Assembly (NCBI GenBank): GCA_963965975.1
Contig: OZ014415.1
Location: 997,001-1,061,000, forward strand
Direction: 5' to 3'
Length of the DNA: 64,000 nucleotides
Origin: Xestospongia bergquistia
Lineage: Eukaryota; Porifera; Demospongiae; Haplosclerida; Petrosiidae
Position numbers and translations under genes: made by a program
Shown: in pieces, positions 1 through 64,000 of the stretch
How positions within the stretch are numbered: position 1 is the stretch's first letter
How the letters are laid out: the number at the start of each line of letters is the position of its first letter
The notes under the pieces: model-generated
Databases searched by the model: none
What the model saw: the letters and a program-made list of their open reading frames with translations, nothing else
What the model was told of the DNA's origin: nothing

Positions 1-2671
1 TTGTGTCATTTTTATTTAATAAGATCACATTATTAATACTAGTGGAGTCAACTGAAGAAAGTTGGTTATCATTATAGATGTTATCTTCAGTCACAACTAG
101 GTATTCCCCATCAGTGGGTATTTGTTTGTATTCACTATTACCAATATAAAGTACATAAAGGTTTAACTGGTTTATCTCAATTTGTACCAGCTGGGAATCG
201 TGACTCTTTATTGCAACTGCTTTTATGACTGTAGCAGATGTTTCATCGAGTTTTGATAGACGAATTTGAACTGTAAGGTTGTGTGTTGTAGATTGAAGTA
301 ATGAGAATTCACCTAGTCCATTAAATGTGTAGTTATGTCCGTCTAAAGTCTCAAAATGAGGATCTCCCCATGTGAAACCTAATAGATGAATGGATAGATG
401 TATTGACAAATAGATAATGGGTGAATGGATGGGTGGGATGGATAAATGGATCAATGGGATGGATAAATGGATCAATGGGATGGATAAATAGATGAATGAA
501 TGGATAAATGGATGGATGTGATTATACCAGGAGTTGGAGGCTCATAGACACTACAATTAGGTGATGGTCGATGTTTATAAAATAGTTCACAATTTTCAGT
601 CTCTTCACAACATTGACTAAAAGGTTGACTATCACTCTCTTCATGTTGACTAGGATAAAACAAGGAATGATAATAATGATATCGTCCACCCTCTTTAGGT
701 CCAATAAGAAGTGCTCCATTATTGTCATAACAACACTCTAAACCATGTTGACTAGTAGTAGCAACAAAAAAAGCACAGCTGTCATCAGAACTACGTACAA
801 AACTAAATCTCCAATCTCTATTAGCCTGTAATTTAGAACAAGGACAATCTGGTAGATTCTTAGTCCAATCTCCATGATCTTCTTGTTCGCTTACCCACTG
901 CAGACACTTCTCTGCAATCTTTTCTTTCTCACTCAGTGTTGGTGATAGATCAAACATCCATTGACCATTAGCTCCAGTATTACCAAGTACCTTATCAATG
1001 TTTAAAATTTGTGCATTGGTAAGTTCTTCATTGAAGTAGGTAGTTAAGTTTCCTGCACTATATCCAACAACAGTTGGATGATGGTATGTTTGTAGAGTGA
1101 AGCTATTCTGCTTATACAAGTAAAGAGTATATGTAGCAGTATAATTTGATACTAGGACCAGCTGGAAAGTCCTAGTCTGTAAACAAAACACAAATAAATT
1201 ACCAAATTTTTATATTTTAGTATTTTTAAGGTATATTCTTACTACTAATATTAACAATTTCTGTGTAATAATTTATTACAAAATATTATTTATCTTTATA
1301 TGTACATATATAAATACCTCATTCTCATGGCTAATTCCTAAATAAGGTACTGCATTAGACCAAGTGGATACAAGAACCCATTTTCCATCAAAAGTCCCCT
1401 CACTGAATTCCTGGACCCTATCAGAGGCAATTTTCAGTATATTCTGGGCCCTGAGACCATCTGATGAAGTATACACTTTATAAAAGAGAGCAGACATGTT
1501 TTCAGAGGTTCGGAGGTCAAGATCTGTCCAGTAAGGTGCTAGAATGGGAAGTTGAGCTTGACCGTATGGGAATGGAATTGCTTGCCAATTAAGATAGGGT
1601 CTGGTTAGCGAAAGGATGCCATTTGATGTGATCTATAGATTAGAATGGATAGTAAAATGGATGAATGGATAGTATAATGGATGAATGATGGATAGTAAAA
1701 TGGATGAATGGATAGTATAATGGATGAATGGATAGTAAAATGGATGAATGATGGATAGTATAATGGATGAATGGATAGTATAATGGATGAATGATGGATA
1801 GTAAAATGGATGAATGGATAGTATAATGGATGAATGATGGATAGTAAAATGGATGAATGGATAGTATAATGGATGAATGATGGATAGTAAAATGGATAAA
1901 TGGATAGTATAATGGATGAATGATGGATAGTAAAATGGATGAATGCATAGTAAAATGGATGGATAATAGCCTATGAATGGATCTACGCCTTACATAAATT
2001 TTCCGGTACTTTCCGCTAAATATAGGAATTGGTTTACTACTATTGACTAGAACAGTTACAGCCTCATCATCGACATTGCTCATTTTATTATCCTTTAATA
2101 TCTTCCCATATGGTAACAACCTGTTTGTATAATTCGTAACACTTACATTGAGAGACAACATGACAAGTGGATCATCACAGAGATCTAAACTACAATTTGC
2201 AATAACATGGACTTTATATTTCTTGCCTAGTTCAAATTTATCAGCATAAAGCAGATCAGAGTCTTGTGAGTGTGTTGTGAAGTTGCTGTTAGTTAATGTC
2301 ACTGTGAAGTTGTACTGATCATCTGATTGTAGCGAGCTAGTACATTGTGTGACTAATGTATGAAGAGAGGTAGATACGAGGGAGAAAGCTGTAGCCTCTA
2401 TCGAGTAAGCACAGTCATTTAGATCGTCATCTGATATTCCACTACCAGAGGAAGCTGACCCGCCATCGTTGGAGACTGCGCGGACATTACGTGTTTCGAA
2501 ATTGTTCAACGATTTTATATAATATTCTTCGAAGTTCGTGAAAGAGTCGTCTTTGATGTTACTCTCTGATACAGAAAGCCACTCTAGTGCTCTGAGATCC
2601 TTTGTTTCTCGTTTGTTGTAACTGGAGACGGAGATAATAGCTACAAGAAAGAAGAAAGACAACGCTATCAT
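1..2671 (-). CDS. NIDO-AMOP-VWD protein (MUC4/SUSD2-like), 5' part; 3' end outside window
   Basis: Four exons read on the minus strand: 2671-1994, 1632-1318, 1176-528 and 378 to the window edge, with phases 0, 0 and 1 agreeing at each junction. Exon 1 starts MIALSFFFLVAIISVSS, a signal peptide, followed by a Ser/Asn-rich segment with several N-glycosylation sites. Exon 2 and the start of exon 3 read as a NIDO domain (ITSNGILSL, then LPILAPYWTDLDLR, then FDGKWVLVSTW). The rest of exon 3 is a cysteine-rich AMOP domain (LPDCPCSKLQANRDW, then LECCYDNNGALL, ending CSVYEPPTP). Exon 4 opens a von Willebrand D domain (WGDPHFETLDGHNYTFNGLGEF). This order is that of MUC4 and SUSD2 family surface proteins, which act outside the cell in adhesion. 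The missing part should hold the rest of VWD and perhaps EGF repeats and a membrane helix. The family call is confident; orthology to one vertebrate gene is not. Confidence 0.85.
1640..1975. repeat. Intronic minisatellite (~43 bp period)
   Basis: About eight copies of a ~43-bp unit made of two ~21-bp halves built on 'atggatagtaaaatggatga' lie in intron 1 of the NIDO-AMOP-VWD gene. A weaker relative (gggatggataaatggatcaatg) fills intron 3 near 395-515. The apparent open frame through it is a low-complexity continuation of exon 1. Confidence 0.85.
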
Positions 2672-3131
2672 TTTAGCTTCTAGTTTTTCGGGTGGGGCTC
2701 GTAAACAGCAAAAGCGTGGGAGTTAGTTATTAATTAAAAGAGGAGGAGCTGATGATATAATAATTATTAATAAAATTAAAAAAATTATTAATTTTGCTGA
2801 AAATTTGTTTTGATTTTCCAGTTTAAATTTTACAAAATGACAACAACTATTAATTTTTGAACACGAACACAAATTATTGTACATTTGATTTTTGATAATA
2901 AAAGATGAAAATCTTGTCTGACTTCTCATCAGATGTGAATCAAAAACAAAACAGCAAACAAAGAGATAGTAAACAAAACAATAAACAAATCAAATCAAAG
3001 GATTCTTATACTCTGATTTTCACAAAAACTTGATTGATTTCGTAGATAAAATAGTGTGTTAATAGATTTGCATGTGGAACAGTCTGTAGTAAATTTGATT
3101 TTCCTAGCATGCTAAAAATCAGATCACTAGA
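2672..3131. other. Spacer between two minus-strand genes
   Basis: This holds the 3' flank of the PI3K regulatory gene and the upstream flank of the NIDO-AMOP-VWD gene. It is AT-rich with A/T homopolymers. No open frame with recognisable content was seen, and no clear TATA box could be chosen. Confidence 0.6.
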
Positions 3132-6100
3132 TCACTGCTTCAGAAATGCCGGAAAAGCTAACATAGTATTTTGTAAGCTATCATTGTGTCTCTGCATTGT
3201 ATTAGTAGCATAATAACATACTAAGCTTAGGAGTGAATCAAATTCAAAGGGATGAGCAAAACCGTAGCCTCCTCCAGGGCCTCTAAAAACTGGTATGCGT
3301 TTGAATTTACCTTCGTCTCTATAGATTAATAAAAGAAGTGTTAATTTGTGCATCCTTTTAAATCAAAAATTTAACCCTAAGTCATCCATTTTTCCATTAT
3401 TTATCTGTCTTTCACCATCCTGTCCATTCAGCATCCACCCATCCGTCCATTCATCCATCCATCCATCCATCTATCTATCCATTAACATACACTATATCTA
3501 TGGTATGTGTATGTAGAGGTTCTCCTTGAGGTATCTGATCAGTCACGCCAGGTTTGGGTCTGACAAGGAACGTCCCATCTGGACGACCATTTAAAAGATC
3601 ACGTGACTCATCCCTTGATATGTGGTCACGTGTCCAAGAACTAGATTGAAAATGAGGCAAAGTGGTTGGTAACTCCATTTGTTTATAATTAATAAGATGA
3701 CCCTATAAGGAGTAGAGAGTATACTGAAAATATCCTAACTGTATACTTAATAAAGTGATAGTATCCTAAAATATACAGAAGTATATTATTAATTACAAGC
3801 ACTCGTTTCAAAGGAAAGTGCTAAAATGTACTGATAATATCCTGAAAGTATACTAACAATATCCTGAGATAAACAGGGCAACTTACATCTATTTCACTTT
3901 CAAAATTAGATGAAGGGATTGAAATTTCTCCTGGCAATGGTATTGTTGCCTCACGACTCACAGGTGGGTGTGATGGAGGTGGACGATGCGAAGGACGAGC
4001 TATTGTATCAGTAAGACCAGACTAGAGTAAAGAGTGATATTTCACATCAGCTTTTACCAGCTACTCAGTATCCATAGTTACCTGATATTGAGGAGGGAGA
4101 GGTGGAACTGGTTTTTTCTTCTTGCGCTGAATCTGTTCAGAAATACGTTGATAGTCGGCAGCACTAATATATAGAGGAGATAGACAACAGTAATTATATT
4201 CAACATAAATAGTATCCTAACAATATACTAATAATTTACAAAAGTATACTAACAATATACTAATAATTTACAAAGGTATACTAACAATATACCAGTAATA
4301 CTGTATTACTGGTCCAGTAATATACAGTATTATTATACTATCCATATACAATTAATAATTATACTAACATGTATCAATAATATACAGTAGTATACTAACA
4401 ATATACAATAATATACAGTAGTACACTTACAGTACACCAATAATATACGATAATAGTATACTAACAATATATCAATAATATACAGTACTACATTTACAAT
4501 ATACCAATAATATACAATAATATACTGAAAATATACAAAGTTATATACTAGTATACTAACAATATACAAAGCTGGCTTACTCTTCTCTGTATGTATGTAA
4601 CATTGCATAGGTAGCATAAAGATCATCTGGGTTGTCTTCCTCGACACCTTCAGCTAAAAAGTCACTAGCACGATAACCACGTTGGTTAAGATATCTGGAA
4701 AGAAATGGACGCATTAATCAATAAATGGATGCATAAAACAATGGATGAATTAATGGATTAATAAACAGGTGGATGAATAGATAAATGGACAGATAGATGG
4801 ATAAATGATCCAATGGACGAATGAATATGGATACATAGATATATAGATGGATGGATGGTGGATTATTATAATACCTCATTTGTTGTTGTTTCTGTTCTTG
4901 TAAACTTTTAATAATTGGTTTTAATAAATTTCTTTCGGTGTCTAGTTGGTTTTTCTGTTGTTCTGTTCGATGTAGCCTCGCCTCTAACTCTTTGTGACTA
5001 TGTTCTTGAGTTGAATAACGTCTCTTTAGAGCTTGAAAGTTTTTAATCACCCTTAAAGAGGAACAGTTGAGTAAACAAGCAAGCCATTAAAAAACATTCT
5101 AAATAGTAGAACTTAAAATAACTCTAATTCAGTACTTACTGTTGTCTGTGTTCTGGTGTCCCAGAGCCATCATTCTGTACTTTTTCACTAATGGCTATAT
5201 GTTCCTTTAACATGAGAATTATCTGCTGTTGAGCTGACATTTCTAATCTCATTGATGATATTTCATGAGATGTTTTCTCAAATCGATCAGATAATTCGTT
5301 ATATTTTGTATTTTTATCACGTAGTTCTTGTTCCGTTGTCTGAAAGTCTTTAGACATTTTCTCAAATGACATTGGTTCTGCCTAAAATAGGAAAATATAA
5401 AATTGGTGGGCGTGGTCAATATATCTATAATTAGGTTGAGAATCGGTTTGTATCTGGGAATGAGTCCTAGACTATTGTGTACATAGGAATGAGTCTATAA
5501 CATGGATAGAGAAGGTAAATGGGAATGAGTCTATATGGTGTTTGAGAATGAATTTATAAGATTGATGTTTGGGAATAAATCTATAGTATAGGTACATGAG
5601 AATGAATCTACAGTATAGATGTTTGGGAATGAGTCTATAGGAATGGAGTTTGGAAATAAATCTATAGTATAGGTACATGAGAATGAATCTACAGTATAGA
5701 TGTTTGGGAATGAGTCTATAGGAATGGAGTTTGGAAATAAATCTATAGCATAAGTACATGAGAATGAATCTACAGTATAAGTGTTTGGGAATGAGTCTAT
5801 AAGGTTACATACTACCTTGCCATTACGTCCATGAGGTCCTTCACTTTCAACCTCATAAGAATCATATTTAGAGACCGGTTCCATTAACGTGATATCCAGT
5901 TTGGGACTATATGGTTGTAAGGAGTGCTCTTGATAATACTCAATGAGTGCCATAACTGAAGAGAACTCAAGTGGTTCAGCAAATCCAAAGTAACCATCAC
6001 GATAATATATACGTATTAATCTATTAACTCCATCTTTTCTATAAAAAGATATTAAATAAGATGTAAACATCTCTCAGTAATTATTGCAAAATTATCAATA

Positions 6101-6257
6101 TATCTATTCATCCATTTATTTATTTATCTATCCATTTCTGACCTTAATGTCAATGTAAAGTTGCCAGGATTTCTTGCTGCATCTCGTACTAAGAAAGATC
6201 CATCTGGTTTGTCCTTCATAATTTCAGTAACTTCCTCTCTACATAGACAGTTGAAAT

Positions 6258-6295
<38 letters not shown>

Positions 6296-6479
6296 TGATA
6301 TATTCCCCCAATACCACTCTTGTTCTTCAAAAGTACCATAGTCCTTAGAGTAAGATCGACCTCTTATATCCATACCAAGAGTTATCCCTTCAGTAGTAGA
6401 GATATATTGAGAAGTACTAGAACTCAACGACTTTGACCTCACACCAATTTTTGGACTATGGTCATTAGGAAGTGGAGGT

Positions 6480-6567
<88 letters not shown>

Positions 6568-6893
6568 AGGCAGAGAGGACAGACAGAGGGAGAGAGACAT
6601 ACATCAAAAAAGCCCCTTTAAAGTGAGTTAGCAATTTAATACAAGGAAAAGGGCAATTATCTATTGAATCAACAGTTTGTTATAGACTTCCTTTGTCAGT
6701 ACAGTCTGTAACAAACCATTAAAGTAGAATGAGTAAATATACACCCAATATAAGTCTATATACATAACATTAAAATGGCATAATATAATAAGATGGTGTG
6801 GTCAGTTGCATACTTATTTGTCATTCGTCTGGGAACTAGAGGACCTAAATCAGGACCACCTCCTCTACCATCTAACAGGCCTTGACCTTGAGC

Positions 6894-6924
<31 letters not shown>

Positions 6925-8926
6925 AAGAAAATTTATTTACATGACATAAACAACAATATCTTTACATGGTTGTCGTCTAGGGGGCCGAGGAGGGAGAGCA
7001 GGGGGTACTTCATCAAAAGAGGTCTGTTGTCGAGGAAGGAACCCTACAAAATATGCAGAGTCAAAGTAAAACAACATTACTACATACAAACTAAATGTAT
7101 TGATAGAGGAGGAGGTTATTATTAACAGTAATAGGTATTTAAAAGAGGTTGGTATAAAGGATTGTGTCTTGTTGATATAATGATTATTATATACTAAATA
7201 AATTGTATGACCAGAGATCTAAATGGATGAATCGATGAGGTTTGATGGATGAATGGGTTAATGAATAAATGGATAGATAGATGTGTTGATGGATGAATGG
7301 ACCGAAAGACATAACAAAATGATAAGAATAGATAATATATAAATATATAAAATAAATAATTCAAAAATAAACAATAACAATAAAAAGATAAATGTTTATA
7401 ATTTCAGAGAAAAAGACATTTAATATTGAAATAATTTCATATAACCATTACTCCAACTATAATGTTGACAATCTCTAAGATCATATCAATAATAATATTG
7501 TCGTCTATACAATGTTATGTCTGTGTATAATGACAATAACACATCACATTGAAGTGACAATGTATTATTTACTAAATGCTGACATGGTAATATATCAATT
7601 GTTTAGGTAACAAGCTGACAACAATACTAATAAATATTTTATTGTCTATTAACAAGCAGGAAGACCACCTAATACAAGAGTAATTATTACATGCACAGAC
7701 AAATATACTACATGTACAATACATACTATTATTATGCATGAACAATACGTGTGCTGTATGTAATTATGTACTATAAACATGTAAACATGTATACAAGAAT
7801 ACATATAAACATGTACATTACATGTAAACATGTATACAACAATACATGTAAACATGTACATTACATGTAAACATGTATACAACAATACATGTAAACATAT
7901 ACTTTACATGAAAACATGTAATGTACTTGTACTTAGATAGTTAGGTGTCAACTTTCCTTTTAAAAATCTAATGTACTAATCTTATAAAGTAAAAGGATGC
8001 TTCTCTGTGTGTGTGGTGAGCATGTGTGCGTACCAGTGTTACTAATAGATCACAGATCACAATAACAAAGGTCATATATATGTACATTTAGGTGTTACAT
8101 GTAGATGTATATAATTGAGTATAATTTATCAGATAGTTTATAATTTTATTCAGTGAAAGTAAACAGTACCAATTACTAAACATATATCCTGTTAACACAA
8201 CAACCTTAAGTACATAATTATAAGCTGCCATCTACACGATTAGTGAAGTGGGTAGTTATGTATAACAATGATTTAAACATTGATATTTTTAGATAACAAT
8301 TAGAAAAAGCTCTCAGGTATCTGAAAAGAGTAGTATCAACATGAGTCTATTGGATTTGGTTTGAGTATCAGTCTAAATAAATGATTTAGTATGTCTACAA
8401 TGTTGGTTTCAGTATGAGACTATATTTGTAGATTAGGTCTGAGTCCATTGACTTCAGAGACAACTAAGGAAGTTGTTTAGGAGATAATCATTTAAAAAGA
8501 ATTCCAAACTACATATTTTAAACTAATTACATGAACAATAACACAAAGTTTCTAAACGTTTAACAATATTCATGTACATATATAGTCCTTACCATTTAAG
8601 ATACTAAATAACACATTTAAGATATAAGTGATTAATACAAGTGTAGTACATGTACATGTGTATTTAACTATATAAGTACATGTACATATTTAAAACATCA
8701 TAGTAATATTTATAGTAACTATTAGTAATGGATGCCAACAATTAATTTAATACAATATATTATATTATATAAGTCCCTAGCAATAGTGTATATGTTGTAT
8801 AGGTGACCAACATTGTTAACAATGATAAAAGTCATTGTGGCATTATAAAAGATTTTCTACTGCCAGGGCAAGGAATATTAAGTTTCTATACTAACAGAGA
8901 TTGAACTTACCTGTGTAGTCTGCCAT
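3132..8926 (-). CDS. PIK3R: PI3-kinase class IA regulatory subunit (p85 family, short form)
   Basis: Thirteen coding exons on the minus strand: 8926-8911, 7043-6966, 6892-6814, 6479-6294, 6238-6143, 6038-5816, 5381-5140, 5051-4875, 4694-4581, 4163-4082, 4021-3887, 3702-3491 and 3318-3132. They sum to 1,827 nt (608 residues) with all phases consistent. Residues ~1-110 are proline-rich (ALPPRPPRR). The N-terminal SH2 (~110-212) has EWYWGNISK and GSFLVRDA. A long Gln/Glu/Lys coiled coil (~227-400) is the inter-SH2 segment, ending in YLNQRGYR, the counterpart of the conserved inter-SH2 tail of p85. After a second proline stretch (PVPPLPPQ) comes the C-terminal SH2 (~499-600, WTRDHISRDES, GTFLVRP). 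The subunit holds p110 in check through iSH2 and recruits it to phospho-YxxM sites. SH3 and RhoGAP-like BH domains are absent, as in p55/p50 or fly p60. An upstream alternative exon cannot be excluded. Confidence 0.93.
4200..4570. repeat. AT-rich tandem repeat in PI3K intron 9
   Basis: Many irregular copies of a ~22-35 bp unit around 'tatactaacaatatacca' fill the intron between exons 10 and 9 of the minus-strand PI3K gene. Simple intronic expansion. Confidence 0.75.
5480..5805. repeat. 81-bp intronic minisatellite
   Basis: About three to four copies of an 81-bp unit (the element 'ggtacatgagaatgaatcta' recurs at 5591 and 5672 and, mutated, at 5753) lie in the PI3K intron between exons 7 and 6. 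Inside the unit a shorter 'gggaatgagtctata' motif recurs. Confidence 0.8.
6261..6563. repeat. GA/CT microsatellites flanking PI3K exon 4
   Basis: (GA)n tracts sit at about 6261-6288 and 6481-6563, directly against both splice sites of the exon at 6294-6479. On the transcribed strand they read as (CT)n, so the upstream tract serves as the polypyrimidine tract of that exon's acceptor. Length changes could affect splicing. Confidence 0.85.
7095..8900 (-). other. Long first intron of the PI3K gene
   Basis: The gap between coding exons 1 and 2 is unusually long for this window. It contains an 'acatgtaaacatgtatacaacaat' repeat cluster at about 7,760-7,930 and otherwise AT-rich unique DNA. No conserved coding segment was found in it; short open frames here are low-complexity. 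Confidence 0.6.
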
Positions 8927-9183
8927 TTTCAATACTTTATCACGGAAACTTGGAGCGAAATCGTCTCTCTTTCTACTGAAACCTGCTCAGAAGTTTAACC
9001 AAGAGAGAAAGGTTATTCTAATTACACAGCCAAGCTAGAAATTACTTTTTATTTAAATAAATATACGGTCATATTTACGTTTTGTGTCATCACGTGATCC
9101 AAGCAAATAATAATATTCATTGCTAGCAGGGCGTAGCTGGAACTTGGCCTCAGCTTTAACTTCAAAGTTCAAAGAAGCTTAAA
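8927..9183. promoter_or_regulatory. Shared divergent promoter, PI3K regulatory gene / PTB adaptor gene
   Basis: Only 257 nt separate the two divergent start codons (minus-strand ATG at 8926, plus-strand ATG at 9184). The segment is more GC-rich than its surroundings (ggcgtagctggaacttggcc) and lacks an obvious TATA box, fitting a TATA-less bidirectional housekeeping promoter. No specific factor site is claimed. Confidence 0.5.
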
Positions 9184-12100
9184 ATGGCTAGTCAAAGGAG
9201 ACTAACAAACCAATTAGGTATCAAATTATTTAAAATTAGTATTGTAATCGCTACATGAAATATGTACTCACTAAAATCACTTATAGTTCCATAACTTATT
9301 GTTTATAAGCAAAAGGGGTGGGGCTCAATGGTCTTTATTCTATCCATAATCTTTTTTTATACAGCTGAACCACAGCCTCTCAGTCCTAGAGAACTAGTAG
9401 AGAAATACTCAGGTCTGGGACTACAATTTCGAGTCAAAGTGAGTACATCCAGCACATTAATATTATACAGCGACTCTTTGCATATTGTATACCATTTCTT
9501 ACAATCATGATACTAATATAAACAGCTAGTGTAGTAGTGTATGCTAATACTAAAAGGTTATTACTGCATATACACGACTGACAGTTGTAGTTGTATTCAT
9601 AGTAAGACTATTGACAGAAAGCTGTATTCAAATCACAAGTACATATCATTTGATGTGGGCGGAGAGGTTTATGGTGTTTTATTTTTCAATTCTTGCAGTA
9701 TGTTGGATCTGAGAATATTAATAGGAAAAGAGGAGATGCTGAAGCAGCTAGATACTGCATTCCAACATTAAGAGTAAGTACCAGTACAGGTCTACAGTTA
9801 TACCAGTATCTACTATTACAAGGACTCTGCTGATGTCCTTTCTATCCTTGCTGCATTTACCATTTATCATACTATTAATCTATTTATATTTTTTTACAGA
9901 TTGCCAGTAAAAATATGGGAGCTCACAAGCCCAAAGCAGTTCTTGGTCTTAGTTTAAAAGGCATCTCATTATACGACGAAAGATCCAAGGTATGTTATCG
10001 GATAGCACAAATAAACAATGATTTCATAACAGTTCTAAAAATAGACACAATCCTTTTTCACTTTAATCGTTTACATGCTTTATCTTTCAGTCTGTGACTC
10101 GTGTACCAGTAGAGAAGATTACCTATGTCAGTCATGATCCTGAGGACTTATGTTATTTTGGTATCATAATACAAACAAAAGAATCACATACAGGATTCCG
10201 TCTGTACTGTTTCAAAGCCGAAAAATCAGTTGTGAGTTTCTGCATAAAATGTAATATACTATATTAATTCCTTCAATGATGATATAGTTGTGCTCTTAAG
10301 TATTGTTTCTAATGTTTTTTTTTTTTACTCTACAAATAATTGTTATAGTTTTGTTAGTATTTTTCTATTTTGTCTTAAGGCAACTACCTTTGTCACTTCT
10401 GCTCGTGAGCTGTTTGATTTGATGCTCAAACTTCGTGAAGCAAAAAAGAAACTTAAAGAAGAAAGAGAAGCTGCTACACAAGGTCAACAATTTTGAGGAC
10501 TTTAAAGTCCTAAATTATACACTTTCATAAAAAATAGTTAAATTAAGTATCACAATATATGTTTGTCTTATTGACTGTGTATTGTCATTGTAGAAACCGA
10601 CTCTGATAAAAGTAACCTGCCGCCTGAAAATGCCCCACCTCCTTCATACACATCAGTAGTGAAAGAACCTGGTCCTCCTGAACGCCCTCCACCTCCTTGT
10701 CCCAAACAGGCACCAGCTATCCCTCCACGTCCCGAGGAGAACATGTTTGATTTTTCCAACAAGCCACCTGAGTCATCACCATTTGACGATGTTTATGAAG
10801 TAAGTTATCATACAATGATATCTTTATGTATCATCAGTACTAAGGTTTTAAGAGAAGTATTATTTTGAAGTGTTCTTAATTTGTAATGTTCTTTAGTTTT
10901 GTGTCATGATAATAATTATTTATTATGATAATTGTCTATTGATAACAAATTTCTTTTTCTTTATAAGATATTTGACTCGACACAGAAACCACAACAGGTA
11001 ATTATAGTAAGAATTTTTCAAATTTAAAATTAAAGATTTTTTTGTTGATAGTTAATTATTTAATTTTTTAAATATTTTTAGACACAAAGACAATCTACTA
11101 TGGATGAATGGCAAAAGTTAGAAGGTGAATTAAACAGTATAGCTAAGGTAAAAAACAATGACATCAAAAAATGTACTAATTGATGAGAATTCTTTAGAAT
11201 CTCCCTAACATGCCTAGACAACAATCAGTTGCAGAGGAATATGTTTTACTACCTCCGCCAACTGGTGGGATACAAAGGCCTCAACCATTTGGGGCAAAGC
11301 CACCTCCCCCTAAAGAACCACCACCTCCTGACACAGGACTTGGGGAATTAGAGGACATTTTTTCAGGGGGTAGTAGTATGCTTCCACCTCTACCTGAAAT
11401 TAATACTACACTAAATCCTTTTGGAGCTACACAGGCACCTCCACCTCCCACCTATCCTCCTTCCCAACCCTCTTATCCACTTGGACCATCAATGACTCCT
11501 CAAGAACCATCCATTACAATGGATCTAATGGATGCAGTCAGAAATCCTCCACCTGGTACCACTTCATATCCTCAAGGAATGGGAATGGGACCATTTGGCG
11601 GTCCACAATATCCAGGTCAACAATTTCCAGGCACTTCTTTTGGAGGTGGTCCATATGTAGGCACTGGTCCTTTTGCTACTGGGTCTGGAGGTGGTCTATA
11701 TGGTAACATACCTGGAGTTCCTGCACCTAATGATATCTTTAGCATGCCAGCTGACCCTCTCTTGGACACTACCTTTTCTCAACCTCTTCTTCCCACTAAC
11801 ACCCAGAAAACAGACACAGCCAGTGGAGGTCCCAAGGGACAAGGAGGATCCGGAGGTGATGCATTCTCTGATCTTGTTAGTATGGCACGAAACAAAGCTT
11901 CAGCAACAACAGCTGCTAGCACTAAGTCAGTAGAGTTTCTTCCAGTTCGATCATCTCCACCTCCTCTTCCTTATCGTCCACCTAATTTGGGCCAAGAGTC
12001 CACAGACAGAGGCAGACTCAAACCAGAAATGTTGTCTCCTTTTGAAGAAAACTTTTCTACTGGCAAACAGACACCACCTTTGCCTTTACATCAATCATTA

Positions 12101-12196
12101 TCAGATCCATTTGGGGATAACTTTACATTTAGTCAAGCTCCACCCCCAGAAAGTTTTCCTCAATCTTCCGGAGGTGGTGGTTGGGTTTCCTTTTAA
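9184..12196 (+). CDS. DAB: PTB-domain endocytic adaptor, Disabled-like
   Basis: Ten exons: 9184-9217, 9365-9438, 9699-9773, 9900-9989, 10091-10231, 10380-10482, 10594-10799, 10968-10997, 11082-11147 and 11198-12196, giving 1,818 nt (605 residues) in frame. Residues ~20-160 form a phosphotyrosine-binding domain of the Dab/GULP type (FRVKYVGSEN, LSLKGISLYDERSK, VEKITYVSHDPEDLCYFGII, then the ARELFDLMLKLREAKKK helix). The rest is a proline- and glycine-rich tail with clathrin-adaptor motifs: NPF (EH-domain ligand), DPF and SPFDD (AP2 ligands), polyproline stretches and a terminal WVSF matching the WxxF AP2 alpha-ear motif. The product should couple NPxY-bearing receptors to clathrin-coated pits. 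Exon 6 can read through its donor to a stop at 10496, giving a PTB-only isoform of ~200 residues. GULP/CED-6 or Numb kinship is possible; Disabled fits best. Confidence 0.75.
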
Positions 12197-12659
12197 AGAA
12201 ATAGGACAAGCCATAACTAATATATGTATACATAAATACATTATATAACTTATTCTATTTTTAACTCTATAGTTACTGTCAGAGCTGTATGTTATGTTAA
12301 CAATGCTAATGATTTGCTGTTTTTATTTCAATTTTTACTAGTTTATTTAGTTTATTGTGTACAGTTTAGTTTGTATACCCAATAGCTGTATATTCTATTT
12401 TTAACTCCATAGTTACTATTACATCATTTATTACAAAGCTGATTTCGTTAAAATAATAACCTCACTTGATTTGTTTGTATAAATTTGATAGACAACAACT
12501 TAATATTTAAGTGATGTCAAGTAACAACTCTTATGTTTTGGTTAGTATAGCAATTTCTCTCTACATCATCACTGTTATTCTCTTAACATTAGTGGTCAAG
12601 TAATCAAGTATTTTAACTTACCTTCTACAGGTATATTAAGATTATGTAGAGACCAAAGG
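12197..12659. other. 3' flank of the PTB adaptor gene
   Basis: AT-rich spacer with two related copies of 'tattctatttttaactc' (about 12,250 and 12,390). It probably holds the 3' UTR and polyadenylation region. No gene seen. Confidence 0.5.
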
Positions 12660-12990
12660 TGTCAATCATATAGGTGTTCAATTGTATGAAGAATATAATC
12701 AAATTACTTCTTTAAAAAGTTCTATGATCATATCATCCTGCAAATTATTTCTGTGATAGCAAATGTAAGCATAACAAAGATGAATTAAGGGACAGATTAA
12801 TTGATGGCTTGTGGTGTCAAAGTGCTAGAAATGAATCTAATATTGGAGTATGGTATTATCCTAATGGTAGTCAAGTATCTACAGTAGATGACTCATCACC
12901 ATTACATCTGTGTATATGTCAGGACAGATTGGACTATATTCATGATAAAATGTTAGATAACTGTGAGTGAGTGTACAGATATTACACCAG
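12660..12990 (+). pseudogene. Relic Ig1 exon of the receptor family
   Basis: From about 12,687 the sequence matches the Ig-1 exon of the downstream receptors: a decayed start (GTTCAATTGTATGAAG), then an almost perfect LWCQSARNESNIGVWYYPNG segment and the VSTVDDSSPLH segment, then a frameshift (a lost base in 'cattacatctgtgtat'). Stops interrupt the front part. No matching leader, Ig2, FN3 or tail follows, so this is a stranded single-exon relic marking the array's left edge. Confidence 0.85.
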
Positions 12991-13273
12991 AGAACATCAT
13001 ATAAACTCAGCATTATTGATATCACTGTATTAAACAAGGATATAAAGTGAGTTTGGTTAAATAATGCATTTTCAATTTTAAGCGTTTTGTAGTTATAGCC
13101 AACAGTTTACCTAGTGGGTGTGCATTGTGTACAATATAGATTAACTGTTAATGCATTATCTTAAAGCAACATTCACTGCTGTTTATAAAGAACTATGTTA
13201 AGTGTATATGTCTTATTTAATACTACCTGTGTAGAATATAGGACAGTCAACAGAGCTTGTCGAGTTGTCATAT

Positions 13274-15138
13274 ATGATGTCAACTGTCTTCTTTTGTCTT
13301 ACAGTTGGTTTACTAATACCATTGTTGGCCAGGTCTAATATTCCTCCTCCATTACCTCACATTGGTAAGTTTTCTGAAGGTAACTAGCTAAATATTGTTA
13401 TATAATACAGGAGTCCAATTATATGGAGGATATAATAAAACTATCTACCCAAATAATTCAGTGATTCCTGCAGAATATTTCCATCGTGATGACAGAAACA
13501 ATGATGAATTAGATGATGGCTTGTGGTGTCAAAGTGCTAGAAATGAGTCTAATATCGGAGCATGGTATTATCCTAATGGTAGTCAAGTGTCTACAGTAGA
13601 TGACTCATCACCATTACATTCTGTGTATATGCCAGGACAGATTGGACTATATCGTGACTATGGGATAAATAATTATGAGGGTATTTATACATGTGTTATA
13701 CCAGATGAATGTAATGTAAATCAAACATTGATGGTATTGCTGTACAAGGAGTATACTTACAGTATAAATAGTGAGTTAAATTGTATTAACAATCAATAAT
13801 AGTTTTATTAATGTGTTCAGGTGGACCTAAGATCATTGAAACTACATTCAACTCATTACTATCTACCAGAGATAATTCATCATTCCTGATATCCTTTAAT
13901 GTTACAGATGGAACAGCAACATATATCAATTGTACATTAAATGATACTTTGATCTATCCCAATATTACACAGACTATTCTATCATATCAACTACCAACTA
14001 AAATTTTAGTAAAGCTTCTATTTGAATCAAGAGATGAAGGATGGTACAATTGTTCTGTGTCTAACTCCAGAGTTAAGGATGAATACTACAATAATATATA
14101 TCAAGCATATCCTGCTCACAGTAACATATATGTTAAAGGTATGTATAATAGAACAAGACAATGTAATGATCATTTGTTAATTGTAGTTGCCAGAAAACCA
14201 ATTAATGTCACAGCTAAGTGTTTATGTTCCTCTGATGTTCTAGTCACATGGTCTTCACCAGTTGATAATGATCCGTTAATAGCTGGTTATGAGGTCTTCT
14301 ATGACATTGGTAATGGCAGCAGACAAAGTGTAGGAGTGACCAATGATACATTTCTGATGATCAGTGGCTTATGTAGTGCTCGAAACTACAGTTTCTTTGT
14401 AGTGTCATATTCAAATGAGGAAAATACACTTCCAAGTGAATGGAGTGATGTTTTTGTACTCATTGGAGGTAAACAGTATTAAATTGAACATAATTATATT
14501 ATACATTTTGCTATGTAAGTTAATGAAGTAACATCAAAAGGACAAAAAGAGAGTTCTCTAGTGTTTTATTCAATGCTCGCTGGTCTGGGGTTTCTATTTT
14601 TCACTAACATTATCACAGCTGCTGTATTAATTATAAGTTGTATAAGTTTTTGTAGATTTAGAAAGAAGCAAATCAAACAGTAAGTTTTAATTAGTTTTGT
14701 ACAATTAACAGTAGAGCTTAAAAATTACCTAATAAAATGTATATCTTATTATATAACATTTTCTAGTAACATAATGAAAACACACAATGTTTATTCTAGA
14801 CTTTACTGGTCATCAAGGTAGCAGACAAGTTTGTTATAAATGTTTTTAGCTACAATATCAATTGTTACAATACAGAAATAATAATATGTTTGAGAGTGAG
14901 TCTAAGTTTGAAAGTCAAATCCTTGAAGACAATGATGATAAAGAAGATCCGTTTTCATCACAAAATTATTTATTAGGTAGTATAAATTAAAAGATAATAA
15001 TATATCAGTGTTTGTTTCAATTATCATAGAATATATTATTATCAGAGTCTGTTTCCATTATCATAAAATATATCAACATCAAATTTTTTCCTTGCAGCTG
15101 CTACAGATAATGAGATAAGTACTTTTGTGAATCAGTAA
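13274..15138 (+). CDS. R1: Ig-Ig-FN3 transmembrane receptor with short stalk and its own tail
   Basis: Exons 13274-13364, 13411-13770, 13821-14138, 14187-14468, 14520-14679, 14767-14817, 14876-14976 and 15098-15138; 467 residues. The leader exon encodes MMSTVFFCLTVGLLIPLLARS. Ig1 has LWCQSAR, AWYYPNG and YEGIYTC; Ig2 has YINCTLND and DEGWYNCSVSN; FN3 has VLVTWSSP, GYEVFYD and LPSEWSD. The stalk is only about ten residues, then a helix (GLGFLFFTNIITAAVLIISC). The tail differs from both common types: NVYSRLYWSSR, an acidic stretch (EDNDDKEDPF) and NYLLA, so YxxL is present but no canonical ITIM. Exon 6 still aligns in position and phase with the type A cassette exons. DxNxDG in Ig1 reads DRNNDE. 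Probable surface recognition receptor; ligand unknown. Confidence 0.85.
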
Positions 15139-15566
15139 AGAAAAGATAGAACAACATTTACAAAGACACATTATTACTTTACAATATATGTTGCTGTTGT
15201 AGATTATTACTATAGAAATAATAATTATTATAATATAGTATGATGTTGTTATCAAAATACATATACAGATGACAGATCAAAGACACATATTGTATTGTTT
15301 AAGTGAATCATTGTTTTTGGTATTCTCAGTAAAACAATGTATGAAATATAAACTTTTCTTTCTTACTAAACAATTGTTTTCTCAAATCATTTTGATGTAC
15401 ATTAAAATTAAGAATTGTGAAACAATACTTAAAACTATAAAACTATGTACATGTCTTAATGTAGTTGTTAAGTAGCAATTTATGTAGTGGGTGTGTATAG
15501 AGTATCATGTTGTTATTGAGCATATCTTAATGAAAAGAATGTCCATTTTGTACTACCATAAATTAA

Positions 15567-16414
15567 AATTTAACTCAACTACACAATATATTAAAGTGTA
15601 TTTCTAGTAATTTAACTCAACTACACAATATATTATAGTGTATTTCTAGTAATTTAACTCAACTACACAATATATTATAGTGTATTTCTAGTAATTTATT
15701 AACTCAACTACACAATATATTATAGTGTATTTCTAGTAATTTAACTCAACTACACAATATATTATAGTGTATTTCTAGTAATTTAACTCAACTACACAAT
15801 ATATTATAGTGTATTTCTAGTAATTTAACTCAACTACACAATATATTATAGTGTATTTCTAGTAATTTAACTCAACTACACAATATATTATAGTGTATTT
15901 CTAGTAATTTAACTCAACTACACAATATATTATAGTGTATTTCTAGTAATTTAACTCAACTATACAATATATTATAGTGTATTTCTAGTAATTTAACTCA
16001 ACTATACAATATATTATAGTGTATTTCCAGTAATTTAACTCAACTACACAATATATTATAGTGTATTTCTAGTAATTTAACTCAACTACACAATATATTA
16101 TAGTGTATTTCTAGTAATTTAACTCAACTACACAATATATTATAGTGTATTTCTAGTAATTTAACTCAACTACACAATATATTATAGTGTATTTCCAGTA
16201 ATTTAACTCAACTACACAATATATTATAGTGTATTTCCAGTAATTTAACTCAACTACACAATATATTATAGTGTATTTCTAGTAATTTAACTCAACTACA
16301 CAATATATTATAGTGTATTTCCAGTAATTTAACTCAACTACACAATATATTATAGTGTATTTCTAGTAATTTAACTCAACTATACAATATATTATAGTGT
16401 ATTTCTAGTAATTT
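15567..16414. repeat. 42-bp satellite array (~20 copies)
   Basis: About 20 head-to-tail copies of a 42-bp unit ('aatttaactcaactacacaa' followed by 'tatattatagtgtatttcta' and 'gt'). Copies differ by single bases (cac/tac, ctag/ccag); one carries a 3-bp insertion. It lies between R1 and R2. The unit contains the near-palindrome 'acacaatatattatagtgt'. Confidence 0.97.
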
Positions 16415-17170
16415 GAAGATAGAAATTATGGAAAAGATAGCAATTTAGTAAAGATATCTAATTTCATATACAAATACCCTACAGTATGGAGGACAAATTA
16501 ATGTCTATATGAAGATATTTTTACTACAAATCTTGTATTTATATAACACATGAGAGTGATAAAACCAAGTCACTTAAATATGATTATTCTGTTCTTCAGT
16601 TTGCAACTCTCCTGATATAATTCTATTTATTTAACTCTTAAATATGATAAAGTAAACATACTGAATACAACTCACAAAGTTACTTCTCTACAAGATGATT
16701 ATATTCTTGAGAATGAGTGACAAAAGCCAAATCTATGTAAAAACTGAAGTCATATGAATATTTTTGAAATATGTATAATCAGTAACTCTGATTATAAGTT
16801 GTGGACATGTGTTTTTTAATTAATTATAATTTTCTGACTTTTAATCAGATATTAATAAAACCTCATATATTATTATTGAGACTATACATAAACAGTTATA
16901 GTTATTGTGTACTTTCAAAATTATATTGAAGCATTAATCATTACGTTATTAATTTATACCAAACACCTGTTCTTTAAAACATTCATTATAATAATAATAT
17001 GCAAGAAATTAAACATATTATCAACTGGAAATAGCTCAATTACAGACACTATTCCATTTAGAGAACACCCAATTAATTAATTTTTATAATTAAATAATGA
17101 ACATCCTGTTATCACTGTGTATATAGTGGTATATAGAATATATCAAAGTCAACGGAGTTTGTTATATACG
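16415..17170. other. R1-R2 spacer, receptor upstream region
   Basis: AT-rich. From about 17,030 it carries the spacer block shared by several members ('gaacatcctgttatcactgt', then 'gtcaacggagtttgtta') that leads into the R2 leader. No other gene seen. Confidence 0.6.
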
Positions 17171-20002
17171 ATGTCATCTATTGTCTTTTATCTTACAGTT
17201 GGTTTACTAATACCATTGTTGGCCAGGTCTAATAATCCTCCTCCATTACCTCACACTGGTAAGTTTTCTGAAGGTAACTAGCTAAATATTGCTATATAAT
17301 ACAGGAGTCCAATTATATGGAGGATACAATAAAACTATCTACCCAAATAACTCTATGATTCCTGCAAATTATTTCTATGGAAATGATTACAACAAAGATG
17401 GTTTAAATGATAACTTGTGGTGTCAAAGTGCTAGAAATGAATCTAATAATGGAGTATGGTATTATCCTAATGGTAGTCAAGTGTCTACAGTAGATGACTC
17501 ATCACCATTACATTCTGTGCATATGTCAGGACAGATTGGACTATATCGTGACTATGGGTTAGGTAACCTTGAGGGTATTTATACATGTATTATACCAGAT
17601 GAACATGATGTAAATCAAACATTAATGATATTGCTGTACAAGGAGCATACTTACAAAATGAATAGTAAGTTAAATTGTATTAACAATCAATAATAGTTTT
17701 ATTAATGTGTTCAGGAGGACCTAGGATCATTGAAACTACATTCAACTCATTACTATCTACCAGAGATAATCCATCATTCCTAATATCCTTTAATGTTACA
17801 GATGGAACAGCAACATATATCAATTGTACATTAAATGATACTTTGATCTATCCCAATATTACACAGACTATTCTATCATATCAACTACCAACTAAAATTT
17901 TAGTAAAGCTTCTATTTGAATCAAGAGATGAAGGATGGTACAATTGTTCTGTGTCTAACTCCAGAGTTAAGGATGAATACTACAATACTATAAGTCAAGC
18001 ATATCCTGCTCACAGTAACATATATGTTAAAAGTATGTATAATAGAACAAGACAATGTAATGATCATTTGTTAATTATAGTTGCTAGAAAACCAGTTAAT
18101 ATCAAAGCTAATTGGATATGTTCCTCTGATGTTCTAGTCACATGGTGTCCACCAGTTGATAATGATCCATTAATAGCTGGTTATGAGGTCTTCTATGACA
18201 TTGGTAATGGTAGCAGATATAGTGGAGGAATGACCAATGATATATTTCTTATCATCAGTGGTTTATATAATTGTAAAAACTACAGTTTCTTTGTAGTATC
18301 ATATTCAAATGAAGAACATACACTTCCAAGTGAATGGAGTGATATTATAACATTAATTAAAGGTAAGTTATCAAAATATTCAAATTTATACTTTTAACTT
18401 GCTTCATATCATTCACTATCCAAGTTGATGAAGTGACACCATCATCAGTTAATAGAGTAGAGTTGTCAACATCATTGATATCATTAACTAGCTTTAACAG
18501 AGCAACATCATTAATAATCAATGAAGTATCAACATCGTTAATTAATGAAGTATCAACATCATCAGTTGATCAACTATCAAGATCGTTAGTCAATCAAATA
18601 TCAACATTATCAATCAAACAAATATCAATGTCATTAGTTGATCAACTATCAAGATCGTTAGTCGATCAGGTATCAACATCATCAGTTGATCAAATATCAA
18701 CATCATCAGTTGATCAACTATCAAGATCATTAGTCAATCAGGTATCAACATCATCAGTTGATCAAATATCAACATCATCAGTTGATCAACTATCAAGATC
18801 ATTAGTCAATCAGGTATCAACATCATCAGTTGATCAAATATCAACACCATCAGTTAATCAAGTATTAACATCATTAGTCGATGAAATATCAACATCATCA
18901 GTTGATCAACTATCAAGATCGTTAGTCAATCAGGTATCAACATCATCAGTTGATCAAATATCAACACCATCAGTTAATCAAGTATCAACATCATTAGTCG
19001 ATGAAATATCAACATCATCAGTTGATCAACTATCAACATCATTAGTCAATATAGTATCAACATTAATAAAACCAACTTCAAGTCTTCAACCAAGTGACTA
19101 TATTAGAGAGAGTTCACAAGTGCCATTATCATGGCCAATTGGTGTTGGATTTCTACTATTCACTAACTTCATCACTCTCTTTATGCTCATTATAAGTTGT
19201 TTATGGTTACAAAGATATAAAGGAAGACATGAAAAACTGTAAGTATTGATGTTAATTTACAAATAGTTTATGTACGTAAATGTTGTTGTATTTATTAATT
19301 CCATATTTATCTAGTGACAAAATGAAAGTACATTATGAAAATACAGGGCAATATTTATCATCAAGGTAAGCAGACAATGTTGTTATAAATGTTATCAATC
19401 ATGATATTATTTCTTACAATATAGAGATGGTACTATAGTTGAAAGTGAATTAAAAGAACACAATCCTCACTTACCAGATAATGTCAATGATCATAAAGAA
19501 GATATTGATCCATATACTTTACATATTTATGCATCAATTAATAAAAGTTATGAAAACCTGTAAGTGTTATTGTTAATTTAACAATAGTTTTAATAAAAGT
19601 TATTGTATTTATTAATTCTAATTAAAGAATGTAATTGTAATTTTTTTACCATACTTATCTAGTGATGAAATAAGAGCACATGTAGAAGATACAAGACAAT
19701 ACTCTTCATTAAGGTAAGTAGACAATGTTGTTATAAGTTTTTTATAATTCTTACAATATAGAGATGATAGTATAGTTGAAAGTAAAGTAAATGACCATAA
19801 TCCACACTTAGCAAATAATGGCAATGATCATGAAGAAGATACTGGTCCATATACTTCACATATTTATTCAGTAGTTAATAAAAAGAATAAAAAGAAAGAT
19901 GACAATGGATCTAATCCTGTTCAATTACCACAGAGTGTTTTACCACCAGTATATTCACTAGCAACTGCTGTAGAGAATGATGATGATGAGACAACAATTT
20001 AG
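17171..20002 (+). CDS. R2: Ig-Ig-FN3 receptor, long stalk, type A tail (two cassettes)
   Basis: Exons 17171-17258, 17305-17664, 17715-18032, 18081-18362, 18425-19238, 19315-19365, 19425-19559, 19663-19713 and 19762-20002; 779 residues. Leader MSSIVFYLTVGLLIPLLARS, two Ig-like domains and an FN3 as in R1. Ig1 holds YNKDGLNDN in the variable loop. The stalk exon encodes ~200 residues of an 8-residue repeat (SSVDQIST / SLVNQVST), then the helix (WPIGVGFLLFTNFITLFMLIISCLW) and a basic stop-transfer. The tail consists of two exon pairs, each giving a short exon (GQYLSS, RQYSSL) and an acidic exon ending in HIYASI or HIYSVV, finishing VLPPVYSLATAV and DETTI. The repeated tyrosines in YxxL/V/I context suggest SH2-dependent signalling. 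The first ~130 nt of the stalk exon are shared with R11. Confidence 0.88.
18497..19060 (+). repeat. R2 stalk coding minisatellite (24 bp)
   Basis: Tandem 24-bp units (gttgatcaactatcaagatc, atcaggtatcaacatcatca types) encoding SVDQLSRS / LVNQVSTS / SVDQISTS. A higher-order 72-bp triplet is visible in the middle. The frame is open throughout. Confidence 0.92.
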
Positions 20003-21680
20003 TTATTAGGAAATAATATGAACACAAAGAAATAACAACCTTTATAAATTACTGTTAAATTTAAAGAATATGTTTAGTTGTTAAATTTATACTATTAAAC
20101 ACTTTATTATCAACTGAAAAATAACTCAAATACAGACACTGTTCATCTAGAACACATCCAATTACCTTTTACTGATTATGTTAAGAACATCCTGTTATTA
20201 CTGTATATACATACTATATATAGTGATTGTTTAATAGATAACACAATAAGTTTATATAGAAATATAAAAACAGTGGCCACAGGGTAACTCCTAACTCAAC
20301 AGTACTCAAATGTAAGTCCAATTTCTACATCTTTTATTGTATATGATCATAACTGTGTTCCAATATTCGATTGTAAATCAGAGAGAAGTCTATCTTATCA
20401 CACTACATGATATATTTATGAATATATTAAGAAGAGTGTGTCTCTAAGTTAATGACACCAACTGTTCTTTATCTCATTACCATGACAACAGACAATGACC
20501 TTACATAATGACACATGTATAATACTCCCTTCCTGCTCATGACCTGATCAATGATTTGATAATTTGAAGGGCTTCTTGCTCAGCCAAGGGATGTACTCTA
20601 ACCTACTATATAAACTAATAGATAAGATAAGCATTTTCTTATATATAAAGTATATTGTTATTATAGTTGTATATATTACTGTTAAATGTATCACATCAGT
20701 TGTAATAACAAATCATAAGAAAAGTACAACAGCTGAATAGTCTGTAGTTTGTCTACAATAAAAGAGTTGACACTAACATAATTCAGTCATTCAGTCAACA
20801 GGAACAGAAAATGGTGCTCAGACTACAATATACTTTGTTACTCCTGCTATGTCTCTTTTGCATGAGATTTCAAGAAAGTCTCTGTTGATATTACACAGTC
20901 TAACATAACATATGACAGATCACATCAACCAGTACTACAACATAATATATCATATATATCAGTGGATTATAAGATATTAGATATGATGTATGAAATATTA
21001 CCTGGTAAACAACAATAGGACAATAATAATTAACATTATTATGTTTGTAAATAGTCTCTTGTTAGTACAATGACATATAAAGTTAAAATGACATGTGTTG
21101 ATCACATGTCATATATTGTAATGTCTTACAGTGTGTTGTTTGCTATTAATGACATAAACAGTCAATAACTTTTTAAAACAATTAAAAATGCTATTTTCTG
21201 TAAAAGGTATGTCATTTTCTAAAAAGTTCATAATAGGTGGACAGTGTCTATTAAAAGGTCATAACACATGTCTATTAAATGGTCATAAGTTTCCATAACA
21301 CATGTCCCATTAAAAGGTCATAATTCATGAGCAGTGTCTATTAAAAGGTCATAAAAATCATATTTATTTTTCAAAATGTCCTAAGTACAAACCTTGTAGA
21401 GTTCATAAACAAGGAAGTTTAGATATTATAAGGTATGTAAATATATACAGCTGTAGACCAGCTGACATTATATCTAATGGACTGTTGTTTTATATATTAG
21501 GCAGGAGTTTATCTAGTGAGTGTATATATTGTTTATCATATTGTTTATTGTTATTGTTATTAATATAATATTATCTTAAAACAATTAATTACATTTACTA
21601 CTTATAAAGGACTAAATATATCATGTCAAATTTAATGTTATCTGTATGGATTATAAGACAGTCAACAGAGCTTATCATAA
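20003..21680. other. R2-R3 spacer with promoter-like block and relic exons
   Basis: Shares blocks with the spacers before R4, R6, R7 and R9: 'aagaacatcctgttattact', 'gagagaagtctatcttatca', a TATA-like 'tatataaag' at ~20,641 and 'ttcagtcattcagtcaacag' just before a relic leader at 20,811. A further shared block ('gtagaccagctgacattata') lies at ~21,450. The right half is part of the R3/R4 segmental duplication. Confidence 0.65.
20811..21018 (+). pseudogene. Relic R7-type leader joined to a relic YxxL tail exon
   Basis: ATG at 20811 begins MVLRLQYTLLLLLCLFCMRF, the same leader used by R7 (exon at 39582), but a stop follows at LC. Directly behind it, in another frame, 20887-21018 is open to a stop: DITQSNITYDRSHQ, then SYISVDYKILDMMYEILP. 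The YKIL and YEIL motifs look like a receptor cytoplasmic tail. Related copies occur at 25,774, 35,302 and 46,885. This looks like a deletion product that removed the middle of an old gene. Confidence 0.6.
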
Positions 21681-24600
21681 ATGATATCAACTATTCTCTT
21701 TTGTTTTATAATTGGTTTACTAATACCATTGATTGTCAGGTCTAATTATCCTCCTCCATTACCTCACACTGGTAAGTTATCTATAGGTACATTAACTAAT
21801 TGTTATATAATACAGGAGTCCAATTATATGGAGGATACAATAATATGACCTATCCAAATAACTCCATGATTCCTGCGAATTATTTCTATCGTGATGATCC
21901 AAACAATGATAGATTAAATGATGGCTTGTGGTGTCAAAGTGCTAGAAATGAGCCTAATATTGGAGTATGGTATTATCCTAATGGTAGTCAAGTGTCTACA
22001 GTTAATGACTCGTCACCATTACATTCTGTGTATATGTCAGGACAGATTGGACTATATCGTGACTATGGGATAAATAACTATGAAGGTATTTATACATGTA
22101 TTATACCAGATGAACATAATGTAAATCAAACATTGATAATAGCACTGTACAAGGAGTATACTTACAGAATAAATAGTGAGTTAAATTATATTAACCATTA
22201 ATAATAGTTTTATTAATATGTTCAGGAGGACCTAGGATCATTGAAACTACATTCAACTCATTACTATCTACCAGAGATAATCCAGCATTCTTGATATCCT
22301 TTAATGTTACTGATGGAACAGCAACATATATCAATTGTACATTAAATGATACTTTGATCTATCCCAATATTACACAGACTATTCTATTATATCAACTACC
22401 AGCTAAAACTTTAGTAAAGCTTCTATTTGAATCAAGATATGAAGGATGGTACAATTGTTCTGTGTCTAACTCCAGAGTTAAAGATGAATACTACAATACT
22501 ATAAGTCAAGCATATCCTGCTCACAGTAACATATATGTTAAAGGTATGTATAATAGAACAAGACAATGTAATGATCATTTGTTAATTGTAGTTGCTGGAA
22601 AACCAGTTAATGTCACAGTTAAGTGGATAGGTCCCTCTGATGTTCTAGTGACATGGTGTTCACCAGTTGATAATGATCCATTAATAGCTGGTTATGAGGT
22701 CTTCTATGACATTGGTAATGGCAGCAGATATAGTGGAGGAATGACCAATGATACATTTCTGATGATCAGTGGTTTATATAATTGTAAAAACTACAGTTTC
22801 TTTGTAGTGTCATATTCAAATGAGGAATATACACTTCCAAGTGAATGGAGTGATATTATAACATTGATAACAGGTAAGTTATTAAAATGTTATTTTAAAA
22901 TTGCTTCATTTCATTCACTATATAAGTCAATGAAGTATCAACATCATTAGTTAATGAAATATCAACATTATCATTCAATGAAGTATCAACACCATTAATT
23001 GATCAAGTATTAATGTTAACAGTCGTTGAAGCATCAACATCATCAGTCGATTATATATCATTATCATCAGTCAATGAAATATCAAAGTCATTAATTGATC
23101 AACTATCAACATTATTAACCATTGAACTATTAACATCATCACTTGATCAAGTAACAACATCATCAGTTAATGAAATATCATCATTATCAGTCAATGAAAT
23201 ATCAACAACATCAGTTAATGAAATATCAACATCATCATCAGTCAATGAAATATCAACATCATCAGTTAATGAAATATCATCATCATCAGTCAATGAAATA
23301 TCAACATCATCAGTTAATGAAATATCAACATCATCAGTCAATGAAATATCAACATCATCAGTTAATGAAATATCGACATCATCAGTCAATGAAATATCAA
23401 CATCATCAGTTAATGAAATATCAACATCATCAGTTAATGAAATATCATCATCATCAGTCAATGAAATATCAACATCATCAGTTAATGAAATATCAACAAC
23501 ATCAGTTAATGAAATATCATCATCATCAGTCAATGAAATATCAACATCATCAGTTAATGAAATATCAACATCATCAGTCAATGAAATATCAACATCATCA
23601 GTTAATGAAATATCGACATCATCAGTCAATGAAATATCAACATCATCAGTTAATGAAATATCAACATCATCAGTTAATGAAATATCATCATCATCAGTCA
23701 ATGAAATATCAACATCATCAGTTAATGAAATATCAACAACATCAGTTAATGAAATATCATCATCATCAGTCAATGAAATATCAACATCATCAGTCAATGA
23801 AATATCATCATCAGTTAATGAAATATCAACATCATCAGTTAATGAAATATCAACATCATCAGTTAATGAAATATCAACATCATCAGTCAATGAAATATCA
23901 TCATCAGTTAATGAAATATCAACATCATCAGTTAATGAAATATCAACATCATCATTGGCCAATGAACTATTATCATCATCAACCTTGTTATCAACAATAT
24001 TAACAACAACAACATCTATTATTACAACATCAACAGGTTATGTTATCATTAATACAATCAACTTGTATATTTTCATTAACAACACTAACTATTATTACTA
24101 TATTATTAATAATAAATACAAGTAAACTATATAATAAAATAATATAATGATATTATTAAACTATATATCAGTATATATTCTATTGATATCATTGTATATA
24201 TAACAATAGTACATGTATTATTACATGTAATATAATATATTATTATATTGATCATATATTTATATACAACACTAACTAATGATCATATTATATAATAGAT
24301 ATAGATATAATGATTATATTATATATACTAGTAATATATTATTGATTATATTATATTGTCATTGTATTATGTAATAATGATGTCATTCTTCTATAGGGTT
24401 TACTCCTATTATCACTATGACAACCACTAGTACTGAGTACCTGTCTTCTACTAATATACTAATTATTATATCATCAATATTACTAGTACTATTAGTTATT
24501 ACTGGTATTATTATTATAATACTAGTACTGATTGTAATAAGACAATATAATAAGATACAGTTATTAAGGTATATATGTTATTAGATAAAGTAACTTTATT

Positions 24601-24841
24601 GATTATTATAATGATTTGTTTTATATAGTATGAAAACATCATATGAAGATATCGCTATGACAACCAGTCCAGCTTATAGTATTGTAAAAACAAGTGCTAA
24701 GTGAGTTACTAGGAGACATATTTTAAATTATAACATCATGTTTATAGTATATTTGAAGAAACATTGTATGAGATAACTGATGAAGAAGAAACTGAACTTA
24801 CTTCTGAACAAGATTATACTTATGAGAGAATTGAACATTGA
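21681..24841 (+). CDS. R3: Ig-Ig-FN3 receptor, very long stalk, unrelated membrane helix and tail
   Basis: Exons 21681-21771, 21816-22175, 22226-22543, 22592-22873, 22927-24036, 24397-24568, 24629-24700 and 24748-24841; 832 residues in frame. Leader, Ig1, Ig2 and FN3 are almost identical to R4. The stalk has ~330 residues of SSVNEIST repeats and ends TTTTSIITTS. After an AT-rich intron the helix exon (NILIIISSILLVLLVITGIII) shares nothing with the other members, and the tail (TSYEDIAM, PAYSIV, TLYEIT, YTYERI) is also unique. TSYEDI fits the ITSM pattern TxYxxI; YSIV and YERI are further YxxV/I sites. The gene combines the common ectodomain with a foreign signalling module. The splice at 24036/24397 is inferred from phase and a good donor; unspliced, the frame would stop at 24125. 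Confidence 0.8.
23158..23955 (+). repeat. R3 stalk coding minisatellite (24 bp)
   Basis: Over 30 units of 24 bp (acatcatcagttaatgaaat + atca) encoding TSSVNEIS; some units are 21 bp (SSVNEIS). Larger blocks of about 240 bp repeat (compare 23,281-23,460 with 23,521-23,700). Open on both strands because the unit is a multiple of three and has no stops. Confidence 0.95.
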
Positions 24842-25261
24842 ACCAATGAAGAAATACTGTACACTAGTACTTAACATGTCCATATGTTATAGAATAGTTA
24901 ATGTCTTATACTTAATAATAGACATTGTGTATATTTTAGTGTTAAGGGTTCTAGTCAATATTTACTAGACCCTCTGTATCTATTTTTTCAAATATCTTAA
25001 AAGATCAGATATAGTCTTATCTAGTGTTGTAACTTTACTAGATAACAATTAATATTAACAGATATATTAGTAATAAATGAAGTCTATTAGATAAATAATT
25101 CTGAACTAAATAATTATAATTATAAATATAATAAATTATAGAATTTTAATAGAGGTCAACGCCAGAGATAATAAGTATATAATATATTATGATATTATAA
25201 TATACTTTATTACAATAGGTGTCTACTAACAATGACATCATTACATATCTTCTTGTACATC

Positions 25262-25490
25262 AACTAATGTAATAAAATCATCAAGGTCTGGAATACTGAA
25301 AGCTAACAAATTCCTTCCTAGGACTATCACTACATGTGGCTTGGTAACCCTCATCAAAAGATGATGTAATTATGGTTGGAGCATTGCTCCTCACTTCAAA
25401 CCAGCCACACTGAGATTCAAGATAGGGTCTGTCATTCTCACAAGAACCAGGAATGCAAACACACCATGCCACTTTATGCTTAAAGGTACA
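25262..25490 (-). other. Unrecognised cysteine-containing exon-like open frame
   Basis: Minus-strand open frame with CVCIPGSCEND, LESQCGWFEV and ATCSDS, flanked upstream on its strand by an acceptor-like 'tatatag'. The four to six cysteines and normal composition set it apart from the surrounding low-complexity DNA. No leader, partner exon or family was recognised. It may be a relic exon of an unrelated secreted protein. Confidence 0.3.
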
Positions 25491-25773
25491 AACTATATAC
25501 TAGTCTGGTATAATGGGAACATGCTCACGATCAGAGGTCATGATGTTGCAGACAATGGTCAACAACATAACTAATATCTAAAATAAACTGTTTTTATTTC
25601 CTTACAAATTAATAGATGAGGTAAGCACTGTCTTATATATAAAGTATATTATTATTGCTGTTGTATATATTACTGTTAAAAGTACAACAGTTGAATAGTC
25701 TGTAGTTTGTCTACAGTAAAAGAGTTCTGTTGACACTAACAGAATTCAGTCATTCAGTCAACAGGAACAGAAA

Positions 25774-25920
25774 ATGGTGCTCAGACTACAATATAGTTTA
25801 TTACTACTGCTATGTCTCTTTTGCATGAGATTTCAAGAAAGTCTCTGTATATATCAGTGGACCATAAGACATTTGATATGATGTATGAAATATTACCTGT
25901 TGAACAACAACAAGACAATA
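25774..25920 (+). pseudogene. Relic leader plus truncated tail exon (copy before R4)
   Basis: ATG at 25774 starts MVLRLQYSLLLLLCLFCMRF as in R7. The following tail-like exon has lost its first part: only the segment corresponding to the 'atatatcagtgga' to 'atgtatgaaatattacctg' stretch remains. Homologous to 20,811-21,018. Confidence 0.55.
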
Positions 25921-26571
25921 ATGATTAACATTATTATGTTTGTAAATATTCTTGTTAGTACAATAACTTATAAAGTTACAATGACATGTGTTGATCACAT
26001 GTCATAAATTGTAATGTCTTACAGTGTGTTGTTTGCTATTAATGACATAAACAGTCAATAACTTTTTAAAACAATTAAAAATGCTATTTTCTGTAAAAGG
26101 TATGTCATTTTCTATAAAGTTCATGATAGGTGGGCAGTGCCTATTAAAGGCCATAACACATGTATATTAAATGGTCATAAGTTTCCATAACACATGTCCC
26201 ATTAAAAGGTCATAATTCATGAGCAGTGTCTATTAAAAGGTCATAAAAATCATATTTATTTTTCAAAATGTCCTAAGTAAAAACCTTGCAGAGTTCATAA
26301 ACAAGGAAGTTTAGATATTATAAGGTATGTAAATATATACAGCTGTAGACCAGCTGACATTATATCTAATGGACTGTTGTTTTATATATTAGGCAGGAGT
26401 TTATCTAGTGTGTGTATATATTGTGTATTGTACTGTTTATTGTTATTGTTATTAATATAATATTATCTTAAAACAATTAATTACATTTACTGCTTATAAG
26501 GACTAAATGTATCATGTCAAATTTAATGTTATCTGTATGGATTATAAGACAGTCAACAGAGCTTATCATAA

Positions 26572-29500
26572 ATGATATCAACTATTCTCTTTTGTTTTAT
26601 AATTGGTTTACTAATACCATTGATTGTCAGGTCTAATTATCCTCCTCCATTACCTCACACTGGTAAGTTATCTATAGGTACATTAACTAATTGTTATATA
26701 ATACAGGAGTCCAATTATATGGAGGATACAATAATATGACCTATCCAAATAACTCCATGATTCCTGCGAATTATTTCTATCGTGATGATCCAAACAATGA
26801 TAGATTAAATGATGGCTTGTGGTGTCAAAGTGCTAGAAATGAGCCTAATATTGGAGTATGGTATTATCCTAATGGTAGTCAAGTGTCTACAGTTAATGAC
26901 TCGTCACCATTACATTCTGTGTATATGTCAGGACAGATTGGACTATATCGTGACTATGGGATAAATAACTATGAAGGTATTTATACATGTATTATACCAG
27001 ATGAACATAATGTAAATCAAACATTGATAATAGCACTGTACAAGGAGTATACTTACAGAATAAATAGTGAGTTAAATTATATTAACAATTAATAATAGTT
27101 TTATTAATGTGTTCAGGAGGACCTAGGATCATTGAGACTACATTCAACTCATTACTATCTACCAGAGATAATCCAGCATTCTTGATATCCTTTAATGTTA
27201 CTGATGGAACAGCAACATATATCAATTGTACATTAAATGATACTTTGATCTATCCCAATATTACACAGACTATTCTATTATATCAACTACCAGCTAAAAC
27301 TTTAGTAAAGCTTCTATTTGAATCAAGATATGAAGGATGGTACAATTGTTCTGTGTCTAACTCCAGAGTTAAAGATGAATACTACAATACTATAAGTCAA
27401 GCATATCCTGCTCACAGTAACATATATGTTAAAGGTATGTATAATAGAACAAGACAATGTAATGATCATTTGTTAATTGTAGTTGCTGGAAAACCAGTTA
27501 ATGTCACAGTTAAGTGGATAGGTCCCTCTGATGTTCTAGTGACATGGTGTTCACCAGTTGATAATGATCCATTAATAGCTGGTTATGAGGTCTTCTATGA
27601 CATTGGTAATGGCAGCAGATATAGTGGAGGAATGACCAATGATACATTTCTGATGATCAGTGGTTTATATAATTGTAAAAACTACAGTTTCTTTGTAGTG
27701 TCATATTCAAATGAGGAATATACACTTCCAAGTGAATGGAGTGATATTATAACATTGATAACAGGTAAGTTATTAAAATGTTATTTTAAAATTGCTTCAT
27801 TTCATTCACTATATAAGTCAATGAAGTATCAACATCATTAGTTAATGAAATATCAACATCATTAGTAAATGAAGTATCAACACCATTAATTGATCAAGTA
27901 TTAATGTTAACAGTCGTTGAAGCATCAACATCATCAGTCGATGATATATCATTATCATCAGTCAATGAAATATCAATATCATTAGTTGATCAACTATCAA
28001 CATTATTATATGAAATATCAAGATCATCATTTGATCAAATATCAACATCATTATATGAAATATCAAGATCATCATCAGTTGATCAACTATCAACATCATT
28101 AACCATTGAACTTTTAACATCATCAGTTGATCAAGTAACAATATCATCAGTTAATGAAATATCAACATCATCAGTCAATGAAATATCAACATCATCAGTT
28201 AATGAAATATCAACATCATCAGTCAATGAAATATCAACATCATCAGTTAATGAAATATCGACATCATCAGTCAATGAAATATCAACATCATCAGTCAATG
28301 AAATATCAACATCATCAGTCAATGAAATATCAACAACATCAGTTAATGAAATATCAACATCATCATTCAATGAAATATCATCATCATCAGTCAATGAAAT
28401 ATCATCATCATCAGTCAATGAAATATCAACATCATCAGTTAATGAAATATCAACATCATCAGTCAATGAAATATCAACAACATCAGTTAATGAAATATCA
28501 ACATCATCAGTCAATGAAATATCAACATCATCAGTTAATGAAATATCAACATCATCAGTTAATGAAATATCATCATCATCAGTTAATTTAATATCAACAT
28601 CATTATATGAAATACCAACATCATTAGTTGATGAAACAACAATATTAGTTAAACCAACTTCAAGTTTGCAACCAAACAACTGTAATTGTGGAGAGAATTC
28701 ACCAATGTCATCAACATGGCCAACTTGTGTGGGATTTATACTGTCTACTAATTCCATCACTATCTTTGTAATCATTATAAGTTGGTTATGGTTGCTAAGG
28801 TCTTTAAGAAGATATCAAAATCTGTAAGTGTTATAGTTTATTTACAAATAGTTTTTCATGTACATCAAAGTTATTATATTTATTAATTCTAATTTAAGAA
28901 TACAATTTTTTGCCATACTTATCTAGTAGCAAAATGAAACCACACGAAGAAGGTACAGGACAAGACTTATCATTAATGTAAGCAGATAATGTTGTTATAA
29001 ATGTTATTAATCATGATATTATTTCTTACAATATAGAGATGATACTATAGTTGAAAGTGAATTAAATAATCCACACTTAGCAAATAATGGCAATAATCAT
29101 AAAGAAGATACTGACCCATATGAATCACATATTTATGCAGCAGTTAATAAAAGAAATACAAACCTGTAAGTGTTAATATTAATTTGCAAATATTTTTTCA
29201 TGTACATTAAAGTTATTATATTTATTAATTTCAATTAATAAATATAATATAATAGAATAAGTGTTTTTGCCATTCTTAAGTTAAGTTTATTTACATACAT
29301 TAAAGTTATTAATTCCAATTTAAGAATAGAATTTTTTGTCATACTTATCTAGTGACAAAATGAAATCACATGAAGAAGACACAGTACAATACTTATCATT
29401 AATGTAAGCAGACAATGTTGTTATAATGTGTTATCATAATTCTTACAATACAGAGATGATAGTATAGTTGAAAGTGGGCTTGAGATAAATGACCATAATC

Positions 29501-29700
29501 CACATTTAGCGAATAATGGCAATGATCATGAAGAAGATACTGGTGCATATACTTCACATATTTATGCAGCAGTTAATAAAAAGAATAAAAAGAAAGATGA
29601 CAATGGATCTAACCCTGTTCAATCACCACAGAGTGTTTTACCACCAGTATATTCACTAGCAACTGCTGTAGAGAATGATGATGATGAGACAACAATTTAG
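26572..29700 (+). CDS. R4: Ig-Ig-FN3 receptor, long stalk, type A tail (two cassettes)
   Basis: Exons 26572-26662, 26707-27066, 27117-27434, 27483-27764, 27818-28823, 28927-28977, 29037-29165, 29353-29403 and 29454-29700; 844 residues. The ectodomain is nearly a copy of R3, but the stalk (~280 residues, with SFDQIST and LYEISRS units before the SSVNEIST run) leads to the common helix (WPTCVGFILSTNSITIFVIIISWLW) and a type A tail. First cassette: short exon has GQDLSL, so the tyrosine of QYLSL is lost, then HIYAAV. Second cassette: VQYLSL and HIYAAV, ending PPVYSLATAV. Against R3 it shows that exons 1-4 and the helix/tail module can be recombined independently. Confidence 0.88.
28144..28590 (+). 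repeat. R4 stalk coding minisatellite (24 bp)
   Basis: About 18 units of the same 24-bp sequence as in R3, encoding TSSVNEIS, preceded by degenerate units from 27,900. Confidence 0.93.
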
Positions 29701-30075
29701 TTATCAGGAAATAATGTGAACACAAAGAAATAACTATCTTTATAGAGGAAACTAGTAAATGTTTGTGTAATTACTGTTAGATTTAGAGAAAATGTTTAGT
29801 TATTAACTTTATAACATATAGAAAATTAAATACATCATTATCAACTGGAAAATAACTCAAATGAGTACTTCTTGTTTTGTCTACATCTCATTTCACCTAC
29901 AAATATCACCCTGCCTATAATCTTGTAGGATTTAGAGTTTAGTTGTGTAGATAAAGCAACATAAACCAGAGTAGGCAAAGAGAGAACAATTCATTCAAAT
30001 ACAGACACTATTCCATTTACAACACACTCAATTACCTTTTACTGATTACATAAAGAACATCCTGTTATTACTGTG
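29701..30075. other. R4 3' flank and start of spacer
   Basis: Shares with the R6 downstream flank a block containing 'tctacatctcatttcaccta' and 'ttgtgtagataaagcaacat'. It ends in the shared 'gaacatcctgttattactgt' into which a terminal-inverted-repeat element is inserted. Confidence 0.55.
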
Positions 30076-31225
30076 CAGTAAGATTGTGAAACTAGGGATT
30101 TCGTGAAATCCCTAAAACTTTCGTGAAATGACTGTTTTACTTAGGAATTTCATGAATTCACTAAAATCTCTAGGGATTTCGTGTAATTACTAAAAAATAG
30201 TGTTTTATTTCACAACTTCACTAGATGCATATTAGGAAGATTGTGAAATAACATAGTGAGGAACACAAAATGATTTTTTGATAGTTTAGTTTTAATTTAT
30301 TTATTTAGTTTTAGTTTATTTATTAGTGTTATATAATTTTAATATGATTTAAATTTTTTTCTGATAATAAGATTTTTAATAGCTTTGATGTATCCTTTTA
30401 TCACAATTTGCATTGATGATTTTTTCATTTGGCTTTATACTTTCCTTTGATGTTTTCTAAGGAGTGGATTATGAATATCTTTGATGTGTACTTACTCCCA
30501 CTGCTGCATGCATAATTGCAATTACAATCGAAAGGATTTTTAATAGCTTAGATGTGTCATTTATCATTGATTTCAATTACAGTTACTATACAAGAGAGGT
30601 GTAAGCTATGCTAAATAAATTCATTCTGGCATTTCAGTCAAAATGACACAACCTAGCTTTGAATTGGAATTCAAGGGAAAATTATATGAGAAATACTCAC
30701 AGTGTCAAAAGTATCTTATTCCTAAAGAGGTGTATTACAAGAGCATTGATGATCTGAAAGCAGTAACTGAAGTTTCAACTAGCAAGTCACATCATCAGTA
30801 ATACTACATCCCACAGAAGTATGAAGTGCTTATGTGTGGTGATGTTGAGAAGCTTATCAAGAAGCGAAAGTCACCAGAAGAGTGCCCAGTCTACTATGCC
30901 ACCATAGAAGACACCTGCGACATAATTACCAGGATGCTGAAACATTTTGGGCAAAAGTATGCTAATATCACAACAGAAGCTGTTGAATTATTAATGAGTA
31001 TGATGAATGAATGTTCATTGCTTACAGATAAATTTAGTGCTATTATTTATGGCTAAAAATTAAATAACAGTGATTTTGTGAAAAAACTTAGTATTATTTC
31101 AGTAATTACATGAAATCCCTAGAGATTTTAGTGAATTCATGAAAGCCTTAAGTAAAACAGTCATTTCATGAATTCACTGAAGGTTTTAGGGATTTCGCGA
31201 AATCCCTAGTTTCACAATCTTACTG
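30076..31225. mobile_element. Terminal-inverted-repeat DNA element (1,150 bp)
   Basis: The left end (CAGTAAGATTGTGAAACTAG...) and right end (...CTAGTTTCACAATCTTACTG) are inverted repeats for ~120 bp, with internal palindromes such as 'gggatttcgtgaaatccc'. It interrupts a spacer sequence that is intact elsewhere: 'ctgttattactgtatatgca' before R6 against 'ctgttattactgtg' on the left and 'taacatatgcatagtgattg' on the right here. The interior has a broken integrase-like frame. The element is probably non-autonomous; exact target duplication is obscured by the palindromic ends. Confidence 0.9.
30643..31056 (+). pseudogene. Integrase N-terminal fragment (KRBA2/Ginger-like), one in-frame stop
   Basis: An open frame from ATG 30643 runs 52 codons to a TAA (30799-30801), then continues in the same frame to 31056. 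The second part (YEVLMCGDVEKLIKK, CPVYYATIEDTCDIITRM, then KYANITTEAVELL) resembles the segment upstream of the H2C2/integrase core in KRBA2-like proteins of the Ginger/gypsy-integrase group. The catalytic core is missing. Family assignment is from remembered pattern and needs a search. Confidence 0.6.
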
Positions 31226-31902
31226 TAACATATGCATAGTGATTGTTTAATAGATAATACAATATGTTTATATAGATATAAAAAAACAATGACTACAGGG
31301 TAACACCCAACTCAATAGTAATTGAATGTAAATCCAATTTCTGTACATTTACTGTATAGAATCATAACTGTGTTTTTCTAAGAGTCATATTCAATTATAA
31401 ATCAGAGAGAAGTCTATCTTATCACACTACATGATATATTTATGAATATATTAAGAAGAGTGTGTGTAAATTAATGACATTGACTGTGTTATTACCATGA
31501 CAACAGACAGTGAGTGACCTTACATAATGAGACATGCATAATATGTACATGAGCAGTGTCTACTAAAAGGTTATAAAGGTCATGTTTATTGTTCAAAATG
31601 TCCTAATTATAAACCTTGTAGAGTTCATAAACAAAGAAGTGTATATATTATAAGGTATGTAAATATATACATCTGTAGACCAGCTGACATTATATCTAAT
31701 GGATTGTTTTTCTATTTATTAGGCAAGAGTTTATCTAGTGTGTGTATATATTGTGTATTGTACTGTTTACTGTTATTGTTATTAATATAATATTATCTTA
31801 AAACAATTAATTATGTTTACTGCTTATAAAGAACTAAATGTATCGTGTCAAATTTATTGCTAGCTATGTAGATTGTAAGAGAGTCAACAGAGCTTACCAT
31901 AA
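31226..31902. other. Spacer before R5
   Basis: Resumes the shared spacer ('gtgattgtttaatagataat', 'gagagaagtctatcttatca', 'gtagaccagctgacattata'). The relic leader and tail exons found before R3, R4, R6 and R9 are missing here. Confidence 0.6.
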
Positions 31903-34496
31903 ATGATGTCATCTATCTTCTTTTGTCTTACAGTTGGTTTCCTAATACCATTGTTTGTCAGGTCTAATAATCCTCCTCCATTACCTCACACTGGTAAGTT
32001 ATCTATAGGTATATTAACTAATTATTATACAATACAGGAGTCCAATTATATGGAGGATACAATAATATGACCTACCCAAATAACTCTATGATTCCTGCGA
32101 ATTATTTCTATCGTGATGATCCAAATAATGATGGATTAAATTATGGCTTGTGGTGTCAAAGTGCTAGAAGTGATCCTAATATTGGAGTATGGTATTATCC
32201 TAATAGTAGTCAAGTGTCTACAGTAGATGACTCATCACTGTTACATTCTGTGTACATGCCAGGACAGATTGGACTATATCGTGACTATGGGATAAATAAC
32301 TATGAGGGTATTTATACATGTATTATACCAGATGAACATAGTGTAAATCAAACATTAATGGTATTGCTTTACAAGGAGTATACTTACAGTATAAATAGTG
32401 AGTTAAATTATATTAACAATTAATAATAGTTTTATTAATGTGTTTAGGAGGACCTAGGATCATTGAAACTACATTCAACTCATTACTATCTACCAGAGAT
32501 AATCCATCATTCCTGATATCCTTTAATGTTACAGATGGAACAGCAACATATATCAATTGTACATTAAATGATACTTTTATTTATCCCAATATTACACAGA
32601 CTATTCTATCATATCAACTACCAACTAAAATTTTAGTAAAGCTTCTATTTGAATCAAGAGATGAAGGATGGTACAATTGTTCTGTGTCTAACTCCAGAGT
32701 TAAGGATGAATACTACAATAATATAAGTCAAGCATATCCTGCTCACAGTAACATATACGTTAAAGGTATGTAAAATAGAACAAGACAATGTAATGATCAT
32801 TTGTTAATTATAGTTACCAGAAAACCAGTTAATGTCACAGCTAATTGGATAGGTCCCTCTGATGTTCTAGTCACATGGTCTTCACCAGTTGATAATGATC
32901 CATTAATAGCTGGTTATGAGGTCTTCTATGACATTGGTAATGGCAGCAGATATAGTGGAGGAGTGACCAATGATACATTTCTGATCATCAATGGCTTATG
33001 TAGTGTTAAAAACTACAGTTTCTTTGTAGTGTCATATTCAAATGAGCAACATACACTTCCAAGTGAATGGAGTGATATTATAACATTAATTACAGGTAAA
33101 TTATCCAATTGTTATTTTAAAATTGCTTCATTTCACTCACTATATAAGTCAATGAAATATTAACATCATTAGTAAATAAAAAAATAAAATTGGTAAAAGA
33201 AATTTCAAATTCTCAACCAAACATCTGTAATTGTGGAGAGAATTCACAAGTATCATCATCATGGCCAACTTGTGTGGGATTTATAGTATCTACTAACATT
33301 ATGTCTCTCTTTATACTCATTTTAAGCTGTTTATATTTGCTAAGATTTAATAGAAGACATCAAAAACTGTAAGTGTTATAGTTTATTTGGAAATATTTTT
33401 AATGAACATTAAAGTTATTATTATATTTATGTATAATTTCAATTAAAGAATAGAATTTTTTGTCATATTTATCTAGTGACAAAATGAAACCACATAAAAA
33501 GGTTACAAGACAATTCTTATCGTTAATGTAAGCAGACAATGTTGTTATAAATGTTATCAATCATTATACAATTCAGAGATAATACTATAGTTGAAAGTGA
33601 ATTAAATGACCATAATTCACACTTAGCAGATAATAGCAATGATCATGAAGAAGAAGCTGACACACATGAATCACATATTTATGCAGCAGTTAATAAAAGA
33701 AATAAAAACCTGTAAGTGTTTAATGTTAATTTGCAAATATTTTTTTATGTACATTAAAGTTATTATATTTATTAATTCCAATTAAAGAATAAATGTTTTT
33801 GCCATTCTTATCTAGTGATGAAATGAAACCACATGAAGAAGACACAGTGCAATACTTATCATTAATGTAAGCAGACAATGTTGTTATAATGTGTTATCAT
33901 AATTCATACAATACAGAGATGATAGTATAGTTGAAAGTGGGCTTGAGATAAATGACCAGAATCCACAGTTAGCAGATAATAACAATGTTCATGAAGAAGA
34001 TACTGATCCTTGTGCTTCACATATTTATGCAGCAGTTAATAAAAGACATCAAAATCTGTAAGCATTATAGTTTATTTGCAAATATTTTTCACATATATTA
34101 AAGTTTTGTATTTATTAATTCCAATAAAGAGTAGAATTTTTTGTCATATTTATCTAGTGATGAAATGAATCCACATGAAGAAGATATAGGACAATACTTG
34201 TCATTAATGTAAGCAGACAATGTTATTATAATGTGTTATTGTAATTCTTGCAATATAGAGATGATACTATAGTTGAAAGTAAAGTAAATGACCACAATCC
34301 ACAGTTACCAGATAATGACAATGATCATGAAGAAGATACAGGTCCATATACTTCACATATTTATTCAGTAGTTAATAAAAAGAATAAAAAGAAAGATGAC
34401 AATGGATCTAATCCTGTTCAATTACCACAGAGTGTTTTACCACCTGTATATTCACTAGCAACTGCTGTAGAGAATGATGATGAGACAACAGTTTAG
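31903..34496 (+). CDS. R5: Ig-Ig-FN3 receptor, short stalk, type A tail (three cassettes)
   Basis: Exons 31903-31993, 32038-32397, 32448-32765, 32814-33095, 33149-33368, 33477-33527, 33577-33711, 33816-33866, 33917-34057, 34158-34208 and 34259-34496; 645 residues. The stalk has only ~25 residues, with no tandem repeat, followed by CNCGENSQVSSSWPTCVGF and the helix. This is the only member with three tail cassettes: RQFLSL (tyrosine replaced by phenylalanine), VQYLSL and GQYLSL in the short exons, with HIYAAV, HIYAAV and HIYSVV in the acidic ones, and the PPVYSLATAV end. The intron between Ig2 and FN3 has an in-frame stop (GTATGTAAAATAG), so retention would truncate here. Confidence 0.88.
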
Positions 34497-36023
34497 TTAT
34501 CAGGAAATAATGTGAACACAAAGAAATGATTATCTTTATAGAGGAAACTATTAAATGTTTTATGTAATTATTGTTAGATTTAGAGAATATATTTAGTTAA
34601 ATTTATAATATATAGAAAATTAAACACATTATTATTGACTAGCTCAATTAGAAACACTATTCCATTTACAGCACACCAAATTACCTTTTACTGATTACGT
34701 TAAGAACATCCTGTTATTACTGTATATGCATACTATATAGTGATTGCTTAATAGATAACACAATTGTGTTATAATATAAGTTTATATAGAAATGAAAAAC
34801 AGTGCTCACAGGCTAACTCCCAACTCAATAATACTCAAATGTAAGTCCAATTTCTACATCTTTTACTGTAAATAATCATAACTATGTTTTTCTAAGAGTA
34901 TTATTTAATTGTAAATCAGAGAGAAGTCAATCTTATCACACTACATGATATATTTATGAATATATTAAGAAGAGTATGTGTAAATTAATGACACTAACTG
35001 TTCTTTATCTCATTACCATGACAACAGACAATGACCTTACATAATGACACATGTATAATAATCTCATGACCTGATCAATGATTTGATAATTTGAAGGACC
35101 TCTTGTTCAGCCAAGGGATATACTCTAACCTACTATATAAACTAATAGATAAGATAAGCATTTTATTGTATATAAAGTATATTGTTATTATTGTTGTATA
35201 TATCACTGTTAAATGTACAGCAGTTGAATAGTCTGTAGTTTGTCTACAATAAAAGAATTGACACTAACAGAATCTAGTCATTCAGTCAACAGGAACAGAA
35301 AATGGTGATATTACAACACAGTCTAACATAACATATGATAGATCATATCAACCAGTACTACAACATAATGTATCGTTTATATCAATGGATTATAAGATAT
35401 TAGATATGATGTATGAAATATTACCTGATGAACAACAATAAGACAATAATAATTAACTTCATTACATTTGTAAATAGTCTCTTGTTAGTACAATGACTTA
35501 TAAAGTTACAATGACATGTTTTGATCGCATGTCATAAATTGTAATGTCTTACAGTGTGTTTTAATGTATCTTAATTGTTTGCTATTAATGGCACAAACAG
35601 TCAATAACTTGTTAAAACAATTGAAAATGCTTTTTCTACATATGCATTTTCTGTAAAAGGGCATAATACATGGTCAATGTCTATTAACAGGTCTTAAATG
35701 TCATGTTTATTGTTCAAAATGTCCTAAGTACAAACCTTGTAGAGTTCATAAACAAGGAAGTTTAGATATTATAAGGTATGTAAATATATACAGCTGCAGA
35801 CCAACTGACATTATATCTAATGGACTGTTGTTTTAATTATTAGGCAGGAGTTTATCTAGTGAGTGTGTATATTGTGTATTGTACTGTTTACTGTTATTGT
35901 TATTAATATAACATTATCTTAAAACAATTAATTACGTTTACTGCTTATAAAGGACTAAATGTATCATGTCAAATTTATTGCTAGCTATGTACATCGTAAA
36001 ACAGTCAACAGAGCTTGTCATAT
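34497..36023. other. R5-R6 spacer
   Basis: Shared spacer type with 'aagaacatcctgttattact', TATA-like 'tatataaag' at ~35,169 and 'ttcagtcattcagtcaacag'-like block at ~35,278, a relic exon and the 'gtagagttcataaacaagga' block. Confidence 0.6.
35302..35441 (+). pseudogene. Relic YxxL tail exon before R6
   Basis: The leader has shrunk to ATGGTGATA, and the tail-like frame 35307-35441 is open to TAA: ITYDRSYQPVLQ, SFISMDYKILDMMYEILP, DEQQ. Compared with the copy at 20887 several changes are conservative (Y/F, V/M), which suggests the exon decayed recently or was under constraint for some time. Confidence 0.55.
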
Positions 36024-38404
36024 ATGATGTCTACTATCTTCTTGTATCTTGCAGTTGGTTTACTAATACCATTGTTGGCCAGGTCTAATAATCCTCCTCC
36101 ATTACCTCACACTGGTAAGTTTTTTGAACATAAATTAACTAATTATTATATAGTACAGGAATCCAATTATATGGAGGATACAATAATGAGTCCTACCCAA
36201 ATAATTCAGTGATTCCTGCAGAATATTTCCATCGTGATGACAGAAACAATGATGGATTAGATGATGGCTTGTGGTGTCAAAGTGCTAGAAATGAGTCTAA
36301 TATTGGAGTATGGTATTATCCTAATGGTAGTCAAGTGTCTACAGTTAATGACTCATCACCATTACATTCTGTGTATATGTCAGGACAGATTGGACTATAT
36401 CGTGACTATGGGATAAATAACTATGAGGGTATTTATACATGTGTTATACCTGATGAACATAATGTAAATCAAACATTGATGGTATTGCTATACAAGGAGC
36501 ATACTTACAGAATAAATAGTGAGTTAAATTATATTAACAAATAATAATAGTTTTATTAATGTGTTCAGGCGGACCTAAGATCATTGAAACTACATTCAAC
36601 TCATTACTATCTACCAGAGATAATCCATCATTCCTGATATCCTTTAATGTTACAAATGGAACAGCAACATATATCAATTGTACATTAAATGATACTTTGA
36701 TCTATCCCAATATTACACAGACTATTCTATCATATCAACTACCAACTAAAATTTTAGTAAAGTTTCTATTTGAATCAAGAGATGAAGGATGGTACAATTG
36801 TTCTGTGTCTAACTCCAGAGTTAAGGATGAATACTACAATAATATAAGTCAAGCATATCCTGCTCACAGTAACATATATGTTAAAGGTATGTATAATAGA
36901 ACAAGATAATGTAATGATCATTTGTTAATTATAGTTTCTAGAAAACCAGTTAATGTCACAGCTAAGTGTTTATGTTCCTCTGATGTTCTAGTCACATGGT
37001 CTTCACCAGTTGATAATGATCCACGAATAGCTGGTTATGAGGTATTCTATGACATTGGTAATGGCACCAGATATAGTGGAGGAATGACCAATGATACATT
37101 TCTGATCATTAGTGTTTTATTTAGTGTTCAAAACTACAGTTTCTTTGTAGTGTCATATTCAAATGAGGAACATACACTTCCAAGTGAATGGAGTGATATT
37201 ATAACACTAATTACAGGTAAGTTATCAAAATGTTATAATTTATGCTTTTAAATTTGCTTTATTTAACATTATCAGTTAATGGATTACGTTTGTCAACATC
37301 ATTGTTATCATTTATTAAAATCAACAGAGCATCATCATCAATCAATCAACTATCAACATCATCAATCAATCAAGTATCAACATCATCAGTTGATCAAGTA
37401 TCAACATCATTAGTCAATATAGTATCAACATCAATAGTCAATATAGTATCAACATCAATAGTCAATATAGTATCAACATTACTAAAACCAACTTCATGTC
37501 TTCAACCAAATGACTATAATAGAGAGAATTCACAAGTTCCATTATCATGGCCAATTGGTGTGGGATTTCTGCTGTTCACTAACTTCATCACTATCTTTAT
37601 GCTCATTATAAGTTGTTTACAGTTGCAAAGATATAAAGGAAGACATGAAAAACTGTAAGTATTAATGTTAATTTACAAATAATTTATGTACGTAAATGTT
37701 GTTGTATTTATTAATTCCATTTTTTACCATACTTATCTAGTGACAAAATGAATGTACATTATGAAAATACAGGGCAATATTTATTATCAAGGTAAGCAGA
37801 CAATGTTGTTATAAATGTTATTAATCATGATATTATTTCTTACAATATAGAGATAATACTATAGTTGAAAGTGAATTAAAAGAACACAATCCACACTTAC
37901 CAGATAATGTCAATGATCATAAAGAAGATATTGATCCTTATATTTATGCATCAATTAATGAAAGTTATGAAAACCTGTAAGTATTAATATTAATTTGCAA
38001 GTACATTTCACATACATTATTGTATTATTAATTTTTAATTAAAGAATATAATTTTTGTCATATTTATCTAGTGACAAAATGAATCCACATGAAGAAGATA
38101 CAGGACAATACTTATCATTAATGTAAGCAGGCAATGTTGATATAATGTGTTATCGTAATTCTTACAATACAGAGATGATAGTCCAGTTGAAAGTGAGCTC
38201 GAGATAAATGACCATAATCCACAGTTAGCAGATAATGACAATGATCATGAAGAAGATACTAATAATCCTTATACTTCATATATTTATGCAGCAGTTAATA
38301 AAGGAAATAACAAAAAAGATGACAATGGATCTAACCTTGCTCAATCACCACAGAATATATTAGCAACTGCTGTAGAGAAGAATGTTGACGAGATGACAGT
38401 TTAG
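36024..38404 (+). CDS. R6: Ig-Ig-FN3 receptor, medium stalk, type A tail (two cassettes)
   Basis: Exons 36024-36114, 36159-36518, 36569-36886, 36935-37216, 37276-37654, 37741-37791, 37851-37976, 38072-38122 and 38173-38404; 629 residues. Leader MMSTIFLYLAVGLLIPLLARS is shared only with R9. The Ig1 loop reads DRNNDGLDDG. The stalk is ~70 residues (SINQVSTS, SIVNIVST), then PLSWPIGVGFLLF and the helix. The tail has GQYLLS, then YIYASI and GQYLSL, then YIYAAV; the acidic exons are shorter than in R2-R5, and the PPVYSLA motif is deleted (NILATAVEK). The Ig2-FN3 intron contains an in-frame TAA. Confidence 0.88.
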
Positions 38405-39581
38405 TTATTAGGAATAATGTGAAGAAATAACTATTTGTATAGAGAAAACTAGTAAATGTTTGTGTAATTATTGTTAGATTTAGAGAATATGTTTTAGTTG
38501 TTAACTTTACTCATAATTTGATGTAATGTGTATATGCCATTTTTAACAAAGTACAACTAAATTTGTAGAAATATTTAGTTAATTTTCTGACTTTTAATTA
38601 GATATCAATAAACCCCATGTATACATGAACAGCTACAGTTAGCATGCATCTTAAAATCATATTAAAACATAATTCATTATCTTATTAACAAACAACTGTT
38701 CTTTAAAATATAATGTAAACAAAATTAAATACATTACTATCGACTGGAAAATAACCCAAACGAGTACTTCCCACTTTGTCTACATCTCATTTTGTCTACA
38801 AATATTACTTTGCTTATAATCTTTTAGGGTTTAGGATTTAGAGTTTAGTTGTGTAGGTAAAATAACATAACCAAAGTAGGTAAAGAGAGAACAATTCATT
38901 CAAATACAGACACTATTCCATTTACAGCACACCACATTACCTTTTACTAATTAACTAAAGAACATCCTGTTATTACTGTGTATACATACTATATAGTGAT
39001 TGCTTAATAGATAACACAATAAGTTTATACAGAAATGATAAACAATGGCCACAGGGTAAATCCCAACTCAATAGTACTCAAATGTAAGTCTAATTTCTAC
39101 ACCTTTTGCTGTATATGATCACAACTGTGTTTTTGTAAAAGTAATATTCAATTGTAATCAGAGAGAAGTCTATCTTATCCCACTACATGATATCTTTATG
39201 AATATATTAAGAAGAGTATGTCTTTAAGTTAATGACTAATCGTGTTCTATCTCATTACCATGACAACAGACAGTGACACATGCATATTTACTCCTCCCCT
39301 ACACATGACCTCAATGGTTTGATAGCAAACACACTTTGAAGGGCTTCCTGTTCAGCCAATGATGTACTCTAACTTACTATGTAAATTAATAGATATGATA
39401 AGCATTTTCTTATATATAAAGTGTATTGTTATTATAGTTGTATATATTACTGTTAAATGTATCACATCAGTTGTAATAACAAATCATAAGAAAAGTACAA
39501 CAGCTGAATAGTCTGTAGTTTGTCTACAATAAAAGAGTTGACACTAACAGAATTCAGTCATTCAGTCAACAGGAACAGAAA
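38405..39581. other. R6-R7 spacer
   Basis: Holds the shared downstream block ('ttgtgtaggtaaaataacat'), the 'gaacatcctgttattactgt' block near 38,944 and the upstream region of R7. No other coding content seen. Confidence 0.6.
39405..39581 (+). promoter_or_regulatory. Probable TATA promoter and 5' UTR of R7
   Basis: 'tatatataaag' at ~39,411-39,421 lies ~160 nt before the R7 start codon, followed by 'ttcagtcattcagtcaacag' and 'gaacagaaa' leading straight into ATG. The same block occurs before R3, R4 and R6 but there is followed by a relic leader. R7 is the one place where block, leader and gene are still joined, which supports its promoter role. Confidence 0.45.
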
Positions 39582-41714
39582 ATGGTGCTCAGACTACAAT
39601 ATAGTTTGTTACTACTGCTATGTCTCTTTTGCATGAGATTTCAAGAGAGTCTCTGTCTTTCATTTGGAAAACTACCACCAAGACCTTCTCAAGGTAAATA
39701 AATAACTTTATTGGAAAGTACCTCTCTTTTAACTTTATTTTTATTTGTGAAAAGGTGTTCGGTTATATCTCGCAGGAGAATCCAAAGAGATATCAAATTT
39801 CTCTGTTATCCGTGCTAATCAATTTTTTGATCGTGACTACATAAGTCCAGATTCTGGTAGTCCTGATGATATCAATGATGGTCTATGGTGTCAAAGTGCC
39901 AACAACAAAGTTAATATTGGTACTTGGTATCTACCAAATGGAAAGCCAGTACCTACAGAAGATATTGATGGACATGCTAATATACCTTTACAAGCTTATA
40001 ACAATGCTAGTGGACAAGTTGGTTTGTTAAGAGATGATAAGTTAGGATCACATGAAGGAATATTTAAATGTGTGATAGCTGATGAAAAAGAAGTGAATGT
40101 AACACTGGCTGTTGCCATTTATAGTAAAGATAACTATGATAATTCAGGTAACTAACACTTTCATGAGATAAAAGATAACATTGAGTTACATATAATCATC
40201 AGAATATTCATCTCGTGTCTTTTTATTGCAGTTGGACCTGAGGTTCCTTCTGATCCATTACAATTTTCTCTGATCTCAACAAGAGATGTCACTCCACCTG
40301 TTTTTACTCTTACCTTTAATGTAACACATCGTCCACCTACAGATGTAACTTGCATAAAAGACAATTCTCTTATTCTCAAGATTGATAAACAAAAAGACTT
40401 ATCACGAGAAATATTACAGTCTACTACTCCAATCATTGTCCGAGTAACTGTTACTCTAAGAGAAGGAGGATCTGGAGTGTACATATGTAATGTCTCAAAT
40501 GCTAGAGTAGACAACAAAGATGTTTATCCTGGTACTACACCTTCAAAGAGAGTAAGAGGTAATGACATCAATACACCACTTATTGTAATAACATATATTT
40601 ATTATCTATACAGCAGGTGGTACTCCGGTGAATCTGACAGCTATTAGATTTAGTTCAACAACAGCTACTCTTTCTTGGATACCTTCTGTAGCTAATGATA
40701 GTTTTGTAAAAGGTTATGAAGTGTTCTACAATGATTTAAACGGTTTTAATGAGAGTCTCCTTGTAAGTAAAGCAAAAACAGAAGTCACACTTACAGGATT
40801 ATCAGAAAATGTTGAGTATTCAGCATTTGTAGTGTCCTATGGGGATTTACCAAGTGAACACAGCAATATTGTTATGATACCAGCTGGTTAGTTGTGATAC
40901 TAAAAATAATTTTTTTTAGAAATTGTTTATATTTGTTAATAGAGTATGAGTCATATTCATTTGAAGTTTGTGGAAGCTTTTTTTTGCCTTGTGAAACTTG
41001 GGATGTAAGAAATACTTTAATAATAAATAAAACAATAACTTTTTATTTCTTAGATTAACATTACATCCTCCATAAAGTCTTTTATCAAATCAGTATTAGT
41101 TAATGCTGTTAGTAAGAAATGTCATTGTAATGATGTCTCAATCATAAATGAAGTCCTCACTTGTGACAATGTAATCTCTACTCAAATCAAATATAAAGCT
41201 AACATCACAGGTTCCAAGTCTTTCAATTCATATGAGCTAGCATCTTTCATTGAGCAGTGGGTATCTACTGACTTTATCAAATTACATAGCAGATGTCTTG
41301 TATCGAGTGACATTGAAAAGAACATTACATGTAGACAAATGAAAACAGCTGCAAAGACTGAAACATCTACAATTATCATCACTTCAACCCCCACTACCAC
41401 TGTTACCACCACACACTCACCTATTGTACACATTCCACTGTCATCTACATCATCACAGTCAATGATAGTGAAGCCAACGTCAAACAGTGTTGTAACTAGT
41501 CACAGTATTAGTACACTTGTCATCACCGGCGTTATATCAGTGTTAGTAACAGCTGTCATAATGATGTCAATCTTTATACTGTTACTAATCTTAATTAAGA
41601 AGAAATATGACAGGTATGTAATAATAAAGACACATCAAAGCAAAATGTTATACAACAAATAGTCTGTGTTAAGTCTATATTGAGTGGAAATAATAGCTTG
41701 TTAGTATACCAGTA

Positions 41715-41754
<40 letters not shown>

Positions 41755-42194
41755 ACTCACTTACATTTGGTAATGCTTGTATACATATTCATCATACTTG
41801 TGTCATAAACATATACATAAATTATTAATGTCTGTATGATTTTGTAGGTCTATTTGTAGATCTACTAGATCTGTGTTCAGAAATGGTGCCAGCAAGAAAT
41901 ATCCAAGGTTAGTTAGAAATTAGAATTAATATCTGTTATACATCACTCTCTTTCTTACACACATTTCAATATAGTATGACTGATTTTCAAATGATAGAAT
42001 GTACTGCATATCAGTCAGCAAATGAAAGACATAATACAGTTGTATATGATCAACTAACAACTATGTACACTAAAATAGAGGACTCTTCACATCACCAACT
42101 ACCTACCCCTCCTCCCTCATCATCACCAAGTCCTCAACCACCACTCTCTCAAGAGGAGAGAACCACTACTATTATATATGAAACAATTATATAA
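39582..42194 (+). CDS. R7: divergent Ig-Ig-FN3 receptor with cysteine-rich juxtamembrane segment and three ITIM/ITSM motifs
   Basis: Exons 39582-39693, 39755-40147, 40232-40558, 40614-40886, 41094-41613, 41848-41907 and 41975-42194; 634 residues. Leader MVLRLQYSLLLLLCLFCMRF differs from all others. Ig1 keeps DDINDGLWCQSA, GTWYLPNG and HEGIFKC; Ig2 has VTCIKDN and GSGVYICNVSNARV; FN3 has ATLSWIP, GYEVFYND and LPSEHS. Instead of an NEIST stalk there is a ~75-residue segment with several cysteines (KKCHCND, CLVSSD), then a Thr-rich stalk and helix (ISTLVITGVISVLVTAVIMMSIF). The tail has VVYDQL, TMYTKI and IIYETI, fitting ITIM or ITSM consensus, with a Pro/Ser spacer. The acceptor at 41094 was chosen because it alone keeps frame. 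It may resemble the ancestor from which leaders and B tails of the array derive. Confidence 0.85.
41718..41750. repeat. (CT)n microsatellite in R7 intron 5
   Basis: About 16 CT units inside the intron before exon 41848-41907. Similar CT tracts precede the last exon of R8 and R13, where they form the polypyrimidine tract. Confidence 0.95.
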
Positions 42195-43248
42195 AAGATT
42201 ATATCTCTATTAGTAAACAATCTAGTATGTAGAATACCCATACAATACATACAAGAATATGTGTACATTTTGTATAGAAACAAAAGATCCCTTTTCTATT
42301 CATGTCTATAAGGTTATCACTACTTTCCCATTGACTCTGTTTGCTTGTAATTTCTCCCTTTCATCACAGTTTATACAAGTACATTCATTACTGGAATTTT
42401 GTAGACATGTAGTGTATTGACCATATATGGTAATACATACATGGTTTATTAATAATTAATTAATTAGCTATAATAAATGTAATAGTATAGGTACATTTTG
42501 TAGTAAAGGCCTCTTTTAATTTGTGTTTATCATATATAGTAATGCACGTGTGGTTTATTAATAATTAATTAATTAACAATTAAAAATTATTAACAAATAA
42601 TTTTTATTAAAATATACTGGAAAAATACAGTATTATATGAAAATCATTAATTTGTAAATATTGTGAGGTAATTTATTTTTGTTAGAAATAAATTACTAAG
42701 CTCCTATACTTAACAAAAATATCAAAAAAACTAAAGATATTTTAAGTATGTTTAATTTAATACTTATTATTACTAGCTAATAATAAAGAGAGAGAGACAT
42801 AGATAAAAATAACATAATGATTGACAAGACTGCATTTTCATATCCATCATCACATCAATATCTGATTTAAATGAATAAAAATAAATAAGTTTTACAAGTA
42901 AATGGGGAAAATAATTTAATAGTTATAGAGAGTATTAAGAGACAGTGGATGGAAATATGAATAGATGGACAGATAAACATAAATGGATTCACGTAAAATT
43001 CATAACTTATTTATGAGATTGAGTTTAATTTCTTCCTTATCTATTGTTTTTTAATAGTATTTATAATTATTGTACATGAAATAGGAGCCCGTTTATGACT
43101 TCATATCCTACCGGACCCCAAATAATTTTAACCCTTAAAATGCGAGTGCTACGTATGCACTCGCCCCAGAGAGTCTTATTTTCTAAGGCGGTCAGTCTGA
43201 GGACGAAAGTCATTAGATAATTATTCAATTATACGACCCTTGTAAACG
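42195..43248. other. R7-R8 spacer and type B upstream region
   Basis: Contains 'ccatatatggtaatacatac' (recurring in all spacers after type B genes) and an AT-rich middle. At ~43,085-43,248 it holds a GC-richer block ('ggagcccgtttatgacttca', 'gcgagtgctacgtatgcact', 'gcggtcagtctgaggacg') that sits immediately before the R8 start and recurs before R10-R13. It is the candidate promoter class of these genes and has no TATA box. Confidence 0.55.
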
Positions 43249-46200
43249 ATGTCGAGCGTTTTCTTTTGTCTTACAGTTGGTTTACTAATGCCACTGTTTG
43301 TCAGGTCTAATAATCCTCCTCCATTACCTCACACTGGTAAGTTATCTATAGGTACATTAACTAATTGTTATATAATACAGGAGTTCAATTGTATGGAGGA
43401 TACAATAATATGTCCTACCCAAATAATTCCGTGATTCCACCAAATTATTTCTATGATGGTGATAAAAACAATGATGGATTAAATGATGGCTTGTGGTGTC
43501 AAAGTGCTAGAAATGAGCCTAATATTGGAATATGGTATTATCCTAATGGTAGTCAAGTGTCTACAGTAGATGACTCATCACCATTACATTCTGTGCGTAT
43601 GTCAGGACAGATTGGACTATATCGTGACTATGGGATAAATAACTATGAGGGTATTTATACATGTATTATACCAGATGAACATAATGTAAATCAAACATTG
43701 ATGGTATTGCTGTACAAGGAGTATACTTACAGTATAAATAGTAAGTTAAATTGTATTAACAATCAATAATAGTTTTATTAATGTGTTCAGGAGGACCTAG
43801 GATCATTGAAACTACATTCAACTCATTACTATCTACCAGAGATAATCCATCATTCCTGATATCCTTTAATGTTACAGATGGAACCGCAACATATATCAAT
43901 TGTACATTAAATGATACTTTGATCTATCCCAATATTACACAGACTATTCTATCATATCAACTACCAACTAAAATTTTAGTAAAGCTTTTATTTCAATCAA
44001 GAGATGAAGGATGGTACAATTGTTCTGTGTCTAACTCCAGAGTTAAGGATGAATACTACAATAATATAAATCAAGCATATCCTGCTCACAGTAACATATA
44101 TGTTAAAGGTATGTATAATAGAACAAGATAATGTAATGATCATTTGTTAATTATAGTTACCAGAAAACCAGTTAATGTCACAGCTAATTGGATAGGTTTC
44201 TTTGATGTTCTAGTGACATGGTCTCCACCAGTTGATAATGATCCATTAATAGCTGGTTATGAGGTCTTCTATCTTGTTAGTAATTGTGATTGTAAAACAT
44301 TCAGTGTAGGAGTGACCAATGATACATTTTTGATCATCAGTTTTTTAGTTAGCGCTCAAAACTACAGTTTCTTTGTAGTGTCATATTCAAATGATGAACA
44401 TACACTTCCAAGTGAATGGAGTGATATTATAACATTAATTACAGGTAAGTTATCAAAATGTTATTTTAAAACTGCTTCATTTCATTCACTATATTAAATC
44501 AATGAAGTATCAACATTATTAGACAATGAAATATCAACATCATTAGACAATGAAAAATCAACATTATTAGTAAATGAAGTATCAACATCATTAGACAATG
44601 AAATATCAACATCATTAGACAATGAAAAATCAACATTATTAGTAAATGAAATATCAACATCATCAGTTGATCAAATATCAGCATCATCAGTTAATGAAAT
44701 ATCAACATCATCAGTCAATGAAATATCAACATCATCAGTCAATGAAATATCAACATCATCAGTCAATGAAATATCAACATCATCAGTCAATGAAATATCA
44801 ACATCATCAGTCAATGAAATATCAACATCATCAGTCAATGAAATATCAACATCGTCAGTCAATGAAATACCAACATCATCAGTCAATGAAATATCAACAT
44901 CGTCAGTCAATGAAATACCAACATCATCAGTCAATGAAATATCAACATCGTCAGTCAATGAAATACCAACATCATCAGTCAATGAAATATCAACATCATC
45001 AGTCAATGAAATACCAACATCATCAGTCAATGAAATATCAACATCATCAGTCAATGAAATATCAACATCGTCAGTCAATGAAATACCAACATCATCAGTC
45101 AATGAAATATCAACATCATCAGTCAATGAAATATCAACATCATCAGTCAATGAAATACCAACATCATCAGTCAATGAAATATCAACATCATCAGTCAATG
45201 AAATATCAACATCATCAGTCAATGAAATATCAACATCATCAGTCAATGAAATACCAACATCATCAGTCAATGAAATATCAACATCATCAGTCAATGAAAT
45301 ATCAACATCATCAGTCAATGAAATACCAACATCATCAGTCAATGAAATATCAACATCATCAGTCAATGAAATACCAACATCATCAGTCAATGAAATATCA
45401 ACATCATCAGTCAATGAAATATCAACATCATCAGTCAATGAAATACCAACATCATCAGTCAATGAAATATCAACATCATCAGTCAATGAAATATCAACAT
45501 CATCAGTCAATGAAATATCAACATCATCAGTCAATGAAATATCAACATCATCAGTCAATGAAATATCAACATTATCAGTCAATGAAATATCAACATCATC
45601 AGTCAACAAAACATCAACGTCATCAGTTGATCAAATATCAACATCATCCGTTTATCACAATTATCAACATCATTATTCAGTGAAGTAACAATGTCATCAG
45701 TCAATCAAATATCAGCATCATTAATCAATCAAGTATTAACATCATCTGTCAATGAAATAACAACATTATTAAAACAAACTTCAAATTATCAACCGAACAA
45801 CTATAATTGTGGAGATAATTCGCAAGTATTATCATCATGGCCAACTTGTGTGGGATTTCTATTTTTCACTAACTTCATTACTATCATTGTGCTCATTATA
45901 AGCTGTTTATGGTTTATAAGATCTAAAAGAAGACATGAAAAACTGTAAGTATTAAAATTAATTTGCATTTTTCTCACACATTATTATAGTTATAGTAATA
46001 CTAGATAATGATATATGTGTAATACTTATAATATTATATATACATTTGTACACATCATTGTGTCATAAACATGTTTATGTATATAAATTGATAATATCTT
46101 TATAATATTGTATATTTACTATAATAGATCTGTGGATAATAATGACACTATCAAGAAATGTCCAAAGTTAGTTATAGTTAATATCTGGTGTACATCTGCA

Positions 46201-46365
46201 GTAATAATAATTCTCTCTGTCTCTGTCTCTTTCCCTATCTCTCTCTCTCTCTCTCTATTCAGTGTGACTGATTTTGAAATCAAATTGACAGAATGTAGTG
46301 CATATCAGTTAGTAAACAAAGATGAGGAAGCCACTACTGATATTATATATGAAACTGTTATGTAG
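43249..46365 (+). CDS. R8: Ig-Ig-FN3 receptor with longest stalk, frameshifted before the membrane helix; type B tail
   Basis: Exons 43249-43336, 43381-43740, 43791-44108, 44157-44444, ~44508-45944, 46128-46166 and 46263-46365. Ig1 loop DKNNDGLNDG; FN3 has the alternative loop (SNCDCKTF). The usual stalk acceptor is mutated (atattaaatc), but an AG nine bases further on (44508) restores the same phase. The stalk has ~390 residues of SSVNEIST/SSVNEIPT. At ~45,650 'gtttatcacaattatc' has two bases more than the R12 counterpart 'gttcatcaattatc', so the stalk frame stops at 45688 while helix (CVGFLFFTNFITIIVLIISCLW) and tail (SAYQLV, IIYETV) continue in another frame. Either the gene is broken, an unseen splice bypasses the shift, a secreted form is made, or the assembly has an error in the repeat. 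Confidence 0.75.
44640..45640 (+). repeat. R8 stalk coding minisatellite (24 bp, 48-bp higher order)
   Basis: Roughly 40 copies of 'acatcatcagtcaatgaaat' + 'atca', encoding TSSVNEIS, with a derived unit ending 'acca' (NEIP) interspersed in an often alternating pattern. This is the most homogeneous of the five stalk arrays, suggesting the most recent expansion. Confidence 0.96.
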
Positions 46366-47583
46366 AGGATTACATCTCTAAAACTACATCATCTACCATG
46401 AATACATATGTACATTATAACAAAACATGTATATTAATTTTGTACCTAGAAACCAGAGATTCACTTGTACTTGTTTGTTTTTATTTGTTTTACCATATAT
46501 GGTGATACATGTATGTATGGTCTATTAATTAATTATTAGAGATTATTAACAAGTAAAGTGTACTCAAAATATAATGATATAAAAAAATCAAATTATACAT
46601 AATTCAATTATTTGTAAATAATATAAAGTAAAATAGTTTATAAAGCTAATAACTTAAAAATAAAATGTACATCAAAAAAAAGTAGCTAAAATATATATTG
46701 TAATTTTTACAATATTATAAGGTATTTTTTAGTAAAAATAAATTATATAGTTCCTATATTTATTAAAATATCAAAAAGAAATAAAGATATTTTTAAAAAG
46801 TTTAATTCTTTACCTACAATGTTTGTCTACAATAAAAGAATTGACGCTAACAGAATCTAGTCATTCAGTCAACAGGAACAGAAAATGGTGATATTACAGT
46901 ACAGTCTAACATAACATATGACAAATCACATCAACCAGTACTATAATATAATGTATCATTTATATCAGTGGATTATAAGATATTAGATATGATGTATGAA
47001 ATATTATGTTGAACAGCAACAAGACAATAATAATTAACATTATTATGTTTGTAAATAGTCTTATTAGTACAATGACTTATAAAGTTACAATGACATGTGT
47101 TGATTACATGTCATTTTTTGTAGTGTATTAAAGTATGTTTTGATGTATCTTAACCATTTGCTATTAATGACACAAACAGTCAATAACTTGTTAAAACAAT
47201 TGAAAATGGTTTTTTCTATATATGCATTTTCTGTAAAAGGGCATAATACATGGTCAATGTCTATTAAAAGGTCATGTTTATTGTTCAAAATGTCCTAAGT
47301 ACAAACCTTGTAGAGTTCATAAACAAGGAAGTTTAAATATTATAAGATATACAGCTGCAGACCAACTGACATTATATCTAATGGACTGTTGTTTTAATTA
47401 TTAGGCAGGAGTTTATCTAGTGTGTGTATATATTGTGTATTGTACTGTTTACTGTTATTGTAATTAATATAACATTATCTTAAAACAATTATTTATATTT
47501 ACTGCTTATAAAGACTAAATGTATCATGTCAAATTTATTGCTAGCTATGTACATTGTAAGACAGTCAACACAGCTTGTCATAT
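46366..47583. other. R8-R9 spacer: type B downstream joined to type A upstream
   Basis: The left part carries 'ccatatatggtgatacatgt' like other type B flanks. From about 46,830 ('gtctacaataaaagaattga') it switches to the upstream region used by type A genes, with the 'gtagagttcataaacaagga' and 'cagaccaactgacattatat' blocks. A breakpoint therefore lies near 46,800-46,830. Confidence 0.65.
46885..47010 (+). pseudogene. Relic YxxL tail exon before R9
   Basis: ATGGTGATATTACAGTACAG then a decayed copy of the exon at 35302. A stop interrupts it (CCAGTACTATAATA) and a deletion removes the end (gaaatattatgttgaacagc). Confidence 0.55.
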
Positions 47584-49441
47584 ATGATGTCTACTATCTT
47601 CTTGTATCTTGCAGTTGGTTTACTAATACCATTGTTGGCCAGGTCTAATAATCCTCCTCCATTACCTCACAGTGGTAAGTTTTTTGAATGTAAATTAACT
47701 AATTATTATATAATACAGGAGTCCAATTGTATGGAGGATACAATAATATGTCCTACCCAAATAACTCCATAATTCCTCAAAATTATTTCTATCATGGTGA
47801 TAAAAACAATGATGGATTGAACGATGGCTTGTGGTGTCAAAGTGCTAGAAATGAGTCTAATATTGGAGTATGGTATTATCCTAATGGTAGTCAAGTGTCT
47901 ACAGTAAATGACTCATCACCATTACATTCTGTGTATATGAAAGGACAGATTGGACTATATCGTGACTATTCGATAAATAACTCTGAGGGTATTTATACAT
48001 GTATTATACCAGATGAACATAATGTAAATCAAACATTGAGAGTAGCACTGTACAAATTGTATACGTACAAAATAAATAGTGAGTTAAATTATATTAACAA
48101 TCAATAATAGTTTTATTAATGTGTTCAGGAGGACCTAGGATCATTGAAACTACATTCAACTCATTACTATCTACCAGAGATAATCCATCATTCCTGATAT
48201 CCTTTAATGTTACAGATGGAACCGCAACATATATCAATTGTACATTAAATGATACTTTGATCTATCCTAATATTACACAGACTATTCTATCATATCAACT
48301 ACCAACTAAAATTTTAGTAAAGCTTCTATTTGAATCAAGATATGAAGGATGGTACAATTGTTCTGTGTCTAACTCCAGAGTTAAGGATGAATACTACAAT
48401 AATATAAGTCAAGCATATCCTGCTCATAGTAACATATATGTTAAAGGTATGTATAATAGAACAATACAATGTAATGATCATTTGTTAATTATAGTTTCTG
48501 GAAGACCAGTTAATGTCACAGCTAAGTGGATAGGTTCCTCTGATGTTCTAGTTACATGGTCTCCACCAGTTGATAATAATCCATTAATAGCTGGTTATGA
48601 GGTCTTCTATAGTGTTAGTAATTGTGATTGTAAAAGATTCAGTATAGGAATGACTAATGATACATTTCTGAATATCAGCGTTTTGTTTAGTTTTCAAAAC
48701 TATAGTTTCTTTGTAGTGTCATATTCAAATGAGGAACATACACTTCCAAGTGAATGGAGTGACATTATAACATTAATTACAGGTAAGTTATTAAAGTGTT
48801 AAGTATCAACATCATCAGTCAATGTAATATCAACATCATCAGTTGATCAAGTATCAACATCGTCAGTCAATGAATTATCAACATCATTAAAACCAACCTC
48901 AAATTATCAACCAAATGACTGTAATTGTGGAGAGAATTCACAAGTATTATCATCATGGCCAATTGGTGTGGGATTTCTACTTTTAACTAACTTCATTACT
49001 ATCATTATGCTCATTATAAGTTGTTTATGGTTGTTAAGATCTAAAAGAAGACATGAAAAACTGTAAGTGTTAAAGTTAATTTGTAATTTCCCACACATTA
49101 TTATAGTAATACTGGATAATGATAAATGTGTAATATTATATATAAGTATGTACGCATGATTATGTCATAAAAATGTTTAAGTATATAAATTGATAATCTC
49201 TGTATAATATTATTTACTTACTATATAGATACGTAGATAATAATGACACTATCAAGAAATGTCCAAAGTTAGTTATAATTAATATCTGGTGTACATCCTG
49301 CAGTAATAATAACTCTCTTTCTTTCTCTTTCTATTCAGTATGACTGATTTTGAAATCAAATTGACAGAATGTAGTGCATATCAGTTAGTAAAGAAAAATG
49401 AGGAAGCCACTACTGATATTATGTATGAAAGTGTTATGTAG
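47584..49441 (+). CDS. R9: chimeric Ig-Ig-FN3 receptor, type A front and type B tail, with a 21-nt putative intron
   Basis: Exons 47584-47674, 47719-48078, 48129-48446, 48495-48782, 48804-49062, 49229-49267 and 49339-49441; 485 residues if all are joined. Leader and upstream DNA match R6, whereas FN3 (SNCDCKRF loop), helix (WPIGVGFLLLTNFITIIMLIISC) and tail (SAYQLV, IMYESV) match type B members. The intron between FN3 and stalk has collapsed to 21 nt (48783-48803, gtaagtta...gttaag), shorter than any other here. If it cannot be spliced, the frame ends at TAA 48800-48802 and a soluble protein of ~350 residues (Ig-Ig-FN3 only) results. Stalk is ~30 residues. Ig1 loop DKNNDGLNDG. Confidence 0.82.
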
Positions 49442-50389
49442 AGGATTACATCTCTATTATTACATCATGTATGTATAGATAATACATATAACAATATATG
49501 TACATTAACTTTGACCTAGAAACTAAAGATCCCCTTGCACTTGTTTTTTTTTATTTGTTTTCCATATATGGTGATATATGTATGTATGGTCTATTAATTA
49601 ACTGTTAGAGATTATTAATAAGTTACTTTTCATTTAAAGTATTTTTATATAGAAAAATCATATAATACAAAATTCAATTATTAGTAAATAATATAAAGCA
49701 AATAGTTTATAAAGGTAAAAGTCTTAAAAATGCAATATACACCACAAAGAAATAACTGACAATATTCTAATTTTTACAATATTTTAAATAATATGAAATA
49801 ATTTTTAATATAAATAAATTATATAGCTCCTATACTTATCAAAAAAATAAAAAAAAATAAAAAATTTTTTTAAATAAGTTTAATTTTTTACTTATCATTG
49901 CTAATTAGTAAAGGGAGAAAAACCTAGATAGAAATAACAACATATACTTGATAAGACTGCTTCTTCATGTCCATCATAACATTAATATTTGATTTAAGTT
50001 AATAAAAAACAAATAGGTTTTACGAGTAAATGGGGAAAAGTAATGAATAGTCAGAGACAGTATTAAAAATCAAATGGATATAAATATAAAAAATGGACAG
50101 CTAAATTCAAATGGACAGATAGCTACTTATGTAAATGACAACTAAACAAAAAATGGATTCAAATAAAATTCATAACTTATTTATAAGATTGAATTAATCG
50201 CTTGCTATACATGAAATAGAAGTTTATTTACGACATCAAACAGAGTAGTCTTATTCCCTTCAAATGCAAATAGCACGTATACACTCACGTCTAGAGATTG
50301 CCTCGCCCCCTGAGCGAAAACATTTTCGTAGGCAGTCTGGAGACGGGATGGTATTAGATAATTATACGACCATCGTCTGACCCTTGTAA
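49442..50389. other. R9-R10 spacer, type B
   Basis: AT-rich with 'ccatatatggtgatatatgt' and 'cttgataagactgcttcttc'. Just before R10 is the GC-richer block ('attgcctcgccccctgagcg', 'ggcagtctggagacggga') that recurs before R8 and R11-R13. No other gene. Confidence 0.6.
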
Positions 50390-52219
50390 ATGATGACGTG
50401 TGTCTTCTTGAGTCTTACAGTTGGTTTACTAATACCAATGTTTGCTATATCTAATGTTAATCCTCCTCCATTACCTCACACTGGTAAGTTATCCAAATGT
50501 ATATTAACTAATTATTATATAATACAGGAGTCCAATTATATGGAGGATACAATAATATGTCCTACCCAAATAACTCGATGATTCCTGCAAATTATTTTCA
50601 TCGTGATGATCCAAACAATGATAGATTAAATGATGGCTTGTGGTGTCAAAGTGCTAGAAATGAGTCTAATATTGGAGTATGGTATTATCCTAATGGTAGC
50701 CAAGTGTCTACAGTAGATGACTCATCACCATTACATTCTGTGCGTATGTCAGGACAGATTGGACTATATCGTGACTATGGGATAAATAACTATGAGGGTA
50801 TTTATACATGTATTATACCAGATGAATATAATGTAAATCAAACATTGAGAGTAGCACTGTACAAGGAGTATACTTATGAAACAAATAGTGAGTTAAATTA
50901 TATTAACAATTAATAATAGTTTTATTAATGCGTTCAGGTGGACCTAAGATCATTGAAACTACATTCAACTCATTACTATCTACCAGAGATAATCCAGCAT
51001 TCCTGATATCCTTTAATGTTACAGATGGAACGGCAACATATATCAATTGTACATTAAATGATACTTTGATCTATCCCAATATTACACAGACTATTCTATC
51101 ATATCAACTACCAACTAAAATTTTAGTAAAGCTTCTATTTCAATCAAGAGATGAAGGATGGTACAATTGTTCTGTATCTAACTCCAGAGTTAAAGATGAA
51201 TACTACAATAGTATAAGTCAAGCATATCCTGCTCATAGTAACATATATGTTAAAGGTATGTATAATAGAACAAGACAATGTAATGATCATTTGTTAATTA
51301 TAGTTGCTGGAAAACCAGTTAATGTCACAGCTAATTGGATAGGTCCCTCTGATGTTCTAGTCACATGGTCTCCACCAGTTGATAACAATCCATTAATAGC
51401 TGGTTATGAGGTCTTCTATGATGTTAGTAATTGTGATTGTAAAACATTCAGTGTAGGAATGACCAATGCTACATTTCTGATGATCAATGGCCTATGTAGT
51501 GTTCAAAACTACAGTTTCTTTGTAATGTCATATTCAAATGAAGAACATACACTTCCAAGTGAACAGAGTGATATTATAACATTAATTACAAGTAAGTTAT
51601 CAAAATGTTACAATTTATACTTTTAAAATTCCTTCATTTTGTTTTCTATGTAAGTTCATAAAGTAACACCATCATCAGTTAATGGAATAGAGTCATCAAT
51701 TGACATCAACAGAGCAACATCATTAGCTAATAAAATAAAATCATCATCAGTCAATGAAGTAACAATAATAGTAAAACCAATTCCAAGTTCTCAATCAAGC
51801 AACTATATTTGTGGACAAGTGTCATTATTATTGTCAATTGGTGTTGGATTTCTACTTTTCACTAACCTTATTACTATCATTGTATTCATTATAAGCTGTT
51901 TATGGTTGTTAAGATCTAAAAGAAGACATGAAAAACTGTAAGTGTTAAAGTTAATTTGTAATTCTTATATGTTTAGTAATAATTAATGATTCTCTCTCTG
52001 TTTAGTATAACTAATTTTGAAATTGAACTGAATGAATGTGGTGCGTATCGATTAGAAACATGTAATATGATTGAACATGATCAACTAACAACTACATATG
52101 CTAAAATAGAGGACTCCCCAGATAACCAACTATCTACTTCTCCTCCTTCGTCATCACCAAGTACTCAATCACCACTCTTTCAAGAGGAGAGTACTAGTAT
52201 ATATGAAAGTCTTATATAG
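50390..52219 (+). CDS. R10: Ig-Ig-FN3 receptor, short stalk, type B tail with ITSM and ITIM
   Basis: Exons 50390-50483, 50528-50887, 50938-51255, 51304-51591, 51655-51937 and 52006-52219; 518 residues. Leader MMTCVFLSLTVGLLIPMFAIS. Ig1 loop HRDDPNNDRL; FN3 with SNCDCKTF loop. The stalk (~40 residues) lacks tandem units; helix SIGVGFLLFTNLITIIVFIISC. The small exon found between helix and tail in the other B genes is absent, and the CT-rich acceptor joins the tail directly in frame. The tail is the long B form: GAYRLE, HDQLTTTYAKIED (ITSM-like TxYxxI), a Ser/Pro linker and TSIYESLI at the C terminus (ITIM-like SxYxxL). Likely an inhibitory or switch-type receptor by analogy with vertebrate ITIM/ITSM receptors. 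Confidence 0.87.
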
Positions 52220-53170
52220 AGGATTACATCTCTATTGCTATACAATCTATATTATATATAATACACATACAATATATATATGTATATAGTACTTCTTGCA
52301 TATTTTTGTACTCATTAACACTGTCTGGTTTCTTTGTTTGATGATTGTCCATTTTATCACAGTTTTTACAGGACATTAATTACCTGTCACACATAGTATA
52401 TTAACCATATATGGTCATACATGTATTGTTTATTAATTATTAATTAATTAACTATTAGAAATTATTAACAAATCAGTTTGAATAAAATATAATTTATATA
52501 TACGGAAAAAATCAATTATAGTATTATACAAAATTGTAACTAACATAAAGTAATATATTTTAATTAAATATAATTATATATTTCCTATTTAAATAACAAA
52601 ACTATATATGAAAAAGAAATAATTAAAAACTTTTTAAATAATCATTACCTATTATTACTAGTTATTAAAGGGAGAGAGACTTAGATATAAATAACATATA
52701 CTCGACAAGACTACATCTTCATGTCCATCATTATATCAATATTTGATTTAAATGAAAAAATAATAGTTTTTACAAGTAAATGGGAAAAATTAATGAATAG
52801 TTAGAGACAATATTAAAAGTCAGTGTATAGAAATAAAAATAAATGGACAGCTAAATTCAAATGGACAGATAGGTACTTATGTAAGTAGACAGTTAAAAAA
52901 TGGATTCATATAAAATTCATAACTTATTTATGAGATTGAATTTAATCTCTTCCTAATCAGTTGTTTTATTACATATTATTTATGTTGTACATGAAATAGG
53001 AGTCCAATTTATAACTTCAGGATTCTTATCCTCTATTCCAAAAGAGCCAGAATTTTAACCCTTCAAATGGATGTGGCACTTATGCACTCTCATCCGCAGA
53101 TTGCAACACCCCCGAGCGATAAGCTTTTTCGTTAGGAGGCGGGGGCAGTCTTGGGAACTGACCTTTGTAA
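52220..53170. other. R10-R11 spacer, type B
   Basis: Repeats 'ccatatatggtcatacatgt' and 'gacaagactacatcttcatg'. It ends with a GC-rich block ('caacacccccgagcgataag', 'ggcgggggcagtcttgggaa') before the R11 ATG. No coding content seen. Confidence 0.6.
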
Positions 53171-55272
53171 ATGATGTCGAGTGTCTTCATTTGTCTTACA
53201 GTTGGTTTACTATTACCATTGTTCGTCAGGTCTAATTATCATCCTCCATTACCTCACACTGGTAAGTCTTCTATAGGTATATTAATTAATTATTATTTGA
53301 TACAGGAGTCCAATTATATGGAGGATACAATAAAACTATCTACCCAAATAACTCTATAATTCCTGCAAGTTATTTCTATGAACATGATCACAACACTGAT
53401 GGATTAAATGATGGCTTGTGGTGTCAAAGTGCTAGAAATGAGTCTAATATTGGAGTATGGTATTATCCTAATGGTAGTCAAGTGTCTACAGTAGATGACT
53501 CATCACCATTACATTCTGTGCATATGTCAGGACAGATTGGACTATATCGTGACTATGGGATAAATAACTATGAGGGTATTTATACATGTGTTATACCAGA
53601 TGAACATAATGTAAATCAAACATTGATAATAGCACTGTACAAGGAGTATACTTACAGAATGAATAGTGAGTTAAATTGTATTAACAATTAATAATAATTT
53701 TATTAATGTGTTCAGGTGGACCTAAGATCATTGAAACTACATTCAACTCATTATTATCTACCAGAGATAATCCATCATTCTTGATATCCTTTAATGTTAC
53801 GAATGGAACAGCAACATATATCAATTGTACATTAAATGATACATTGATCTATCCCAATATTACACAGACTATTCTATCATATCAACTACCAACTAAAATT
53901 TTAGTAAGGCTTCTATTTGAATCAAGAGATGAAGGATGGTACAATTGTTCTGTGTCTAACTCCAGAGTTAAGGATGAATACTACAACAGTATAAATCAAA
54001 CATATCCTGCTCACAGTAACATATATGTTAAAGGTATGTACAATAGAACAAGACAATGTAATGATCATTTGTTAATTAGTTACCAGAAAACCAGTAAATG
54101 TCACAGTTAAGTGGATAGGTTCCTCTGATGTTCTAGTCATATGGTCTTCACCAGTTGACAATGATCCATTAATAGCTGGTTATGAGGTCTTCTATGACAT
54201 TGGTAATGGCACCACATATAGTGGAGGAATGACCAATGATACATTTCTGATCATCAGTGGGTTATGTAGTGTTAAAAACTACAGTTTCTTTGTAGTGTCA
54301 TATTCAAATGAGGAATATACACTTCCAAGTGAATGGAGTCATATTATAACATTAATTACAGGTAAGTTATCTAAATATTCGAATTTATACTTTTAACTTG
54401 CTTCATATCATTCACTATCCAAGTTGATGAAGTGACACCATCATCAGTTAATAGAGTAGAGTTGTCAACATCATTGATATCATTAACTAGCTTTAACAGA
54501 GCAACATCATTAATAATCAATGAAGTATCAACATCGTTAATTAATGAAGTATCAATATCATTAATCAATGTAATATCAACATCATCAGTTAATGAAATAT
54601 CGACATCATCTAATGAAGTAACAATGTCATCAGTCAATCAAATATCAGCATCAATATTTGATCAAGCATTAACATCATCTATTAATGAAATATCAACATC
54701 ATTATTAAAACCAACTTCAAATTATCAACCAAATAACTGTAATTGTGGAGAGAATTCACAAGTGTCATTATCATGGCCAATTTGTGTGGTATTTCTACTT
54801 TTCACTAACTTCATTACTATTATTGTGTTCATTATAAGTTGTTTATGGTTGTTAAGATCTAAAAGAAGACATGAAAAATTGTAAGTGAAAAGTTAATTTA
54901 CAATTTTTCTCACACATTATTATAGTTATACTATATGTCACTAAATTCTAAATTTACTGTTTATCAATACTTTAATATGTACACATCATTTTGGCATAAA
55001 CATGTTTATGTATATAAATTGATAATATCTTTATAATATTGTATATTTATTATAATAGATCTGTGGATAATAATGACACTATCAAGAAATGTCCAAAGTT
55101 AGTTATAATTAATATTTGGTGTACATCTGCAGTAATAATAATTCTATCTGTCTCTTTCTCTCTATTCAGTATGACTGATTTTGAAATCAAATTGACAGAA
55201 TGTAGTGCATATCAGTTAGTAAAGAAAAATGAGGAAGCCGTTGCTGATATTATGTATGAAAGTGTTATGTAG
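53171..55272 (+). CDS. R11: Ig-Ig-FN3 receptor, medium stalk, short type B tail
   Basis: Exons 53171-53261, 53306-53665, 53716-54033, 54080-54361, 54424-54880, 55059-55097 and 55170-55272; 549 residues. Ig1 loop DHNTDGLNDG preceded by EH, unique here. The Ig2-FN3 intron is 46 nt rather than 48 (two bases lost before its AG). The stalk exon begins with about 130 nt identical to R2 (DEVTPSSVNRVELSTS onward), then changes to its own units (SINEIST, IFDQALTS) and the CNCGENSQVSLSWPICVVF helix. The small exon gives SVDNNDTIKKC; the tail has SAYQLV (SxYxxV) and IMYESVM (IxYxxV) at the C terminus. Confidence 0.87.
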
Positions 55273-57166
55273 AGGATTACATCTCTATTATCACATCATC
55301 TACCATGAATACATATGTACATTATAACAAAACATGTATATTAATTTTGTACCTAGAAACTAAAGGTTGACTTGAACTTGTTTTTTTTGTTCTTCCATAC
55401 ATGGTAATACATGTATGTATAGTCTATTGATTAACTATTAGAGATTTTTAACAAGTAAATTTATTTTATATATGATTATATATATATAGAAAAATCATAC
55501 TACACAAAATTCAATTATTTTTAAAAATATCAAAAAGAAATAGCTAAAAAAATATTTTAAATAATTATTACCTATTCTTAATAGTAAATAAATGAAAGAG
55601 ACTTAGACAGAAGTAACATATACTTGACAAGACTGCTTCTCCATGTCCATCATCACATCAATATGTGATTAAAATGAATAAAAAAATATGCTTTACAAGT
55701 GAATGGGGAAAAGGAAACAAACAGTTAGAGACAGTATAAAAAAATTAATGGATATAAATATGAATAAATGGACATTTAAAGACAAATGGACAGATAGATA
55801 CTTATATAAATGGACAGCTAAACACAAATAGATTCATATAAAATCATGATTTATTTATGAGATTGATTTAATCTCTTCCTCATCTGTTGTTTTTATTTAA
55901 ATATTATTTATATTGTACATGAAATAGGAGTCAATGAAATAACAATTCTCTCAGTCAATGAAATAACAACTCTCTCAGTCAATAAAAACTGTAAGTGTTA
56001 AAGTTAGTTTACAATTCTTATATGTTTAGTAATGCCATTACTAATAATACATACATCTATTTACTAATGTGATATTGTAGATTTAATAAGAATACCATCA
56101 AGAAATATCCATTATTTTGAAATTGAACTGAATGAATGTGGTGTGTATTAATTAGAAACATGTAATATGATTGAACATGATCAACTAACAACTACATATG
56201 CTAAAATAGAGGACTCCCCAGATCACCAACTATCTACTTCTCATCATCACAAAGTCCTCAATCACCACTCTTTCAAGAAGAGAGTACTAGTATATATGAA
56301 AGTCTTATATAGAGGATTACATCTCTATTGCTATACAATCTATATTATATATAATACACATACAATATATAAAATATATATAGTACTTCTTGCATATTTT
56401 TGTACTCATTAACACTGTCTGGTTTATTTATTTGATGATTGTCCTTTTTATCACAGTTTTTACAGGACATTAATTACCTGTCACACATAGTATATTAACC
56501 ATATATGGTCATAGATGTATTGTTTATTGTATATTAATTAATTAACTATTAGAAATTACTAACAAATCAGTTTGAATAAAATATAAATATACAGAAAAAA
56601 TCAATTATAGTATTATACAAAATTGTAACTAACATAAAGTAATATATTTTAATTAAATATAATTATATATTTCCTACTTAGAGACTTAGATATAAATAAC
56701 ATATGCTTGACAAGACTACATCTTCATGTCCATCATTATATCAATATTTGATTTAAATGAATAAAAATAAAATAATGTTTTACAAGTAAGTGGGAAAAAA
56801 TTAATGAATAGTTAGACACAATATTAAAAGTCAGTGTATAGAAGTAAAAAAAATAGACTGCTAAATTCAAATGGACAGATAGGTACTTTTGTAAGTAGAC
56901 AGCTATAAAAATGGATCATATAAAATTCATAACTCAATTATGAGATTGAGTTTAATCGAGTTTTCCTCATCTGTTTTTTTATTAGATATTATTTATGTTT
57001 ATGTTAAATAGGAGCCCAATTTATGACTTTAAGATTCGTATCCACTATTCCAAAAGACCCAGATTTTTAACCCTGCATGTTGCACGCATGCACCGCAGAT
57101 TGCTACACCCCCGAGCAATAAGCCTTTCACTAGTAGGCGGGCAGTCTGGGGAACTGACCTTTGTAA
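55273..57166. other. R11-R12 spacer with a relic tail
   Basis: Both halves look like type B spacers: each has 'gacaagact(a/g)c(a/t)tcttc...' and 'aaatggacagatagg' blocks, one before and one after the relic at 55,931-56,312. This means a whole receptor unit once stood here and was deleted apart from its 3' end. Confidence 0.65.
55931..56312 (+). pseudogene. Relic stalk and type B tail of a deleted receptor
   Basis: Begins with three SVNEITTL-type units (GTCAATGAAATAACAATTCT...), a CT|gtaagtg donor, a relic small exon (AAGAATACCATCAAGAAATA) and the tail exon (FEIELNECGV, then a stop at the YQL position, then HDQLTTTYAKIEDSP and SIYESLI). The R10 tail is the closest relative. A one-base loss in the Ser/Pro linker shifts the frame. 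No leader, Ig or FN3 remains. Confidence 0.85.
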
Positions 57167-59282
57167 ATGATGTTGAGTGTCTTCTTTTGTCTTACAGTTG
57201 GTTTACTAATACCATTGTTTGTCAGGTCTAATAGTCTTCCTCCATTACCTCGCACTGGTAAGTTATCTAAATGTATATTAACTAATTATTATATAATACA
57301 GGAGCCCAATTGTATGGAGGATACAATAAAACATCCTACCCAAATAACTCGATGATTCCTTCAAATTATTTTTATCCTTATGATGTAAACAATGATGGAT
57401 TAAATGATGGCTTGTGGTGTCAAAGTGCTAGAAATGAGCCTAATATTGGAATATGGTATTATCCTAATAGTAGTCAAGTGTCTACAGTAGATGACTCATC
57501 ACCATTACATTCTGTGCATATGTCAGGACAGATTGGACTATATCGTGACTATGGGATAAATAACTATGAGGGTATTTATACATGTATTATACCAGATGAA
57601 CATAATGTAAATCAAACATTGATAATAGCACTGTACAAGGAGTATACTTATAGAATAAATAGTGAGTTAAATTATATTAACATAGTTTTATTAATGTGTT
57701 CAGGTGGACCTAAGATCATTGAAACTACATTCAACTTGTTACTATCTACTAGAGATAATCCATCATTCCTGATATCTATTAATGTTAGAGATGGAACAGC
57801 AACATATATCAATTGTACATTAAATGATACTTTGATCTATCCCAATATTACACAGACTATTCTCTCATATCAACTACCAACTAAAATTTTAGTAAAGCTT
57901 CTATTTGAATCAAGAGATGAAGGATGGTACAATTGTTCTGTGTCTAACTCCAGAGTTAAGGATGAATACTACAATACTATAAGTCAAGCATATCCTGCTC
58001 ACAGTAACATATATGTTAAAGGTATGTATAATAGAACGAGACAATGTAATGATCATTTGTTAATTGTAGTTGCCAGAAAACCAGTTAATGTCACAGCTAA
58101 GTGGATAGGTCCCTCTGATGTTCTAGTCACATGGTCTTCACCAGTTGATAATGGTCCATTAAAAGCTGGTTATGAGGTCTTCTATGACAATGGTAATGGC
58201 AGCAGACAAAGTGGAGGAATGACCAATGACACAATTCTGATTATCAGTGGCTTATGTAGTGTTCAAAACTACAGTTTCTTTGTAATGTCATATTCAAATG
58301 AGGAACATACACTTCCAAGTGAATGGAGTGATATTATAACATTAATTAAAAGTAAGTTTTGAAATTGTTATTTTAAAATTGCTTCATTTCATTTACTACA
58401 TAAGTCAATGAAATATCAACATTATCAACGAATGAAGCATCAACATCATTAATTGATCAAGTAACAACATCATCAGTCAATCTAGTATTAACATCATCAG
58501 TTAATGACATATCAACATCATCAGTTCATCAATTATCAACATCATCAATTCATCAATTATCAATATCATCAGTTAATGAAATATCAACATCATCAGTTCA
58601 TCAATTATCAACATCATTAGTCAGTGAAGTAACAATGTCATCAGTCAATCAAATATCAGCATCATCAGTCAATCTAGTATTAAGATCATCTGTTAATGAA
58701 TTAACAACATTATTAAAACCAACTTTAAATTATCAACCAAATGACTGTAATTGTGGAGAGAATTCACAAGTATCATTATTATGGCCAATTGGTGTGGGAT
58801 TTCTACTTTTCACTAACCTCATCACTATCATTGTGCTCATTATAAGCTGTTTATGGTTTACAAGGTCTAAAATAAGACAAGAAACACTGTAAGTATTAAA
58901 GTTAATATGCACTTTTCTCACACTTATTATAGTAATACTATAGATAATGATATATGTGTAATACTTATAATATTATATATACATTTGTACACATCATTGA
59001 GTCATAAACATGTTCATTTATATAAATTGATAATATTTGTATAATTTTGTATTTACTATGTAGATCTGTGGATAATAATGACACTATCAAGAAATGTCTA
59101 AAGTTAGTTATAATTAATATTTAGTGTATATCCTATAGTAATAATAATTCTCTCTCTGTCTCTGTCTCTCTCTATTCAGTATGACTGATTTTGAAATCAA
59201 ATTGACAGAATGCAGTGCATATCAGTCAATAAAGAAAGATGAAGAAGCCACTGGTGATATTCTATATGAAACTGTTATGTAG
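57167..59282 (+). CDS. R12: Ig-Ig-FN3 receptor, medium stalk, short type B tail
   Basis: Exons 57167-57257, 57302-57661, 57704-58021, 58070-58351, 58405-58888, 59064-59102 and 59180-59282; 558 residues. The Ig1-Ig2 intron is short and open (57662-57703, 42 nt), so Ig1 and Ig2 read as one frame even unspliced, and so does the 48-nt Ig2-FN3 intron. Ig1 loop YPYDVNNDGLNDG is unlike the others. The stalk (~90 residues) uses SSVHQLST and SSVNDIST units; helix WPIGVGFLLFTNLITIIVLIISC. The small exon is SVDNNDTIKKC; in the tail the first motif has changed to SAYQSI (YxxI kept: Y-Q-S-I) and the last is ILYETVM. Confidence 0.87.
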
Positions 59283-60305
59283 AGGATTACATTTCTATTA
59301 ATACATCATCTACTATACATATATATGTGACCTGATTTGCAAAAAGGGACCACTTCTGTCAAAACATTTGTGCTGATTTGTGAAAAATCAACTGTTCAAA
59401 CATTTCCAAAAAACATTTTGTATACATACAGTTGTTATATATTCATAACTATTCTATATGTATACAAAACTGTTTTTAGTATTTTTAATTGTTTTTTTTT
59501 ATTACAAATCAGGTCACAAATGTTTTGATAGAAGTAGTTCTTTTTCTGCAAATCAGGTCTCATATGTACATTATAACAATGTGTGTACATTAATTTTGTA
59601 CCTAGAAATCATTTGTGCTTGTTTGTTTTTCCATATATGGTGATACATGTATGTGTGGTCTATTAATTAACTATTAGAGATTATTAACATGTAATTATAT
59701 AGAAAAATCAAATTACTAATTATTCTTAAATAATATAAAAAGTTTATAAACTAAAACTTAAAAAATACATTATATATTAAAAAGAAGCAAATGAGAATAT
59801 TTAACTTTTAAAATATTTTACAAGATTCATTTATTTGTAAATAACATAAAAACAAATTATAAGCTCTTAATAATAATAGCAATACATGAAAAAGAAATAA
59901 TTAAAGATTCTTAAAATAATCATTACCTATTTTTATTAGTGAGTAGAGGGAGAGAGACTTAGATAAAATTATTATTTGCTTGACAAGACTTAATCTTCAT
60001 GTCCTTCCTCACATCTGATGATGTAATTAAATAAAAATAAATAATTTTTACAAAGAAGTGAGAAAAGCGAAAAGTAAGTGAAATGAGTTAGAAACTTGAT
60101 CTCTTTTTTTATCTGTTGTTTTTATTAAATATTATTCATAGTATACATGAAATAGCAGTCCTATTTGACTTCGAATTCGTATCGTCCTCTTTTGCACTAA
60201 ATAAATTTAACCCTTCAAATACAAGTCTCACATGTGCACTTTCGCAGATTGCGTCTCCGCCCAAGCAGTCTGGTCATTAGATATAATTATCGAACCTTGT
60301 AAGTG
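59283..60305. other. R12-R13 spacer
   Basis: Type B spacer ('ccatatatggtgatacatgt', 'gacaagacttaatcttcatg', GC-richer block 'gattgcgtctccgcccaagc' before R13) interrupted by a MITE-like element at 59,329. Confidence 0.6.
59329..59559. mobile_element. MITE-like inverted-repeat element (231 bp)
   Basis: Left end GACCTGATTTGCAAAAAGGG... and right end ...TTTTTCTGCAAATCAGGTC are inverted repeats of ~50-55 bp (the shared 'caaaacatttgtg' lies inside), around an AT-rich centre. It is absent from the homologous spot after R8, R9 and R11, where the flanking spacer is continuous. Flanking 'catatatgt' and 'catatgta' may be remnants of the target duplication. No coding capacity. Confidence 0.85.
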
Positions 60306-62022
60306 ATGTTGAGTGTCTTCTTTTGTCTTACAATTGGTTTACTAATACCATTGTTTGGCAGGCCTATTAATCCTCCTCCATTACCTCACATTGGTAAGTT
60401 ATCTGAACGTAAATTAACAAATTATTATATAATACAGGAGTCCAATTATATGGAGGATACAATAATATGACCTACCCAAATAACTCCATAATTCCTGCAG
60501 AATATTTCCATCGTGATGATAGAAACAATGATGGATTAAATGATGGCTTGTGGTGTCAAAGTGCTAGAAATGATTCTAATATTGGAGTATGGTATTATCC
60601 TAATGGTAGTCAAGTGTCTACAGTAGATGACTCATCACCATTACATTCTGTGTACATGTCAGGACAGATTGGACTATATCGTGACTATGGGATAAATAAC
60701 TATGAGGGTATTTATACATGTGTTATACCAGATGAACATGATGTAAATCAAACATTGATGGTATTGCTATGCAAGGAGCATACTTACAGTATAAATAGTA
60801 AGTTAAATTGTATTAACAATCAATAAACGTTTTAATAATGTGTTCAGGAGGACCTAGGATCATTGAAACTACATTCAACTCATTACTATCTACCAGAGAT
60901 AATCCTGCATTCCTGATATCCTTTAATGTTACAGATGGAACAGCAACATATATCAATTGTACATTAAATGATACTTTGATCTATCCCAATATTACACAGA
61001 CTATTCTATCATATCAACTACCAACTAAAATTTTAGTAAAACTTCTATTTCAATCAAGAGTTGAAGGATGGTACAATTGTTCTGTGTCCAACTCCAGAGT
61101 TAAGGATGAATACTACAATAATATAAGTCAAGCATATCCTGCTCGCAGTAACATATATGTTAAAGGTATGTACAATAAAATAAAACAATGTAATTAAAGG
61201 TATGCAGAGGGGTAGGAATGAAGTTTAAGTTTGGGGTGGGGAGTCAAGAGGTTATTGTGTACATAGTCTTGAGTGCAAATCAGGGGGGCTTAGCCCCTTC
61301 TCCCCTATGAAGGTATGTACAATAGAACAAGACAATGTAACAATCATTTGTTAATTATAGTTACCAGAAAAACCAGTTATACTTTAAAATCCTATTTATT
61401 TTATTTTTATCCAAATCAATTAGAAATAAGACCATCATCAGTTAATACAGTAGAGTTATCATCCTCTTTTGTATTATCATCATCAGCAAATAAAATAACA
61501 ACTCTCCCAGTCAATGAAATAACAACTCTCTCCGTCAGTGAAGTAACAACTCTCCCAGTCAGTGAAATAACAACTCTTTCAGTCAGTGAAGTAACAACTC
61601 TCTCAGTCAGTGAAATAACAACTCTCTCAGTCAGTGAAGTAACAACTCTCTCAGTCAGTGAAGTAATAACTCTCTCAGTCAATGAAGTAACAATAATAGT
61701 AAAACCTACTGCAAGTTCTCAATCAAGCAACTACATTTGTGATCAAGTGTCATTATTATTGTCAATTGGTGTCGGATTTCTACTTTTCACTAACCTTATC
61801 ACTATCACTTTATTTATTATAAGCTGTTTGTGGTTTATAAGATCTAAAAGAAGACATGAAAAACTGTAAGTGTTAAAGTTAATTTGTAATGTTGCTATTA
61901 ATAACACACATGTATTTGTAATTTTGTAGATTTATTAATTGTATCAATCCAAGGTTAGTTATATAAATATCTAGAGCAGATCACTATAGATGATTCAGTA
62001 TTGATGTCTCTCTCTCACTCCT

Positions 62023-62066
<44 letters not shown>

Positions 62067-62288
62067 AGTATAACTGATTTTGAAATTGAACTGAATGAAT
62101 GTAGTGCATATCAATTAGAAACATCTTACATGATTGCACATGATCAACTAACAACTAGGTATGCTAAAGTAGAGGACCCCCCATATCACCAACTATCTAC
62201 ATCTCCTTCCTCATCATCACAAAGTCCTCGATCACTACTCTCTCAAGAGGATGAAGCCAGTGCTACTATATATGAAAATCTTATATAG
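60306..62288 (+). CDS. R13: Ig-Ig receptor that has lost FN3, type B tail with ITSM
   Basis: Exons 60306-60393, 60438-60797, 60848-61165, 61424-61865, 61930-61953 and 62069-62288; 483 residues in frame. Leader MLSVFFCLTIGLLIPLFGRP. Ig1 (DRNNDGLNDG loop) and Ig2 are intact. The FN3 exon is reduced to its first ~17 nt (from 61361, with an extra A) fused to stalk-side intron, so splicing from Ig2 to the old stalk acceptor at 61424 keeps frame; use of 61361 also stays open, adding a Tyr/Phe-rich stretch. A ~150-bp GC-rich insert with a repeat of the donor region sits in the intron. Stalk has TTLSVSEV units, helix IGVGFLLFTNLITITLFIISC. Tail: SAYQLE, TRYAKV (ITSM) and TIYENLI. Confidence 0.82.
61197..61312. 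other. GC-rich insert in R13 intron flanked by a direct repeat
   Basis: Foreign to the surrounding AT-rich intron ('gcagaggggtaggaatgaag', hairpin-prone 'ggggggcttagcccc'). The bases 'aaggtatgtacaata' occur on both sides, so a donor-like sequence is duplicated (61,163 and 61,312). It could be a small transposon or a repair insertion that accompanied FN3 loss. Confidence 0.6.
61498..61690 (+). repeat. R13 stalk coding minisatellite (24 bp)
   Basis: Eight units of 24 bp ('actctctcagtcagtgaagt' + 'aaca') encoding TLSVSEVT / TLPVSEIT. The unit is related to the TSSVNEIS repeats; the relic at 55,931 has the closest version. Confidence 0.93.
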
Positions 62289-63859
62289 TGGATTACATCT
62301 ATTATTATACAACCTATATTATATATAATACACATACATTATATATAATATATACTGCTACTTGTACACTTTGTACTCATTAATACAGTCTAGGTATCAT
62401 CACAGTTTTTACAGGTGCATTAAACCTTAGAGGACCACTGTCACAACATACCCACCTTTATTAAAAACCACTGCTGTAACATGTGGAATGTTAATTAAAA
62501 GAAAATTCTTATCTATAAGTTTTAACATTTATAAAAAGCTTACAATATAATATTCAATAGTTACTACTATAGAACAACAAGTGATTTTGATCAGGTTTTT
62601 GTAAATCTTTCAGGTGCTAAAACAGAGGGAGAGAGCATGTATGATTATATTATGATTGTAATAGCAATGACGAACTGGATAATGAAGTCCTTTAGGTTGT
62701 GTTCAGATAAATGTTTTAAAAATTTCCATGCCTGACTTAAACTCATAATTAGTAGCATTTCATCTATGATATATTCACATAATTACACAAGTTAAAAAAT
62801 TACAATACTATTAACTTGTGCTCGTTGCTAAGGACAAGATGTGGGGGGTCCTTCTTGGTGTAACTTCTATGATGATGTAACTTGTACTATGATGATGACA
62901 TCACTATGTGTCATAAGGTTTTGGCTTAGGGTTTAGGTGATGGATTTAGATGATGTCAGCATATATATATGATGACATCACTAAGTGTCATTTAATGACG
63001 ATGTCATCAGAGTGAAAGAACCACCCCACATGGGTTCAAGTGTCCATGGAAATGGCCCCATAGGCAAGAACAACAAACAAACTATAATGTTTGATGGTCT
63101 GTAGCAATATGTTATTTAGAAAACAGAAAGTCAAGCATATATACGCTGGCTCTTTTCATTAACAAACTTTGTGAATCTTGTGGGGTTTTTTAAAGGAAAT
63201 AAATCTTATAGGCGTGGCCTCTAGGAGTAATTGCCTGAATTTTGTCACATATAGTTTATTAACCATATATGGTCATACGTGTATGTTTATTAAGTAACTA
63301 TTAATAAGCTATTAATTAACTATTAGAAATTGATTAAAATGCATACAGAAAAAAATCAATTAAAATATTATACAAAATTTGTAACTAACATGACTAATAA
63401 AATATTAAGAGCAACACAAAATATAACCAACAGTTCAGCTATCATAGCATTGCGTATCACAGTAACACCATACGTGTCATTTCACCAAAATCAGAGTCTT
63501 ATGCTAATACTGGATGCTCAGGACATCCAATCAACTGTAAAATCCTGTCTTGCTAGCCTACACCTTTTTTACTTGTTTATACACCTGTTTCATGTGTGGA
63601 TTATCAAAAACCTGTGAGAACTAAAATGTTAGTGACAGCAAAGCCTTCATGGACAAGTCTTCAATGTGCTAACTTAGAGGGGAAGTATTGAGAGTGATGA
63701 TGACCCCATAAATGAGGTACCTTGGTATGGCCTATATTGCAACACGCATGTTCTTGCCACTCCCATTTTTGAGGAAGGAGCTGGAAGCGGCACCATGAAA
63801 AAAAGTGAAACAATGATGCTGTTCACTACCATCCTCCGCACTTGTTAAGACTTTTCCAG
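62289..63859. other. R13 3' flank and spacer
   Basis: Includes imperfect repeats of 'gatgatgacatcactatgtg' at ~62,865-63,010 and 'ccatatatggtcatacgtgt' at ~63,266 (the type B spacer mark). An open frame at 63,330-63,617 has no recognisable domain or signal peptide. The GC-richer stretch 63,640-63,850 is unlike other promoter blocks. Confidence 0.5.
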
Positions 63860-64000
63860 ACTTCTTTTGTGTTACAGTTAGTGTACTAATACCATTGTTT
63901 GTCAGCTCAAATGATGTAATCCTCCTCCATTACCTCATGCTGGTAAGTTTTGTATATGTATATTAACTAATTGTTATATAATACAGGAGTCCAATTATAT
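63860..64000 (+). pseudogene. R14: start of a further receptor copy, leader damaged, cut by window edge
   Basis: 'cttcttttgtgttacagtta' to 'cctccattacctcatgctg' matches the leader exon but lacks the ATG codons and has a ~5-bp gain in the middle ('tcaaatgatgtaatcc' against 'tctaataatcc'), which breaks phase with the next exon. A normal intron 1 follows and exon 2 begins at 63,988 (GAGTCCAATTATAT). The rest is outside the window, so function cannot be judged. Confidence 0.7.

Follow-up and report, generated by a model that had tools for sequence, protein, structure and literature searches.

The closest described counterparts of the locus analyzed here are clustered families of cell-surface receptors. 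In vertebrate KIR/LILR and other paired receptors, a head-to-tail array combines similar ectodomains with tails of opposite output, and the KIR/LILR ectodomain consists of C2-type Ig domains only, without FN3. The FcoR receptors of Botryllus are clustered members of the Ig superfamily with tails that differ between related receptors and, in the excerpted text of a 2025 review, carry ITIMs, hemITAMs or a core YxxI/L/V motif (PMC12065747). The Alr genes of Hydractinia, as characterized in an excerpt of PMC11067881, are clustered and encode single-pass Ig-superfamily proteins, and Alr candidates carry ITIM/ITAM motifs (PMC12065747, excerpt). The same excerpted review states that there is no conservation among the candidate allorecognition proteins of sponges, cnidarians and ascidians, while ITIM/ITAM-type tails are common to the systems of cnidarians, ascidians and mammals (PMC12065747). 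A full-text literature search that covered few subscription journals returned no description, in sponges, of receptors such as those reported below.

The window, that is, the whole stretch of 64,000 nucleotides from the sponge Xestospongia bergquistia that was analyzed, contains an array of 13 loci, all on the + strand and spanning 49 kb, as delineated by tblastn searches with exon probes against the window and 29 kb of its 3' flank (Table 1). There are 12 similar leader-Ig1-Ig2 sets in the window, at 13.3, 17.2, 21.7, 26.6, 31.9 and 36.0 kb and at 43.2, 47.6, 50.4, 53.2, 57.2 and 60.3 kb; the divergent copy at 39.6 kb (g7) is the 13th locus. A partial copy at 63.9 kb crosses the window end and is followed by 3 further sets at 65.0, 69.2 and 76.9 kb. 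The loci share the exon order leader, Ig1, Ig2, FN3, stalk/TM and then tail. The first-pass annotation, which had described at least 13 genes and several relics with a shared exon order on a single strand over about 50 kb, is thus confirmed, and the phase-1 borders it reported hold for the ectodomain exons; the TM/tail borders, which it did not mention, are in phase 2. The stalk, rightly described there as variable in length, is made of 24-bp repeats in 3.5 to 52.8 copies.

Complete open models, with GT-AG at all internal borders and a single terminal stop, were obtained for 11 of the 13 in-window loci (g1, g2, g3, g4, g5, g6, g7, g9, g10, g11 and g12), and g15 and g17, outside the window, are likewise open, with GT-AG borders and one terminal stop; all models are predicted from DNA alone, with splice sites picked to keep the frames open. 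In g8, the stalk frame breaks before the TM frame, and in g13, an open frame extends as far as the TM from a phase-1 acceptor at 61361. The t1+t2 pairs of g5 form a 342-bp tandem repeat (33347-34380). The tail of the relic at 25774..25927 resembles the tail in L066.

Table 1. Features of the receptor array (window coordinates)
Feature	Position	Strand	Description
Relic Ig1 exon	12676..13029	+	With stops
g1	13274..14990	+	Leader, Ig1, Ig2, FN3, short stalk/TM, degenerate tail; 7 exons, open
g2	17171..20002	+	9 exons, open; long stalk; tail A with two t1+t2 exon pairs
g3	21681..24841	+	8 exons, open; tail C; ectodomain protein identical to g4
g3 TM exon	24397-24568	+	
g3 tail C exons	24629-24700, 24748-24841	+	
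Relic	25774..25927	+	Leader of the g7 type joined to a different tyrosine tail (read by eye)
g4	26572..29700	+	9 exons, open; tail A
g5	31903..34496	+	11 exons, open; tail A with three t1+t2 pairs
g6	36024..38404	+	9 exons, open; tail A
g7	39582..42194	+	Divergent subfamily member; 8 exons, open; tail B with ITIM-ITSM-ITIM-like motifs
g7 shared stretch	41798..42987	+	From the post-TM intron to the 3' flank, tail exons included; shared downstream
g8	43246..46365	+	Leader, Ig1, Ig2, FN3, long stalk, short tail B (SAYQLV, IIYETV)
g9	47584..49441	+	6 exons, open; short tail B (SAYQLV, IMYESV)
g10	50390..52219	+	6 exons, open; long tail B (TTYAKI, SIYESL)
g11	53171..55272	+	6 exons, open; short tail B
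Relic long tail B exon	56116..56309	+	With one stop
g12	57167..59282	+	6 exons, open; short tail B (SAYQSI, ILYETV)
g13	60303..62288	+	FN3 exon mostly lost; long tail B
Partial copy start	63918..64000	+	Leader end and Ig1; continues past the window

The cytoplasmic tails in the array are of at least 3 kinds. Tail A, found in genes upstream of 39.6 kb, is modular, with YxxV/I/L (YxxΦ) motifs and some YxN; tail B, which is ITIM/ITSM-like, occurs from 39.6 kb (g7) onward; and tail C is present within the window in g3 only, the TM and tail of which resemble a multi-FN3 subfamily. Matches to [S/I/V/L]xYxx[I/V/L] or TxYxx[V/I] in the tails were compared with composition shuffles, the p-values being non-independent because the copies are related to each other. 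The combined ITIM/ITSM pattern exceeds the shuffles in g9, g10, g11, g12 and g17 (p 0-0.0085), with p 0.14 for g15 and 0.35-1 for the tail A genes and g1. For ITIM alone, p is 0.013 in g7 and 0.003 in g8; when the two motifs are scored separately, g10 gives a weak signal (ITIM p 0.16, ITSM p 0.024), g13 yields p 0.03 for ITSM and lacks a strict ITIM, and tail C of g3 has one ITSM-like match (p 0.08). The tail A genes show no ITIM excess over shuffles (0-1 match, p 0.24-1), the single ITIM/ITSM-like matches in each of g4 and g5 are at chance level, and the YxxΦ counts of tail A are marginal (p 0.005-0.07). Judged by these motifs, tail B as a group, and not tail A, appears to be of the ITIM/ITSM type, so that the earlier assignment of such tails to the array is retained for g7 and the genes downstream and is not supported for the genes with tails A and C. 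ITAMs have a usual tyrosine spacing from which the two tyrosines of the short tail B depart, which rules out the short tail B as an ITAM.

Genome-wide, tail B yields 6 matches (of 7 candidates), all within C5:1.039-1.077 Mb, and is accordingly found only in this array within the genome. Tail A yields 28 matches, several per gene, all in the array of the window or on C1. The ectodomains of g3 and g4 are identical in 350 of 350 residues, with 3 mismatches in 1190 bp from the leader through FN3, introns included, and yet they are followed by tail C and tail A, respectively. Very similar ectodomains joined to different tails within one cluster, a feature of paired receptors, are thus present both in the g3/g4 pair and in the A and B halves of the array. 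In a comparison of 9 genes, the shared g7 stretch aligns to g8-g13 and g17 without ever reaching their TM exons, and does not align to g2 or g6. Only for g8, g11 and g12 does the match begin within the intron that follows the TM exon; it starts in the g7 juxtamembrane exon for g9, at the tail exon for g10 and g13, and inside the tail exon for g17. Pfam offers nothing convincing for the juxtamembrane region of g7 (the best match, RIFIN, at E 0.065, is below the cut-off and was taken as chance). Because tail B occurs only in this array and the homology to g7 stops short of the TM exon, tail B was probably captured in place, inside the array; we infer that g7 is the probable donor and hence the direction of transfer.

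Relatives of these genes are chiefly uncharacterised Amphimedon proteins and contig sequences, and by these relatives the genome would probably be that of a demosponge. The Ig/FN3 proteins of Amphimedon queenslandica (e.g., A0A1X7U126, A0A1X7T5L3, A0A1X7THE7) have the same Ig1-Ig2-FN3 N-terminal module and are present in many copies; in contrast to the window genes, many are 830-930 aa long, with additional FN3 domains. P0001-P0004 show 36-40% identity over 92-95% of the query, and 3 of the 6 relatives inspected (P0001, P0002 and P0004) have a tyrosine tail with SPAYSTV/SPAYATT/VEPVYDT-like motifs, none of these three tails containing a tail B-like motif. Together with 150 Ig1 matches scored in the genome of X. 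bergquistia itself, 141 of them stop-free, these relatives do not bear out the initial impression that the exon and motif set matched no known system. Contiguous frames that cross the same exon borders are found in short JGI contigs (P0036 with YIYAAVNK modules; P0079 with a TM) and fit spliced transcripts of relatives. The flanking ORF is present in a sister lineage (P0087), with a longest contig of 315,760 bases, a length also given for the array copies P0034, P0037, P0039 and P0051. The ENA copies on the 315,760-base contig were rejected as alleles of this locus and more likely come from a sister species because the flanking ORF is only 85% identical. A tree was built from 14 copies of this genome, 9 of the sister lineage and 3 from C1, with the incomplete sister sequence P0077 left out; it shows little resolution, with 2 of its 22 inner branches starred, and the copies of neither species group as a single clade.

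With moderate confidence, we interpret the array as a paired, multi-output family of cell-surface recognition receptors. In these putative single-pass receptors, the Ig1-Ig2-FN3 module on a length-variable, Ser/Thr-rich stalk would bind a ligand, possibly another sponge cell or a microbe, and very similar ectodomains joined to tails A, B or C would convert one ligand into different signals. Tail B, if phosphorylated, would be expected to recruit tandem-SH2 phosphatases and to inhibit. Recombination within the stalk repeats or past the TM exon, on its downstream side, could have exchanged the tails, with the matching exon phases helping, and tail B would most likely have spread from g7 with the copies downstream of it. 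Self/non-self or microbe recognition, the ligand and the expression are the parts of this explanation that we infer.

The ectodomain is predicted to be an Ig-superfamily Ig-Ig-FN3 chain, as the first-pass annotation had proposed. FN3 is above the Pfam cut-off in g1 and g7, the two genes tested, and Ig1 and Ig2 of the window genes have no Pfam Ig match; in the relative P0022, the second domain is barely above the Ig_2 cut-off (27.2 vs 27). In a model built from an 82-row alignment (m6fa3c83c5557), residues 11-110, corresponding to Ig1, have a pLDDT of 86-96 by block, and this model and a Cys-Trp-Cys pattern suggest the Ig fold for Ig1; the VIA-align rows, being FN3-dominated, are no test of Ig1 by itself, and the single-sequence ectodomain model is weak (pLDDT 32). 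The best Foldseek match by E-value is the Ig-Ig-FN3 segment of NCAM2 (9.9e-15, with low whole-chain TM-scores, 0.23/0.28, and rmsd 17.5), and the next matches include PTP delta and contactins. Searching the PDB with the ectodomain sequence retrieved FN3 regions (47 sequences with E of 1 or less) and no KIR or LILR in that range. An acidic DxNxDGxxD-like stretch, which precedes the first Cys of Ig1 and among 99 distinct sequences is strict in 28, loose in 44 and neither in 27, could bind Ca2+. The upstream 300 bp are barely alignable among 11 copies (mean p-distance 0.46), so the copies may differ in expression.

Clustered protocadherins work as an adhesion code, and the array could similarly be a cell-adhesion family for tissue sorting or re-aggregation, in which copies expressed in different cells form a code and tails tune its strength, with no role in self/non-self or microbe recognition. 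The Ig-Ig-FN3 architecture is one used by adhesion molecules, and the fold matches, the possible Ca2+-binding stretch, the divergent upstream regions and dN/dS below 1 all agree with such a family. Nevertheless, we consider it unlikely: relic turnover, tail swaps on identical or similar ectodomains and ITIM/ITSM-like tails are traits more often seen in paired immune-type receptors.

Divergence among the copies is uneven. Mean amino acid identity is 85% for Ig1 (15 copies), 94.5% for Ig2 (15 copies) and 80% for FN3 (14 copies), dN/dS is 0.67, 0.35 and 0.66, respectively, exceeding 1 in none of the three ectodomain exons and giving no sign of positive selection, and synonymous differences peak where the Ig1 amino acids vary most. 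The ectodomain, initially described as variable, is so in Ig1 and FN3 and nearly uniform in Ig2; a positively selected hypervariable ectodomain is ruled out by the dN/dS values and the coincident synonymous peaks. Neutral tandem expansion with concerted evolution, whereby unequal crossing over keeps the copies, tail differences are accidental and most copies are redundant or silent, would account for the relics, the frame-broken copy and the low-divergence core, which has its centre at the Ig1-Ig2 intron (p-distance 0.04) and Ig2 (dS 0.07, vs 0.13 for Ig1 and 0.16 for FN3), but is distinctly improbable given the 11 of 13 open loci, multi-exon tails included, the dN/dS values, and the occurrence, in proteins from other sources, of look-alikes of the tail A modules (P0036) and the AYS motif of tail C (P0004).

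Each of the 11 full Ig1 exons at C5:620-770 kb is followed, before the next Ig1 exon, by a same-strand PTP match, so that, by position, the N-terminal exon of the array precedes PTP domains in an 11-gene cluster. Among the matches listed, no kinase interleaves with Ig1 clusters, unlike PTP, and receptor tyrosine kinases were rejected as relatives. Two SH2 domains precede PTP, by coordinates, in 8 genes, 5 of which have an intact, single reading frame and lie together in an array at C3:1.265-1.284 Mb. Tandem-SH2 phosphatases are the usual ITIM readers, and these are candidate readers of tail B. A more ambitious scheme, tentative and on balance doubtful, would make the array a complex for allorecognition or microbe recognition. 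In it, an ITIM/ITSM tail captured in place from a neighbouring gene onto very similar ectodomains would have created activating and inhibitory partners, read by expanded tandem-SH2 phosphatases, and receptor phosphatases that use the same ectodomain module would be a further output. If true, this scheme would mean that the sponge lineage has paired-receptor logic with tails of the ITIM type. For graft or aggregation assays, the array offers definite genes, tails and a breakpoint.

The comparison with known systems supports the resemblance in way of working to KIR/LILR or Alr clusters that was originally proposed and extends it to the fester/FcoR clusters. The array is not a KIR/LILR cluster by composition: all 11 open in-window models have an FN3 exon (Pfam-tested in two). 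LAR/PTP delta type receptor phosphatases share the Ig-then-FN3 ectodomain, the fold matches and, at C5:620-770 kb, the linkage of PTP to related Ig1 exons; in contrast, the 11 open window models end in tyrosine tails with a stop, without a PTP or other catalytic domain, and are not receptor tyrosine phosphatases or kinases. FcoR differs in its V-type Ig, sushi and two C2 Ig domains, with no FN3 named in the excerpted text (PMC12065747), and, again in excerpt, in being encoded in a histocompatibility locus known by genetics, whereas the sponge array is known here from sequence alone. Alr proteins have low identity to one another (PMC11067881, excerpt), unlike the very similar, FN3-containing sponge copies, and have V-set/I-set domains (PMC11999971, excerpt) and a proven role in allorecognition. 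An ITIM/ITSM-like array in a sponge with a readable tail capture and expanded phosphatase readers would extend to sponges the convergence on such tails seen in cnidarians, ascidians and mammals.

The array was mapped with exon probes from g2 (17171), run on the window by itself and with 29 kb of adjoining sequence added. In the window, 12 leader-Ig1-Ig2 sets resemble one another and a thirteenth copy, g7, is divergent, all being on the + strand; one partial copy spans the window end and 3 further sets lie beyond it, so that the head-to-tail array described in the first-pass annotation is both borne out and extended. These are open multi-exon genes with a common ectodomain: 11 of the 13 in-window loci (g1 to g13), as well as g15 and g17 outside the window, yield predicted spliced models with GT-AG at each internal border and a single terminal stop, the splice sites having been picked so that the frames stay open. 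In g8, the frame of the stalk fails to run into the transmembrane (TM) exon; in g13, FN3 is mostly missing, and the frame is nevertheless open up to the TM. Borders are in phase 1 for the leader, Ig1, Ig2, FN3 and stalk/TM exons and in phase 2 from the TM exon on, with the exception of g7, which has an additional juxtamembrane exon. The stalk, encoded by 24-bp repeats, differs greatly in length between copies; open frames run through the repeats listed in the Table in several registers and in either orientation, so that ORF callers may report too many ORFs at these places.

Three kinds of cytoplasmic tail follow this ectodomain. Tail A (g2, g4, g5, g6) consists of repeated exon pairs with YAAV, YASI and YSVV, and includes YENL in g2 and g6. 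Tail B begins at g7 along the array and is either short, with two ITIM-like motifs apiece (g8, g9, g11, g12), or long, with a TxYxx[IV] motif (g7, g10, g13, g15, g17), accompanied by ITIM-like motifs in g7, g10 and g17. Tail C (g3) carries TSYEDI, PAYSIV and TYERI. Thus, the ITIM/ITSM-like character initially ascribed to the tails holds for the tail B genes, from g7 onward, except that g15, where a stop cuts off the tail end, is not significant (motif count p 0.14), and does not hold for tail A, in which ITIM motifs are not in excess. Across the whole genome, tail B is local to the array (6 matches, all at C5:1.039-1.077 Mb, short tails being below the reach of the query), and each of the 28 tail A matches lies in the array or on C1.

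A 1.9-kb stretch of g7 comprising the TM exon, tail and flank was aligned to nine genes: g2, g6, g8-g13 and g17. There was no alignment with g2 and g6; g8-g13 and g17 align, mostly reaching the 3' flank, and in all of them the homology stops short of the g7 TM exon (Table). All of g8-g13 have array-type TM exons. Read most simply, an array ectodomain and TM would have become joined to a g7-like tail through a break downstream of the TM exon, after which the copies would have multiplied downstream of g7. We infer transfer from g7 to the array genes, given that among the long-tail-B genes seen g7 alone departs from the array ectodomain. At g3 and g4, the ectodomain proteins are identical (350/350 residues), with differences at 3/1190 positions from leader through FN3 and 96% in common over 2.8 kb; beyond this part, g3 switches to a TM and tail resembling those of a multi-FN3 subfamily.

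Coordinates of features (C1-C8, sequences of the same genome, the array being on C5)
Feature	Location	Strand	Remark
NIDO + AMOP domain gene	window 472-1632	-	adjoining tandem repeat, 1643-1961
PI3-kinase regulatory subunit exon	window 5531-6073	-	p85 alpha SH2, PDB phmmer E 6.8e-22; ~7 kb from array
Proline-rich flanking ORF	window 11198-12196	+	handy locus marker
42-bp satellite	window 15567-16414		between g1 and g2; 20 copies, 98% matches
Ig1 acidic DxNxDGxxD-like stretch (example)	window 17375-17415		variable between conserved acids
Stalk 24-bp repeats	window 22925-23954, 27816-28636, 44499-45766		
g7 TM donor	41613		
g7 first aligned base, g8 and g12	41798		intron after TM donor
g7 first aligned base, g11	41811		intron after TM donor
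g7 first aligned base, g9	41893		juxtamembrane exon
g7 first aligned base, g10 and g13	41972		at tail exon
g7 first aligned base, g17	42029		inside tail exon
Five SHP-like SH2-SH2-PTP genes	C3:1265457-1283528 (1.265-1.284 Mb)	-	tandem; single frames, 532-567 aa
SH2-SH2-PTP gene	C3:0.916 Mb		
SH2-SH2-PTP gene	C7		
SH2-SH2-PTP gene	C6		with introns
Ig1 exons alternating with PTP domains	C5:620000-770000	-	
Ten SH2-kinase genes	C6:1621395-1697212	-	tandem; single frames
Candidate tandem-SH2 kinase	C5:8491785-8494427		possibly Syk-like
Locus L064	C1:3188001-3193000		leader-Ig1 frame reads identically in ENA protein P0061 (by eye)

The domains differ in their divergence among copies: dS and dN are 0.072 and 0.025 for Ig2 (15 copies), 0.126 and 0.084 for Ig1 (15 copies), and 0.159 and 0.105 for FN3 (14 copies), the dS difference being clear between FN3 and Ig2 (codon bootstrap 95% 0.023 to 0.159) and borderline between Ig1 and Ig2 (-0.003 to 0.116). 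Among 11 models, introns differ by 4% (Ig1-Ig2), 9% (Ig2-FN3), 13.5% (leader) and 22% (FN3-stalk), and the upstream 300 bp are scarcely alignable. The low Ig2 dS, together with the low divergence of the Ig1-Ig2 intron, suggests that gene conversion probably homogenises a core centred on Ig2. Comparison with the copies of a diverged sister lineage (14 own and 9 sister rows) gives own-own, sister-sister and own-sister identities of 0.945, 0.943 and 0.923 for Ig2 and of 0.802, 0.823 and 0.796 for FN3; with FN3 identities about the same within and between lineages, the FN3 differences date from around the time of the split or from before it. The sister lineage also carries the array-flanking ORF at 85% identity (P0087), apparently on one contig with array copies P0034, P0037, P0039 and P0051, since the longest contig given for each is 315,760 bases long. 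At 21 Ig1 codons, there are at least 3 residues; 11 of these fall within codons 1-35 (119 in total) and surround an acidic DxNxD[G]xxD stretch right before the first Cys, where synonymous differences peak too. This stretch, strict in 28, loose in 44 and in neither form in 27 of 99 distinct Ig1 sequences, is possibly a Ca2+ loop.

FN3 exceeds the Pfam cut-off in both copies tested; the Pfam search with Ig1 and Ig2 of the window gave no Ig match, and a relative, P0022, is marginally above the Ig_2 cut-off. A structure model of g12 (two short introns read through, 82-row alignment) has a mean pLDDT of 77, and 86-96 by block over residues 11-110 (Ig1). Its top Foldseek match by E-value is an NCAM2 Ig-Ig-FN3 fragment, with low whole-chain TM-scores, as differing hinge angles between the domains would produce. 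The 83 protein matches are to Amphimedon queenslandica proteins and ENA and JGI contigs, the weakest being a bird contactin, which makes a demosponge genome probable. The match of P0061, judged by eye, points to another assembly of this species in ENA. Two short JGI contigs, P0036 (YIYAAVNK tail modules) and P0079 (Ig2-FN3-TM), have contiguous frames across array-type exon borders and look as spliced transcripts of relatives would, presumably from other sponges.

The genome has 191 candidate Ig1 sites, of which 150, partial ones included, were scored, and 141 of the 150 lack an internal stop; most cluster on C5 and C1, the rest being on C8, on C2 and in other places. Close relatives by Ig2 (at least 71% identity over most of the domain) are 15 array copies, the C1 copies and a few at C5:2.56-2.59 Mb. 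Three C1 loci (L063-L065) have tail A-like modules, and the C5:2.59 Mb locus (L066) has a tail of another kind. Frames read by eye show additional FN3 domains in the relatives on C8 and at C5:0.39 Mb, clusters where there are also FN3 matches, and many Ig-like domains in a relative at C5:2.03 Mb.

By match positions, eight genes encode two SH2 domains followed by a PTP domain; humans have two tandem-SH2 phosphatase genes. On C3, a ninth such gene contains a TGA, and one more PTP there has no SH2 among the matches listed. At C5:620-770 kb, each of 11 full Ig1 exons (leaving out a fragment at 666 kb) is followed by a same-strand PTP match before the next Ig1; these genes, linked by position, are probably receptor phosphatases with the N-terminal module of the array. 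We propose that Ig1 would bind a ligand, Src-type kinases would phosphorylate the tails, tail B would recruit tandem-SH2 phosphatases and tails A and C other SH2 proteins, and opposite signals would be integrated when cells or microbes are contacted. The role suggested at first, in self/non-self or microbe recognition, is plausible.

Full-text literature searches (titles and abstract starts, with subscription journals mostly outside) found no description of this family in sponges, which may be described elsewhere; a like search for Amphimedon with immunoreceptor tyrosine motifs gave other topics only. The main text of an Amphimedon graft transcriptome paper has no words starting 'immunoglobulin', 'fibronectin', 'tyrosine' or 'receptor', and aggregation-factor adhesion is given there as not significantly enriched (PMC5450542). 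In some sponges, Ig- and FN3-containing genes are reported to be regulated or expanded (PMC6208332, PMC4772301). The locus is a sponge example of a clustered family of Ig receptors, one that combines several kinds of tyrosine tail and in which a probable tail-capture event can still be read; g3 and g4, with an identical ectodomain and different tails, display the paired-receptor pattern.
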